Shown: positions 1-64,000 of the stretch, one piece after another
Position numbering within the stretch: the first letter of the stretch is position 1
Layout: each line of letters opens with the position of its first letter
Source: Ilex aquifolium
Lineage: Eukaryota; Streptophyta; Magnoliopsida; Aquifoliales; Aquifoliaceae
Assembly: GCA_951799425.1 (NCBI GenBank)
Contig: OX637393.1
Coordinates: forward strand, 21,865,744 to 21,929,743
Reading direction: 5' to 3'
DNA: 64,000 nucleotides
The notes under the pieces: model-generated
Database searches by the model: none
Told to the model about the DNA's origin: nothing
What the model saw: the letters and a program-made list of their open reading frames with translations, nothing else
Translations under genes and position numbers: made by a program

Positions 1-1042
1 GAGGAGCACTTAGAGATGTTGGGCATGTTGAAATCAAATGAGGAGATTGATGATCTTGAGGATGTTGAGGAGCATGAGGAATTGGAGAGTTTGGAAGGGT
101 TAGAGAAGTGGACCCCTACATTCGAGAAGCTCCCACACCAGGACAAGAAGATTTTCCCATCAAATGAGCAAAAGCCCAATTTGGAATTGAAATCACTACC
201 ATCCCATCTGAAGTATGCATATCTTGGGGAGGATAAGACCTTTCCGGTGGTGATTAGCTCAACCTTGGATGTAAAGCAAGAAAAAGAGCTCTTGGAGGTG
301 TTGAGGAGGCATAAGGGGGCGATTGGTTGGACAATTGCCGACATCAAGGGGATAAGCCCCATCATTTGCACACACCGTATCTATCTTGAAGAGGACTCCA
401 AACTGTCTCAACAACCACAAAGAAGGTTGAATCCAATTATGAATGATGTGATGAGGGACGAGGTGTAAAACTACTTGACGTGGGCATCATTTTTCTGATT
501 GCTGATAGTAAGTGGGTTAGCCCCACGCAAGTAGTACCTAAGAATTTGGGAGTCACCATGGTGGAAAATGAGGACAATGAGCTTATTCCAACAAGAGTGA
601 TCACCGGGTGGAGAGTGTGCATTGATTACCGCAAGCTCAACTTATGCACAAGGAAAGACCACTTTCCATTGCCATTCCTCGACCAAGTGTTGGAACGAGT
701 AGCGGGGCATATATTCTATTGCTTCTTAGATGGATACTCCGGCTACAATCAAATTGAGATTGCATTGGAAGATCAGGAGAAGACCACATTCACTTGTCCC
801 TACGGTACCTTTGCTTACCGTCACATGCCTTTTGGGCTATGTAATGCCCCTGGAACCTTTCAACGTTGCATGATGGGGATCTTTAGTGATATGGTGGAGA
901 AGATTGTAGAGGTTTTTATGGATGACTTCTCGGTCTTTGGGGATTCTTCCAGTGGATGCTTGGAGAATTTGGAGAAATTTCTTGCTAGATGTGAAGAGAA
1001 AAACTTATTTTTGAATTGGGAGAAGTGTCACTTCATGGTGAC
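1..1042 (+). pseudogene. Element A: linker and reverse transcriptase, 5' part of a split pol
   Basis: Part of the gag-pol polyprotein of the outermost Athila-like Ty3/gypsy element; its gag lies left of the window. The first stretch (16-468) is the acidic linker before RT and ends at a TAA (466-468) created by a one-base loss, because the RT frame resumes at about 470. RT continues with the [10 protein letters not shown] block and the catalytic FMDDF at 915-926, then stops at MVT where element B is inserted. The same frame resumes at 12904 (VTQGIVLGH). RT would copy the element RNA into cDNA in cytoplasmic particles. Broken by a frameshift and by the insertion, so it is not functional. Confidence 0.9.
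1038..1042. repeat. Target-site duplication GTGAC, left of element B
   Basis: GTGAC directly precedes the TGATTAG start of B. The same five bases follow B's CATCA end at 12904-12908. Five bp is the usual Ty3/gypsy duplication, and deleting B plus one copy restores the RT reading frame of A. Confidence 0.95.
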
Positions 1043-1225
1043 TGATTAGTACTTAAAGTTGATATATTATTATGACATTTTAAGACTAATGGTACTTTAA
1101 TGGAGTTTAAGTGATGTCATTTCAGGCCCTAAACTGAACAAGGACCCAAGAACAACAAGTACCACACTTGGATGCAGCACCAGTACATTAGAGCCCAAAA
1201 TTGGAGAAGCTTGGAGCACAGCCAG

Positions 1226-1600
1226 AACGTTCAAACGCCAACTCACGTTCGAACGTCCACAATACACTGTAGCAGACTCAACTGCTGAAGAGAAGGCATG
1301 TTGCAGTTAGGAAAGAAGACTGGAGCTCTGAAGTACTTGAGTGCACATTCGAACGCCAACTCATGTTCGAACGTGCACTTGAGTTGATGGAAGACCAGAC
1401 CACTGCAGAGAGTTGGAACTGAACTTCACAGAAGACCACAGATCACTCGAGTAAAAGGGGTCAGAGCAAATCTGGCGTTCGAACGCCCTTAGTGCAAAAA
1501 CAAGAAGAAACGTTCGAATGGCAGTCAACGTTCGAACGCCCTCAGTGCAAAAACAGAAAGAACGTTTGAACGCCAACTCACGTTCGAACGTTATCCACAG
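1226..1600 (+). promoter_or_regulatory. Array of CGTTCGAACG palindromes, B 5' LTR
   Basis: Nine perfect or one-base-off copies of CGTTCGAACG lie upstream of the LTR TATA box. Most come in pairs with an 8-base spacer (CCAACTCA or similar), giving 18 bp centre to centre. Several copies here have CG changed to CA or TG where the 3' LTR keeps CG, as expected for deamination of methylated CpG. The binding factor is unknown; the promoter role is inferred from position. Confidence 0.7.
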
Positions 1601-1683
1601 ACTGGCAGCAGAGTTGTTGACTGTTCACTTGGACTTGGGCGGCAAACACTATTCTTTCACCCCCCCTGCCTCCTCCTCTTGCC

Positions 1684-1690
1684 TATAAAT
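1684..1690 (+). promoter_or_regulatory. LTR TATA box, B
   Basis: TATAAAT in the context CCTATAAATACTCCCC, about 640 bp into the LTR and just downstream of the palindrome array. The matching box in the 3' LTR is at 11591-11597. Transcription probably starts about 30 bp downstream. Confidence 0.7.
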
Positions 1691-3003
1691 ACTCCCCTTG
1701 TTGGAGAGCTAAAAGAAGAGCATAGTAGGAAGTAGATAGTGATGGAGGCTTAGACTCCCACTCTCATTGTAGTTAGTTCATTTTCCTTATGAAGTCTTTA
1801 TTTTAGAGATTAGTTTGGCTTTAGCCCAACATCTCTTGCTTGTTATAACAGTAGTTTTATTCTTATGCTTATGTTTATGCTTTCATTTCTCATGCATAGA
1901 AGAGAAATAGCTCCCATCTTGGTTGAGGAAGCAACCCTCCAATCTTTGGTTGAGGAAGCCACCCTCCAAATGTGACTAGCTTTCTTCTACTTTTATTGTT
2001 CATGCATTTCACTTCCATTGCTTGAGCTTCCTTCTTTCTTAGAAGAGTGAAACTCTTCCACTTTTCTAGAGCTTGATTAAAGCCGTGAAGGGTGGAACGG
2101 GATTCACTCATTCTTTGTGGAAGATTCACTCCGCGTTTGTTGTTACTTTATCTTTTAAAGTTCTCCACTTGGAGGGATGAGCATCACTCACTTTTCTAGC
2201 TTTACCCAAGCCATGAAGAGTGAGTAGTTTCTCATTCACTCTTTAGTGAGAGGAGAAAGGCATGTACAAGTTATCCGGGAATCATATTTGTGCAATGTTC
2301 TTTTATGTTTAACGTTTATTTCTTCTTGTTATCGGATGATTGATTGCATCTAGCAAAGCTAAGGTACTTTGTATAATTGTGAGCTCTTTCTATGACATGG
2401 ATGACTCCTGCATAGAAAGACTCATCAGTTCAAGGCAAGTACCCCGGCTAGATCCTCATGACTACCCTTCAATCTCCCCCCTTAATGTACTTCATTTAAA
2501 GAATGGACTATTAATATCATGATTGGATGTCTTGTAGAAACACTTGCTTGTTTGTACACGGGTTAAGTCTCGGCACAGGCAATTCTTGTAAACTTCTAGA
2601 AAGACATCAGAATCATGTTCTTAATTCTCACAATCCATCTTTATCTTCCGATTAACTTGCTGTTGACACGGGAGTTAATTGAGTTATCAAGCACAATTAT
2701 GACAAACCAGATAACTAACTACATGTCCAGATCCTTGCACTAAAGGGTGACTCTTTTTAATTAGCATTCATCTCCTATTTTGTTAAGAAAATCTTTCTGG
2801 AAAGAATCTTATATTCTGTCCAGCAAAACCCATATCTCGCAGCAAATCAAAAAGGTTACAATCAAAAGGTCTCTACCACTGCTTGCCTTAGAGATATCAA
2901 CAAAAGTTCCCTGTGGATTCGACTCCGGACTCAAATCGGATTATTACTACAGCTTGACTGCCTGCACTTGGGTGTATACATTTGGATCAAGCCATCAAGT
3001 TTT

Positions 3004-3021
3004 TGGCGCCGTTGCCGGGGA
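3004..3021 (+). other. Primer-binding site, tRNA-Asp type
   Basis: TGGCGCCGTTGCCGGGGA lies seven bases after the LTR end. It is complementary to the 3' end of plant tRNA-Asp as I know it, the primer used by many Athila/Tat elements. The same site is seen in C, D and H. Confidence 0.85.
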
Positions 3022-3114
3022 ACCTTTGAAAGGTGCTTTAAGGTAAAAGGTAAAAAGACCTTCAACATTGTGTATATTTTGTTTTACTGTAAATAACTTT
3101 GTTTTATTTTCTTT

Positions 3115-4062
3115 ATGACTGAGGGCACTCCTCACTTCCAAAATTTGCCGGCAGAATCATGTGAGTCCGTGAATCAGCCTGAACCTAATTCACCTAGATC
3201 AGTAGCAGACTCTTGTGAGGGTAGTATGGCAAATAATGAAAGAAATGGAGAAGTCCCAATGAGAGAGGAGGAAGTCCCTAACATCCGAACTTTGCGGGAT
3301 TACTTGAATCCCACAAGAAATAGTGTCCCCTCTTGTTTTATTTTTCCTGAAAATGCTCCCCTCTTTACTGTAAAGTCGGGGACAGTGCAGTTATTGCCCG
3401 TGTTTCATGAATTGGATGCAGAAAATCCATATCTGCATATCAAAGATTTCGAAGAAGTGTGTGGAACATTTCAAGACAATTCTGAATTAGCAAAAATGAA
3501 ATTGTTTTCTTTCTCTTTGAGGGATAGAGCTAAACAATGGTTGAATTCTTTAAAGGCTTTTTCAATACCCAATTGGCAAGCATTGCAAAATGAATTTTTT
3601 AGAAAGTTTTTCCCTTTACATCGCACAAATGCATTAAAAAGGCAAATCATGAATTTTGCGGTCAAAGAAGGAGAAACTTTTTATCAAAGTTGGGAGAGAT
3701 TCAAAGATCTACTCCAATCTTGCCCACATCATGCTTTTGAAAATTGGACATTGGTAGGATTTTTCTATGACTCCTTACCCTCTAGACTACGTCAGTTTGT
3801 CGAAATGATGGCCCAAGGAGAATTCATGGGAAAATGTCCGGAGGAGGCATTCAATTTCTTCGACACCATATCTGACAGTTCTCAGATGTGGGACTCAGCC
3901 TCCCCTACCACTGTAGAAGCCAGACCATCTCATTCCCAAGGAGGAAAATATGTCTTGAGAGAGGATGATGACTTGAGAGCAAAAATGTCCACATTGTCTC
4001 GAAAGCTCAAAGCTTTAGAGATGAAGAAAGTCCATCAAGTTGATGTTAGCCCTTCCACCTAG
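3115..4062 (+). pseudogene. gag: Element B gag (capsid region), premature stop
   Basis: Starts at the ATG 94 bp after the primer site; D has the same start. A variable N-terminus is followed by the retrotransposon gag core (about residues 95-230: AENPYLHIKDFEEV, AKQWLNSL, FFPLHRTNALKRQI), which assembles the particle. TAG at 4060-4062 replaces a GAG codon still present in D (47056-47058). The zinc knuckle and the rest of the polyprotein follow in the same frame, so this stop is damage rather than a natural gag end. Confidence 0.9.
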
Positions 4063-4065
4063 CAA

Positions 4066-7000
4066 GTGTGTGGAATCTGTGCGCTAACAGGACACCCTAC
4101 TGGGGAGTGTCCCACCATCCCAGCATTCAAAGAAGTCTTGTTAGAACAAACACATGCAGTTTCCAACTTCAACAAGCCTTACTCCAACCCATATTCTGAA
4201 ACATACAATCCAGGGTGGAGAAATCACCCTAACTTCAGTTGGAAGAACACACAACCAATACCCATGAACCAACACCAAGGGCCATACCCACCACCTCAAG
4301 GAGCTCCTGCATATCAACCATACCAACCACCACAAAAGAGGAACCTTGAGGACACATTAAATCAGTTCATGCAAAGCCAAATGAATTATAACAATAATTC
4401 CACACAGGCTTTCACTGATTTCAAAACCCAGACCACTCAATCTTTTGAGGATCTTAAAAGCCACATCCAAAAGTTGACTCAATCCATGGTCACACACGAA
4501 AAAGGAAAGTTTCTTGCTCAACCAAAACAACCACAAGGCCAATTCCATGTAGGAAACCCTTCAACAACAGGAAACACCCAAGACCAAGCCCAAGCTGTCA
4601 CGACCCTAAGAAGTGGCAAAGTGATTGACAAAACAATCAGAGACATACTCATTCCCAAGCCAAGACCTGAGTCAAGCCCAGTCAATCCATCATCTGAACC
4701 TGAACCAATTGAGAAAGACCCTGAGCCTGTGATTGAACAAGAGTCAGAACCTTCTGAGAAAAAGGAACCTTCGTATCCCGTTCCGGCTCCATTTCCTCAT
4801 CGACTCAGAGCCAAACAGAAAGTGAAAAATCAGCCTGAAATTTACGAGCTTTTTAAGCAAGTAAATATCAACATCCCACTTCTGGATGCAATCAAACAAG
4901 TCCCGCCTTATGCCAAGTTTCTAAAAGACTTGTGCACAGTCAAGAGAAGCCAGAAAGTCCAAAAAAGAGCTTTCCTAACGGAACAAGCTAGTGCTCTTCT
5001 CCAACATAAAACCCTTCCAAAATACAAAGACCCAGGATGTCCGACTGTCTCATGTATCATTGGAAACTTTAGAATTGAACAAGCCTTGTTAGACCTTGGA
5101 GCCAGCGTTAATCTGCTACCCTACTCTGTGTATCAACAGTTGGGTTTGGGAGAACTTAAACCCACTTGTGTCACACTCCAGTTGGCTGACAGATCTGCCA
5201 AAACCCCCAGAGGGATTGTTGAAGATGTGCTTGTCCAAGTAGATAGTTTTGTCTTCCCTGTTGACTTCATTGTTCTGGATACTCAACCAGTAATAAATTC
5301 GGAGAACCAAATTCCCGTCATTCTTGGTCGACCATTCCTAACAACTTCCAATGCTTTAATCAATTGCAGGAATGGAGTCATGAAATTAACTTTTGGGAAT
5401 ATGACTCTCGAAATGAACATTTTCAATATTGCTAAACATCCAGAAGAGGAAAAGGAAGAAAGGGAAGTACACTCCATAGAATTTTTGATACAGGAACATC
5501 TGGATGATACGTTCTGTGAGGATCCTGCTGAATCATCTCTGTTAGAACTCATCTCATCAGAAATAACAGATGATGACCCAAAACCACCAAGTGACCCTAC
5601 TCATACTGTTGAGACCTGGGCACTCAAATTCGAAGAAATTTCACCAAGTGGCACAAAGCCAGTCTCATCAAGTGTTAGCCCACCAAAGCTTGAATTGAAA
5701 CCTCTCCCATCTGACCTCAAATATGCATTCTTAGGAAAGAATGAGTCATACACAGTGGTAATTTCATCTAAACTCACAGACTTGCAAGAGTCTAAATTGC
5801 TTGAAGTTCTTCGAAGTCATAAAAGTACCATTGGATGGACCATCGCTGACTTGAAAGGTATAAGCCCGTTAATCTGCAATCATGCCATATACCTTGAAGA
5901 GGACTCAAAACCCTCTCGTCAAATGCAGCGACGACTGAATCCTCACATGAAGGAAGTTGTGAGAATTGAGGTACTCAAACTCTTAGATGCAGGGATAATC
6001 TTCCCTATCTCAGATAGTAAATGGGTCAGTCCAACCCAGGTTGTGCCAAAAAAATCTGGGGTCACAGTGGTCAAAAATGATGCAAATGAACTAGTACCAA
6101 CTCGAGTCGTCACAGGATGGCGAATGTGCATTGATTATCGAAAGCTCAATTTGGTTACTAGAAAAGATCATTTTCCTCTCCCATTTCTTGACCAAGTCCT
6201 AGAGAGAATTGCAGGCCATGCATTTTACTGTTTCTTGGATGGATATTCAGGGTATAACCAAATTGAGATAGCCTTAGATGATCAGGAGAAAACAACCTTC
6301 ACATGCCCCTTTGGCACCTTTGCATTCAAAAGGATGCCATTTGGACTTTGTAACGCTCCTGCAACATTCCAAAGATGTATGCTAAGCTTGTTCAGTGATA
6401 TGGTTGAAAAATTTTTGGAAGTATTTATGGATGACTTCTCTGTCTATGGTGATTCCTTCGACTTGTGTTTAACCAATCTGGAGAAAGTACTGATCAGATG
6501 TAAGGAAGCCAACCTAGTGCTCAATTGGGAAAAATGCCATTTTATGGTAACACAGGGCATTGTTCTTGGTCACATCGTGTCGTCTGAAGGCATGAAAGTT
6601 GACAAGGTAAAAATTGATTTGATTGGAAATTTGCCTGCCCCTAAGACTGTAAAAGATGTTCGATCATTCCTAGGTCATGCAGGGTTCTACAGGAGATTCA
6701 TAAAAGATTTCAGTACCATAGCAAAACCAATGTGTCACCTCCTAAGTCAGGATGTAATATTTGATTGGAATGAAGCATGCCAAAAAGCCTTTGACAAGCT
6801 AAAAGACATGTTAATTTCTGCACCAATAATGCAACCTCCTGACTGGAATCTTCCTTTTAAACTAATGTGTGATGCAAGTGATTTTGCTGTAGGTGCTGTA
6901 TTGGGACAAAGAAAAGATAAGAAACCCCATGTGATTTACTATGCAAGCAAAACTTTGAATGATGCCCAAATGAATTATTCAAGAACTGAGAAAGAATTGT

Positions 7001-8666
7001 TTGCTGTAGTTTTTGCACTGGAAAAATTCCGTTCTTATCTTGTTGGTTCTTCTGTTACTGTATTCACTGACCATGCAGCTCTAAAATTTTTGCTCACAAA
7101 GAAGGACGCCAAACCGAGACTCTTGAGATGGATACTTTTGCTCCAAGAGTTTGATCTTGTCATTAAGGACAAGAAAGGCGTCGAGAATGTGGTGGCAGAT
7201 CATCTACCCAGACTAACCTATGAATTTCATGAGGATGGACTGCCAATCAATGAGAAATTCCCCGATGAACAACTGTTCATGATTGATAAGACACCATGGT
7301 ATGCAGACATTGCTAACTTTCTTGCTACTGATACACTCCCTCCATCTTTTACCATGTTGGACAAAAAGAAATTTCTGAGGGAGGTACGTAACTTCTTTTG
7401 GGAGGATCCTTACGTATTCAAATACTGTAAAGATTAAATCATAAGACGTTGCATCCCTACTCATGAAAGTAGCCAGGTAATAACTTTTTGTCATTCTGAA
7501 GCATGTGGTGGCCACTTTTCATCAAGAAAAACAGCTGCAAAAATATTGCAGTGTGGATTTTACTGGCCCACACTTTTCAAAGATGTCCATGCCTTTTGTT
7601 TAACTTGTGATAGGTGTCAAAGGTTGGGAAACATTTCTAAAAGAAATATGATGCTCTTAAACCCCATTCTGGTAATTGAAATTTTTTACTGTTGGGGCAT
7701 CGATTTTATGGGACCATTTCCCCCTTCCTTTGGCTATCTATACATTTTAGTGGCTGTAGACTATGTATCCAAATGGGTTGAAGCAATTCCATGCCGAAAC
7801 AATGATCACAAAACAGTGATCAAATTTTTAAAAGAAAATATTTTGTCCCGATTTGGAATTCCGAAGTCAATCATAAGCGATGGGGGTGCTCATTTTTGCA
7901 ATCGTCCCTTCTGGAATTTAATGAAAAAATACTTGATTTTTCACAAAATTGCAACCCCTTATCACCCACAGACCAGTGGACAAGCTGAGTTAGCTAATCG
8001 GGAGATCAAATTAATTTTGGAAAAAACGGTGAACCCAGATCGCAAAGATTTTTCATTAAGACTGACTGATGCACTCTGGGCATACCGAACTGCATTTAAA
8101 ACAATTTTGAGCATGTCTCCTTATCGATTAGTCTATGGAAAGTCATGTCACTTGCCTGTGGAATTGGAACATAGGGCATACTGGGCCATTAAAGCAATGA
8201 ATTTTGACTTAGACAAGGCTGGGCTAATAAGGAAACTTCAGATAAATGAATTGGAGGAATTGAGAAATGAAGCATATGAAAATGCTAAGATTGCTAAAAC
8301 CAGGATGAAAATCTTTCATGACAAACACATTGTGCGGAAATCTTTTGAGCCATCTCAAAAAGTCTTGCTATTCAATTCAAGACTCCCCTCTTCCCTGGTA
8401 AGTTGAAATCAAGATGGGATGGGCCTTACATTGTGAAAAAGGTGTTTGAACACGGAGCAGTTGAAGTGGAAAACCCAGCAAACGGTAATAATTTTACTGT
8501 TAATGGTCAGAGGTTAAAACCATTTTTGGAGGATTTTGTTAGAAATGTGGAAACCATTCTTTTAATGGAACCAGAGTACTCCTCCGAAATTCGCGCCTGC
8601 CGACACTCCAGTGGATCGGGTCAGGAAATATCTACTCCAACCAGACCCACTGGGGCGCCTTTATAA
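4066..8666 (+). pseudogene. pol: Element B zinc knuckle, protease, RT, RNase H and integrase
   Basis: Continues the gag frame. It opens with a CX2CX4HX4C zinc knuckle (CGICALTGHPTGEC), then a proline/glutamine-rich linker. The protease core DLGAS is at 5092, with Leu where most aspartic proteases have Ser/Thr, which is typical of this clade. RT carries FMDDF at 6424. RNase H contains CDASDFAVGAVLG near 6870. Integrase has an N-terminal His/Cys zinc-binding domain (about 7490-7620) and catalytic Asp 7702, Asp 7879 and Glu 7986. Damage is light: TAA at 7435 (CAA in D) and a one-base loss near 8385 that shifts the C-terminal tail into another frame (8403-8666). The closest to intact gag-pol here. 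Confidence 0.93.
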
Positions 8667-8786
8667 GGCGCCCACGTGTTCCCCAGCCGCCGCAGTTGGC
8701 CCTCCCCCTTTTGTTCTTCTTCTTTTTCTTCTTCTTTTCTTCTTCTTCTGTTAGTCTTCGAATCTCTGTTACCCGAGAAAACACCC

Positions 8787-8933
8787 ATGACCACACACTC
8801 CACAAACACGATTTTTTGCTTCCTGTTTAGCATTTTAATCTTATATTTGCTCACGGGTGTTCTTCTCTTGTTCGCACTCACACATAAGGATTTTCAGCCT
8901 ACCCGAAATCCAGATCTGCGCACAGATGAGTAA
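8787..8933 (+). CDS. Small single-span hydrophobic ORF, element B
   Basis: 48 residues from an ATG that is conserved in D (51806-51952, same length). A short polar N-terminus is followed by one strongly hydrophobic stretch, roughly residues 9-31 (IFCFLFSILILYLL, then TGVLLLFAL), and a polar tail with PTRNPDL. Upstream is a pyrimidine-rich tract. Differences between B and D include five amino-acid changes, so selection is not demonstrated. I recognise no family. It could be a real membrane peptide or a chance hydrophobic frame between pol and the Cys/Arg-rich ORF. Confidence 0.35.
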   Translation: MTTHSTNTIFCFLFSILILYLLTGVLLLFALTHKDFQPTRNPDLRTDE

Positions 8934-9023
8934 TTTTTGGTGTTTTTATTTGTAGGTCTCAGTGGTGAACAGATCTCTACCATTCAACCTCGTCTCCACA
9001 CTCCATGAACCGGTAAATTCGAA

Positions 9024-9060
9024 ACATTGGGGACAATGTTCAGTTTAGGTTGGGGGGTAT
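9024..9060 (+). promoter_or_regulatory. Conserved hairpin plus G-run after pol
   Basis: ACATTGGGGACAATGT can fold as a 6-bp stem with a 4-base loop. It is followed by AGGTTGGGGGGTAT, which resembles the polypurine tract before the 3' LTRs. The same pair occurs after pol in A (15163), C (34051) and D (52043). An internal second polypurine tract is an inference. Confidence 0.5.
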
Positions 9061-9272
9061 GATCAGTTCATCAGTTAGTTCATTTCAACAGTTAGTTCAT
9101 TATCGTTCAGTTCATTTTCGTTCATAATTTTCGCAATTTTTTAAAAAAAAATTATTGTCATTGTTGATTATTTTTGAACATTGATTGTATAAATTGATTA
9201 TGCTTATAAATAAGCCTCAATCGTCTTTGTGACTGGCAGACATTAAAGAACCAGATAGTGAGTCTAGCAATC

Positions 9273-9683
9273 ATGGATGTAAATCTTTTTTGGTTTAGCC
9301 TAGGAGTCCTACGTACTTTTCCATCTGATGTACATATCATGATCATGAGAAAAGCAAGATTAGTAAGGAAGGCTGAAATCAAAGAAAAACAAGCGAAACC
9401 CCTCTGTGGCAGAAGTAGCTTTGCCAAACGCCGTCGTGCAAAAAGGCTTGGTGCCTGTAAACAGTGTGGCAGATACTTTCACGAAAAAAGGTACAACCAG
9501 TGTTCTGAACCAATTTTCGGTCGCGCACTTGATCGATTAGACTGGATAGTGAATGGGCTGAGTAAGGATTACCCTGATACGCCATGCTATTCCGGTACTG
9601 TGCTTAACCGATTTGTGAGAGAGGAAGTTGGTAGAGTTACTGGTTGTCCATTTTACACAGACACAGAGGGAGACTCAGATTAG
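9273..9683 (+). CDS. Intact Cys/Arg-rich ORF resembling carlavirus nucleic-acid-binding protein
   Basis: 136 residues. I chose the ATG at 9273 (MDV) because B and D align from there; upstream in-frame sequence differs in length. Residues 45-58 read CGRSSFAKRRRAKR, a GRS motif plus arginine-rich run, followed at once by C62, C65, H70 and C77. A GRS/arginine-rich segment just before a CX2C cluster is the hallmark of the carlavirus cysteine-rich protein (Pfam Carla_C4, from memory), which binds nucleic acid and acts in the nucleus or as a silencing suppressor in some species. The last 55 residues (82-136) are identical in D despite silent base changes. Found only in the TTCGAACG family here. Homology is judged by eye, and capture or convergence remain open. 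Confidence 0.6.
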   Translation: MDVNLFWFSLGVLRTFPSDVHIMIMRKARLVRKAEIKEKQAKPLCGRSSFAKRRRAKRLGACKQCGRYFHEKRYNQCSEPIFGRALDRLDWIVNGLSKDYPDTPCYSGTVLNRFVREEVGRVTGCPFYTDTEGDSD

Positions 9684-9940
9684 ATAATTTTTTGTAGGAA
9701 ATGTGTACTTTCGTTGGGGGAGTGAATGCCAAAGGTCCGAATTTGTTGTAAAATTCTGTTTGTATAAATTTCTTTTTGACTGAAATGAAAATATGGGCCG
9801 AGTAAGGAATGCCCCAAAATACCAACCTGAAGCGTGGGTAGGGGTTCATCCTGAGACGCCGTAGTTTTTGAATTAAATTGGTGTGTTTTGTCTTCTTTGA
9901 TTGTATATAGTGCAATAGAGAAAATTTTAATTTGTGGTTC

Positions 9941-10245
9941 AACGTTCGAACGCCAGGTAACGTTCGAACGTTGAAAGCTTACAGTACTCAGCCTCTGATG
10001 AAGCTTCTGCAGAAACTTGAAAGTACTGGGAGCTCAGTCCGTTCGAACGCCAATAGACCGTTCGAACTAGATTAACGTTCGAACGCCAATAGACTGTTCG
10101 AAGGAAGAGTATTTATAGTACTTTGGCCTCTGACAGAAACTCAAAAGTACTGGGAGCTCATCATGTTCGAACGCCAGACCACGTTCGAACGATCTTTTTA
10201 AATTCCTTCTACCAACGTTCGAACGTCACCAACGTTCGAACGTTA
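9941..10245 (+). promoter_or_regulatory. Internal array of CGTTCGAACG palindromes, element B
   Basis: At least eight copies of the palindrome that marks the LTR, again in pairs 17-19 bp centre to centre. They lie directly upstream of a TATA box and about 240-540 bp before the 3' ORF; one more copy sits at 10467-10476, just before the start codon. D has the counterpart at 52938-53220. The repeat of the LTR arrangement suggests a second promoter. Confidence 0.65.
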
Positions 10246-10250
10246 CAACT

Positions 10251-10268
10251 CAGGCTATAAAAGCCTGG
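10251..10268 (+). promoter_or_regulatory. Internal TATA box inside an inverted repeat
   Basis: CAGGCTATAAAAGCCTGG holds TATAAAAG between 6-bp inverted arms, 225 bp before the 3' ORF start. It is conserved exactly in D (53227-53244). Confidence 0.65.
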
Positions 10269-10480
10269 TTCGTCGTTTTCAGCCAAAATCCCCAATTTTT
10301 TTCCAAAACCCTAGATCTCATTCTCACCCCACAGACCTCAACTTGCCCTCATTCCCCAAGAATATCCAAATTCGACCTTCCCTAACTCCTCCCCACATCA
10401 AAATCATCAATCCCAGACCTTGAACCCTAAGTTCCAGAACTTTTCAGGACCCTCCCAAATCAAACTCACGTTCGAACGCC

Positions 10481-10984
10481 ATGCCAAGGATGAAACTTCC
10501 TGCCAGGCGTGCTCCACCAGTGAATCAAGACCCAAACATGGTAGAAGAAGTGATTGAAGAAAGGGGAGGAAGGCAAAGGACCAAGACGTATGACAGAACC
10601 AGATTTCCTAATGCCTTGAAGGCTGAGAGGTATGAAAATTTTTACCGTAAGCATGCTATTGTCTGTGAGAGGGATGTTGTGATTGATGATTTTGCTGAGA
10701 TTGGTATAAAGCAAGAAATGGAGAGGAGGGAGTGGGTATGGTATTTGAGAAATGGTGGAGACGCCGTTGTTGAATTGGTGTAGGAGTTTTACTCCAACGC
10801 TGAGATCATCAACGGCGCAATACGGACATATGTTAGGGGTACCCACATTGACGTGGACGAAGCATACATTGGGGAAATAAGGGAAGAAATACCCCGGGTG
10901 CAAAACCCTACCTACCCACCAAAGAAGAATGTAGCAATGACTGTGGTAGGAAAGGAGTTGACAGGGATAGCTGACTTTTCATGG
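10481..10984 (+). pseudogene. Element B 3' ORF, truncated (putative plant transposon protein family)
   Basis: Begins ATGCCAAGGATGAAACTTCC. A basic, proline-containing N-terminus is followed by a domain with YENFYRKHAIVCERDV, EFYSNAE and YVRGTHIDVD. These blocks match the 'putative plant transposon protein' domain (PF20167-type, from memory) common in 3' ORFs of Athila-like elements. No signal peptide or membrane span is visible, so it is not an envelope protein. TAG at 10781 replaces CGG of D. Homology with D ends at FSW (10984), where the sequence runs into the 3' LTR; about two thirds of the ORF is lost. Function unknown. Confidence 0.8.
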
Positions 10985-10988
10985 GTAG
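10985..10988. other. Deletion junction: 3' ORF fused to LTR
   Basis: The four bases between TTTTCATGG (3' ORF) and TAAGACTAATGG (LTR base 39) belong to neither. Compared with D, about 2.5 kb is gone: ORF C-terminus, conserved noncoding block, polypurine tract and the first 38 LTR bases. Confidence 0.8.
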
Positions 10989-12903
10989 TAAGACTAATGG
11001 TACTTTAATGGAGTTTAAGTGATGTCATTTCAGGCCCTAAACTGAACAAGGACCCAAGAACAACAAGTATCACACTTGGATGCAGCACCAGTACATTAGA
11101 GCCCAAAATTGGAGAAGCTTGGAGCACAGCCAGAACGTTCGAACGCCAACTCACGTTCGAACGTCCACAATACACTGTAGCAGACTCAACTGCTGAAGAG
11201 AAGGCATGTTGCAGTTAGGAAAGAAGACTGGAGCTCTGAAGTACTTGAGTGCACGTTCGAACGCCAACTCACGTTCGAACGTGCACTTGAGTTGATGGAA
11301 GACCAGACCACTGCAGAGAGTTGGAACTGAACTTCACAGAAGACCACAGATCACTCGAGTAAAAGGGGTCAGAGCAAATCTGGCGTTCGAACGCCCTTAG
11401 TGCAAAAACAAGAAGAAACGTTCGAACGGCAGTCAACGTTCGAACGCCCTCAGTGCAAAAACAGAAAGAACGTTCGAACGCCAACTCACGTTTGAACGTT
11501 ATCCACAGACTGGCAGCAGAGTTGTTGACTGTTCACTTGGACTTGGGCGGCAAACACTATTCTTTCACCCCCCTGCCTCCTCCTCTTGCCTATAAATACT
11601 CCCCTTGTTGGAGAGCTAAAAGAAGAGCATAGTAGGAAGTAGATAGTGATGGAGGCTTAGACTCCCACTCTCATTGTAGTTAGTTCATTTTCCTTATGAA
11701 GTCTTTATTTTAGAGATTAGTTTGGCTTTAGCCCAACATCTCTTGCTTGTTATAACAGTAGTTTTATGCTTATGCTTATGTTTATGCTTTCATTTCTCAT
11801 GCATAGAAGAGAAATAGCTCCCATCTTGGTTGAGGAAGCAACCCTCCAATCTTTGGTTGAGGAAGCCACCCTCCAAATGTGACTAGCTTTCTTCTACTTT
11901 TATTGTTCATGCATTTCACTTCCATTGCTTGAGCTTCCTTCTTTCTTAGAAGAGTGAAACTCTTCCACTTTTCTAGAGCTTGATTAAAGCCGTGAAGGGT
12001 GGAACGTGATTCACTCATTCTTTGTGGAAGATTCGCTCCGCGTTTGTTGTTACTTTATCTTTTAAATTTCTCCACTTGGAGGGATGAGCATCACTCACTT
12101 TTCTAGCTTTACCCAGCCATGAAGAATGAGTAGTTTCTCATTCACTCTTTAGTGAGAGGAGAAAGGCATGTACAAGTTATCCGGGAATCATATTTGTGCA
12201 ATGTTCTTTTATGCTTAACGTTTATTTCTTCTTGTTATCGGATGATTGATTGCATCTAGCAAAGCTAAGGTACTTTGTATAATTGTGAGCTCTTTCTATG
12301 ACATGGATGACTCCTGCATAGAAAGACTCATCAGTTCAAGGCAAGTACCCCGGCTAGATCCTCATGACTACCCTTCAATCTCCCCCCTTAATGTACTTCA
12401 TTTAAAGAATGGACTATTAATATCATGATTGGATGTCTTGTAGAAACACTTGCTTGTTTGTATACGGGTTAAGTCTCGGCACAGACAATTCTTGTAAACT
12501 TCTAGAAAGACATCGGAGTCATGTTCTTAATTCTCACAATCCATCTTTATCTTCCGATTAACTTGCTGTTGACACGGGAGTTAATTGAGTTATCAAGCAC
12601 AATTATGACAAACCGGATAACTAACTACATGTCCAGATCCTTGCACTAAAGGGTGACTCTTTTTAATTAGCATTCATCTCCTATTTTGTTAAGAAAATCT
12701 TTCTGGAAAGAATCTTATATTTTGTCCAACAAAACCCATATCTCGCAGCAAATCAAAAAGGTTACAATCAAAAGGTCTCTACCACTGCTTGCCTTAGAAA
12801 TATCAACAAAAGTTCCCTGTGGATTCGACTCCGGACTCAAACCGGATTATTACTACAGCTTGACCGCCTGCACTTGGGTGTATACATTTGGATCAAGCCA
12901 TCA
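10989..12903 (+). repeat. Element B 3' LTR (5' end truncated)
   Basis: 1915 bp, nearly identical to the 5' LTR from its base 39 to the CATCA end. Holds the palindrome array (11133-11501, with more intact CG centres than the 5' copy) and TATA at 11591-11597. Followed by GTGAC. Confidence 0.95.
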
Positions 12904-12908
12904 GTGAC
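12904..12908. repeat. Target-site duplication GTGAC, right of element B
   Basis: Second copy of the 1038-1042 duplication; also the first bases of the resumed pol of A. Confidence 0.95.
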
Positions 12909-14925
12909 GCAAGGAATTGTGCTTGGGCATATCGTCTCGGTGAAGAGGATTGAGGTTGACAAATCAAAGGTGGAGGCCATCTCCAACCTCCCTACACCGA
13001 GAGTCGTCAAGGATATCAGGTCGTTTTTGGGCCATGCGGGTTTTTACCGTTGATTCATTAAAAATTTTAGTGCATTGGCCCGGCCTATGACCAATTTATT
13101 GTCTAAGGATGTTCCATTCGAGTGGTCAAATAGTTGTGAGGCATCTTTTACAAAACTCAAAAGTATGCTTACCACACCTCCAATTATGCGACCACCCAAG
13201 TGGGATTCACCTTTTGAGCTGATGTGCGACGCGAGTGATTACGCGGTAGGCGCAGTGCTTGGTCAAAGAGAGGATAATAGACCTTATGTAATATACTACA
13301 CTAACAAAACGCTCAATGAAGCCCAAATGAGTTACACTACCACAGAAAAGGAGCTGTTAGCGGTAGTATTTGCATTGGACAAATTCCAATCCTATATCAT
13401 TGGTTCACCAATAACAGTCTCTACTGATCACGCTACTTTAAATTATTTGTTGTCTAAGCAAGATGCCAAATCGAGACTAATCAGGTGGATCCTCCTACTC
13501 CAATATTTCAATCTGACAATCAAAGACAAGAAGGGAGTGGAGAACGTGGTGGCAGACCATTTGTCCCGATTGGCGGTGCAAGAGGCTGATGAGCACATTC
13601 CTATCCCAGATTTCTTCCCCGATGAACATTTACTTTCAATTCATTATGTGTGTCCTTGGTATGCTGACATATGTAATTATCTTGCAACAGGACAAATACC
13701 ACCGCAGTAGAGCCCGGAGGATCAAAGAAGATTTATGGTAGATGTGAAGCACTTCTACTTCGACAACCCGTATATGTTCAAGTACTGCTCTAACCAAGTC
13801 ATGCGGAGATGCGTACCAGAGAATGAACAGCGGGAAGTCCTTACATTCTGCCATTCAGAGGCATGCAGTGGCCATTTCTCTGCAAAGAAAACTTCGGCAA
13901 AACTCCTACAGTCAGGTTTTTACTGGCCCTCTCTAATAAAGGACTGTATTTCATTTTGTAAAGAATGTGATAGATGCCAACGTTTGAGTAATGTGACCCG
14001 AAGGAACATGATGCCTCTTTCCCCTGTACTTGTGATAGAAATATTTGATTGTTGGAGCATCGAATTCATGGGTCCCTTCCCTATGTCGTTTGACTATCTA
14101 TACATTCTACTGGCAGTAGACTACATGTCCAAATGGGTGGAGGCTATCCCAACCAAGACCACTGACCACCGGGTCGTGGTCAAATTCTTGAAAGAAAACA
14201 TATTTTCAAGGTTTGGGATGCCTCGTGCAATGATAAGTGATGGTGGATCACATTTCTGCAATAGACCATTTGCATCTCTGACGCATAAATATGGTGTCAC
14301 ACATAAGGTATCCACCGCATACCACCCACAAACCAATGGCCAAGCCGAGTTGGCTAATAGGGAGATTAAGAATATCTTAGAGAAGACAGTGAACCCAAAT
14401 AGGAAAGATTGGTCATGTAGACTGATTGATGCCCTATGGGCTTACTGCACTGCCTACAAAACTGTCTTAGGCATGTCTCCCTATTAGCTCGTCTATGGAA
14501 AGGCTTGCCATCTGCCAGTTGAGATGGAACACAAGGCCTATTGGGCTATAAAGACTTTGAATTTCAATTTGAGGATGGCTGGAGAGCATAGAAAGCTAGA
14601 ACTGAATAAATTGGAAGAGATTCGAAGAGATACGTATAAGAGCTCCAAAATTTCAAAAGAACGGGCTAAGATCTTTCATGACAAATTCATTGTGAGGAAG
14701 TCATTCGAGCCCGACCAAAAAGTGCTCTTATACAATTCTCGTCTCTCGATTTTCCAAGGCAAACTCCGATCCCGTTGGGACGGCCCCTATCTTGTCAAGG
14801 TGGCCTACCCTAATGGAGCTGTAGAAGTCACAAACCCCAAGAATGGCCAGACATTCAAGGTCAATGGCCAAAGACTTAAGCCATTTTTGAGAGTTTTGAG
14901 GGATAAGGAGTGGAGGAGGATTTGA
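12904..14925 (+). pseudogene. pol: Element A: RT end, RNase H and integrase
   Basis: Continues the RT cut at 1042. [12 protein letters not shown] is followed by a small frame slip near 12940 and the LGHAGFYR block with a TGA (13051). RNase H is largely open (13075-13710, [25 protein letters not shown]) and ends in TAG 13708. Integrase (13735-14487) has the His/Cys zinc-binding domain and a core in which the first catalytic Asp is Glu (SIEFMGPF), with ISDGG and ELANREI kept; TAG at 14485 interrupts it. A C-terminal tail follows at 14524-14925. The product would insert the cDNA. At least four lesions plus the Asp-to-Glu change make it inactive. Confidence 0.9.
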
Positions 14926-16709
14926 CAGATCTGGTGTATCCTAACTTGGTGGAGGAGTAACCGTTTTTTTTTATGCTTTTTAGTGTACAGTCCCTTCTAT
15001 TTATGTATGTTATTTTATTTCATTGTACTTACTTTCATTTTTCGTATTGTTTTGTTTTTCTTAGTTACAGATATTGGTGCTTTTGTCAAAGCTTCAGTGC
15101 GAGGTGTTCTCTAACCCTACTCATCTTTTTACAGTCCTTCATTGCATATATATCTTTTTGTTGCATTGAGAACAATGCATGAATCAAGTTGGGGGGTGAG
15201 GTTCACCATTTGCATGTTACACCAATGTTTGTGGGAATTTTTGTGGATAATACCAATTTTTGTGATGAAAATTCACCTTTCACATATCATACAGATTTTT
15301 GTGTACATTAGTGCAAATTATGTGAAAATTTTGAAAATTTTTGTGAAAAATATCTGAATGTTGATCTGTATTCCCTTATTAAGAGTGCTTGGGTTAGATG
15401 ATAGGTTGTTTGTTGTTTTGAACCCTGAGCACATGAGCATATTATAGAAGTTAATCCTATGCGTGAGTATCACATATGTATCTACTTTTGAACGCAACCG
15501 TATGTGCTCCTTGAATGTGTAATTTTAGCAATTTAAGGACTGGATTTATATTTGAGGCTTGACATAAATACTGGAGATGAGTAAGAACCCATGAGAGCTT
15601 TAGTGCCAATCATTTTTGGAGGGCACTTACATTTACTCAAGGAACAATTCTTAAATTTCAAATTTGTTCAATAGTCTCATTATGCTTGTTTCGGTTAGGT
15701 GCATTTATGTAGTTGATTGACTGGTCTTGAAATATACAATGCTCTCCTATGTTTACCTAGAAGTGATCTTAGGCCATCTTTGAATATTTCGAGCCTTTGC
15801 CTTTTTCTTGTGAAATATTATCCCTAGTGCCGTGATTGAGCCTTAATTGAAATTCGTTTCTATGCCACAAATTTGACCAAGCCAATGAAAATGATAAATA
15901 TCTACCTTACCTTGGTTGTTTCTAGTACTGAAAATGAGTGATTGTAAAAGAGAAGGAAGTATGGTGTGGAAACTCAAACAAAGGGATGAATGATGTTGAA
16001 ACTCAAAGAGTTGAACGGAAAAAGAATGAAAATCCAAGAAAATGAGAAAAGGGGGTGAGAAGAAGAAAAGAATTATCAAAAGAAAAGGAAAATGTTAAGG
16101 AAAAGAAAGAAAAGAAACAAAGAGTATGGTGATGGTGTAAGAATGAAAATCCCATGAAAAGGAAGGTGTTTCTGAAATAAAATTCTTTCACTCGGAACAA
16201 CCCTCTTTGTTATCCCATGTCATTCGTTTCTTTTGCCTCACGATCGCCCCAAGGCCCCATTATAACCTTTGAAGTCCTAAATGATCTAGAGAAGCATGGG
16301 AGATGCATAATTTTAAAGAAAATGATAAGTTAGTCTTGCTACCCAATGCCCTAGCATTCTTTTCATGAGATTATGCCAAAGTCGCTTCATTTTCATACAT
16401 GAACTTCATTTTTGGATTACATGTGAGCACACTTTGTTTTGTACACAAGATTCTATCTCACATGTACACATGGAGTGCATGCCAAGATAACTAGAGTGTA
16501 TTTCATTGTTAAGAGTGACCTTTGGTGAGTTTTGCATTGAAGCTGAATTTGGCTAACCATTCTAATGTGAATTTTGTTGTGTAAATGCTCAAATTACTTG
16601 TCCAATCCACACACGCACGAGTTTGAAAATGAATGTGTAGGTGCATACTTTAGACTAGTATTTAAGGCTATAATGATGTTCATGTGTGCTTGGTTCGGGC
16701 AGTTGAACG
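14926..16709 (+). other. Element A 3' noncoding region with conserved block
   Basis: No ORF of substance on either strand. After the hairpin/G-run it holds a block (about 15540-16640) shared with the noncoding regions of C (36120-37260) and D (55030-56150). Shared strings include CAATAGTCTCATTAT, CTTAGGCCATCTTTGA, TTATCCCTAG, GATTGAGCC, ACCAAGCCAATGA and CATGAGATTATGCCAAA, separated by a purine-rich variable part. In C and D the block follows the 3' ORF; here it directly follows integrase. Confidence 0.75.
15163..15200 (+). promoter_or_regulatory. Hairpin plus G-run after pol, element A
   Basis: GCATTGAGAACAATGC folds as a 6-bp stem, followed by AAGTTGGGGGGTGAG. Counterpart of 9024, 34051 and 52043. 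Confidence 0.5.
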
Positions 16710-16714
16710 ACGTG
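16710..16714. repeat. Target-site duplication ACGTG, left of solo LTR S
   Basis: ACGTG precedes TGATGAGCAC; the second copy is 18638-18642, after ...CATCAATCA. Confidence 0.9.
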
Positions 16715-18637
16715 TGATGAGCACAAAATATTGTATATTTCAAGGCCTCATTACATGCATTTTAACTCAACTTTTGCATCTAAGTACTTAGAGTTAGCCG
16801 ATTTTATGAATAATGTTGAATTTTCGATGTTGCATGTTTTTATAGCTTAAATCATGTATTTTAGGACCTTGCAACTATGTTGGAGGTGTGGTGAGGGCAT
16901 TGACACATTACATGAAGATTTGGAGGCTTAAAAGTGAAGAAATCAAGGAGGTATTGGTGTTTGGTAACAAAGGCGCCAACAGCCACACCACTGGGTTGAA
17001 GAGCCTCGGTTTTCCTCCATTTTTACCATGATCCACTTCGAATCTGAACAATTTCAAAACACGAAAGTTTTAGATCTAGATGTCTTCTATATCGTTTCAA
17101 AATTTGAGCTCAATCCAACGGTTGGATCAAAAGTTATACCTATTCTACCAAAACTGGTCCGGAGCAGAAAACAGTACCGGTACACAGTACCGGTACTATA
17201 CAGTTCCGGTACTGCGTATCGGTACTTCGACTCCAGAAGGTTTAGAGTACCGGTACCCTCCCAGAACAACCCAGAACTCTTCTCCACTTGCTTGGGGGTC
17301 CCACCATTGATTCTCCCACACCTAGGCCGACATTTTATTCCTACAACCATGCCTCCTACACCCTACTTGAAGACATTTTGAAGGCTTGGGCATTAAGGGA
17401 AGAGAGAGAGAGAAGGGGGCTGCCATGTGGGTTGCAGGCTAGCTCTTCCTTAGCCTGTCAAGAGCCATAACTCAGCCACCCATTGATGGGAGGCCTGCAC
17501 ACAGCTAGGGGGGACCACCATGCACGAAAATTGAAGGCTAACTCTCCAATATATTCAGCATTTTACACATTGTATTGGGTGGCTACCTAAGCTTAGAAAA
17601 TGCCATGAAGAAGATAATGAATAGTGCCATAGTGTAAGAAATTTATGTTTTTGCATTTTCTTCCATCTTTTCACTTGTAACCTTCTTGAATACTCTTGTA
17701 AGCTTCATTAATTACTTTTAATGTCATTTACTTCAAGTGCTTTGCAAGTTTAGTTGAATATTCTAGATTTCACCATTGTTATTTAAGTTCTCTTCATTTC
17801 AAGCTTTTAAATTGGGTTTTTCATATTTGTCTTCTTAGTTTAAGTTTTCTTGTATTAGTTCAAGTTTCATGCTCCATTTCATTATGTCCATTTACATTAT
17901 GCTTGTCTTTCCTTTATGCATGACTAGCTAGATTTTTAGTTGGCTAATTCAAGGGAGAATTCCTCTTGGGCCCTCCATTTCAACTTATTTTCTTTCCTCC
18001 CCGGTGTACGATGGTTCGGTTTGACTGGGTTGAGTGTGGACGTGGTGGTGAGTCCTTGATATCCCGTAGGCATTTGTCACGGGGTATGCTTGGATCCTCA
18101 CCTCCATTTGGTTGTGAGGCTTTGATATTCCGTAGACTTGTCACGGTTTATGCTTAGATCCTCACCTCCATTTGTCCCGAACTTCCCACGAATCAATCGT
18201 TCATCTATAAACCCTTGGAGGAAGGTTTTGAGTTGAGTTGTTAGTCCCATTGGAATGACCCTTTGGATTAGCCAACACTTGTTTTCTTGCATTTTCATTA
18301 CAAACACAACTCTACAAAACAAACTAAAAGATTTTACACTTTCCCTTTTTGACAAAATCACCTTCACACACTTGAACTTTCCTTCCCTGAGGAGACGACC
18401 TTGGAATACTTTTCCAAGTAAAACACCGACACACAAAAGACTCTTTGCGATTGGGGAGCACTTTTGTTCACACATTTCATTTCATATATTTTGTTCATTC
18501 CATTTTCCACCAATCCGTTGTTGCCTAATCTCTTGCATCACCCCGAGGGAGAGTGACACTCCCCTTCACACATAAGCCATATACACATTGAGGGATGATG
18601 TTAAGGGGTTAGGAACTACAACGTTTTTCATCAATCA
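16715..18637 (+). repeat. Solo LTR S (GTACCGGTAC family)
   Basis: 1923 bp, TG...CA, flanked by ACGTG duplications, with no primer site or internal region: a solo LTR left by LTR-LTR recombination. Downstream of its palindromes it is clearly related to element A's LTR (for example 18000-18600 against the reverse strand of 40560-40060), but the first 500 bp and the palindrome differ. No clear TATA seen. ORFs inside (17028-17381 and others) are unsupported. Confidence 0.9.
17172..17257 (+). promoter_or_regulatory. Array of GTACCGGTAC palindromes in solo LTR S
   Basis: Five copies, two perfect and three degenerate: AGTACCGGTAC, AGTACCGGTACTA, GTTCCGGTACTG, GTATCGGTACTT and AGTACCGGTACC. Centres are 13-16 bp apart for the first four. 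Position in the LTR matches the CCTTCCGGAAGG array of A's LTR. Confidence 0.65.
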
Positions 18638-18710
18638 ACGTGTTAGGTAGCCCTATGCTTTAAGGATGGGGGAATATTGCTCAACTTTCGATATTTGATA
18701 AGTTTTAGGA
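18638..18710 (+). other. Element A noncoding remnant between S and D
   Basis: Begins with the second ACGTG. A short stretch containing GGATGGGGGAATATTGCTC, ended by the ATACC duplication of D. In the restored order it continues into 44042 and downward on the reverse strand. Confidence 0.7.
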
Positions 18711-18715
18711 ATACC
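18711..18715. repeat. Target-site duplication of D (ATACC, reverse of GGTAT)
   Basis: Directly abuts the end of the reversed D-family LTR. The partner GGTAT is at 44043-44047, beside D's 5' LTR, 25 kb away and in the opposite orientation. This pairing ties the two LTR parts to one insertion. Confidence 0.85.
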
Positions 18716-20100
18716 TGTTCTTGATCCGAAATGTGTACACCCAAGTGCAGGCGGTCAAGCTGTAGTAATAATCCGGTTTGACTCCGGAGTCGAATCCACA
18801 TGGAACTTTTGTTGATATTTCTAAGGCAAGCAGTGGTAGAGACCTATTGATTGTAACCCTTGAGATTTGCTGTGAGATATGAGTTTTCCTGGACAGAATA
18901 TAAGATTCTTTCCAAGAGGATTTTCTTAACAAAATAGGAGATAAGTGCTAATTAAAAAGAGTCACTCTTTAGTGCAAGGATCTGGACATGTAGTTAGTTA
19001 TCCGGTTTGTCATAATTGTGCTTGATAACTCAATTAACTCCCGTGTCAACAGCAAGTTAATCGGAAGATAAAGATGGATTGTGAGAATTAAGAACATGAT
19101 TCCGATGTCTTTCTAGAAGTTTACAAGAATTGCCTGTGCCGAGACTTAACCCGTCTACAAACAAGCAAGTGTTTCTACAAGACATCCAATCATGATATTA
19201 ATATTCCATTCTTTAAATGAAGTACAATAAGGGGGAGGATTGAAGGGTAGTCATGAGGATCTAGCCGGGGTACTTGCCTTGAACTGATGAGTCTTTCTAT
19301 GCAAGAGTCATCCGTGTCATAGAAAGAGCTCACAGTTATACAAAGTACCTTAGCTTTGCTAGATGCAATCAATCATCCAATAACAAGAAAAAATAAACGT
19401 TAAGCATAAAAACAATGCACAAATATGATTCCCGGATAACTTATACATGCCCTTCTCCTCTTACTAAAGAGTGAATGAGAAACTACTCACTCTTCATGGC
19501 TTGGGTAAAGCGAGAAAAGTGAGTGATGGTCATCCCTCCAAGTAGAGAACTTAAAAGATAAAGTAACAACAAGCACGGAGCCAATCTTTAACAAAGAATG
19601 GGTGAATCACGTTCCACTCTTCACGGCTTTGGTAAAGCTCTAGAAAAGTGGAAGAGTTTCACTTTTCTAAGAAAGAAAGAAGCTCAAGCAATGGAAGTGA
19701 AATGCATGAACAATAAAAGTAGAAGAAAGCTAGTCACATTTAGAGGGTGGCTTCCTCAACCAAGAATTGGAGGGTTGCTTCCTCAACCAAAAGATGAACT
19801 ATCTCTCTTCTATGCATGTAAAATGAAAGCAGAAGCATAAGCATAAGCATAAAACTACTTTTATAACAAGCAAGAGATGTTGGACTAAAGCCAAACTAAT
19901 CTCTAAGATAAAAACTTCATACAAGGAAAATAAGCTAAATCTACAATGAGAGTGGGAGTCTAAGCCTCCATCAATTATTTTACTTGGCTCCTCTAGCTCT
20001 CCAACAAGGGGAGTATTTATAGGCAAGAGGAGGTGAAGGAATAGTGTTTGCCGCCCAAGTCCAAGTGAAAAGCCAACAACTCTGCTGCCAGTCTGTGGAG
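18716..20100 (-). repeat. Element D 3' LTR, second part (separated by inversion)
   Basis: Reverse strand of a TTCGAACG-family LTR from CTCCACAGACTGGC to its end ...CGGATCAAGAACA. TATA (reverse) at 20014-20020. Together with 56381-56928 it makes 1933 bp, against 1947 bp for D's 5' LTR, with no overlap and essentially no gap. Shares D-specific variants (AAGTAAAATAATTGATGG) rather than those of B. Confidence 0.9.
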
Positions 20101-20106
20101 GTTAAT
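20097..20106. other. Left breakpoint of 36.8-kb inversion
   Basis: D-family LTR ends at about 20100 (CTGTGGAG) and chromovirus LTR begins at about 20102 (TTAATCGTTTCGGG). The reciprocal joint is at 56929-56936. Confidence 0.8.
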
Positions 20107-21859
20107 CGTTTCGGGACGAAATCGGACCCGGGAAAGGAGGACCTGTGGCGCAACGTGGGCCAAGCATCCTAGGAGTATAAATAGGGGAGAAAATCAGATT
20201 TTCTCCTCATTCTCAGCTGGGTTTAACATAGGAAGAGGAAGAGAGGGAAAAAAGAAGAAAAAAAATCAAAATCTCCAACTTCTCTCTACAATTTACGGAG
20301 TTCCGTTGGTCGAATCGACTCGGGCCAAGAGCCAAAGTTCATCTACGCTACAAGGGCTACTCCTATGTACCAAAAAGGATGGATTTTGTTGAAGTTCAAA
20401 AGACGGGATTTTGGGGAAAGCTAGGATTTGAGCTTGAATTGGATTCTTGGAGCTTTCTACCGTTGTTTTACGTTTCAAGAGGTAGGGTTTTCATCCTAAC
20501 TAGGTTTATTCTAAACCTAGGTTTGTGATATGGAATGGGTAGGTTGTTAGAGATATATGACACTTGCCTATTGTTGTAAAATTGATGAAATAGGTATTAG
20601 AAATGGGTAGAATAAATTCTATCTTGAATTGAGTATGTAGAAATTACTTAATGTAATTTCTTAAGTTGTATGATGAAATTGGGCATTTTATGTGACTACA
20701 TGATTTGGTGCCTTGAAGGTGTTTGATTAAACGCCTATGTGAAATTAAGTGTGTTATTGCATAGATTATGTATAACATGCTTGGAAAAATTGTTGTTGAA
20801 TGTAAATGTTGATATATGCTTATGATATATTGGCATTGTGATGATTTATGAAAAATTATATGCTTTGGATATAATTAGCCATGGAATGTGTTGAAATGTG
20901 GTTGAAATAGTTCATATGACATTCATTACATATGGATATGATATTGATATTGATATTGCAATTATTCATTATATTGCATATGCATGGAGGCATCACATTC
21001 GTGGGCGTTAGACATGGGTGTGGGTGTGTGTATGTCTTTCAATCAAACATCATTCTTAGTGGTTGATAAGTGGGCTCGGTATAGTTGGACCAAGGTTCAA
21101 CAGCGTCGCACGGTTGCATGAAAAAGAAAAACTTGCGTCGGGTATAGTAGGAAGGGCTAGATACTCCATCGAGTGCAAGACCCGGTTACTGTTTTATACA
21201 CTTTTGTCGGTGCAAGTCCAAAAAAGTGTAACGGTATACGGAACCAGCAGTGAGATTCCAAAATCCGAATACCCAACAACAGACACATGGTTTATTTTTA
21301 AAAGGCCATTGGATGTGCAACATCAATGGCGAGGGCTTGGAATACCCTATTTTTTTATACTCATGGCATTGCATGTGTGAGGGAGCGGGTAACGGCTCGG
21401 GTTGAGTTGCACGAGTGAGTCTCATCTCATTTCATGGCATGACATAGTAATTCCTATCATTGAATTGCATATCCTTGATTGGAAGGTTTGTTGCTTGTGA
21501 AATTGTGCATGTGAATATTTCATATGCATCTAAGCTGAGAAGTAACCTCTTTAGCAGATACCCTATTGAGCGTGGCTCACCCTATGTGGGAAAATATTTC
21601 AGGTGCGGGTTACACACCGGTGGAAGGCTCTCATTCGGGGCCTCAAGGATGAAGAAAAGCTGACTTGTGGCTTCTAAAACCTATTTTGTAAAACATTATG
21701 AAATTTGATTTTGGGCATGTAAATCTATGGAAATGATTGTAAAAGAACTAGTATGGACCATGTTTACATGAAAAATTTCATTATACATGTGTTGAGTTGA
21801 TATGGAGTGGGTTGGAATGAATTGGAATTGAAAAAGGATAAAAATGGGCAAAAATAGAC

Positions 21860-21957
21860 AAAACCTACCGGTAGAACGATGATAAACCTACCGGTAGAAC
21901 TTTTCCGGTGGGCAAAACCTATCGGTAGGACGATGACAAACCTACCGGTAGGTTTTC
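21860..21957 (+). promoter_or_regulatory. CTACCGGTAG palindromes, F 3' LTR
   Basis: Five ACCTACCGGTAGG-like units, one degenerate (TTCCGGTGGG). The 5' LTR copy (62545-62750) has about twice as many, so the array has changed length. It lies downstream of the TATA box, unlike the arrays of the Athila-like elements. Confidence 0.6.
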
Positions 21958-22128
21958 CAAAAATCTAAAATTTTAAGAATGCTTTGCCATGCTTTCGGGC
22001 TTTATGTCATTTTATTCAAATGATATAAATGGACAATAATGAAGTATAAATTATGGTATATTGGACCTCTGATGGGTCATGTGATTAAATGTATAGAGGA
22101 TATTCATTTGGGAGTGCCTCGTACAAGG

Positions 22129-22133
22129 GAGAC
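22129..22133. repeat. Target-site duplication GAGAC, left of solo LTR J
   Basis: The partner copy is 24346-24350. Both lie inside the F LTR, which reads on across the insertion. Confidence 0.9.
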
Positions 22134-24345
22134 TGATTCACACTTTTAGTGGTCTGAATTATATTATTATACACCCAAGTATAAGTGGTCAAATTGTAGT
22201 TTTCTCGGTTTAAGTCCAAGTATCGATCCCACGAAGAGTTTTAGTAATTTAGATTTTAAAATAAAAAAAACAAAATAAAAACAGTAAAGTTGTTGTTTGG
22301 AGTAGTATGATGTTTGATAGCTTATGATGTGAGCTTAGATTGATAACTAGTTTAATTTAAATAAAAATGCGGAAATAAAGTGCGGAGATAATAAAATGCG
22401 TAAGTAAAGCGTATGAATGACAACAATATAAAAGATACCCTTCAGTTTAGGGATCCATATGCTTTATATTGATTGATTACTGGAAATGCTACCTCACAAC
22501 AATTAACTTCCATTTTACTGGAGAGTCAATCGGCAGGTCTGATGTATAGAAACTATAACACAACCGCTTATTAGGCTAACTGGTAGTAGTAAATTATAAC
22601 GCAGCAACTTCTTAAGAAAGCTGGTTATATCCACGTCAATTGATTAACCCAAGCAAACCAGAAGGACAAGCCATTCATAAGGAATACTTGAGTTATTTAA
22701 TTGATCTCTTGATAGCAAGTACATACATATTAAACCATAACACAACCACTTCTTAGGTTAACTGGTGGTAATACAGCATAACACAACAACTTCTTAGGAA
22801 AGCTGGTTATAGACGTACCAATTAACTAATTCAAGCAAACCAGAAGGACAAGCCATTCATGAGGAATACTTGAGTTATTTAATTGATCTCTTGATAGCAA
22901 GTACATACATATTAAACCATAACACAACCAGTTCTTAGGTTAACTGGTGGTAATACAACATAACACAACAACTTCTTAGGAAAGCTAGTTATAGACGTAC
23001 CAATTAACTAATTCAAGTGAACCAGAAGGACAAACCATTTATGAGGAATACTTGAATTACCCAATAGGTCATTTGTGATATATATATATATGCATGCCAG
23101 TTAAACATCCTCAGCGTTCCATCGGAGGACAAGCCATACCAGTAGGAACACCGTGGTTGTTAGACTGTCCGTATAGTTAGATATATATATATGCCAGTTA
23201 AACATCCTCAGCATTCCGGTGGAACACAAGTCATTCCGATAGAAACACCGTGGTTGTTAGACTATCAGTATAGTTAGATATATAGTATGTAAAGAAACCC
23301 TAATAACCCAGAAGGACAAGCCTTTCATGAGGATCATTTAGGTTTTGTACCACACATCAGTAGAAAATCCTCAGCGTTCCAATGGAGGACAAGCCATACC
23401 GGTAGGAACACCGTGAATCTTTAACTGGCTGGTCTTATGATATAGTGATGACATAATTCCAGGCACAACACCAGAATTACATACAATAGTTATCACGCAT
23501 TAAGCATATAATACATATATAAATAAACATATAAATAAAACATCAGCATTTTCATAATCTAACCAATATTATACATATGTTTACCCTAGTTTGAAGGTAT
23601 AAATGACTACTCACGCTCCATTGCTATAGACAAACAAGGAGTGTGACTATTCGTCATTACAATTAAAATTAAACAGTAAATTGTAAAACTTCTTTCACAA
23701 GGAACAATTGAAACACAACCACCTTTATTATCATTTAAGACACAAAAGTGGCGGTAGTTCAACTATTTGAATAGAAAGATACAATAGAAATGTAGAAATA
23801 CAGAGTAACAGTAAAAGTGTATCACAGACCGGCTATGTATTGAACTCTCTCTTTCTTTTTCTTTCTCTCTTTCTTTCTAGCTTTGGAAAGCTTTCTTGAC
23901 TCAAGTATGGCCGGCCAAATGAAGGGAGAATTGCTCTTGGGGAAGTCTTGAAAGGCTTGGAAAAGGATGACTTGAAGAATGAATAAGGCACCCCTATTTA
24001 TAGAGGGGGAGAAACTTTCGGCCAAGGGGGGGGGGTCCCAACCCCTAGCACAACCTTCCCAAAGGTCATGCCTTGCAGTGGTGCTAGGTGTTGGCTTCTT
24101 GGGCTGCCACTTGTCAGCTTCTTATTGGTCCAAGTTTCTTTATTGCACCTTGGTCCTTCGTGACTTCAAGCTTTGCAAATTTGTCCTGTATTCTTCATTA
24201 TTTCTGCATTTGACCCTGTAACTTAAACATAAAATATTTAAAACTGTAAATTAAGCACAAACTATATTTCATAATATTTAATTGTCTTATCTTACAAAAT
24301 TGATTACTTAATCATTTTAATTTATACACTAATTAGGGTTAATCA
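22134..24345 (-). repeat. Solo LTR J, reverse orientation
   Basis: 2212 bp between GAGAC duplications. Read on the reverse strand it starts TGATTAACCCTAATTAG and ends ...AGTGTGAATCA. TATAAATA (reverse) at 23995-24002. Both ends resemble element H's LTR (26762 onward), including a shared ACAATTTGACCACTTAT near the end. No primer site or coding region. U5-side half is filled by tandem repeats. Confidence 0.85.
22549..23430 (-). repeat. Tandem repeats inside solo LTR J
   Basis: A unit of about 182 bp is repeated nearly three times (22549-23066), then a 97-bp unit about two and a half times (23096-23430). Both share a core like GGACAAGCCATTCATGAGG, found about seven times. Not CRISPR: the intervals are themselves repeated and vary in length. 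Confidence 0.75.
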
Positions 24346-24350
24346 GAGAC

Positions 24351-24486
24351 TCTACACAAACTTTGAGTTATTATGATCCCGGTGAAGGGGATGTTGTGCC
24401 GTGATGATGGGTTACGTGGCATTCACGGGTGTTTCCGCAGGTTGACTGTTGGCCAACGGGATGAGAAAGGACCCTCGGTTTTAGGG
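24351..24486 (+). repeat. Element F 3' LTR, tail
   Basis: Resumes after J and matches the reverse strand of 62231-62370 up to CGGTTTTAGGG. The expected final GCGTCACA is absent, and the sequence passes directly into pol of element I, so the LTR end is eroded or deleted. I found no copy of F's expected duplication here. Confidence 0.75.
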
Positions 24487-25440
24487 CTGTTTTTAGATGA
24501 GCAACTTTTTGCAATAACTGAGGTAACATGGTATGAAGATATTGCCAATTACTTGGCCACAGGTACCATTCCTCTTCACTACACCTTGATTGACAAGCAA
24601 AATTTTTTAAGAGAGGTGCGCACTTTCTTTTAGGAAGATCCCTATGTATTCAAATACTACAAGGATCAGATCATAAGGCATTGTGTACCTAATTATGAAA
24701 TTGGTCAGATTATTTCTTTTTGCCATTTGGAGCCTGTGGTGGACACTTTTCTTCAAAAAAAATATCACTGCTAAATTTTGTAGTGTAGATTTTACTAGCC
24801 CACTCTTTTTAAAGACGTACATGTTTTTTTGTCTAAATTGTGACTAATGTCAAAGTTTAGAGAGTATTTCAAAAAGAAATATGATGCCCTTAAACCCTAT
24901 TTTGACTGTTGGGGCATTGATGTTATGGGACTATTCATTCTCTCGTTTGGATATCTGTACATTTTGGTTGCTATTGATTATGTTCCAAATGGGTTGAGGT
25001 AATTCCGTGTCAAAATAATGATTAGCGCCCTGTGGTCAGATTTAAAAAAAAAATATTTTGTCCTGATTCGGAATTTCTCAAGCTATTATAAGTGATGGGG
25101 GTGCATATTTTTGTAACAAATCTTTTAAAAATCTAATGAAAAAATATTTGATTTCACATAAAGTATCTGTCCTTTGTCATTGTCAGACAAGTGGACAAAC
25201 TAAATTAGCCAATCGGGAGATAAAACATATTTTGGCAAAAACAGTGAATTCAGACCACAAAGATTGGTCCTTGAGACTTACTGATGCGATTTGGGCATAC
25301 CGCACTGCTTACAAAATAATATTGGGAATATCTCCTTATCGGCTGGTTTATGGAAAACCATGTCACTTGCCTATAGAATTGGAATATCAACTATATTGGG
25401 TAATCAAAATGATGAATTTGGATAAAGAGAAAGCAAGTGC
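24487..25440 (+). pseudogene. pol: Element I: integrase remnant
   Basis: Athila-like pol from the RNase H/integrase link (LDEQLFAITEV, then FLREVRTFF) through the integrase core (FCHLEP, SDGG near 25096, ANREIKHIL, AYRTAY) to about 25440. Many stops and frameshifts, so older than B, C and D. The catalytic SDGG and the Glu position remain readable. Sequence then jumps to a TATA-bearing region; the integrase C-terminus and anything before the internal promoter are deleted. Confidence 0.85.
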
Positions 25441-25458
25441 ATCCTGGTACTGCCCAGT

Positions 25459-25466
25459 TATAAAAG
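25459..25466 (+). promoter_or_regulatory. Internal TATA box, element I
   Basis: TATAAAAG, 222 bp before the 3' ORF start, matching the spacing in B (225 bp) and D (216 bp). No palindromes remain upstream because of the deletion. Confidence 0.5.
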
Positions 25467-25680
25467 CTCAGTTTGTAATTTTAGATTAGAATTTTTCCTT
25501 CGTAGCAATTTTTTCGAAAAAACTTGCCCTGAAATTCGTCCCCAGCCCTAAATCTTCAATACCCATCAAGTTTTCTTTGATTTTAAGCTGATTAAACGCA
25601 AGCCCAAAGGTTTTTAAGTAGTTTCACCGATTGAAATCACTCTGAACCCAATTTTTTTTATAGATTTTTCAAGAAAAACC

Positions 25681-26761
25681 ATGGGGCCAAGGAAGAAGTC
25701 AATTGCTCACAAGAGAGATGCTTCAACAAGTGGTCCGATGTGAGGAGCACAATAACCACCCCCAGTGATTCCAGAACCACAGATTTCAGAAGAACAACCC
25801 CAAGTTCAGTCTGAATTTGATAATGATATGTTTCAGAATATTGATAAGAGCTCTGGTATGAACGTTATTTTGAAAGAGAATCTATTATTACTGAACGGGC
25901 TGTGATTTATGACGATTTTGTGCACTTGAACATTAAGCAAAATATAGAGACAAGGGGTTGGACTGAATACATGTAAACGGTGGATGTTGCATATGAATGT
26001 TTGGTTAGGGATTTTCACAGTAGTGCACATATTGTTAAAAATAGGATGCTTGAGACATTTTTTAGGGGAAGAGTATTTCAAGTCACTATGGCTACTATTT
26101 TTGATCTGATAAAGCATGTTAAACGAGAACTTGATGCCCAGTTTCCTTTTAATCAACCTCCTGGAATGATTGATATTGGTGTTAAATTGACTGGTGATCC
26201 TAATTATGTTTAGGGTAGGAATGCAAAGTTTATTAAGTAAGAGGATTTAACTAATAAGTATCGCATTCTGAATTTAATTGTGGTTGCTAATCTGATGCCC
26301 CAATCTCAGAAGAACTAGATTTTTATTAACAAAGTTCGGTTTCTCTATGCTTTTGGTGTTGACCTTACTATTGATCTCTCTACATTGATTATGGACTAGA
26401 TGATTCAAACTATTGAGAATAAGAAACCTTCACTGCCTTTTCCTATTTTGGTGACTAATCTCTTTCGAAGCAAAGATATTGTTGCAGATCCAAAATGGAC
26501 TGCAATGCAGGGATTGACACATTTGGATGCCACATCATTGAAGAAAAGCCACGGGGGACAGTAAGGAGTTTAGTAGGAAGTACCACCAGTCCACCCGATG
26601 GATGATTTGAATTAGGAAGAAGTCACATTTCAGCAACAAGCAGTCGGAGAGGAGCCACCATACATCCCAGTTGATGACCGGATTGAGAAGCAAATTTTAT
26701 TTAGCCTAGAGTGAGGATAGATGAGTTTGAGACCACTCAGAGAGAGATGATGACTACCCAA
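25681..26761 (+). pseudogene. Element I 3' ORF, decayed
   Basis: Starts ATGGGGCCAAGGAAGAAG. Readable blocks in shifting frames: a basic N-terminus, AVIYDDFVHLNIKQNIETRGW, VRDFHSSAHI, GRVFQVT, KYRILNLIVVANL and IDLSTLIMD, matching in order the 3' ORFs of B, C and D. Cut at about 26761 by the start of element H's LTR. At least six stops or frameshifts. Confidence 0.75.
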
Positions 26762-27112
26762 TGATTAACCCTAAATAATGCGTAAAAGAATTAGGTTTTA
26801 AAGTTCATTGTGTGCATAAATTAGGTTAAAATGATTACGTTATAAAGTATTAGGGTTAATGCGTCATTTGTGCATTTTGCAGGGTTTCAAGCGGAAATAA
26901 AGAAATTCAGGAGGATCAAAGTGTAAAGGCTAAATAAAGAAAGGGAGGCAAGTGCAATTAAGAAGTCAAACAAGGAGGTTGCCAAGCAAGGAAACCAGAG
27001 AATTGCCACAATCCGGACGGTGGTGATGGCGTCCGAACGGTCCTTAAACCGCCTTAACTCTCTCTTCTCTCCCATTGGTCCAATTATGCAATAAAACACC
27101 TTGATTGGTCAG
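26762..27112 (+). repeat. Element H 5' LTR, left part
   Basis: Starts TGATTAACCCTAAATAATG inside I's 3' ORF and runs to the GTCAG duplication of C. Continues at 38692-39847; total 1507 bp. Only weak CG palindromes (ATCCGGAC, GTCCGAAC near 27017-27045). Confidence 0.75.
27108..27112. repeat. Target-site duplication GTCAG, left of element C
   Basis: The partner copy is 38687-38691, after C's ...GAAGCA end. Confidence 0.95.
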
Positions 27113-27317
27113 TGATTAAGGCCGAATAATCACATTTATTATTAGGAAAGATTGATTATTTAATTGTAAAAGTGTGATAAATATAAAAGTTTATCCAAGT
27201 TTGGGTGTTATGCTATCAAATGTTGATTTGTGTTAATTTGCAGGACAAAAGCGTAATTTTGGAGTTAAATTATGGGAAGACGAAGCATAGCTCAAAGGAA
27301 AACACACTGGATCACGT

Positions 27318-27428
27318 GTCCGGACGGAAGATGAACACGCGTCCGGACGCGAGTGGCAGAAAGGTGATTAGAAGACGAACAAACTTACTGGAGTTGCGTC
27401 CGGACCGAAGATGAACACGCGTCCGGAC
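27318..27428 (+). promoter_or_regulatory. GTCCGGAC palindromes, C 5' LTR
   Basis: Four sites at 27318, 27341, 27398 and 27421, forming two pairs each exactly 23 bp centre to centre. The 3' LTR has the same four sites (37811, 37834, 37891, 37914). Confidence 0.75.
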
Positions 27429-27495
27429 GCGTGTCAAGGATCTGCTGATGCCAGACTTAGAATTCTGACGAAAATCAATCTCTTTCCTAGGGGGT

Positions 27496-27503
27496 TATAA
27501 ATA
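27496..27503 (+). promoter_or_regulatory. LTR TATA box, C
   Basis: TATAAATA, 68 bp after the last palindrome. Copy in the 3' LTR at 37989-37996. Confidence 0.7.
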
Positions 27504-28202
27504 CAAATTGAAGAATTTGTAAGGGGGATCTTTTTATCATTCTTTTTGCTCACGAATTCTTCAGTGTACTTTGCAATTCTTTTATTATGTCCGGCTAGAA
27601 GGTTAAGCTAGGGCTAGGGAAAACCTCTCAGTGAAGTACAGTATTTTTATGGACTTTGTACTTAATGATTTATGATATTGTGTTAACTTAATTTCTGATC
27701 TTTTAGTAAAGTTTTTATTCTGTAAAAACTCCTGAGTTGTTGTGCCACGTACATCGATTGCTTGAGTTTCCCTGCGAATGAATAACTGGTTATTCCACGT
27801 TTGAAGTGTTAGCATTGTTTCATAAAATGATTTGATTAATTTATTATTCAGGTTCCTGAATAATCCTTTGATCATAACTTTTGGTTTCATCACTTGATTT
27901 GTTATTTGGGTTAATCGACATTTAATTCCTGTTTCAAATTAGGCTTCAAGTCTTTTATTATTACCGTATGAAATTGAGAGGGAGTACCTGATGCTCTAGT
28001 ATTTTTATTACTGTTTTAATTATTAAAGTCAATTGTTTTCAATCAAAACTCCTCAATCAAACTTTCTCATTTTAATTTATTAGTATTTGTGTGATTGTTT
28101 ACTTGTTACAATTCCTTGTGGGTTCGACCTCGGACTTCCGAGAATATATTACTCTGCTCAACCTACGCTTGAGTTTACAATTCTAAAGTTGAAGCAAGTT
28201 TT

Positions 28203-28220
28203 TGGCGCCGTTGCCGGGGA
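28203..28220 (+). other. Primer-binding site, element C
   Basis: TGGCGCCGTTGCCGGGGA, six bases after the LTR; same tRNA-Asp type as B. Confidence 0.85.
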
Positions 28221-28387
28221 ATTGAAAAAACAAGGAGTTATCACATCCTTTGAGGTGTTCGGTATTTGCGATTCGTCGGAGAACCGATAACTTCGTTCCA
28301 ATTTCTTTTATTTGTATTTTCTGGCAATTTATTTACTTTTCGTTATTTATTTAGATTTCTATTTTATTTAGTTTTTTTAGTTGTTTT

Positions 28388-30092
28388 ATGAGCTCTTGGC
28401 ATCGTGATTTGAGTGGACGTTTAATAAGAGAGGAGTTAGATACTCTGTTTGGAAATCTATTTGATTCATCTGATTTAAATTTTTCTGTGCACACAATGGC
28501 TGCTAATCCTAACATTAATAGGAAGAATGAATTTCCTGCACATGAGGACCACATTGATAGAGTAAGCAATCATGATGAGAATGATGTGGATAATTTGAAT
28601 GTTAATCAGGGTAGGACTTTGCGTGAATATCTACAACCTGTACTACTCACTGAACCGTCATGCATAATTTTTTCATTGAATGCCATTAATTTTGTTTTCA
28701 AACCTGGCATGATTCAATTACTTCCAAAATTCCTTGGTATAGGTGAAGAAAACCCATATTTGCACATCAGAGAATTTGGGGATGTATGTGCTACGTTCCA
28801 TGACTAGAATGTTACAATGGATATAGTCAGGCTGAAGTTATTTCCTTTTTCATTAAAGGAGAAAGCTAAAACTTGGTTATATTCGTTGAGATCTAGGTCT
28901 ATAGGAACATGGCAAGAGATGCAGAAACAATTTTTAAAGAAATTTTTTCCCACACATCGCACAAACTCTTTAAAAAGACAAATAATGAATTTTTCTCAAA
29001 AGGAGCCTGAAATTTTTTTATCAAAGTTGGGAAAGATTTAAAGACCTTCTTGCATCTTGTCCACATCATGGTTATGAAAGCTGACGCATAATAAGTTTCT
29101 TTTATGAGGGCTTAGGTCCACAGTTGCGTCAATTTATTGAGATGATGTGTAATGGAGATTTTATGAATAAGGAACCAGATGATACTTTTGACTATTTAGA
29201 TCAATTAGCAGAGAGTGCACAATCTTGGGACACTACATCTCAGGAACCACCTAAAGTTAAAACTGCACAATCATCATCGTTTGGTGGGGGTAAGTATCAG
29301 TTGAAGGAGGAAGATGACATTGGGGCTAGGATTGCCACCTTAGCTAGGAGGTTAGAAGCCATGGAATATAAAAGGGTTAATGAGGTGGACACAATACCTG
29401 TTGAGGAAGTTTGTAGCTTTTGTGACACCCCCGGACACCCAGTTAAACAGTGTCCAACATTGCCTGTTTTAAAAGAAGTTTTGCATGATCAAGCAAATGC
29501 TGCAAACAATTTTTCAAAACCTTACAATAATCCTTATTCAAATACATACAATCCGGGGTGGAAGAATCATCCCAATTTTAGTTGGAGGAATGAAAATCAT
29601 GCATCATAACCACCTCAACAAAATTCCTCCAATGTTGCACCTTATGTTCCACCCCCTAAGAGAAGTATGGATGAAGCACTGGCACAGTTCATGCAGAGTC
29701 AGACCAGTTATAATAGACAAACTACTCAGACCATTGATGATCTCAGAAGTACAGTCAACCAAACCACACAGGCTCTAAATGATATTAGGAGTGCAATCAC
29801 TAAACTGACTATTGACCCTTGTCATCAGGAGAAAGGTAAGTTCCCAGCACAACCACAACCAAATCCACAGGGCCAATTTTTTGTGAATGATACTGGCACT
29901 CCTAATAATGAGCATGAACAGGTAAAGTCTATCACCACACTCTGTAGTGGGAAAGAAATTGATAAAACCATTATTTCTAAAACCCAAGAATTTGAGAAAA
30001 TTTCAAAACCTACGGAGAGTAATGATAAACTTAACCCTTCTGAAGTTAGTGAGTCTGAGAAGTATGTTCCTCCTGCACCATTCCCACAGTGA
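28388..30092 (+). pseudogene. gag: Element C gag and zinc knuckle
   Basis: ATG at 28388 follows the leader. The gag core is readable (EENPYLHIREFGDV, AKTWLYSLRSRS, FFPTHRTNSLKRQI). The zinc knuckle CSFCDTPGHPVKQC is near 29412, followed by a glutamine-rich linker. Lesions: TAG 28803-28805, an extra T in a T-run near 29020, TAA at 29607, TGA at 30090. Stops of this type are mostly explained by C-to-T changes in CAG, CAA or CGA codons. Particle protein, no longer functional. Confidence 0.9.
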
Positions 30093-33000
30093 TTGCTTAC
30101 TTCTACTAAGCCTCATATGCATAATGATATGTTAGAGATTTTTAAGCAGGTAAAAATCAATATTCCCTTGTTGGATGCCATTAAACAAATACCTTCTTAT
30201 GCAAAGTTTTTAAAAGAATTATGCACTGTTAAAAGGAAATTGAATGTGCAAAAGAAGACATTTTTGACTGAGCAGATATCCTCCATCATACAACATAACA
30301 CTCCACCAAAGTATAAAGACCCAGGTTGTCCTACCATTTCTTGTGTCATAGGCAACCACAAAATTGAACAGGCTTTACTGGATCTTGGAGCTAGTGTGAA
30401 CTTGCTCCCATATTCAGTATATGAACAATTAGGGTTAGGTGAGTTAAAACCCACTTCGGTTACACTCCAATTAGCTGACAGATAAATAAGAATACCAAGG
30501 GGTATGGTGGAGGATGTCTTAGTACAGGTTGACAAATTTTATTTTCCCGTGGATTTCATAATTTTGGATACTCAACCTGTATTAAATGCTAATGCTCAAA
30601 TTCTTGTTATTTTAGACAGACCATTCCTAGCAACTTCAAATGCTCTAATTAATTATAGGAATGGTGTGATGAAATTAACTTTTGGGAATATGACATTAGA
30701 GTTCAACATTTTTCATGTGTGCAAACAACCAGGGAATGTTGATGAAGATGTGCATGAGGTTAACATGATTGAGTCTCTTGTTCCAAGCAGAATATATGAT
30801 TTTTCTTTATTTGATCCACTTGAAGCATGCTTGCTTGAACAATCTTCTATGATAGAGATAGATGAACTCAATTCTAAAATTTCTGTTTCGACTGATGTGT
30901 TAAACTCTTTACAGGTACTTGAAATGAAAGAGTTGAGACAGAAATTTGAGGAGCTTCCACCAAGAATTGACCCACCAATCCCATCCAGTGAGAAAGCACC
31001 CAAGCTTGACCTCAAGCAGCTACCGGTTGAGTTAAAGTATGCATTTCTGGGAGATGATGCAACTTATCCGGTAATAATTTCTTCTCAATTGAATTCAGCA
31101 CATGAAGGTATGTTATTACAACTTCTTAGAGAACATAAAAAGGCAATTGGCTGGACTTTAGCTGATATAAAAGGAATTAGTCCATTAGTTTGCACTCACA
31201 AGATTTATTTGGAAGATAATGCTAAAACATCTAGGGAAATGCAACGTAGACTAAATCCACATATGAAAGAAGTTGTAAAGAAGGAAGTGCTGAAATTGTT
31301 AGACATAGGAATTATTTACCCTATTGCAGACAGCAAATGGGTAAGCCTCACACAGGTAGTTCCTAAGAAATCTGGAGTCACTGTAGTTGCTAATGAAAAT
31401 AATGAACTTGTGCCAACTAGGACAGTTACTGGTTGGAGAATGTGCATAGACTACAGGAAATTAAATTCTGTTACTAGAAAAGATCACTTCCCTTTACCTT
31501 TTATGGATCAAATTTTAGAAAGGGTAGCATCGCATTTGTACTACTGTTTTCTAGATGGCTATTCAGGATATAATCAGATTGAAATTGCCCTAGAAGACCA
31601 AGAGAAAACCACATTTACTTACCCTTTTGGTACTTTTGCATATCGCAGGATGCCCTTTGGACTGTGCAATGCACCCGCGACCTTTCAAAGGTGCATGCTA
31701 AGTATTTTCAGTGACATGGTAGAGCGTTTTCTTGAAGTTTTCATGGATGATTTTACTGTTTTTGGTGATGCTTTTGATGAATGCTTGTCAAATTTAGAGA
31801 AAGTGCTTATTCGATGTGAAGAAAAGAACCTCGTGCTTAATTGGGAAAAATGTCACTTTATGGTTCAAAAGGGAATTGTTCTTGGTCACATTGTCTCATC
31901 TGAGGGAATCCAGGTAGATAAAGCTAAGATAGAATTAATTGCTAATTTACCTTCTCCCAAAACCCTTAAGGATGTTAAATCTTTTTTGAGTCATGCTGGT
32001 TTCTATCGAAGGTTTATAAAAGATTTTAGCTCTATATCTAGACCACTTTACAATCTCCTAGGGAAGGATATACCTTTTGAGTGGGATGGGTTATGCCAAG
32101 AGGCTTTTGATAAGCTAAAAGGCATGCTCATCATTGCCCCAATTATGCAACCCCCGAATTGGAGTCTTCCTTTTGAAATTATGCGTGATGCCAGTGACTA
32201 TGCCGTAGGGGCAGTTTTAGGACAAAGGCATGAGAAAAAGCCACATGTCATCTACTATGCTAGTCGAACTTTAAATAGTGCACATATGAATTATTCTACC
32301 ACAGAAAAGGAATTACTGACAGTAGTCTTTGCACTGGACAAATTTAGGTCATATTTAGTAGGATCCCCCATTGTCATTTTCACAGACCATGCAGCTCTTA
32401 AATATTTACTGACGAAGAAAGATGCTAAACCAAGACTGCTAAGGTGGATCCTCCTACTCCAAGAATTTGATATAACCATTAAAGATAAAAAAAAAAAGGG
32501 GTAGAGAATGTAGTGGCTGACCATTTGTCTAGACTTGTGAGTGACATACCCATTGAGACAGTGCCGATCAAGGACACTTTTCCTGATGAACAATTGCTGG
32601 CAGTTTCTGCAGTACCTTGGTTTGCTGATATAGTGAATTTTCTGGTTACAGGTAACATGCCACCAGCCTGGACTACATTTGGATAGAAGGAAGTTCTTAA
32701 CTGAAGTGAAAAGCTTTTTCTGGGATGACCCATACCTCTTCAAGTATTGCTTAGATCAAATTATCCGGAGATGTGTGCCCGATAATGAGGTAAGTAGAAT
32801 TCTATCTTTTTGTCATTCGGGAGCATGTGGAGGCCACTTTTCTATGAAAAAAACCGCTGCAAAAGTTTTGTAATGCGGGTTCTATTGGCCGACAATTTTT
32901 AAGGATGCATATAATTTCTGTAAGGTATGTGAGCGATGTTAAAAACTGGGGGGATTAACCCGTAGAAATATGATGCCTCTAAATCCAATTTTGATAATAG

Positions 33001-33908
33001 AAATTTTTGACTGTTGGAGCATAGATTTCATGGGACCTTTTCCCCCATCTTTTGGATATATGTACATTTTAGTGGGAGTAGACTATGTTTCTAAGTGGGT
33101 CGAAGCTATACCATGTCGGACAAATGATCATAAAGTTGTTTTGAAATTTTTAAAAGAAAACATTTTGTCCAGATTTGGTATACCTCGAGCCATTATCAGT
33201 GATGGGGGATTGCACTTTTGTAATAGACCTTTTGAGAATTTAATGAAAAAATACGGTGTCACACATAAAGTTGCAACTCCTTATCACCCTCAGACAAGTG
33301 GTCAAGCAGAGCTTGCCAATCGGGAGATTTCTTACATTTTGGAAAAAATGGTGAACCCAGATCGTAAAGATTGGTCGTCACGACTAATCGATGCGTTATG
33401 GGCATACCGAACTGCATACAAAACCCCGATTGGCATGTCTCCGTACAGATTGGTTTATGGAAAGGCTTGTCACTTGCTTGTGGAACTAGAGCATAAAGCA
33501 TACTGGGCCATTAAGATGTTCAATTTTAGTTTTGACAAAGCTGGTGCCTTACGAAAATTACAATTAAATGAGCTTGAGGAGATTAGGAATGAAGCCTATG
33601 AGAATTCTAGGATTAGTAAGGAACGAATGAAGGTGTTCCATGATAAGAATATTGTGCGAAAAACGTTTACACCGGCACAAAAAGTTCTGCTATATAATTC
33701 TAGGCTCCACATCTTCAAAGGAAAGCTTCGAACAAGATGGAGTGGTCCATACATTGTTAAAGAGGTATTCCCCTATGGAACAATAGAGATTGAGAATCCC
33801 AGTAATGGGAACACCTTTAGAGTTAACGAACAACGATTGAAACCATTCTTGGAGGAAGGTATTGGCGAAGTGGAATCCATCGAATTGATGGATCCTTGCT
33901 ATGAATAA
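30093..33908 (+). pseudogene. pol: Element C protease, RT, RNase H and integrase
   Basis: Protease DLGAS at 30381, followed by TAA at 30483. RT and RNase H are open in one 666-residue frame (30504-32504) with [15 protein letters not shown] at 31740 and [13 protein letters not shown], where Arg replaces the usual Cys beside the catalytic Asp. Breaks follow: an expanded A-run near 32490, a frameshift near 32684, TAA at 32871 and 32939. The integrase core and tail (32970-33908) are intact, with IDFMGPF, ISDGG and ELANREI. RT and integrase cores look usable, but the polyprotein as a whole is not. Confidence 0.92.
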
Positions 33909-34050
33909 TCTATCTCTAACCATTTGCTGTATGTTGTTGTACATTAGTGTATTTTGTTTGTTTTTTTTTACAGATGCATGAGCCCTTTATACGCGTATCC
34001 GGTATGTTTTTCTTCTATCCCTTATTTGATTTTTACATTCCGCATTTTTA

Positions 34051-34084
34051 CATTGAGGACAATGCAAATTTTTGAGTGGGGGGG
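34051..34084 (+). promoter_or_regulatory. Hairpin plus G-run after pol, element C
   Basis: CATTGAGGACAATG, 5-bp stem, followed by GAGTGGGGGGG. Same layout as in A, B and D. Confidence 0.5.
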
Positions 34085-34310
34085 TGGAGCATTCACTTGG
34101 GATAAAAAGTATATGGGATTTTGAATTTGAGTTTTGGGCACTTGCAACTGTGTTTCTTGTTTTGTTTTTAGTATAGTTATGTAGTTTTTTTTTAGGGACT
34201 TAGGAATTTTTTTATGAGAAGAATGGAGTCATTTGGGAGGAAAGAGTTTAAAAAGGTGAAAATATGAAATTTTTTTCTAAGTGTAGAAAAAATAACTCAC
34301 TGGAACATGC

Positions 34311-34558
34311 GTCCGGACGCCAGAATAGAGAGCACAACCCACTGGAAGTCGCGTCCGGACGGAACCAATGAGGCTGAACTCTCTGGAAAGCGCGTCCGGA
34401 CGTGACTGCATAACGCGTCCGGACGGAAGGTCAACCGTTTCAAATTCCAGAGGCGCGTCCGGACGGGACTGCACCATGCGTCCGGACGCGTGTTCTTTAA
34501 GGCAAATAAATACGGTAGTTGATCTGCGTCCGGACGGTTACACTCCATGCGTCTGGAC
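34311..34558 (+). promoter_or_regulatory. Internal GTCCGGAC array, element C
   Basis: Eight sites at 34311, 34353, 34394, 34417, 34457, 34480, 34528 and 34551 (last is GTCTGGAC). Three pairs are exactly 23 bp apart, as in the LTR. The array ends 14 bp before a TATA box. Confidence 0.75.
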
Positions 34559-34571
34559 GCGTGTAAAAATT

Positions 34572-34579
34572 TATAAATA
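34572..34579 (+). promoter_or_regulatory. Internal TATA box, element C
   Basis: TATAAATA, 100 bp before the 3' ORF ATG. Probable second promoter. Confidence 0.65.
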
Positions 34580-34671
34580 TCAGGCGCTGAGTGACTTTCT
34601 TGCTCCACACTCTTCCAAAACCATAATACATTCCTCCCGCCTCTATATCTGTTTTGCATCACGTTTTTACC

Positions 34672-35766
34672 ATGGCACCACCTAGAGCCTCGACTTCTAA
34701 GAGACCCCGAACCAGTACTCAGGAGCACCAAGAGGAGGAAGACACCACTTTTGATCCCGTTCGTTTCCAAACCTTGGAGGCTCGAGTAAGATTTTTTAAA
34801 TACTACGCCCTTAAGCCTGTAGTCTGTGAGAGAAAAATAGAATATGAGGACTTCGCCCGGTTGGGAGTCCGAGACATTGTCACTTCGAGGCGATGGGCAG
34901 GTTTCATGGGAAAAGAGTGGTTGTGTATCCCTATCTTAGCGAGAGAATTTTTTAGCAATGCGGACGATCTTGGCAATGGCCAAATCCACACCTATGTTCG
35001 GGGCACAGAGATCAGGGTGGATGCTATGGTTATTGCCAGGCTGATTGGGATGACGCAGGCTCGGGTGGCCAACCCGGATTATCCCCAGGCTTATCCCGGG
35101 AATGAGGTCGGACGAGAGTTACTGGGGGATGGTGATTTTATTTGGACGGACAACCTCAAATATCTTCAGCAAGGGGATCTGACCAGTAAGTATAAAATAC
35201 TGAACTTAATCTCAGTGTCAAACATCCTTCCTTTACTGAGAAATAACCACATCTATCCGGACCGGGCTCGCTTGTTATATGCTATGGGCACCGGAAAGTC
35301 CATTGACCTTCCATCATTGATTTTTTCTGAGATGAGACGAGCCATCGTCGATCCGAAAAAACCATCTCTCCCTTTTGCTGGTTTGGCCACTGCGTTGTGC
35401 GAGTAGGCAGGAGTGGTGATCGACGCCACTATGGAGCGAGCCAAGAAAGTGGTGGCACTCAACTATGGCACCCTTTTGAAAAGTCAGAGTATAGCCAGGC
35501 CAGTGCCAGGAGAGAGGGGTCCAGGGGGTGAGCAAGCACCACCACCAGGGGTGGAACCAGAGGAGGAGGACTGAGATCAGTTCCTCAATATTGAGGAGAA
35601 TTTTGACATACCAGTAGATGAGGATACTGATCCTAGGACTGACAGGCAGATTTTATTTGAGCTGTTGAGAGGACAGAGAGAGATGAGGAAGGAGATGAGA
35701 GAGCTGAGGGCTCAGATGAGGGGGTTAGGGCAGAGTACTCAGGATCAGGCAGGCCCCTCATCTTAG
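34672..35766 (+). pseudogene. Element C 3' ORF (putative plant transposon protein family)
   Basis: 364 codons plus stop, from ATGGCACCACCTAGAG. Basic N-terminus (STSKRPRTS), then the conserved domain with VCERKIEYEDF, REFFSNADD, YVRGTEIRVDAMVIARLIG, KYKILNLISVSN and RARLLYAMGTGKSIDL, and a C-terminal acidic then coiled, charged segment (REMRKEMRELRAQMRGL). Two in-frame stops: TAG 35404 and TGA near 35572. Homologous to the 3' ORFs of A, B, D and I. No signal peptide or transmembrane span. Function unknown; nucleic-acid or chromatin roles are possible but unproven. Confidence 0.8.
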
Positions 35767-37589
35767 CACGTTTCTTCTAGGTCCCGGTGTTTCGATTTTT
35801 TTTTTCGTTTATTTTCCTGTTATCTGTAGAAATCAAAGCCTATTTTGGGTAGTTTTTGTTAGGCTTGATTTCTTTTATCTTTTGAATATGCATTGTACCT
35901 GAATTCTCATTATTATATAAAATGCATATTTTGTTTGGTGTGTTATCAAGTATTTAAATAACATTTTTATGCATAATTTGATACCACAATATAGAAATAA
36001 TTTGCTTAGCTTTAAATTTGTAACTGTTTAAGCATCACATAGAACTTTATTCTATATTTTTGTATCTCATATCATGTTCTTATAAAAACTCACAATTTGT
36101 GCAATTTAGACTTTACCAAGTTGAAAATTTGTTAGGTATTTTACCTTGAGAACTTGAAACATATAGTGGAGATGCATAAAAACCCTAGTGATTTTTGATC
36201 CAATCTTTCTTGAAGAGTTATTTACATTTACTCAATAAAGAATATTTTTATTCAGCTAATCTCTTTCAATAGTCTCATTATTTTTGTTTTGCTCAACACC
36301 AATATTGTGAATGATTGCTAGACTTTAAATTATTTGCATGAGTTAGTGTGTTGTCAAGAACTCTTGAGATATGATTTTAGGTCATCTTTGATATTATTTG
36401 AGCCTAAACCTTACTCTTTGAATATTATTATCCCTAGAAGCCATGATTGAGCCTTTAAAGCAAAATTTTATTTCTTATACCCAACATATAATAACCAAGC
36501 CAATGAGAAAAAATAATATCTTTTACCCTTGGTTATCCTGAGATTGAACTTTTATTGTTTATGTAATTTGGGAGATGGTGGTTAAGAAAAGAAAAGAAAA
36601 AAAGAGTTTTACATACTTGTGAATATTTGCATTAGATGTCTTGCTAAAAAAAAAAAAAAAAAGAGAGAAAAAAATAGCAAGCATGTGTTTGAAAAGAAAA
36701 AAAATATGAGCAAGTGATGTACATTGTACTTCTAAAGGATGGAGAGTGAAAGGCTATGGAAAGAAGTTTGGTTGTGTAATGTACATGTTCTCTCGGGATA
36801 GTCTTTTGAATTCCTGAATATCCTTCGTTTCAAAACCCTAATCCCAAGGCCCCATTACAACCTTAAATAAAGACCTATTTGATCTCAAGAGTGTATTGAT
36901 GGATGCATGACTTGTGTGAATAAGGAAGAGAATGGTGATTATTTATTTATTGTGTGTTGATTTCCTTTCATGAGACTATGTCAAATCCTTTTCTTTTGGA
37001 TTACGGTTCTTTTTAATAGACATGTGAGCATTATTTTGTTTTGACTTAAATATCTTCTTCTCACATGTGATATTTGAGGGAATAATCACTATAATATGAG
37101 AGAATCTTTTATGAGTGAATTATCCAGTGAGATTTGGCATTGAGACGAATAGTTGGTAGTTGTAGAGGTGATTATCGAATAAGTTATTGACTTGGTCTAG
37201 TTAATTCACACTACACACGATTTTATATGGGAACATGATAAGTGCATACATTTATATAGCGTATAATTCTATATTTGTTTTGCATGAGCTTATAAAAAAG
37301 TTTGCATCTTAGAATTTTTATATTTGGGTAGCAATTTGTGTTATAAAATTATTATTTAGATATTTGATTACAGGTTGATGTTTGTGGGTATCATCTTTGG
37401 AAACCCTCCCAAGACTATACTCGTCCACTAGGGGAAACCTAGGGGTTTAAAGGCTTGTTGCATATGCTAAATGTAATCGTGAGTCCTATGAAAGTGGTTT
37501 TGTTTTATTTTACTTTGTTTTGTTTCTTAAAATCAGTGGTTGTATTTGTTTTATTGATATTTGTCTTGCTAGGGACTAGCAAGATCTAA
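35767..37589 (+). other. Element C 3' noncoding region with conserved block
   Basis: No gene. Holds the block shared with A and D (about 36120-37260), a 17-base A-run near 36645, and a second shared stretch (37380-37580: GGAAACCCTC, GGCTTGTTGCATA-like, GCTAGGGACTAGCAA) also found before the polypurine tracts of D and A. Confidence 0.7.
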
Positions 37590-37605
37590 GTGGGGGGGGG
37601 GGGTG
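37590..37605 (+). other. Polypurine tract, element C
   Basis: A 12-13 base G-run ending GTG, immediately before the 3' LTR; primes plus-strand DNA. Confidence 0.8.
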
Positions 37606-38686
37606 TGATTAAGGCCGAATAATCACATTTATTATTAGGAAAGATTGATTATTTAATTGTAGAAGTGTGATAAATATAAAAGTTTATCCAAGTTTGGGTG
37701 TTATGCTATCAAATGTTGATTTGTGTTAATTTGCAGGACAAAAGCGTAATTTTGGAGTTAAATTATGGGAAGATGAAACATAGCTCAAAGGAAAACACAC
37801 TGGATCACGCGTCCGGACGGAAGATGAACACGCGTCCGGACGCGAGTGGCAGAAAGGTGATCAGAAGACGAACAAACTTACTAGAGTTGCGTCCGGACGG
37901 AAGATGAACACGCGTCCGGACGCGTGTCAAGGATCTGCTGATGCCAGACTTAGAATTCTGACGAAAATCAATCTCTTTTCTAGGGGGTTATAAATACAAA
38001 TTGAAGACTTTGTAAGGGGGATCTTTTTATCATTCTTTTTGGTCACGAATTCTTCAGTGTACTTTGCAATTCTTTTATTATGTCCGGCTAGAAGGTTAAG
38101 CTAGGGCTAGGGAAAACCTCTCAGTGAAGTACGGTATTTTTATGGACTTTGTACTTAATGATTTATGATATTGTGTTAACTTAATTTCTGATCTTTTAGT
38201 AAAGTTTTTATTCTGTAAAAACTCATGAGTTGTGCCACGTACATCGATTGCTTGAGTTTCCCTGCGAATGAATAACTGGTTATTCCACGTTTGAAGTGTT
38301 AGCATTGTTTCATAAAATGATTTGATTAATTTATTATTCAGGTTTCTGAATAATCCTTTGATCATAACTTTTGGTTTCATCACTTGATTTGTTATTTGGG
38401 TTAATCGACATTTAATTCCTGTTTCAAATTAGGCTTCAAGTCTTTTATTATTACCGTATGAAATTGAGAGGGAGTACCTGATGCTCTAGTATTTTTATTA
38501 CTGTTTTAATTATTAAAGTCAATTGTTTTCAATCAAAACTCCTCAATCAAACTTTCTCATTTTAATTTATTAGTATTTGTGTGATTGTTTACTTGTTACA
38601 ATTCCTTGTGGGTTCGACCTCGGACTTCCGAGAATATATTACGCTGCTCAACCTACGCTTGGGTTTACAATTCTAAAGTTGAAGCA
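37606..38686 (+). repeat. Element C 3' LTR
   Basis: 1081 bp, TGATTAAGGCC...GAAGCA. Some palindromes that read GTGTCCGG in the 5' copy are CGTCCGG here. Followed by GTCAG (38687-38691). Confidence 0.95.
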
Positions 38687-38691
38687 GTCAG

Positions 38692-39847
38692 CCAGGGTGT
38701 TTTCCCCATTATAGCCCTCTACGGGTGCCTATAAATAGCCCTCCTCAGTTCATTTTTCAGGGGATTCGCCAGAGAGATCAGAAGAGTTCAAGACAAAGAG
38801 AAAGAGAGACTTTAGGAGGAATTTTAGTCAGAAAATGAGCAAAGCCCTGCCCTAATCACTTCTTGGCCAAAATTTAATGTTTATCTTTTCTACTTGGAGG
38901 GTTGAACCTTTCCCACTTTTGTGCCCTAGCTGGTAATAAGAGTGGCAGTGTTTTAGCAATTCCTCGGGGAAGGAAGTTTTGTATTTTGTTTTTGGTTGTA
39001 ATGGGATTATCTCACTCCTTTTGCTTGTCTATAGCAATGAGGCATAAGTAGTCCATTTATACTCTTCGATGAAGGGTTAATGCATGTGTAATACTGTTTA
39101 CGTTATGGAAATGCCGATGTTTTATTTATGCATTAATGTTTAGACCTCCCTTAATTGATGGATTACATTTATAATATGCTCATGGTTATGAACACCGAGC
39201 AAAGCCTATTAATATACACCATACTATCTATAATTATTATGCACTTCATGCATGATACAGTGTTATACGTAGTTGGGATTTATGTAACAGTTGGGAGATT
39301 GGTTATAGACGGGTTAAATCTCGCCATAGCCAATGCTTTTGATTCAATGCATAAACTGAAACTCTTTCATCATTGAATCATCAACCTACCGATTAATAGC
39401 TAGGGTAAACCTTTTGAATGGTTCACCTTCGAGTTTACTAGGGTTATTTGATTGTTGCATGGTACATAGAACTTCCAGCTAACCTAATCAGTTGTTGTCT
39501 TATGGTTCAATATACATCAAATCTACCGGTTGACTTTTCAGTAAAATGGAAGTTGATTTTTGTAAGGTGACATTTTCATAAATAGACAGTATAAAGCATG
39601 TTGGATCCTCGCACTAAAAAGTGCCTTTTTATCATTATTTTTTCAAAGTTTTATTTAAGTGTTTATTTGAAAATTCTAAGCTCACACCACTAGCTATTTC
39701 GTTGCCCAAGACACACACGACAATTTTACCATTTCTATTTTGAATACTGACAGTTAACTCCCTGTGGGTTCGACCTCGGACTTAACTGAGAAATATTACA
39801 ATTTGACCACTTATAGTTGGGTGTATGACATAAATCAGGTCAGATCA
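38692..39847 (+). repeat. Element H 5' LTR, right part
   Basis: Resumes after C. TATAAATA at 38730-38737. Ends ...GTCAGATCA with the U5 motif ACAATTTGACCACTTAT also found in solo LTR J. ORF 39155-39376 inside it has no support. Confidence 0.8.
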
Positions 39848-39854
39848 AGCTTTT

Positions 39855-39872
39855 TGGCGCCGTTGTCGGGGA
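39855..39872 (+). other. Primer-binding site, element H
   Basis: TGGCGCCGTTGTCGGGGA, one change from the tRNA-Asp match; marks the preceding LTR as a 5' LTR. Confidence 0.8.
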
Positions 39873-39978
39873 GTTATGGTGATTTCAAAACAAACAGGAA
39901 AGTTGTCTAGTTTGTGTTATATGTGTATACACTATTTGTTGTATTTTCATTGTTTCTGTCTGTTAAGTCATCAGTAGG
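39873..39978 (+). other. Element H leader, cut by element A
   Basis: Untranslated leader of H, ending at GTAGG (39974-39978), the probable duplication at A's 3' LTR. The other copy would lie left of the window. H's coding region is not in the window. Confidence 0.6.
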
Positions 39979-40947
39979 TGCTTGAAGTTTTCCGTTGTGT
40001 TCCCAATTCTCCGTCAATGAACCCTCAATGTGTATGGCTTATATGTGTGGGTGAGTGTTACTCTCACTCGGGTTCAAATGCAAGAAATGGGAAACGGAAT
40101 GGTGTGGTGGAATGTGTGTGTAAAATGCATGTGATGAACAAAAATACTTCCCAAGCGCAAGAAGACTTTCGCATATCGTGTTTTACTTGGAATTGTATTC
40201 CAAGGTTGCCTCCTTAGGGAAGGAGGTGAATCGTGTTGAAGGTGATTTTGGTAAAAAGGGGTAAAGTGTACAAATCTTTTTTGTTTGAAGTTTGTGATTT
40301 GTGTTTGTTATCAAAAATGAAATGGGAAACAAGTTTTGGCTAATCCAAAAGGTTCACTCCTATGGGAATGCCAACTCAACTCGAAACCTTCCTCCAATGG
40401 TGCCTAAATGCTCGATTGATTCGTGGGAAGCTAGGGACGAGATGGAGGTGAGGATCCAAGCATAACCCGTGACAAGTCTACAAGATATCAAAGACTCACA
40501 ACCATGTCCACACCCAACCCAGTCAAACCGAACCATCAAACACCGAGAGGAGGAATGAAGATGAGTTGAAATGGCATACCCAAGAGGAGGTCTCCCTTGG
40601 ATTAGCCAACGTAAAAGCTTAGCTACTCATACTCAATGCAAAGACAATAATATAATGGAAAGACATTATCAAGTAATGAAGATTTGAGTTAAGTTAATGC
40701 AAGTAAACTTAACTACGAAGAGAGAAATGCAATACCCATTTTAAAACTAAGAAATGAAGAAAGCTTGAATAGCATTAATGGTGAAAGCTAGAATGAAAGG
40801 CTAAACTTGAAAGCAACTTGCAATAAAAGACATTAAAGACTAAAAAATAAGCTTAGAAGATTCTTACAAGAGATTACAAGACAATGTATGGAAAGAAAAT
40901 GCAGAAATATTAATTTCTTTCTCTAGCACTATTCATCTTCTTCCTTG

Positions 40948-40949
<2 letters not shown>

Positions 40950-40984
<35 letters not shown>
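40950..40984. repeat. (CT)n microsatellite
   Basis: About 17 CT units inside A's 3' LTR. S has a short GA run (GAGAGAGAGAGA near 17402) elsewhere. Confidence 0.9.
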
Positions 40985-40988
<4 letters not shown>

Positions 40989-41312
40989 ACAATTTAAAAT
41001 TATCTAATGTTGAATAATGGTGGAGAAGCTTGCCAAAAATGTCCATGGAGTGTCCCCCAAGCCTGTGTGATGTGATTCCCATCATAGGGGGCTGAAAGGG
41101 ATGGGATGCTGCAGGCTAGGACAGGCCTAGCCTTTCTTTCTTCCATGCCTCTTCTCTCTCCTCCTCATTATTGTAATGGCCTTCCAAGTCCAAGTAGAGG
41201 TGAGGGGAGGCTTCTAGACGTGCAGGGGATGTCAGGGGATCTGTTGGAGAAGTGTAAGTGGGACCCCCAAATGGAAGAGCTTGAGTTACAGACTGTCTGG
41301 GCAATCTGGGAA

Positions 41313-41512
41313 AAACCTTCTAGAAGGTCGACAGAAACCTTCCGGAAGGTTTGTGCATGAACAGTTAAATGTAGCAGCTAGCAGGCAAAACCTTTCGGAA
41401 GGTTTCACTCCAGTAGGCAAAACCTTCCGGAAGTTTTTACTCCAGTAGACAAAACCTTCCGGAAGGTTTTGGCTGTGAAAAAGAAATTCAAGGCAAAAAC
41501 TTCTGGAAGGTT
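41313..41512 (-). promoter_or_regulatory. CCTTCCGGAAGG array, A 3' LTR
   Basis: Six copies (ACCTTCCGGAAGGT or one or two bases off). Centre spacings seen are 22 and 32 bp, one helical turn apart. Each core is TTCnnGAA, the inverted pair of a heat-shock element, which may be coincidence. Confidence 0.65.
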
Positions 41513-41757
41513 TTCACCCAATTTGAATTTTCTTGGCTTCTTTACCCTCCAGACCATCCTTTAAGCTACCCCCTTCTTCTTCATTGACTTCAACCACTTC
41601 AATGGGGGTTTAACTCATGTCATACATTATTTCACCTGCATTCACACAAAAATCCATCAACACGAAGATTAAACACATTTCTCCTCAATTTCATGACAAA
41701 AGCAAGTGTAGAGGGGCATATTAGCATACAATATATGTCATATTTTTGTGCTAATCA

Positions 41758-41769
41758 CACCCCCCAACT
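41758..41769 (-). other. Polypurine tract, element A
   Basis: AAGTTGGGGGGTG on the reverse strand, directly before TGATTAGCAC. Preceded by GCTAGGGACTAGCAAA as in C and D. Confidence 0.8.
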
Positions 41770-42073
41770 TGAGCTTTGCTAGTCCCTAGCAAACATTATT
41801 TCCAACCACAAGCTATAAACTACTTAAACATCCATTCATACAAATAAATATCATAACAATTCAAGATCCAAAAATCACATTGCAATTAAGGGAATAGCTT
41901 TGAACAATGATAAACAACACAATTGTGGTATTTTATTGAGCATTTCAAAAAGTTCTTTACAGTGTGTTCAAGTCCCAAAAAAAAAACGGCCAAACCCAAA
42001 AGAAACTTCTAATGGCCGATACAAGAACCCTAACTAAGTACAATCACATTTCAAAACAAAATCCAAAAACTCC
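41770..42073 (-). other. Element A region between 3' ORF and polypurine tract
   Basis: About 300 bp, no gene. Unlike C and D, it lacks the long conserved noncoding block, which in A lies after integrase (15540-16640). Confidence 0.6.
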
Positions 42074-43233
42074 TCAATCATTATCCTCGTCAAAGGTATC
42101 CTCGTCCTCAGTCTCAGACTCGGACTTGGACTCTGACTCTGACTCCTCCTCATCGTTGTCATCATCCTCTCTCATCTCCAAAGTCATGGAGGGCACATAA
42201 GCAGCAGTAGAGGGTCCAGCTGAAGGCTGTGGAGGTGGTGGTGGTCCTCCGGGGACAGGTTCACCCGGAAAAGTATGCTCAAAAAGTCTCGTAACCATGA
42301 CCGTCAGGTTGTGCATAATGGACTCTAAAGCATCCAAGCACTGAGGAATGGTACGGGCTGGGGCTGGTGTAGGTGCTGGTGGTGGGGGTGCTGCAGAAGA
42401 AGGCTCGGCCTCAGAATGCTCTGGCTCCCTAGCCCTAGCTCTCCCCCCTCCAGTCCTAGCAGCTCTCTTCAAGCTGCTAGACTTGCTAATCACTCCAGTC
42501 TCTGGGGGGAGCAGGGCATCATGAGCATAGTGCTTGACCTTGGCCAGGTCACACAATTTAGTGATGAGGCTGCCAAATGGCAGGTTTGCCTTTGGCTTTG
42601 CAGCTTGGGCAAACTCCTGCATCTCTAACCAAATCATATAAGCCACATCAATGGCAACCCCCGTCATAAAAGCCTAAAGCAAAGCCAACTTCTCTAGGTT
42701 TCGGCTCTTCTCTGAACCCCGGGGCAACAACGTTGTTCCTATGAACGTGGTCGGGTCCTCATAGGTAAGGGCCACGTAGTCTCTGAGAGTTCTACCCACA
42801 ACCACATTGTGTGGATAGATCGGGGTGGTCGGGGGAGATCTCTCGTAGCCCATCGCCTTAGTATTGTGTCAGGGGTTACCTCGAATGTCTTACCCCTCAC
42901 ATTGGTTCTTAACCCCTGCCCGTTATCTCCAAACACTGACAATTTTTGAATGAATTCGCAACACAAGCTCAAGTTATACCCTTTAACTTCCTCAAACCAT
43001 AATTTCAAACCCCGTGCTTTGATGATTCTAACAACCTCATTGTCAAGCCCGAGAGAAACCTTGTCGACATGACGTTCACAAGTTATGCCCTTCTCCTCAA
43101 TCCTTTGCCTCCGGGTGTCGTGTATTGCCTTGGTCCGCCTCTCTTGGTCACTTGGGCCCTCCCCGGCTCTCTTTCGAGAGCTCGAACCTATAGGTGGAGG
43201 AGAGTCCGGGGCCGTTCTTTTGGTACGGCCCAT
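42074..43233 (-). pseudogene. Element A 3' ORF (putative plant transposon protein family)
   Basis: Read on the reverse strand from MGRTKRTAPDS. Lys/Arg-rich N-terminus, then CERHVDKVSLGLDNEV, GDNGQGLRTNVRGKTFEVTPDTI (domain homologous to YVRG blocks of the other 3' ORFs), a frameshift near 42840, then PFGSLITKLCDLAKV, a proline/alanine-rich linker and a strongly acidic Asp/Glu/Ser tail ending at 42074. TAG interrupts near 42674. Shares the fold order of the C and D proteins but is much diverged. Apparent CDSs on the opposite strand here are shadows. Confidence 0.75.
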
Positions 43234-44042
43234 GAGCATCAACAGTGCCCCAATACCTAAAACCATAAAAAACATCTACCATATAATCTCAAAGGGCTCA
43301 AGTGCCTCCATAGACATCCCATTAATTCTAGCCATTGCAATGGTGTCGAGGAAGGTTGGAAAAGATAAGAGAAACCGCACAAATTGGGGAAAATGGCAAC
43401 CTAGGGTTTTTGTGGAGCACACTTGAAATTTTCGGCTAAAATGCTCTAAGATTCAACCCTAAACAAGAGAAAGTAAGAGAATTGAGAGCTGGAAGGAGTG
43501 ATTTGAAGGTTAGAAGAGAGTAGGAGGAGAGGAGAGGGTTTGGGAGCAAGAGGTGGATTGGAAATGTGAAGGGTTTTTCAAAATTTCGAACTTAAAACCC
43601 TTGTTTTCAGTTTTCTGGGCAAAACCTTCCGGAAGGTCGACAGAAACCTTCCGGAAGATTTTGCTTACTGTCTGGGTTAAAAAATTCTAGTAGGCAAAAC
43701 TTTCAGGAAGGTTTTGCTTACTGGACAAAACCTTCCAAAAGGTTTTGATAGACCTTCAGGAAGGTTTTGTCTTTGCTGCAAAACCAATCCCTTTTTCAAA
43801 AATTCACATCCAATCCAACATTTCTCAACTCCAACACATTTAAACACCTTTTCTAAAACCTCTAGCCTACCAGAGACTTGAACCACTCTTATGAACCACA
43901 ATTGGTTGATCATGCCCAAAGTCATTTCCAAAATTGCAACATGATTTAAGATTTTGATGTTTTCAAAGTATAAGACATGGAATTCTAATTCAAACTACCA
44001 AAATGAATACCCAAAATATGAAACATGAATTCAAATAGCAAT
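43234..44042 (-). other. Element A region upstream of its 3' ORF
   Basis: No gene. Contains the CCTTCCGGAAGG array at 43621-43770. I see no convincing TATA between array and ORF. Ends at D's GGTAT duplication. Confidence 0.65.
43621..43770 (-). promoter_or_regulatory. Internal CCTTCCGGAAGG array, element A
   Basis: About five units; the first pair (centres 22 bp apart, spacer TCGACAGAAA) repeats exactly a pair in the LTR array. Lies 390-540 bp before the 3' ORF start. Confidence 0.65.
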
Positions 44043-44047
44043 GGTAT
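44043..44047. repeat. Target-site duplication GGTAT, beside D 5' LTR
   Basis: Partner of the reversed copy at 18711-18715. Confidence 0.85.
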
Positions 44048-44230
44048 TGATTAACACTTAAAATTAGCATATTACTATGCCGTTTTAAGACTAATTGTAC
44101 TTTGATGGAGTTTAAGTGATGTCATTTTAGGCCCTAAACTGAACAAGGACCCAAGAACAATAAGTACCACACTTGGATGCAACACCAACACATTAGAGCC
44201 CAAAATTGGAGAAGCTTGGAGCACAACCAG

Positions 44231-44598
44231 AACGTTCGAACGCCAACTCACGTTCGAACGTCCACATTACACTGTAGCAGACTCAACTGCTAAGAGAAGG
44301 CGTGTTGCAATTAGGAAAGAAGACTGAATCTCTGAAGCACTTGAGTGTCACGTTCGAACGCCAACTCATGTTCAAACGTGCACTTGAGTTGATTGAAGAC
44401 CAGACTACTGCATAGAGTTGGAACTGAACTTCACAGAAGACCAATAGACCACTCGAGTGAAAGGGTCAGAACACATCTGGCGTTCGAACGCCCTTAGTGC
44501 AAAAATAGAAGAAACGTTCGAACGGCAGTCAACGTTCGAACGCCCTTAGTGCAAAAATAGAAACAACGTTCGAATGCCAACTCACGTTCGAACGTTCT
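44231..44598 (+). promoter_or_regulatory. CGTTCGAACG array, D 5' LTR
   Basis: Same nine-site layout as B, with three eroded copies (for example GTTCAAAC, GTTCGAATG). The 3' LTR copy is 56572-56928. Confidence 0.7.
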
Positions 44599-44688
44599 CC
44601 ACAGACTGGCAGCAGAGTTGTTGGCTTTTCATTTGGACTTGGGCGGCAAACACTATTCCTTCACCTCCTCTTGTCTCCTCCTCTTGCC

Positions 44689-44695
44689 TATAAAT
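44689..44695 (+). promoter_or_regulatory. LTR TATA box, D
   Basis: CCTATAAATACTCCCC, identical in context to B. Confidence 0.7.
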
Positions 44696-46000
44696 ACTCC
44701 CCTTATTGGAGAGCTAGAGGAGCCAAGTAAAATAATTGATGGAGGCTTAGACTCCCATTCTCATTGTAGATTTAGCTTATTTTCCTTGTATGAAGTTTTT
44801 ATCTTAGAGATTAGTTTGGCTTTAGTCCAACATCTCTTGCTTGTTATAAAAGTAGTTTTATGCTTATGCTTATGCTTATGCTTTCATTTTACATGCATAG
44901 AAGAAAGATAGTTCATCTTTTGGTTGAGGAAGCAACCCTTCAATTCTTGGTTGAGGAAGCCACCCTCCAAATGTGACTAGCTTTCTTCTACTTTTATTGT
45001 TCATGCATTTCACTTTCATTGCTTGAGCTTCTTTCTTTCTTAGAAGAGTGAAACTCTTCCACTTTTCTAGAGCTTTACCAAAGCCGTGAAGAGTGGAACG
45101 TGATTCACCCATTCTTTATTAAAGATTGGCTCCGTGTTTGTTGTTACTTTATCTTTTAAGTTCTCTACTTGGAGGGATGAGCATCACTCACTTTTCTAGC
45201 TTTACCCAAGCCATGAAGAGTGAGTAGTTTCTCATTCACTCTTTAGTAAGAGGAGAAGGGCATGTATAAGTTATCCGGGAATCATATTTGTGCATTGTTT
45301 TTATGCTTAACGTTTATTTTTTCTTATTATTGGATGATTGGTTGCATCTAGCAAAGCTAAGGTACTTTGTATAACTGTGAGCTCTTTCTATGACACGGAT
45401 GACTCTTGCATAGAAAGACTCATCAGTTCAAGGCAAGTACTCCGGCTAGATCCTCATGACTACCCTTCAATCCTCCCCCTTATTGTACTTCATTTAAAGA
45501 AAGGAATATTAATATCATGATTGGATGTCTTGTAGAAACACTTGTTTGTTTGTAGACGGGTTAAGTCTCGGCACAGACAATTCTTGTAAACTTCTAAAAA
45601 GACATCGGAATCATGTTCTTAATTCTCACAATCCATCTTTATCTTCCGATTAACTTGTTGTTGACGCGGGAGTTAATTGAGTTATCAAGCACAATTATGA
45701 CAAACTGGATAACTAACTACATGTCCAGATCCTTGCACTAAAGAGTGACTCTTTTTAATTAGCACTTATCTCCTATTTTGTTAAGAAAATCCTCTTGGAA
45801 AGAATCTTATATTCTGTCCAGGAAAACTCATATCTCACAGCAAATCTCAAGGGTTACAATCAATAGGTCTCTACCATTGCTTGCCTTAGAAATATAAACA
45901 AAAGTTCCCTGTGGATTCGACTCCGGACTCAAACCGGATTATTACTACAGCTTGACCGCCTGCACTTGGGTATACACATTTCGGATCAACAACAAGTTTT

Positions 46001-46018
46001 TGGCACCGTTGCCGGGGA
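46001..46018 (+). other. Primer-binding site, element D
   Basis: TGGCACCGTTGCCGGGGA, one CG-to-CA change from the B and C sites. Confidence 0.85.
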
Positions 46019-46113
46019 ACCTTTAAAAGGTGTTTTAAGGTGAAAGGTAAAAAGACCTTCAACGTTGTGTATATTCTTTGGTTTATTGTAAATAACTTTG
46101 TTTTATTTTCTTT

Positions 46114-47534
46114 ATGACTGAGGGCACTCCTCACTTCCAAAATTTGCCGGCAGAATCGTGTGAGTCCGTGAATCAGCCTGAACCAAATTCACCAAGATCA
46201 GTAGTAGACTCTTGTGAGGGTAGTATGACAAATAATGAAAAAAATGGAGAAGTCCCTATAAGAGAGGAGGAGGTCCCTAACATCCGAACTTTGCGAGATT
46301 ACTTAAATCCCACAAGAAACAGTGTCCCCTCTTGTTTTATTTTTCCTGAAAATGCTCCCCTCTTTACTGTAAAGCTGGGGACAATGCAGTTGTTACCCAT
46401 GTTTCACGGATTGGATGCAGAAAATCCATATCTGCATATAAAAGATTTTGAGGAAGTGTGTGGAACATTTCAAGACAATTCTGAATTGGCCAAGATAAAA
46501 CTGTTTTCTTTCTCCTTGAGGATAGAAACAAACAATTGTTAAATTCTTTAAAGGCTTTTTCAATACCCAACTGGCAAGCATTACAAAATGAATTTTTTAG
46601 AAAGTTTTTTCCTCTACATCGCACAAATGCACTAAAAAGGCAAATCATGAATTTTGCGGTCAAAGAAGGAGAAAATTTTTATCAAAGTTGGGAGAGATTC
46701 AAAGATCTGCTCCAATCCTGCCCACATCATGCTTTTGAAAATTGGACTTTGGTAGGATTTTTCTATGACTCCTTACCCTCTAGACTACGTCAGTTTGTCG
46801 AAATGATGGCCCAAGGAGAATTCATGGGAAAAAGTCCGGAGGAGGCATTCAATTTTTTTGACACCATATCTGACAGTTCTCAGATGTGGGACTCAGCCGC
46901 CCCTACCACTGTAGAAGCCAGACCATCTACTTCCCAAGGAGGAAAATATGTCTTGAGAGAGGATGATGATTTGAGAGCAAAAATGTCCACATTGTCTCGA
47001 AAGCTTGAAGCTTTAGAGATGAAGAAAGTCCATCAAGTTGATGTTAGCTCTTCCACCGAGCAAGTGTGTGGAATCTGTGCGCTAATAGGACACCCTACTG
47101 GGGAGTGTCCCACCATCCCAGCATTCAAAGAAGTCTTGTTGGAACAAACACATGCAGTTTCCAACTTCAACAAGCCCTACTCCAACCCATATTCTAAAAC
47201 ATACAATCCAGGGTGGCGAAACCACCCTAACTTCAGTTGGAAGAACACACAACCAATACCCATGAACCAACAACAAGGGCCATACCCACCACCCCAAGGA
47301 CCTCCTGCATATCAACCATATCAACCACCACAAAATAGGAACCTTGAGGACACACTGAATCAATTCATGCAAAGCCAAATGAATTATAACAATAATTCCA
47401 CACAGCCTTTCACTAATTTCAAAACCCAGACCACTCAATCTTTTGAGGATCTTAAAAGCCACATCCAAAAGTTGACTCAATCCATGGTCATACACGAAAA
47501 GGGCAAGTTTCATGCCCAACCAAAGCAACCATAA
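46114..47534 (+). pseudogene. gag: Element D gag and zinc knuckle
   Basis: Starts like B. One G lost near 46519 shifts the frame after FSLR; the correct frame resumes at 46536 and runs through the gag core, the zinc knuckle CGICALIGHPTGEC and the glutamine-rich linker to TAA at 47532, a CAA in B. Structural particle protein, inactivated. Confidence 0.9.
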
Positions 47535-50500
47535 GGCCAATTCCATGTAGGGAACCCTTCAACAATAGGAAACACCCAAGACCAAGCCCAAGCTGTCACG
47601 ACACTGAGTGGCAAGGTGATTGACAAGACAATCAGAGACATACTCATTCCCAAGCCAAGACCTGAGTCAAGCCCAGCCAATCCATCATCTGAACCTGAAC
47701 CAATTGAGACTGAACTTGAGAAAGACCCTGAGCCTGTGATTGAACAAGAGCCAGAACCTTCTGAGAAAAGGGAACCTTCGTATCCCATTCCGGCTCTGTT
47801 TCCTCATCGACTCAAAACCAAACAGAAAGTGAAAAATCAGCCTGAAATTTACGAGCTTTTTAAGCAAGTAAATATCAACATCCCACTTCTGGATGCAATC
47901 AATCAAGTTCCGTCTTATGCCAAGTTTCTAAAAGACTTGTTCACAGTCAAGAGAAGCCAGAATGTCCAAAAGAGAGCTTTCCTAACGGAACAAGCTAGTG
48001 CTCTTCTTCAACATAAAAGCCTTCCAAAATACAAAGACCCAGGGTGTCCGATTGTCTCATGTATCATTGGGAACTTCAGGATTGAACAAGCTTTGTTAGA
48101 CCTTGGAGCCAGCGTTAATTTGCTACCCTACTCTGTCTATCAACAGTTGGGTTTGGGTGAACTTAAACCCACTTGCGTCATACTCCAGTTGGCCGACAGA
48201 TCTGTCATAACCCCCAGAGGGATTGTTGAAGATGTGCTTGTCCAAGTAGATAGTTTTTTCTTCCCTGTTGACTTCATTGTTCTGGATACTCAACCAGCAA
48301 TAAATTCGGAGAACCAAATTCCCGTCATTCTTGGTCGACCATTCCTAGCAACTTCCAATGCTTTAATCAATTACAGGAATGGAGTCATGAAATTAACTTT
48401 TGGGAATATGACTCTCGAACTGAACATTTTCAATATTGCTAAACATCCAGAAGAAGAAAAGGAAGAAAGAGAAGTAAACTCCATAGAATCTTTGATACAG
48501 GAACATCTGGATGATACATTCTGTGAGGATCCTACTGAATCATCTCTGTTAGAACTCATCTCATCAGAAACAACAGATGATGACCCAAATCCACCAAGTG
48601 GCCCTACTCATACTTTTGAGACATGGGCACCCAAATTCAAAGAAATTTCACCAAGTGGCACAAAGCCAGTCTCATCAAGTGTTAGCCCACCAAAGCCTGA
48701 ATTGAAACCTCTCCCATCTGACCTCAAATATGCATTTTTAGGAGAGAATGAGTCATACCCAGTGGTAATTTCATCTAAACTCACAGACTTGCAAGAGTCT
48801 AAACTGATTGAAGTTCTTCGAAGTCATAAAAGCACCATTGGATGGACCATCGCTGACTTGAAAGGTATAAGCCCGTTAATCTGCAATCATGCCATATACC
48901 TTGAAGAGGATTCAAAACCCTCTCGTCAAATGCAGCGACGACTGAACCCTCACATGAAGGAAGTTGTGAGAATTGAGGTACTCAAACTCTTAGATGTAGG
49001 GATAATCTTCCCTATCTCAGATAGTAAATGGGTTAGTCCAACCCAAGTCGTGCCAAAAAAATCTGGGGTCACAGTGGTAAAAAATGATGCAAATGAACTA
49101 GTACCAACTCCAGTCGTCACAGGATGGCGAATGTGCATTGATTATCGAAAACTCAATTTGGTCACTAGAAAAGATCATTTTCCTCTCCCATTTCTTGACC
49201 AAGTCCTAGAGAGAATTGCAGGTCATGCATTTTACTGTTTCTTAGATGGGTATTCTGGGTATAACCAAATTGAGATAGCCCTAGATGATCAGGAGAAAAC
49301 AACCTTCACATGCCCCTTTGGCACCTTTGCATTCAAAAGGATGCCATTTGGACTTTGTAATGCTCCTGCAACATTCCAAAGATGTATGCTAAGCTTGTTC
49401 AGTGATATGGTTGAAAATTTTTTGGATGTATTCATGGATGACTTCTCTGTCTATGGAGATTCCTTCGATTTGTGTTTAACCAATCTGGAGAAAGTACTGA
49501 TCAGATGTAAGGAAGCCAACCTAGTGCTCAATTGGGAAAAATGTCATTTTATGGTAACACAGGGCATTGTCCTTGGTCACATTGTGTCGTCTGAAGGCAT
49601 GAAAGTTGACAAGGCAAAAATAGATTTGATTGGAAATTTGCCTGCCCCTAAGACTGTAAATGTTCGATCATTCCTAGGACATGCAGGTTTCTACAGGAGA
49701 TTCATAAAATATTTCAATTCCATAGCAAAACCCATGTGTCACCTCCTAAGTCAGGATGTAATATTTGATTGGAATGAAGCATGTCAAAAAGCCTTTGACA
49801 TGCTAAAATACATGTTAATTTCTGCACCAATAATGCAACCCCCTGACTGGAATCTTCCCTTTGAACTAATGTGTGATGCAAGTGATTTTGTTGTAGGTGC
49901 TGTATTGGGACAAAGAAAAGATAAGAAACCCCATGTGATTTACTATGCAAGCAAAACTTTGAATGATGCTCAAATGAATTATTCGACAACTGAGAAAAAA
50001 TTGCTTGATGTAGTTTTTGCACTGGAAAAATTCTGTTCTTATCTTGTTGGTTCTTCTGTTACTGTATTCACTGACCATGCAGCCCTAAAATTTTTGCTCA
50101 CAAAGAAGGACGCCAAACCAAGACTCTTGAGATGGATACTTTTGCTCCAAGAGTTTGATCTTGTCATCAAGGACAAGAAAGGTGTCGAGAATGTGGTGGC
50201 AGATCATCTGTCCAGACTAACCTATGAATTTCATGAGGATGGACTGCCAATCAATGAGAAATTCCCCGATGAACAACTGTTCATGATTGATAGGACACCA
50301 TGGTATGCAGACATTGCTAACTTTCTTGCTACTGGTACACTCCCTCCATCCTTTACCATGTTGGACAAAAAGAAATTTTTGAGGGAGGTTCGTAACTTCT
50401 TTTGGGAGGATCCTTACGTATTCAAGTACTTTAAAGATCAAATCATAAGACGTTGCATCCCTGCTCATGAAAGTAGTCAGGTAATAACATTTTGTCATTC

Positions 50501-51651
50501 TGAAGCATGCGGTGGCCACTTTTCATCAAGAAAAATAGCTGCAAAAATATTGCAGTGTGGATTTTACTGGCCCACACTTTTCAAAGATGTCCATGCCTTT
50601 TGTTAAACTTGTGATAGGTGTCAAAGGTTGGGAAACATTTCTAAAAGAAATATGATGCCTTAAACCCCATTCTGGTAATTGAAATTTTTGACTGTTGGGG
50701 CATCGATTTTATGGGACCATTTCCCCCTTCCTTTGGCTATCTGTACATTTTAGTGGCTGTAGACTATGTATCCAAATGGGTTGAAGCAATTCCATGCCGA
50801 AAAAATGATCACAAAACAGTGATCAAATTTTTGAAAGAAAATATTTTATCCCGGTTTGGAATTCCGAAATCAATCATAAGCGATGGGGGTGCTCATTTTT
50901 GCAATCGTCCTTTCTGAAATTTAATGAAAAAAATACTTGATTTTTCACAAAATTGCAACCCCTTATCACCCACAGACCAGTGGACAAGCTGAGTTAGCTA
51001 ATCGGGAGATCAAATTAATTTTGGAAAAAACGGTGAATCCAGATCGCAAAGATTGGTCGTTAAGACTAACTGATGCGCTCTGGGCATACCGTACTGCTTT
51101 TAAAACAATTTTAGGCATGTCTTCTTATCGATTAGTCTATGGAAAGCCATGTCACTTGCCTGTGGAATTGGAACATAGGGCATACTGGGCCATTAAAGCA
51201 ATGAATTTTGACTTGGACAAGGCTGGGCTAGCAAGGAAACTTCAGATAAATGAATTGGAGGAATTGAGAAATGAAGCATATGAAAATGCTAAGATTGCTA
51301 AAACCGGGATGAAAATTTTTCATGACAAACACATTGTGCGGAAATCTTTTGAGCCGTCTCAAAAAGTCTTGCTATTTAATTCAAGACTCCGCCTCTTTCC
51401 TGGTAAGTTGAAATCAAGATGGACTGGGCTTTACATTGTCAAAAATATGTTTGAACATGGAGCAGTTGAAGTGGAAAACCCAGCAAACGGTAATAGTTTT
51501 ACTGTTAATGGTCAATCGTTTAAAACCATTTTTAGAAGATTTTGTTAAAAATGTGGAAACCATTCTTTTAATAGAACCAGAGTACTCCACCGAAATTCGC
51601 GCCTGCCGACACTCCAGTGGATCGGATCAGGAAAAATCTACTCCAACCTGA
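47535..51651 (+). pseudogene. pol: Element D protease, RT, RNase H and integrase
   Basis: A 996-residue open frame (47616-50606) carries the protease DLGAS, RT with FMDDF near 49433, RNase H with CDASDFVVGAVLG and the start of integrase. Damage follows: TAA at 50604 in the zinc-binding domain (TTA in B), one base lost near 50660, TGG-to-TGA at 50915, an extra A near 50930 and an extra base near 51518. Integrase catalytic residues remain readable (IDFMGPF, ISDGG, ELANREI). C-terminal tail ends at 51651. Confidence 0.92.
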
Positions 51652-51716
51652 CCCACTGGGGCGCCTTTATAAGGCACCCACTTTTTCTCCTAGCCGCCGC
51701 AGTTGGCCCCCCCATT

Positions 51717-51770
51717 TCTTCTTCTTCTTCTTCTTCTTCTTCTTTTTCTTTTCTTCTTCTTCCTTCTGTT
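51717..51770. repeat. (CTT)n pyrimidine tract
   Basis: TTCTTCTTC microsatellite, longer here than the matching tract in B (8716-8752). Confidence 0.85.
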
Positions 51771-51805
51771 CATCTTCGAGTTCTCTGTTATCCGAGAAAC
51801 CACCC

Positions 51806-51952
51806 ATGACCACACACTCCACAAACACGATATTTTGCTTCATGTTTTGCATTTTAATCTTATATTTGCTCACGGGTGTTCTTTTTTTATTCGCACTCAC
51901 ACATAAGGATTTTCAGCCTACCCGAAATCCAGATCTGTGCACAGATGATTAA
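51806..51952 (+). CDS. Small single-span hydrophobic ORF, element D
   Basis: Counterpart of 8787-8933 in B: same start, length (48 residues) and hydrophobic span (IFCFMFCILILYLL). Family not recognised; coding status uncertain. Confidence 0.35.
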   Translation: MTTHSTNTIFCFMFCILILYLLTGVLFLFALTHKDFQPTRNPDLCTDD

Positions 51953-52042
51953 TTTTTGTGTTTTTATTTGTAGGTCTCAGCGGGTGAAAAGATCTCTACC
52001 ATTCAACCTCGTCTCCACAATCCATGAACCGGTAAATTCGAA

Positions 52043-52077
52043 ACATTGGGGACAATGTTTAGTTTATGTTGGGGGGT
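52043..52077 (+). promoter_or_regulatory. Hairpin plus G-run after pol, element D
   Basis: ACATTGGGGACAATGT, then TATGTTGGGGGGTATG. Confidence 0.5.
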
Positions 52078-52256
52078 ATGATCAGTTCATCAGTTCATTA
52101 GTTCATATTTTCGTAAATTTTTAAAAATTTTTATATTGTCGTTATTGATCATGTTTGAACATTGATTGTATAAATTGATGATTATGAATCAGCTTCAATC
52201 GTCTTTGTGACTGGCAGACGTTAAAGAACCAGATAGTGAGTCTTAACTTAGCAATC

Positions 52257-52667
52257 ATGGATGTAAAACTTTTTTGGTTTAGCCTAGGAGTTCTACGTCC
52301 CTTTCCATCTGATGTGCATACTATGATCATGAGAAAAACAAGATTAGTAAGGAAGGCTGAAATCCAAGAAAAACAAGCGAAACCCCTCTGTGGCAGAAGC
52401 AGCTTTGCCAAACGCCGTCGTGCCAAAAGGCTTGGTGCCTATAAACAGTGTGGCAGAGTCTTTCACGAAAAAAGGTACAACCAGTGTCTTGAACCAATTT
52501 CCGGTCGCGCACTTGATCGATTAGACTGGATAGTAAATGGGCTGAGTAAGGATTACCCTGATACGCCATGCTATTCCGGTACTGTGCTTAACCGATTTGT
52601 GAGAGAGGAAGTTGGGAGAGTTACTGGCTGTCCATTCTACACAGACACAGAGGGAGACTCGGATTAG
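52257..52667 (+). CDS. Intact Cys/Arg-rich ORF resembling carlavirus nucleic-acid-binding protein
   Basis: 136 residues, same length and start as B's copy, nine amino-acid differences, no gaps. Keeps CGRSSFAKRRRAKR and C65, H70, C77, but Cys62 is Tyr, which should weaken any zinc site. Residues 82-136 are identical to B while the DNA shows silent changes there. It is open although the neighbouring gag-pol has seven lesions. See the B entry for the family argument; the same uncertainty applies. Confidence 0.6.
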   Translation: MDVKLFWFSLGVLRPFPSDVHTMIMRKTRLVRKAEIQEKQAKPLCGRSSFAKRRRAKRLGAYKQCGRVFHEKRYNQCLEPISGRALDRLDWIVNGLSKDYPDTPCYSGTVLNRFVREEVGRVTGCPFYTDTEGDSD

Positions 52668-52937
52668 ATAATTTTCTGTAGGAAATGTGTACTTTTGTTG
52701 GGGGAGTGAAAAGCCAAAGGTCCGAATTTGTGTAAAAAGTGTAAAAATCTTTTTGTATAAATTCTTTTGACTGAAATGAAAATATGGGCCGAGTAAGGAA
52801 TATCCCAAAATACCAACCTGAAGCGTGGGTAGGGGTTTATCCTGAGACGCCTTAGTTTTTTTTTTATTTAAATATGTGTTTTTTGCCTTCTTTGATTGTA
52901 TATAGTGTAGTGGAGAAAAATTTTAATTTTTGGTTCA

Positions 52938-53220
52938 ACGTTCGAACGCCAGGTAACGTTCGAACGTCAGCTGCTTACAGTACTCAGCCTCTGATGAATT
53001 TTATGATGAAACGTGAAAGTACTGGGATCTCTATCCGTTCGAACGCCAATAGACCGTTCAAACGAGATTAACGTTCGAACGAAGAGAACCTACAACACTT
53101 TGGCCTCTGACAGAACTTAAAAGTACTGAGAGCTCACCACGTTCAAACTCCAAACCACGTTCGAACGGTCTGTTTAAAATCCTTCTACCCACGTTCGAAC
53201 GTCACCAACGTTCGAACGTT
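52938..53220 (+). promoter_or_regulatory. Internal CGTTCGAACG array, element D
   Basis: About eight sites, several eroded, in pairs; ends 12 bp before the TATA box. Confidence 0.65.
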
Positions 53221-53226
53221 ACAACT

Positions 53227-53244
53227 CAGGCTATAAAAGCCTGG
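53227..53244 (+). promoter_or_regulatory. Internal TATA box inside an inverted repeat, D
   Basis: CAGGCTATAAAAGCCTGG, identical to B; 216 bp from TATA to the 3' ORF start. Confidence 0.65.
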
Positions 53245-53447
53245 TTCGTCTTCTTCATTTCAAAACCCTCATAAAACTCTGAAAACCCAAAAAACCCTTG
53301 AGGCTCTTCACTACCCAGACCCCAAAAACCCAACCATTCTCCATTTTCACCAAAAATCAACCCTCCCAAGACATTTGCCACTTCAAGAAGATCCATTTTC
53401 ACAAAGAAATCAAAGATTTCAAAACCCTCCAACTCAAAAACCAAAAA

Positions 53448-54551
53448 ATGCCAAGAGTCAAGCTTCCTGCCAGGAGGAACCCAAACACCCAAGAGCAAAA
53501 TTTTGTCGAAGAAGTGGTGGAGGTGAGAGAAGGAATGCCACCACTCACAAGGAGATACGACAAGACTCGGTTTCTCACAGCTCTAAAAGCAGACAGGTAT
53601 GAAAATTTCTACCAAAACAAAGCCATTGTTTGTGAAAGAGATGTGATTTTGGCTGATTTTGCGGAGTTGGGGATCTTTGCGGAGATGGAAAGGAGGGGGT
53701 GCTTGTTTTATTTGAGGAACGGCGGTGAGGCCGTAGTCGACTTGGTGCGGGAGTTTTACTCCAACGCCGAGATCATCGACGGGGAAATTTGAACTTATGT
53801 AAGGGGAGTCCATGTGGACGTTGATAAAGATTATATTTGGGGGGTAAGGCAAGAGGTGCCTCGGGTTCCAAATCCCGATTATCCCCCAAGGAAGAATGTG
53901 GCGATGAATGAGGTGGGGAAGGAACTGACTGGAGTACCCAATTTTTCGTGGACTGGGAAGAAATTTTTTAGACAAGGGGAGCTAAGTGACAAATACAAAA
54001 TGTTAAACTTGATTGCGGTGTCAAATTTTGCTCCAATAGGAAGAAAAAATGAAGTTTTACCTAACATGGCCCGGTTGTTGTATGCGATTGGAAAAGGGTA
54101 AAGCATTGATCTCCCCTCCCTAATTCTGACAGAAATGAAAAAGGCGTGTGATGTGAAGAGGAATTCGCTTCCCTTCGACACCCTAGTGACAGAACTGTGC
54201 AAAGGCCATGGGGTGAGGGTGAAGCCAGAGATGGAAATCCAAAAGCCGATGGGGCCACTGAACAAGGCATCCTTTCGAAGGAGCCAAAGTCATAGTGGCG
54301 GCCCGGCAGTCAGACAGGAGAGGCCACCCACCCAGGGAGTAGACGAGGTACAAGAGGAGCTTGACGCAAAGAAGGAGAGAGAGATGGAAGAAGAGAGAGA
54401 TCAGCCACCAGAGATAGGCCCTAGCACCAGCACCAGCACCCGACGCTCCTTACGGGACATCATGCTTAGCATTGAAGCTAAGCAGGATGAGACCCTTAGG
54501 CTTATGAGGGGTGGTGGACATGGTGGAGCTAGTGGACATGCAGAAGAGTGA
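53448..54551 (+). pseudogene. Element D 3' ORF, near full length
   Basis: 367 codons from ATGCCAAGAGTCAAGC to HAEE, all in one frame, with two stops: TGA 53790 (CGA-type codon) and TAA near 54099. Domain blocks VCERDVILADF, REFYSNAEI, YVRGVHVDVD, KYKMLNLIAVSNF and ARLLYAIGKG are followed by a charged, Glu/Lys-rich C-terminus with a possible coiled coil (EELDAKKEREMEEERD). Serves as the reference for B's truncated copy. Role unknown; the matched palindromes before it and in the LTR make a self-regulatory DNA-binding role worth testing. Confidence 0.8.
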
Positions 54552-56370
54552 GAGAGAGAGGGATTTCTGTTCTTTTTCTTGTTTTTATGTTTGTTTAAAG
54601 TGCTTCTTTTTATGAATTTCTTCTTTGATAGTTGTAATTTTTTTTTGTTTGATTGTGAATGAATCGAACCGTTGATATTAAAAGATTATATTTTGAGAAA
54701 TGAATTGTTCCATTTATCACTTTTATTTGTTTTAATGCATTTGTAGATTTAGCATAAAATTAAAATGTGATGGAACAAATGTGGATGTTAAGAATGCATG
54801 CTAGAGTAAATATGCACATGATCGGTTTGACACCTCAATTTATCAACCGAGACTTAAAACCACATTTCTTGAAAAAATTGGTATTCTCTCTATACTTAAA
54901 TTGTCATATGTACATCGATATTTGTTATTTTAAAGGTACAGGAAGATCTGACTCGAAAATGGAATTGGTATATAACCAATACCCCCTGGAAAACCCGACA
55001 TACACAGTGGAGATAACAAAGAACACCAGGGTGAGTTTCGAACCTAACGATGCTTTCGAGAGACAATCAATGTTTACTCAAGTAAATTCTTTTCACTCTC
55101 AATTTTTGAATGATCTCATTAACCTTTCTTTGATTGACGCACTTAAAAGTGATCTATTGACATATCCCACAAGGAACCATCGCATACGACACATACATGT
55201 GCACATGCTTGAGAAATGATCTTAGGCCATCTTTGATATAATATTGAGCTTTAGACCTTTCTTTGACAAAACTTATCCCTCGTTAGCCATGTTTGAGCCA
55301 TCAATGTATGAATTTTTCTTTGATAAACCTATATGATTACCAATCCACAGGAAAACATACTTGACATACCTTGGCTATCTAATTTTCTTACATCCTCTTT
55401 GTAATATGATAACATAAAATGGAAAAGAAAAAGAAGCATTCGAGATTATCATCCAAGAAGAGTTGATTGGAACAATTGAAATAGAAAAGAAGCAAAAAGG
55501 CAAGAACTTGCCAAGAAAGTGAAAAATGAGAAAAGTGAAAGAAAGAAATGTCATCTCCAGGCAAAATATCAAAAAGTTAGAAAAATGTGTGCTACAATAC
55601 GTAAACAGAAGATAGCTTTTGAAAATCCCTGACGTTGTTTCGTTAGCCACTGACCTCTGGCAACGCTACAACCTATGAAAAGCCCTAATTGATCTCAAGT
55701 CTGTTACATGCATGTGTTGTTAATCAAAATTGGGATATGGTAAATAGCATTTCTTTAAATTGCATCAATATCGTTTCATGAGATTATGCCAAACATGATT
55801 TATTGCTTCCTTAAACTAGCGCTCCCTTTCTAATTATGCATGTGATTTTTCGATTGGCCATCTTCTGATCACATGATCTGTGAGAAACAAGTCACTATAA
55901 TTAGAGTGAACTTTTGCTGAGGGTATACTACGTGAGGTTTGTGAAATCGAAACTATCCATGGAAGGTGATAAAAGGGAGTATTTGTTATATAACAAATTC
56001 CTGTTGCTTGAATGATCATTCCTACTGCATTGAGAATTTCAAATACCAATGTAACAAATGATAATTTTTGCATAGAATGAATACCTGTGAAATAAGGACG
56101 TGTGAGATATAAGTTAAATTGAGAATCTGGTGTCCCAACGACCATGATGCTAATTTAATTTAATCAGCATTCTCCTATGCACATCTGTTCGACTGAAGTT
56201 TGTGGGTAGCTTCCCTGGAAACCCTCACGAGACAACACTCATCCGCTAGGGTAAACCTAGTGGTTCAACGGCTTGTTGCATAAGCTAAATGCAACCGGAT
56301 GACCTACGAAAATGGCATTAGGAGTAGATTTTTCTTTTTTTTATATTACTAGAGACTAGCAATATTTAGG
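54552..56370 (+). other. Element D 3' noncoding region with conserved block
   Basis: No gene accepted. ORF 54767-55219 lies where C and A have plainly noncoding homologous sequence. Conserved block about 55030-56150. GGAAACCCTC and GGCTTGTTGCATAAGC before the polypurine tract match C. Confidence 0.7.
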
Positions 56371-56380
56371 TTGGGGGGTG
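56371..56380 (+). other. Polypurine tract, element D
   Basis: TTGGGGGGTG immediately before TGATTAGCAC. Confidence 0.8.
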
Positions 56381-56928
56381 TGATTAGCACTTAAAATTAG
56401 CATATTACTATGCCATTTTAAGACTAATTGTACTTTGATGGAGTTTTAAGTGATTTCATTTCAGGCCCTAAACTGAACAAGGACCCAAGAACTACAAGTA
56501 CCACACTTGGATGACACAAACACATTAGAGCCCAAAATTGGAGAAGCTTGGAGCACAGCCAGAATGTTCGAACGCCAACTCACGTTCGAACGTCCACATT
56601 ACACTGTAGCAGACTCAACTGCTATGAGAAGGCGTGTTGCAGTTAGGAAAGAAGACTGAAGCTCTGAAGCACTTGAGTCTCACGTTCGAACGCCAACTCA
56701 CATTCGAACGTGCACTTGAGTTGATTGAAGACCAGACTACTGCATAGAGTTGGAACTGAACTTCACAGAAGACCAACAGACCACTCGAGTGAAAGGGTCA
56801 GAACACATCTGGCGTTCGAACGCCCTTAGTGCAAAAACAGAAGAAACGTTCGAACGGCAGTCAACGTTCGAACGCCCTTTGTGCAAAAACAGAAACAACG
56901 TTCGAACGCCAACTCAAGTTCAAACGTT
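56381..56928 (+). repeat. Element D 3' LTR, first part
   Basis: 548 bp from TGATTAGCAC to CAAACGTT, containing the palindrome array but stopping just before CTCCACAGACTGGC, where the reversed part at 20100 begins. Confidence 0.9.
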
Positions 56929-56936
56929 TCGTCCCC
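56929..56936. other. Right breakpoint of 36.8-kb inversion
   Basis: Eight filler bases TCGTCCCC between the D LTR and F LTR. They resemble adjacent F sequence (TTCGTCCTG at 63661), suggesting templated end joining. Confidence 0.75.
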
Positions 56937-57235
56937 ATTCAAGTTCAAAACATTTATATATGAACTTACTTTAAATTATTTTCCAAATTACTAAATTTTA
57001 TTCCATATTTCGTTTTTAGGTCACCCGACACTAGATCGCGTCGTAAAACGCAAAAAATTTGACTGTTTCGGAATTCAATGAAAATTGACTGGATAACTAG
57101 ATTTCGCGAGAAGAATCCAACGGTAAGGTCCGTTTCGTCATCCGAGTTCTAGAAAAATTTAGGTTTTTAACCCATACCATAGTTATAAATTACCAACCCT
57201 TTTTCATAAAAATTCAAATTTACCCGGGTTTTACA
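56937..57235 (-). repeat. Element F 3' LTR, first part
   Basis: The first 299 bp of the LTR on the reverse strand (TGTAAAACCCGGG...GAACTTGAAT), matching 63992 down to about 63690. The rest is at 20102-22133 and 24351-24486. Confidence 0.88.
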
Positions 57236-57248
57236 TTCTTCCCCCCTT
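57236..57248 (-). other. Polypurine tract, element F
   Basis: AAGGGGGGAAGAA on the reverse strand, directly before the LTR start TGTAAAACC. Confidence 0.8.
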
Positions 57249-57330
57249 AAAAATAATTTTGTCCCCGAAATTCACATACTCATGCACACTTAACTGCATG
57301 TATATGCGACAATTATATAATATTAATTGA

Positions 57331-60300
57331 CTATAAGAATGTACCTCCATCCTCAAACAAGAACGAATAAGTGGTACGTATAATGTCCACATGCTCCCAT
57401 GTCACCTCACACCTCGATGCTGCCACAGCACCTTCACCAGCCTCACGGTCTTGTCTTGCAAAACCTGCTCTTTGCTATCCATGATACGCACCGGTCCCTC
57501 CTCAAAGGTCTCATCCGTATCAACAATCAACTGACCCCCATCCACCATATGTGTCGGATCTAGAGTATACTTTCGGAGCATGGAGACATAGAACACCACG
57601 TGAACACCCGATAAATTCGGCAGTAACGCTAACCGATAAGCAACTGTACCAACCCTCTCGAGCACCTCGAATGGTCCGATAAATCTCGACAACAGCTTTC
57701 CTCGCTTCCTGAACCTGACCACTTCCCTCTAAGGCATCACCTTCAAGAAAACGTGATCTCCCACCTCAAACTCTAGAGGTCGCCACTGTCTATCGGCGTA
57801 GCTCTTTTGCCAGCTCTGAGCTATGAAAAGACGTTTTTGTATCAAGTTTACCTTCTCCGATGTGTCTCTAACTAAGTCCAGACCCGTAGAGGGTCTCTCT
57901 CCAAACTCCGTCCAACAAATCGGAGAACGGCAAGGCCTCCCATAAAGTGCCTCATAGGGTGTCATCTGTATGCTCGCCTGATAACTATTGTTGTAGGCGA
58001 ACTCCACTAAGGGTAAACACTCTTCCCAGCTACACTTGAGATCTTGGATGCATGCTCGTAGCATGTCCTCTAAAGTTTGAATAGTCCTCTCTGATTGACC
58101 GTCCGTCTAGGGATAAAAAGTTGTGCTCATCATCAACTATGTCCCCATGACCTGGAAACTCTCCAAAAAATGGGTCGTAAACTTGGGATCCTAATCTGAT
58201 ACTATTGTTACAGGCACCCCATGCAGTCGGACTATCTCTCGTTTGTACAATCGGTAAAATTCCTCCAGTGTGAAGGTCATCTGCACACTGTGTCATGTCC
58301 CCGCGATGTCTATGGCAAGTTGATCACAAAATCTATCGTGAGGTGCTTCCACTTCCACTCAGCCACCTCCAAATGTTGGAGCAACCCTACTAGTCTTTGG
58401 TGTTCAGCCTTGACTTATTGACCCCGTGAGACATCGACTAACGAAATCTCCGATGTGCCTCTTCATCCCACTCTAGTAGTACTGACGACGAAGATCATGG
58501 TACATCTTTGTGCCACCTGGATGCACAGTAAAATGGGGGCAATGAAACTCCCTAAGGATCTCCTCTCTCAGATCCGCAGAGACCGGGGAACTATAACCCT
58601 TCCCTTAAATCGAAGACTACCATTTGAGTGAATGGTCCAGCCCTCGTCACCTGTACCCGACTGTACCTGGTCCTTGATGGACAATATCTCCGTATATTGT
58701 CCCTAGGACTCGATCATTCTACTCAGTAGGGAAGGTATAGCCACCAAAATCCCTAAAGTGCCCTGAGCATGACTCTTGTATTGTAGCCCGAACTGTCCCA
58801 CAGTCTCGAGCATCTGCCACTCCCGAGAAGCCAAACTGGCCAAGACTCCCAGTGACTTCTGGCTGTGTGCATCAGCCACCACATTTTTCTTATCGGGATA
58901 GTAATGCAAAGTGAAGTCATAGTCTTCTAAATACTTCATTCACCTGTGTTGCCTCATGTTGAGGTCCTACTGTGTAAAGATGTCTTTAAGACTCTTGTGG
59001 TCCAAAAACACCTCAAACTGCTCACCATATAAATTGTGGCGTCAAGCCTTCAAGGCAAAGACAATGGCCGCCAACTCCATATCGTGTGTAGGGTAATTCT
59101 GCTCGTGGTTCTTTAATTGCCGAGAACTGTAAGTTACCACCCTCCTGGACTGCATCAAGACACATCCAAGTCCATCCTTGGAGGCATCACAATACACTGT
59201 GTACCTCTGTCCCTTCTCCAAAACTACTAAAATAGGAGCTGAAGTAAGCCTCTTCTTCAACTCTTGGAATGCCCTCTCACACGAGTCATTCCACACAAAC
59301 TTGACCTCCTTCCGGGTCAATCTAGTCATAGGTGCAGCTAGTCGGGAGAAGTCCTCAATGAACCTCCTGTAATACCCCGCCAATCCCAAGAAATTGCGTA
59401 TCTCGAAGACTGACTTTGGTCTCTCCTAACTCATAACTACCTCAACCTTCTCCGGGTCAACTGACACACCCGAAGCCGACACCACGTGTCCCAAGAATTT
59501 CATTTCTGTCAGCCAAAATTCACACTTACTAAACTTGGCTTACAACTGATGGTCCCTCAAGGTCTGGAGAACAACCCTCAAGTGACCTTCATCCTCCTCC
59601 TCAGACTTGGAGTAGATCAAAATGTCGTCAACAAAGACCACGACAAACTGATCTAGGTCGGGTTGGAACACCCTATGCATGAGATCCATGAATGTCGTTG
59701 GGGCATTCGTTAAACCAAAAGGCATAACTGTAAACTCGAAATGTCCATACTGCGTCCTAAATGCCGTCTTATACATATCTGCCTCCCTAATCCTCAACTG
59801 ATGGTAACTTGTGCATAGATCTATCTTAGAGTAGATCCGCGCCCCTCTCAGTTGATCAAACAAATCATCAATCATCGGCAAAGGGTATTTATTCTTGATA
59901 GTAACCCGATTCAACTGTCGATAGTCTATACATAGTCAAAGCGTCTTATCCTTCTTCTTGGTAAACAACACCGGAGTACCCCAAGGTGAGGTACTCGGTC
60001 TTATGAAACCCTTGTCCATCAATTCTTGCAACTGGACCTTGAGTTCTTGCAACTCTGTAGGTGTCATTCTATGTAGAGTCATAGAAATAGGTGATGTACC
60101 GGGGTGCAACTCAATAGTGAAATCTACATCCCTATGTGGAGGTAATCCCGGCAGTTCGTCCGAAAAAACGTCCTCATACTCACAAACCACCCAAGGTAGA
60201 CCCAACTCCTATCTCGCCTCGTCCTCTAGGGTAAGGCTTGCCAGCCAACCCATCAACTGCCCATGCCAACGGGAATCATACACTACTTGGGGTAGATCAT

Positions 60301-60945
60301 CATGTTTTTCCCCTGAAACAAACACCCTTCGGTGTGTAGGTAGTGACCCTCTTCTGATCACAATCAATGATGACTCGGTGCGCCGCCAACCAGTCCAACC
60401 TAAGGATGGCATCAAACTTCGACACGTCCATGACCGTAAGGTCCATAGTGAGTAGAATCCCCGAAATCTCTAACTCACAACCCCCGACATATCTGATCAA
60501 CACTCACCCTAGCTCCTAGGGGATAACTCACATGCAATGGCTCTTCCAAGGTTTCAACCTCTAAGCCCAAATCCCTCACACATGATGCAGAAATAAAAGA
60601 ATGAGATGCACCAAAGTCAAATAATACCCTTGTCCATAAGCGGGAGAGTAGAAATGTACCCTGAATGACCGACTGATCCACTGGCTCAGTCTGAGGTGTG
60701 ATGGCGTAGACTCGCCCCTGGGTCCTCGAAGTCCCAGCCTGTGAGCCATGTCCTCAGCCTCGACCCATACCCTGGCCCATTTGGCTTGATTGCAGAGTCC
60801 CCGCTCGTGAAGTAGTAGGGGCTCGTGCAGCACCCTAGAACTGATATTGGCTTCCCTGGCCCATGGTGGGGTAGGGAGGAATGAAATGAGTCTGTGTATG
60901 CCCCACCGATGACTGGGACTGGGATGCCCCATAGCTATGGGATCC
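57331..60945 (-). pseudogene. pol: Element F pol with chromodomain (Tekay/Del-like chromovirus)
   Basis: Reverse strand. Protease FDFGASHSF near 60640; RT (60205-59540) with [18 protein letters not shown] and [11 protein letters not shown]; RNase H (59389-58703) with [15 protein letters not shown]; integrase (58650-57730) degraded, with EFAYNNSYQASIQMTPYEALYGR readable; a GPF-type segment (FIGPFEVLERVGTVAYRL); then a chromodomain-like C-terminus (PVRIMDSKEQVL, LVKVLWQHRG, EVTWE) with a frameshift near 57402 and stop at 57331. In chromoviruses this domain is thought to guide insertion to marked chromatin. Many frameshifts and stops; inactive. Confidence 0.9.
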
Positions 60946-61875
60946 CTACCTCTGAGGACAATTCCGCTTCATGTGACCTGGTTGGTGGCAAATGAAACAT
61001 GTCCTTTGGCCTGCCTGGTAGGAAGGCCTCTGATTTCTCCCGCCTTGGGAGGATTGACCTTGGCCTTGGCCTTGATAGCCACAGCCCTGTCCCTGATGTC
61101 CTTGCGGGGTAGAAGTCCTCTGCTTCTTCCCCGAACTCAAAAAAGAGGATTGGCCCTCCCTCTTCTTGTCCTTAGCACCCGACTCTCGAATGCTCCTTGC
61201 GTCGTCTACCTCTCTCTCTCTCAATGGCCATAGTTGTCTCGACTATCGAGTCCAAATCTTGTAGGCGATGACCCACAATCTTCCCCAAGATGGACAATTT
61301 CAAACCATCCTCAAACCTCCTTACTTTGGTCATATTTGTGGCCACGTAATCATCAGCGAAACGTGCTAACTCAATGAACTTAGCCACGTACTCCATCACC
61401 GTCATAGTCCCTTGCTTCAAATCCAAGAATTCTCAGGTTTTTGTGTGTCGAACAGCCTATGGGAAATACTTACCCATGAAGAGCTCCCGAAACTCTCCCC
61501 ATGTCATCGCCTCTAAGTTCTTTGAGGCCTCGCCCAATCCCACCACAAATGGGCTTCTCCTTCTAGTTGGAATGAAGCTAGCCTTATCTTAGTGGCATTG
61601 GAGGTGATCTCCATAGCCTCTAGGATCTTCTCCACTTGCTGGAACCAATGGTCGACCACCATCAGGTCCGCCCCTCCTATAAAAGTCGGAGGCTTGTGTG
61701 CCTTAAACTTTTGGAGGTTACTTGAGCCTCCTTAGCCCACATTGGTACTAGCCAGTGCAAAGGTAGTCGTCATCGTGCCAATAGCCTCCATAAAGGCATG
61801 TTGGTCAAAGGCCGGTGGTGGTAGGTTATTGTTCCGCCCACCGCCTCGGGCGCGTCCTCTTCCTCTATTTGCCAT
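60946..61875 (-). pseudogene. gag: Element F gag
   Basis: Reverse strand from ATG at 61875: an arginine/glycine-rich start (ANRGRGR), HKPPTFIGG-like and WWDWA gag blocks with several breaks, LKQGTMTVMEYVAKF (61426-61172), a Gln/Gly-rich linker, and the zinc knuckle CFICHQPGHMKRNC before a break at 60946. Typical of chromovirus gag; broken. Confidence 0.85.
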
Positions 61876-62207
61876 CTACACACATGTCAAATAGAAATAG
61901 AGCACTAACTTAGTATCCCAAGATAGGGATCAAATTCAAACTTTGAGATTTCTCTCCTTGTCTCACTAGTAGAGCATGTGCCACCCACTAGTAGACATCT
62001 ACACCCTGAACCATCCCGTTCATTCTTCTTCCGACCCCCAAGGTTATGTTCTCTAACCCTAGTGTCTCTTTTCCATACACATTCACTCATGCATATTGTT
62101 CACATAACACATAACATGTAGCATTTAAATCACATAACATGTAATGCACAATGAATGAAATGGTCTAAACCCATGTCCCACAAGCCCTAGGTAAATTGTG
62201 AACCTAA
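61876..62207 (-). other. Element F leader
   Basis: Untranslated region between primer site and gag; no ORF supported. Confidence 0.6.
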
Positions 62208-62219
62208 GCTCTGATACCA
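62208..62219 (-). other. Primer-binding site, tRNA-iMet type
   Basis: TGGTATCAGAGC on the reverse strand, three bases after the LTR end; the usual chromovirus primer site. Confidence 0.9.
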
Positions 62220-62222
62220 AGT

Positions 62223-63992
62223 TGTGACGCCCCTAAAACCGAGGGTCCTTTCTCAACCTGTTGACCAACCTTCAACCTGCGAAAACACCTGTGAATGCCA
62301 CGTAACCCGTCATCACGACACAACATCTCCTTCACCGGGATCACAATAACTCAAAGTTTGGGCAGAGTCTCTCTTGTACCGAGCACTCCCAAATACATAT
62401 CTTGTATACATTTAATCACATGACTCATCCAAGGTCCAATATACCACAATTTATACTTCATTATTGTCCATTTATATCATTTAAATAAAAGGACACAAAG
62501 CCCGAAAGCATGACAAATCATTCTTAAAATTTCAGATTTTTGGAAAACCTACATGTAGGTTTGTCATCGTCCTACCGGTAGGTTTTGCCCATTGAAAAAG
62601 TTCTACTTGTAGGTTTTACATCTTTCTACCGATAAGTTTTGCCTACTGGAAAAGTTCTACCGGTAGGTTTTACATCGTTCTACCAATATGTTTTGCCTGC
62701 TCGAAAAGTTCTACCGGTAGGTTTATCATCATTCTACCAGTAGGTTTTGCCTATTTTCGCTCATTTTCATCCTTTTTCAATTCCAATTCATTCCAACCAC
62801 TCCATATCAAATCAGCACATGTATAATGAAGTTTTTTATGTAAAACATGGTCCATACAAGTTCTATTACAATCATTTCCATAGATTTACATGCCCAAAAT
62901 CAAATTTCATAATGTTTTACAAAATAGGTTTTAAAAACCACAAGTTGGCTTTTCTTCATCCTTGAGGCCCCGAATGAGAGCCATCCACCAGTGTGTAATC
63001 CGCACCTGAAATATTTTCCCAAATAGGGTGAGCCACGCTCAATAGGGTATCTTCTAAAGGGGCTACTTCTCAGCCTAGATGCATATGAAATGTTCACATG
63101 CACAATTTCACAAGCAACAAACCTTCCAATCAAGGATATGCAATTCAATGATAGGAATTACCATGTCATGCCATGAAATGAGATGAGACTCACTCATGCA
63201 ACTCAACCCGGGCCGTTACCGGCTCCCTCACACATGCAATGCCATGAGTATAAAAAAATCGGGTATTCCAAGCCCTCGCCATTTATGTTGCACATCCAAT
63301 GACCTTTTAAAAATAAACCATGTGTCTGTTGTTGGGTATTCGGATATTGGAATCTCACTGGCAGTTTCGTACACCGTTAAACTTTTTTAGGCTTGCACTG
63401 ACGAAAGTGTATAAAATAGTAACCGAGTCTTGCACCCGAGGGAGTATCTAGCCCTTCTTGCTATACCCAACACAAGTTTTTCTTTTTCAAGCAACCGTTC
63501 GACTCTGTTGAACCTTGGTCCAACTATACCGAGCCCACTCTTCTTCTTCCAACATTAAACCCAGCTGAGAATGGGGAGAAAATCTGATTTTCTCCCCTAT
63601 TTATACTCCTAGGATGTTTGGCCCACGTTACGCCACACGTCCTACTTTTTCGGGTCCGATTTCGTCCTGAAACGGTTAAATTTAATCTTGATTCAAGTTC
63701 AAAATATTTATATATGAACTTCCTTGAAATTATTTTCCAAATTACGAAATTTATTCCATATTTTGTTTTTAGGTCACCTGACACTAGATCGTCTCGTAAA
63801 ACGTGAAAAATCTGACTGTCTCGAAATTCGACAAAAATTGACTGGATAATTAGATTTCGCGAGACGAATCCAACGGTGAGGTCCGTTTCTTCATCCGAGC
63901 TCTAGAAAAATTCAGGTTTTCAACCCGTATCGTAGTGAAAAATTACCGTTTTGCCTTTTTTCATAAAAATTTAAATTTACTCGGGTTTTATA
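62223..63992 (-). repeat. Element F 5' LTR
   Basis: 1770 bp on the reverse strand, start TATAAAACCCGAG (TG changed to TA), end GGGGCGTCACA. TATAAATA (reverse) at 63598-63605. Shorter than the 3' copy (about 2.47 kb in three pieces) because of an 0.8-kb deletion near 63545. Expected duplication base set: GCTTC at 63993-63997. Confidence 0.88.
62545..62750 (-). promoter_or_regulatory. CTACCGGTAG array, F 5' LTR
   Basis: About eight to nine palindromic units (CTACCGGTAG, CTACATGTAG, CTACTTGTAG and similar) with spacings alternating between about 31 and 23 bp. Lies downstream of the TATA box. Confidence 0.6.
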
Positions 63993-64000
63993 GCTTCTCT

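Follow-up and report, generated by a model that had tools for sequence, protein, structure and literature searches.

The window, a 64-kb stretch of Ilex aquifolium DNA taken at its full length, carries LTR retrotransposons denoted A, B, C, D, F and X1, with arrays of short palindromes in their LTRs and, in A to D, also before a 3′ ORF. B has the Ty3/gypsy gene order, with an integrase ORF (Pfam rve, Integrase_H2C2) downstream of the ORF for reverse transcriptase and RNase H. The arrays and associated ORFs are as follows.

1228–1590, plus strand: B 5′ LTR array of CGTTCGAACG, four exact and five one-mismatch copies; TATAAATA at 1684
9273–9683, plus: B Cys/Arg-rich ORF, Pfam Viral_NABP (carlavirus/allexivirus-like nucleic-acid-binding protein)
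9943–10242, plus: B internal array of CGTTCGAACG, seven exact and three degenerate copies; TATAAAAG at 10256
10481–10984, plus: B 3′ ORF, one in-frame stop, cut off by the 3′ LTR
11133–11481, plus: B 3′ LTR array of CGTTCGAACG, eight exact copies
17174–17256, plus: X1 3′ LTR array of GTACCGGTAC, three exact copies
21865–21951, plus: F LTR array of CTACCGGTAG, three exact copies, chromovirus-type lineage
27318–27428, plus: C 5′ LTR array of GTCCGGAC, four exact copies, pairs at 23 bp; TATA at 27496
34310–34560, plus: C internal array of CGTCCGGACG, seven exact copies, three pairs at 23 bp; TATA at 34572
34672–35406, plus: C 3′ ORF to its first stop, ATG at 34672; Pfam PF20167 "putative plant transposon protein", E 6.7e-27
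37810–37922, plus: C 3′ LTR array, four exact copies
41339–41465, minus: A LTR array of CTTCCGGAAG, three exact copies, lengthened by three degenerate ones
42074–43230, minus: A 3′ ORF, split over two frames, each piece PF20167-like but below its cut-off
43626–43764, minus: A internal array of CTTCCGGAAG, two exact and three degenerate copies
44230–44594, plus: D 5′ LTR array of CGTTCGAACG, seven exact copies; TATA at 44689
52257–52667, plus: D homologue of the B Cys/Arg-rich ORF
52939–53218, plus: D internal array of CGTTCGAACG, seven exact copies; TATAAAAG at 53232
53448–54551, plus: D 3′ ORF region, two in-frame stops ahead of the stop at 54549
56566–56908, plus: D 3′ LTR array of CGTTCGAACG, six exact copies
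62546–62746, minus: F 5′ LTR array of CTACCGGTAG, three exact copies and further degenerate ones; a TATAAA follows at about 70 bp

An exact motif copy lies within 25 bp of every array start given in the earlier note, and the same motif is indeed present in the LTR and before the 3′ ORF of B, D, C and A, as had been described. These starts are at times degenerate first copies: for 1226 a one-mismatch copy is found at 1228 and the first exact copy at 1246, and for the A LTR (41313) the first exact copy is instead at 41338. Missing from that account were the X1 array and both CTACCGGTAG arrays, of which the one at 62546–62746 lies in an LTR that belongs to another, chromovirus-type element. The first 100 residues of the B 3′ ORF match no Pfam family, and in D only the first piece of the 3′ ORF gives a PF20167 match, below cut-off. 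In C the 23-bp pair spacing is kept between LTR and internal array while the spacer sequences differ; in A the two arrays are 71.6% alike across 176 bp.

All five motifs are palindromic with a C-G dyad, and their half-sites form a series in which neighbours differ by one base. Forty copies of CGTTCGAACG occur in the window, 39 of them in six clusters (four, seven and eight in the 5′ LTR, internal region and 3′ LTR of B; seven, seven and six in the 5′ LTR, internal region and 3′ LTR piece of D, the D 3′ LTR being interrupted at about 56928 by a rearrangement) and one at 10469, just ahead of the B 3′ ORF ATG (10481). Likewise, all 15 copies of GTCCGGAC lie inside the three C arrays and all five of CTTCCGGAAG inside the two A arrays. 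Across the 800-Mb genome, exact counts (reversed-sequence control in brackets) are 32,359 (278) for CGTTCGAACG, 8,992 (134) for CGTCCGGACG, 23,874 (931) for CTTCCGGAAG and 51,910 (907) for GTACCGGTAC, a 26- to 116-fold excess for these four motifs which establishes the arrays as real and genome-wide. A motif-blind scan for any 8-bp palindrome with at least three occurrences and gaps of at most 150 bp, applied to 264 kb (the 64-kb window and 20 sampled 10-kb stretches), yielded 27 arrays versus none in each of five first-order Markov simulations. The four cores TACCGGTA, GTTCGAAC, GTCCGGAC and TTCCGGAA account for 23 of these; among the others one, ACACGTGT, has a CG dyad and three do not. The A internal array, having two exact copies, lies under the scan threshold.

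LTR and internal arrays bear the same motif in all ten Athila-type elements seen with an internal array. Six of these were met regardless of motif (B, D, C and A from the window itself, L020+L025 and L007 from the sampled stretches), and four (L026, L027, L028 and L029) were chosen from motif position listings; together they span four motif classes, the A and X classes being represented by one element each. Internal array and 3′ ORF are both present in B, D, L020, L026, L027, C, L028, L029 and A; the one exception is L007, which lacks a 3′ ORF yet keeps its internal array. X1 and L014, which lack a 3′ ORF, are internally free of all five motifs, and so is L030, the central part of a chromovirus-type element. 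Among 27 arrays listed by hand, several of them from one element, TATAAA or TATATAA occurs within 200 bp downstream of 19, compared with 14.7% of random 200-bp windows; no TATA motif is found within this distance of the LTR and internal arrays of A, the LTR arrays of L007 and L020, or the arrays of X1, L006, L014 and L022T. The distance from internal array end to TATA start is 11–13 bp in B, D, L026, L027 and C, 46 bp in L020 and 77 bp in L007. Among five T-class elements, column conservation in the LTRs is 0.944 for palindromes versus 0.780 for spacers and 0.816 for flanks, and in the internal arrays 0.912 versus 0.837 and 0.854.

The earlier view that each family has its own motif stands insofar as LTR and 3′ ORF arrays match within an element, but four of the five classes are not restricted to a single lineage and homologous LTRs change class; that the motif differs by family is also too strong a statement because of the unlisted GTACCGGTAC and CTACCGGTAG arrays, the last one in a chromovirus-type LTR. 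Four classes are shared by Athila-type elements and another LTR lineage, namely GTACCGGTAC (Athila-type X1 and L007, chromovirus-type L006), CTTCCGGAAG (A and chromovirus-type L022), CTACCGGTAG (chromovirus-type F and Athila-type L014, the latter with two exact copies only) and CGTTCGAACG (B/D and LTR family H), and the C class is found in one lineage only. The chromovirus-type carriers have no 3′ ORF. Homologous flanks on both sides of the array enclose different motifs among F, L006 and L022 and in two H LTRs, and homologous flanks with different motifs are also found for L020 versus A and L020 versus L014. The reverse transcriptases of F and of the element containing L030 are 88.6% identical, their arrays CTACCGGTAG versus CTTCCGGAAG. 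Spacing tracks the motif more than the lineage. A and L022 have spacers in common as well, so arrays may be copied between lineages, in which case a shared host factor would be unneeded.

From the arrays observed here, their positions, enrichment, conservation, sharing, switching and recombination, we infer protein binding, activation, a host origin of the binding factor and an internal transcript: the arrays would be promoter-proximal regulatory modules bound by common, trans-acting, probably host-encoded dimeric factors, a reading to which we assign a probability of roughly 0.6. Each palindrome, with its C-G dyad and a half-site of about 5 bp, would be recognised by a protein that binds DNA as a dimer, and several dimers may occupy one array at characteristic spacings. 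In Athila-type elements the 3′ ORF would be expressed from its own internal promoter; since the same module lies upstream of both LTR and internal promoters, full-length and internal transcription could be set together by one factor. A host factor acting in trans, drawn from a set of related transcription factors whose half-sites differ slightly, appears most likely, since unrelated element lineages share most of the motif classes; class switching would amount to replacement of the array while the rest of the LTR is conserved. Common trans-acting factors are favoured over family-encoded ones, as classes cross lineages, homologous LTRs switch and spacing follows the motif. Of the two options proposed earlier, that each family co-opts or encodes its factor, the first fits better, and the second is disfavoured because chromovirus-type and 3′ ORF-less Athila-type elements keep LTR arrays and because the 3′ ORF is exchanged while the motif is unchanged.

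The Cys/Arg-rich ORF is found in all five B/D-family elements examined (B, D, L020, L026, L027). Viral_NABP (PF05515, cut-off 23) is above cut-off in the four proteins scanned (B, 157-aa frame, 39.6 bits; D 35.2; L027 28.7; L026 25.8), and PF01623 (cut-off 20.9) in B (25.5), D (21.9) and L026 (23.9), L027 being below at 19.4. One family thereby also carries a gene for a carlavirus-like nucleic-acid-binding protein; as in the carlavirus/allexivirus proteins an Arg-rich stretch is followed by CxxC, but here inside a retrotransposon. Values of dN/dS of 0.22, 0.11 and 0.18 indicate purifying selection, which, together with the presence of the gene in every examined B/D element, would suit a transactivator encoded by the element itself. 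Such a factor, either the 3′ ORF product or the B/D Cys/Arg-rich protein, would bind both arrays in a Tas-like positive loop with chromovirus-type elements as free riders; co-regulation would be natural because the internal promoter precedes the 3′ ORF, and 3′ ORFs diverge between motif classes (35–43% identity of C with L027, L020 and L026). We consider this unlikely, given that arrays are present in X1, L014, F and the element of L030, in which neither ORF was found, that C has no Cys/Arg ORF in the approximately 400 bp between integrase ORF and array, and that recombined 3′ ORF variants only about 55–86% identical in nucleotides carry one motif. The structure predictions, with a pLDDT of 48.9 for the model of the 3′ ORF, which belongs to PF20167, are of too low a quality to tell whether there is a DNA-binding fold.

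It is more doubtful still that the arrays are VANC-like silencing or anti-silencing targets, with CG-dyad palindromes bound in a methylation-dependent manner. The palindromes are CpG-rich (three CpG in each CGTTCGAACG), their CpG losses are mostly to TG or CA (13 of 14 and 17 of 19), as methylated sites would give, and related elements differ in motif arrays, as VANC targets do (PMC5735166). The arrays are, however, confined to promoters rather than element-wide, and the sites are palindromic whereas the VANC motif is directional. Against the regulatory-module reading itself, palindrome CpGs are not clearly better kept than others (LTRs: 117/131 versus 8/12 in spacers and 2/5 in flanks; internal: 114/133 versus 21/23 in flanks).

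Rather improbable is a scheme of cross-lineage regulons in which cassettes are traded between Athila-type and chromovirus-type elements, the CGTTCGAACG activator is a captured carlavirus-type zinc-finger-like protein in a Tas-like loop, and H elements are promoter parasites. Neutral tandem amplification by slippage or conversion, self-complementary by chance and without binding function, would account for spacers partly common within and between arrays, but is already contradicted, and very improbable, in view of five different motifs each palindromic about a C-G dyad, palindromes better conserved than spacers, the 23-bp pair spacing kept in C despite different spacers, and the absence of arrays from all five simulations.

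If the arrays work as modules for common trans-acting factors, a few cross-lineage site classes govern several abundant retrotransposon lineages of the genome, and the long-puzzling env-like 3′ ORF of Athila-type elements would be expressed from a definable internal promoter instead of by splicing. The Sirevirus questions of 2010, what binds the palindromes and whether env has an internal promoter, would become accessible to a direct test, for which the five related sites and the natural motif-switch pairs are ready controls.

In foamy viruses one factor, Tas, acts at the LTR promoter and at an internal promoter for the 3′ genes. The likeness consists in the same sites at both promoters, in all six motif-blind elements and the four from listings; the foamy virus transactivator is element-encoded, whereas here the 3′ ORF downstream of the internal promoter, a member of PF20167, and the Cys/Arg-rich gene are only candidates. 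VANC proteins (PMC5735166) are element-encoded and bind short repeats, leading to methylation loss, the motif YAGTATTAY being arrayed in one orientation. Short-motif arrays varying among related mobile elements are common to both systems; a VANDAL DNA transposon as carrier is ruled out, as B and F encode reverse transcriptase. The VANDAL analogy drawn earlier is weaker than that to the Sirevirus RM boxes, whose layout is the same. In Bousios et al. 2010 (PMC2829016) these are high-copy palindromes, variable between elements, that cluster before the TATA box of the LTR and recur ahead of the env-like gene only where that gene exists, with near-identical motifs in distant elements, a CGG-CCG core (except Tnd-1) often with intervening bases, and no conclusive identification of an internal promoter. 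The Ilex arrays resemble them in their LTR palindromes upstream of a TATA box (19 of the 27 listed), in internal copies where a 3′ ORF exists and none where it is absent (L007 excepted), and in the CG dyad of some RM boxes (Vitis CGGTCGACCG, Usier, Tnd-1). The CGG-CCG order is absent from the five motifs (CGTTCGAACG has neither triplet, the others CCGG across the dyad), and the Sirevirus octamer AGGGGGAG was not found before the 3′ LTRs of B, C, D or A. RM boxes belong to Ty1/copia elements, while the present carriers are Ty3/gypsy, both Athila-type and chromovirus-type, a Ty1/copia Sirevirus being ruled out by the gene order of B. RM boxes are the closest precedent and the Ilex arrays their Ty3/gypsy counterpart, which goes beyond them in the TATA box after most internal arrays, the exchange of the 3′ module, the switching of motifs within a common LTR backbone and a spacing tied to the motif class.

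The window (contig C3:21865744-21929743 of the 800.2 Mb genome assembly G000) is made up of nested LTR retrotransposons, the boundaries of which were derived by self-comparison of the window (the Cys/Arg-rich ORF is listed after them):

B element: 5' LTR from ~1043 to 2997, 3' LTR 10989-12903
D element: 5' LTR from ~44048, 3' LTR piece to 56928
C element: LTRs 27112-28196 and 37605-38686
A element: ~39.5-43.8 kb, minus strand
X1 element: split by B, which is inserted within it
F element: ~57-64 kb, minus strand
Cys/Arg-rich ORF: B 9273-9683 and D 52257-52667, between the integrase and the internal promoter; also in the genomic stretches L020, L026 and L027

B, D, C, A and X1 display an Athila-type anatomy to the extent that each is preserved. 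Gag, protease-RT-RNaseH and integrase are present in B, and D, C and X1 contain stretches homologous to it; the primer site TGGCGCCGTTG follows the 5' LTRs of B and C and is also found at 39855. B, D, C and A harbor a 3' ORF, which matches PF20167 ('putative plant transposon protein') above the cut-off in C and in pieces of L027 and L020, and below it in the pieces from A and D; the profile scan gave no Pfam match for the piece from B. Element F comprises a gag piece, a zinc knuckle, RT, RNaseH, an SH3_Tf2-1 domain and the primer site TGGTATCAGAG. Assignment to the Athila and chromovirus/Tekay lineages is provisional and follows from this anatomy; the LTR ends of a further family, H (L016 and L022 ~2036-2975), look presumably chromovirus-like. 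The self-comparison places the sequence that the D 3' LTR lacks, in inverted orientation, at 18710-20100, and fragments of what the F 3' LTR lacks at 20102-22150 and 24345-24486. This is the pattern that an inversion of segment 20101-56930, with breakpoints in the two LTRs, would produce.

The palindrome arrays are real. Genome-wide enrichment was obtained for all four motifs counted (32,359 versus 278, 8,992 versus 134, 23,874 versus 931 and 51,910 versus 907 for the reversed controls). In 20 sampled stretches of 10 kb each, placed at round coordinates before their content was known, the commonest 10-bp palindromes, AT-only words aside, are GTACCGGTAC (33), CGTTCGAACG (10) and CTTCCGGAAG (8). 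Five motif classes are distinguished, namely T (CGTTCGAACG), C (CGTCCGGACG), A (CTTCCGGAAG), F (CTACCGGTAG) and X (GTACCGGTAC), and the half-sites can be ordered as CGTTC, CGTCC, CTTCC, CTACC and GTACC so that neighbours differ by a single base. A further CG-dyad motif, ACACGTGT, occurs as a 5-copy array in L018 (8884-9113). Near a contig end, G000 C1:60595-157431 contains four pairs of LTR-type CTTCCGGAAG arrays 7.6-7.8 kb apart; L030, sampled from these pairs, is a chromovirus-type element.

The hexamer ACTGGA is about 9-fold denser in arrays than in the genome sample (3.49 versus 0.40 per kb; 0.61 in the window) and, with palindromes masked, is present in 11 of the 19 arrays; because these arrays were author-chosen and only near-exact palindromes were masked, it is kept as a lead towards an accessory array motif. 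ACTGGA or TACTGG also stands beside palindromes in several lineages (41383-41469, L022 4950-5370, L007 4630-4880).

An internal array was seen in ten elements: B, D, L020+L025, L026 and L027 (CGTTCGAACG), C, L028 and L029 (CGTCCGGACG), A (CTTCCGGAAG) and L007 (GTACCGGTAC). That LTR and internal promoter share their motif, as had been proposed, holds in 10/10, of which six (B, D, C, A, L020 and L007) turned up in the window or sample irrespective of motif. The other four, L026-L029, were fetched since motif listings gave two suitably spaced clusters, and therefore confirm the anatomy and are not independent tests of the motif match; the L028 LTR arrays (3221660-3221773 and 3232032-3232145), which have C-like geometry, are taken from the position listing. 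A 3' ORF lies downstream of the internal array in nine of the ten, L007 being without a recognisable one. In L007 a 5,257-bp unit that joins an LTR to part of an internal region recurs in tandem (99.8% identity) and has GTACCGGTAC arrays both in the LTR and internally. In X1 and L014 both a 3' ORF and internal copies of the five motifs are absent; L030, which comes from the middle of a chromovirus-type element with LTR arrays in the motif listing, likewise contains none of the five.

In a hand-made list of arrays, which several elements enter with more than one array, a TATA box follows the internal array end after 11-13 bp in B, D, L026, L027 and C, 46 bp in L020 and 77 bp in L007; for LTR arrays the distance is 52-115 bp where a TATA motif is present. 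Within the 200 bp searched it is absent from both arrays of A and from the LTRs of X1, L006, L007, L014, L020 and L022T.

Among the five T-class elements, palindrome columns, which were picked for at least one row with the exact motif and are thus somewhat favoured, are 0.944 identical in the LTR (spacers 0.780, flanks 0.816) and 0.912 internally (spacers 0.837, flanks 0.854). Circular shifts attained the observed conservation in 2/390 and 3/301 cases, respectively. CpG retention as such is not clearly better in the palindromes of these elements: 117/131 CpGs are kept in LTR palindromes, 8/12 in spacers and 2/5 in flanks, and internally 114/133 in palindromes and 21/23 in flanks.

The idea of one motif per family, in contrast, is not supported. 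All five classes were seen in Athila-type elements, and T, A, F and X each in a further LTR lineage besides; C was confined to the Athila type. Comparison of flanks indicates that array classes switch on homologous LTRs. Both flanks are homologous among the chromovirus-type LTRs of F (F class), L006 (X) and L022 4968-5344 (A), with 66-85% identity between classes. They are likewise homologous between L016 (T) and L022 2551-2660 (X) of family H, at 76% and 70%. In the Athila-type LTRs of A (A class), L014 (F; just two exact motif copies) and X1, L007, L020 and L025 (X), the 3' flank is matched in 14/15 pairs (64-75%), the 5' flank in only 5/15, two of them between classes. Spacing follows the motif class: 12-13, 16 and 31-32 bp in X (one 22); 22, 31-32, 44 and 52-53 in A (one 17); 22-23, 31-32, 43 and 54 in F; 23, 40-42, 48 and 57 in C; 17-19, 32-35, 61-69 and longer in T. 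Since the Athila-type A and the chromovirus-type L022 have spacers in common as well, whole arrays were likely copied between lineages in this case. Pooled A, F and X distances fall near multiples of 10.5 bp (p 0.002 under a simple null, the distances being non-independent); helical phasing is not relied on, with p 0.14 for X alone and 0.86 for class C.

The region downstream of the array appears to move separately. Compared in windows of 100 bp, B is 86-97% identical to D from 8501 through the Cys/Arg-rich ORF and the internal array (one gapped window 74%) and 53-76% identical from ~10241 onward, the shift lying ~20 bp past the internal TATA box. L027 resembles B (86-94%) across the array and 5' leader; once the ORF begins, it resembles D (82-95%). 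In the leader, L020 and L026 are each other's closest match. The recombination breakpoints (~10277 / 53253; 10481; L027) lie close to where the internal transcript is inferred to begin and at the first codon region of the 3' ORF, which suggests exchange of the 3' module between elements; template switching with RNA from the internal promoter is a possible cause, judged from few breakpoints. As B, D, L020, L026 and L027 all carry the same motif, the motif is not tied to the variant of the 3' ORF.

The arrays are best explained as promoter modules with putative binding by trans-acting, probably host, dimeric factors, to which we assign a probability of roughly 0.6. A host family of such factors would account for class sharing across lineages and for the graded half-sites. 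Alternatively, an element-encoded transactivator, the 3' ORF or Cys/Arg protein, might bind its own arrays. This appears unlikely in general, because elements devoid of both ORFs retain arrays and distant lineages have motif classes in common; of the earlier suggestion that each family co-opts or encodes its factor, co-option is the better fit. The composition of the 10/10 result (six unselected, four picked) and the adverse CpG result slightly weaken the host-factor explanation and slightly strengthen its rival.

The best place for an exception is the B/D family, an abundant Athila-type family in which the Cys/Arg-rich ORF is a conserved gene of the carlavirus/allexivirus nucleic-acid-binding protein type (PF05515, 39.6 bits in B, 35.2 in D, 28.7 in L027 and 25.8 in L026; cut-off 23). 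Its dN/dS is 0.22, 0.11 and 0.18 in three comparisons, like that of B-D pol (0.23) and gag (0.29). A whole-genome search yielded 4,104 loose candidates; the best 150 of these, biased to intact copies, are all at least 95% identical, and 15/150 contain an in-frame stop by our own tally. A protein of this type from the carlavirus Chrysanthemum virus B reportedly acts as a plant transcription factor. The predicted structures (pLDDT 39.2 for the Cys/Arg protein, 48.9 for the C 3' ORF) are too poor for a fold search. A sequence search of the PDB with the Cys/Arg protein returned ribosomal proteins (best E 0.024), and the IMG/VR scan no relatives. tRNA and Rfam scans of the window gave zero matches and thus lend no support to GTTCGAAC being a Pol III promoter or RNA element.

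Titles and abstract openings among the matches listed mention neither Ty3/gypsy arrays nor the viral-type ORF, from which absence from print is not claimed. The known kind is that of the Ty1/copia Sireviruses, in which, according to Bousios et al. 2010 (PMC2829016), palindromic RM boxes lie 5' of the LTR TATA, and elements that possess an env-like gene have additional boxes ahead of it, those without the gene do not (77/79 linker copies before env). That study could not conclusively establish an internal promoter, nor did it find a binding site in common that would point to one factor. The Ilex arrays share this architecture as described there and are the Ty3/gypsy counterpart of the RM boxes. 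They differ from the Sirevirus boxes in their Ty3/gypsy setting, their other cores and the TATA box after most internal arrays, and they add sharing across lineages and switching inside one genome.
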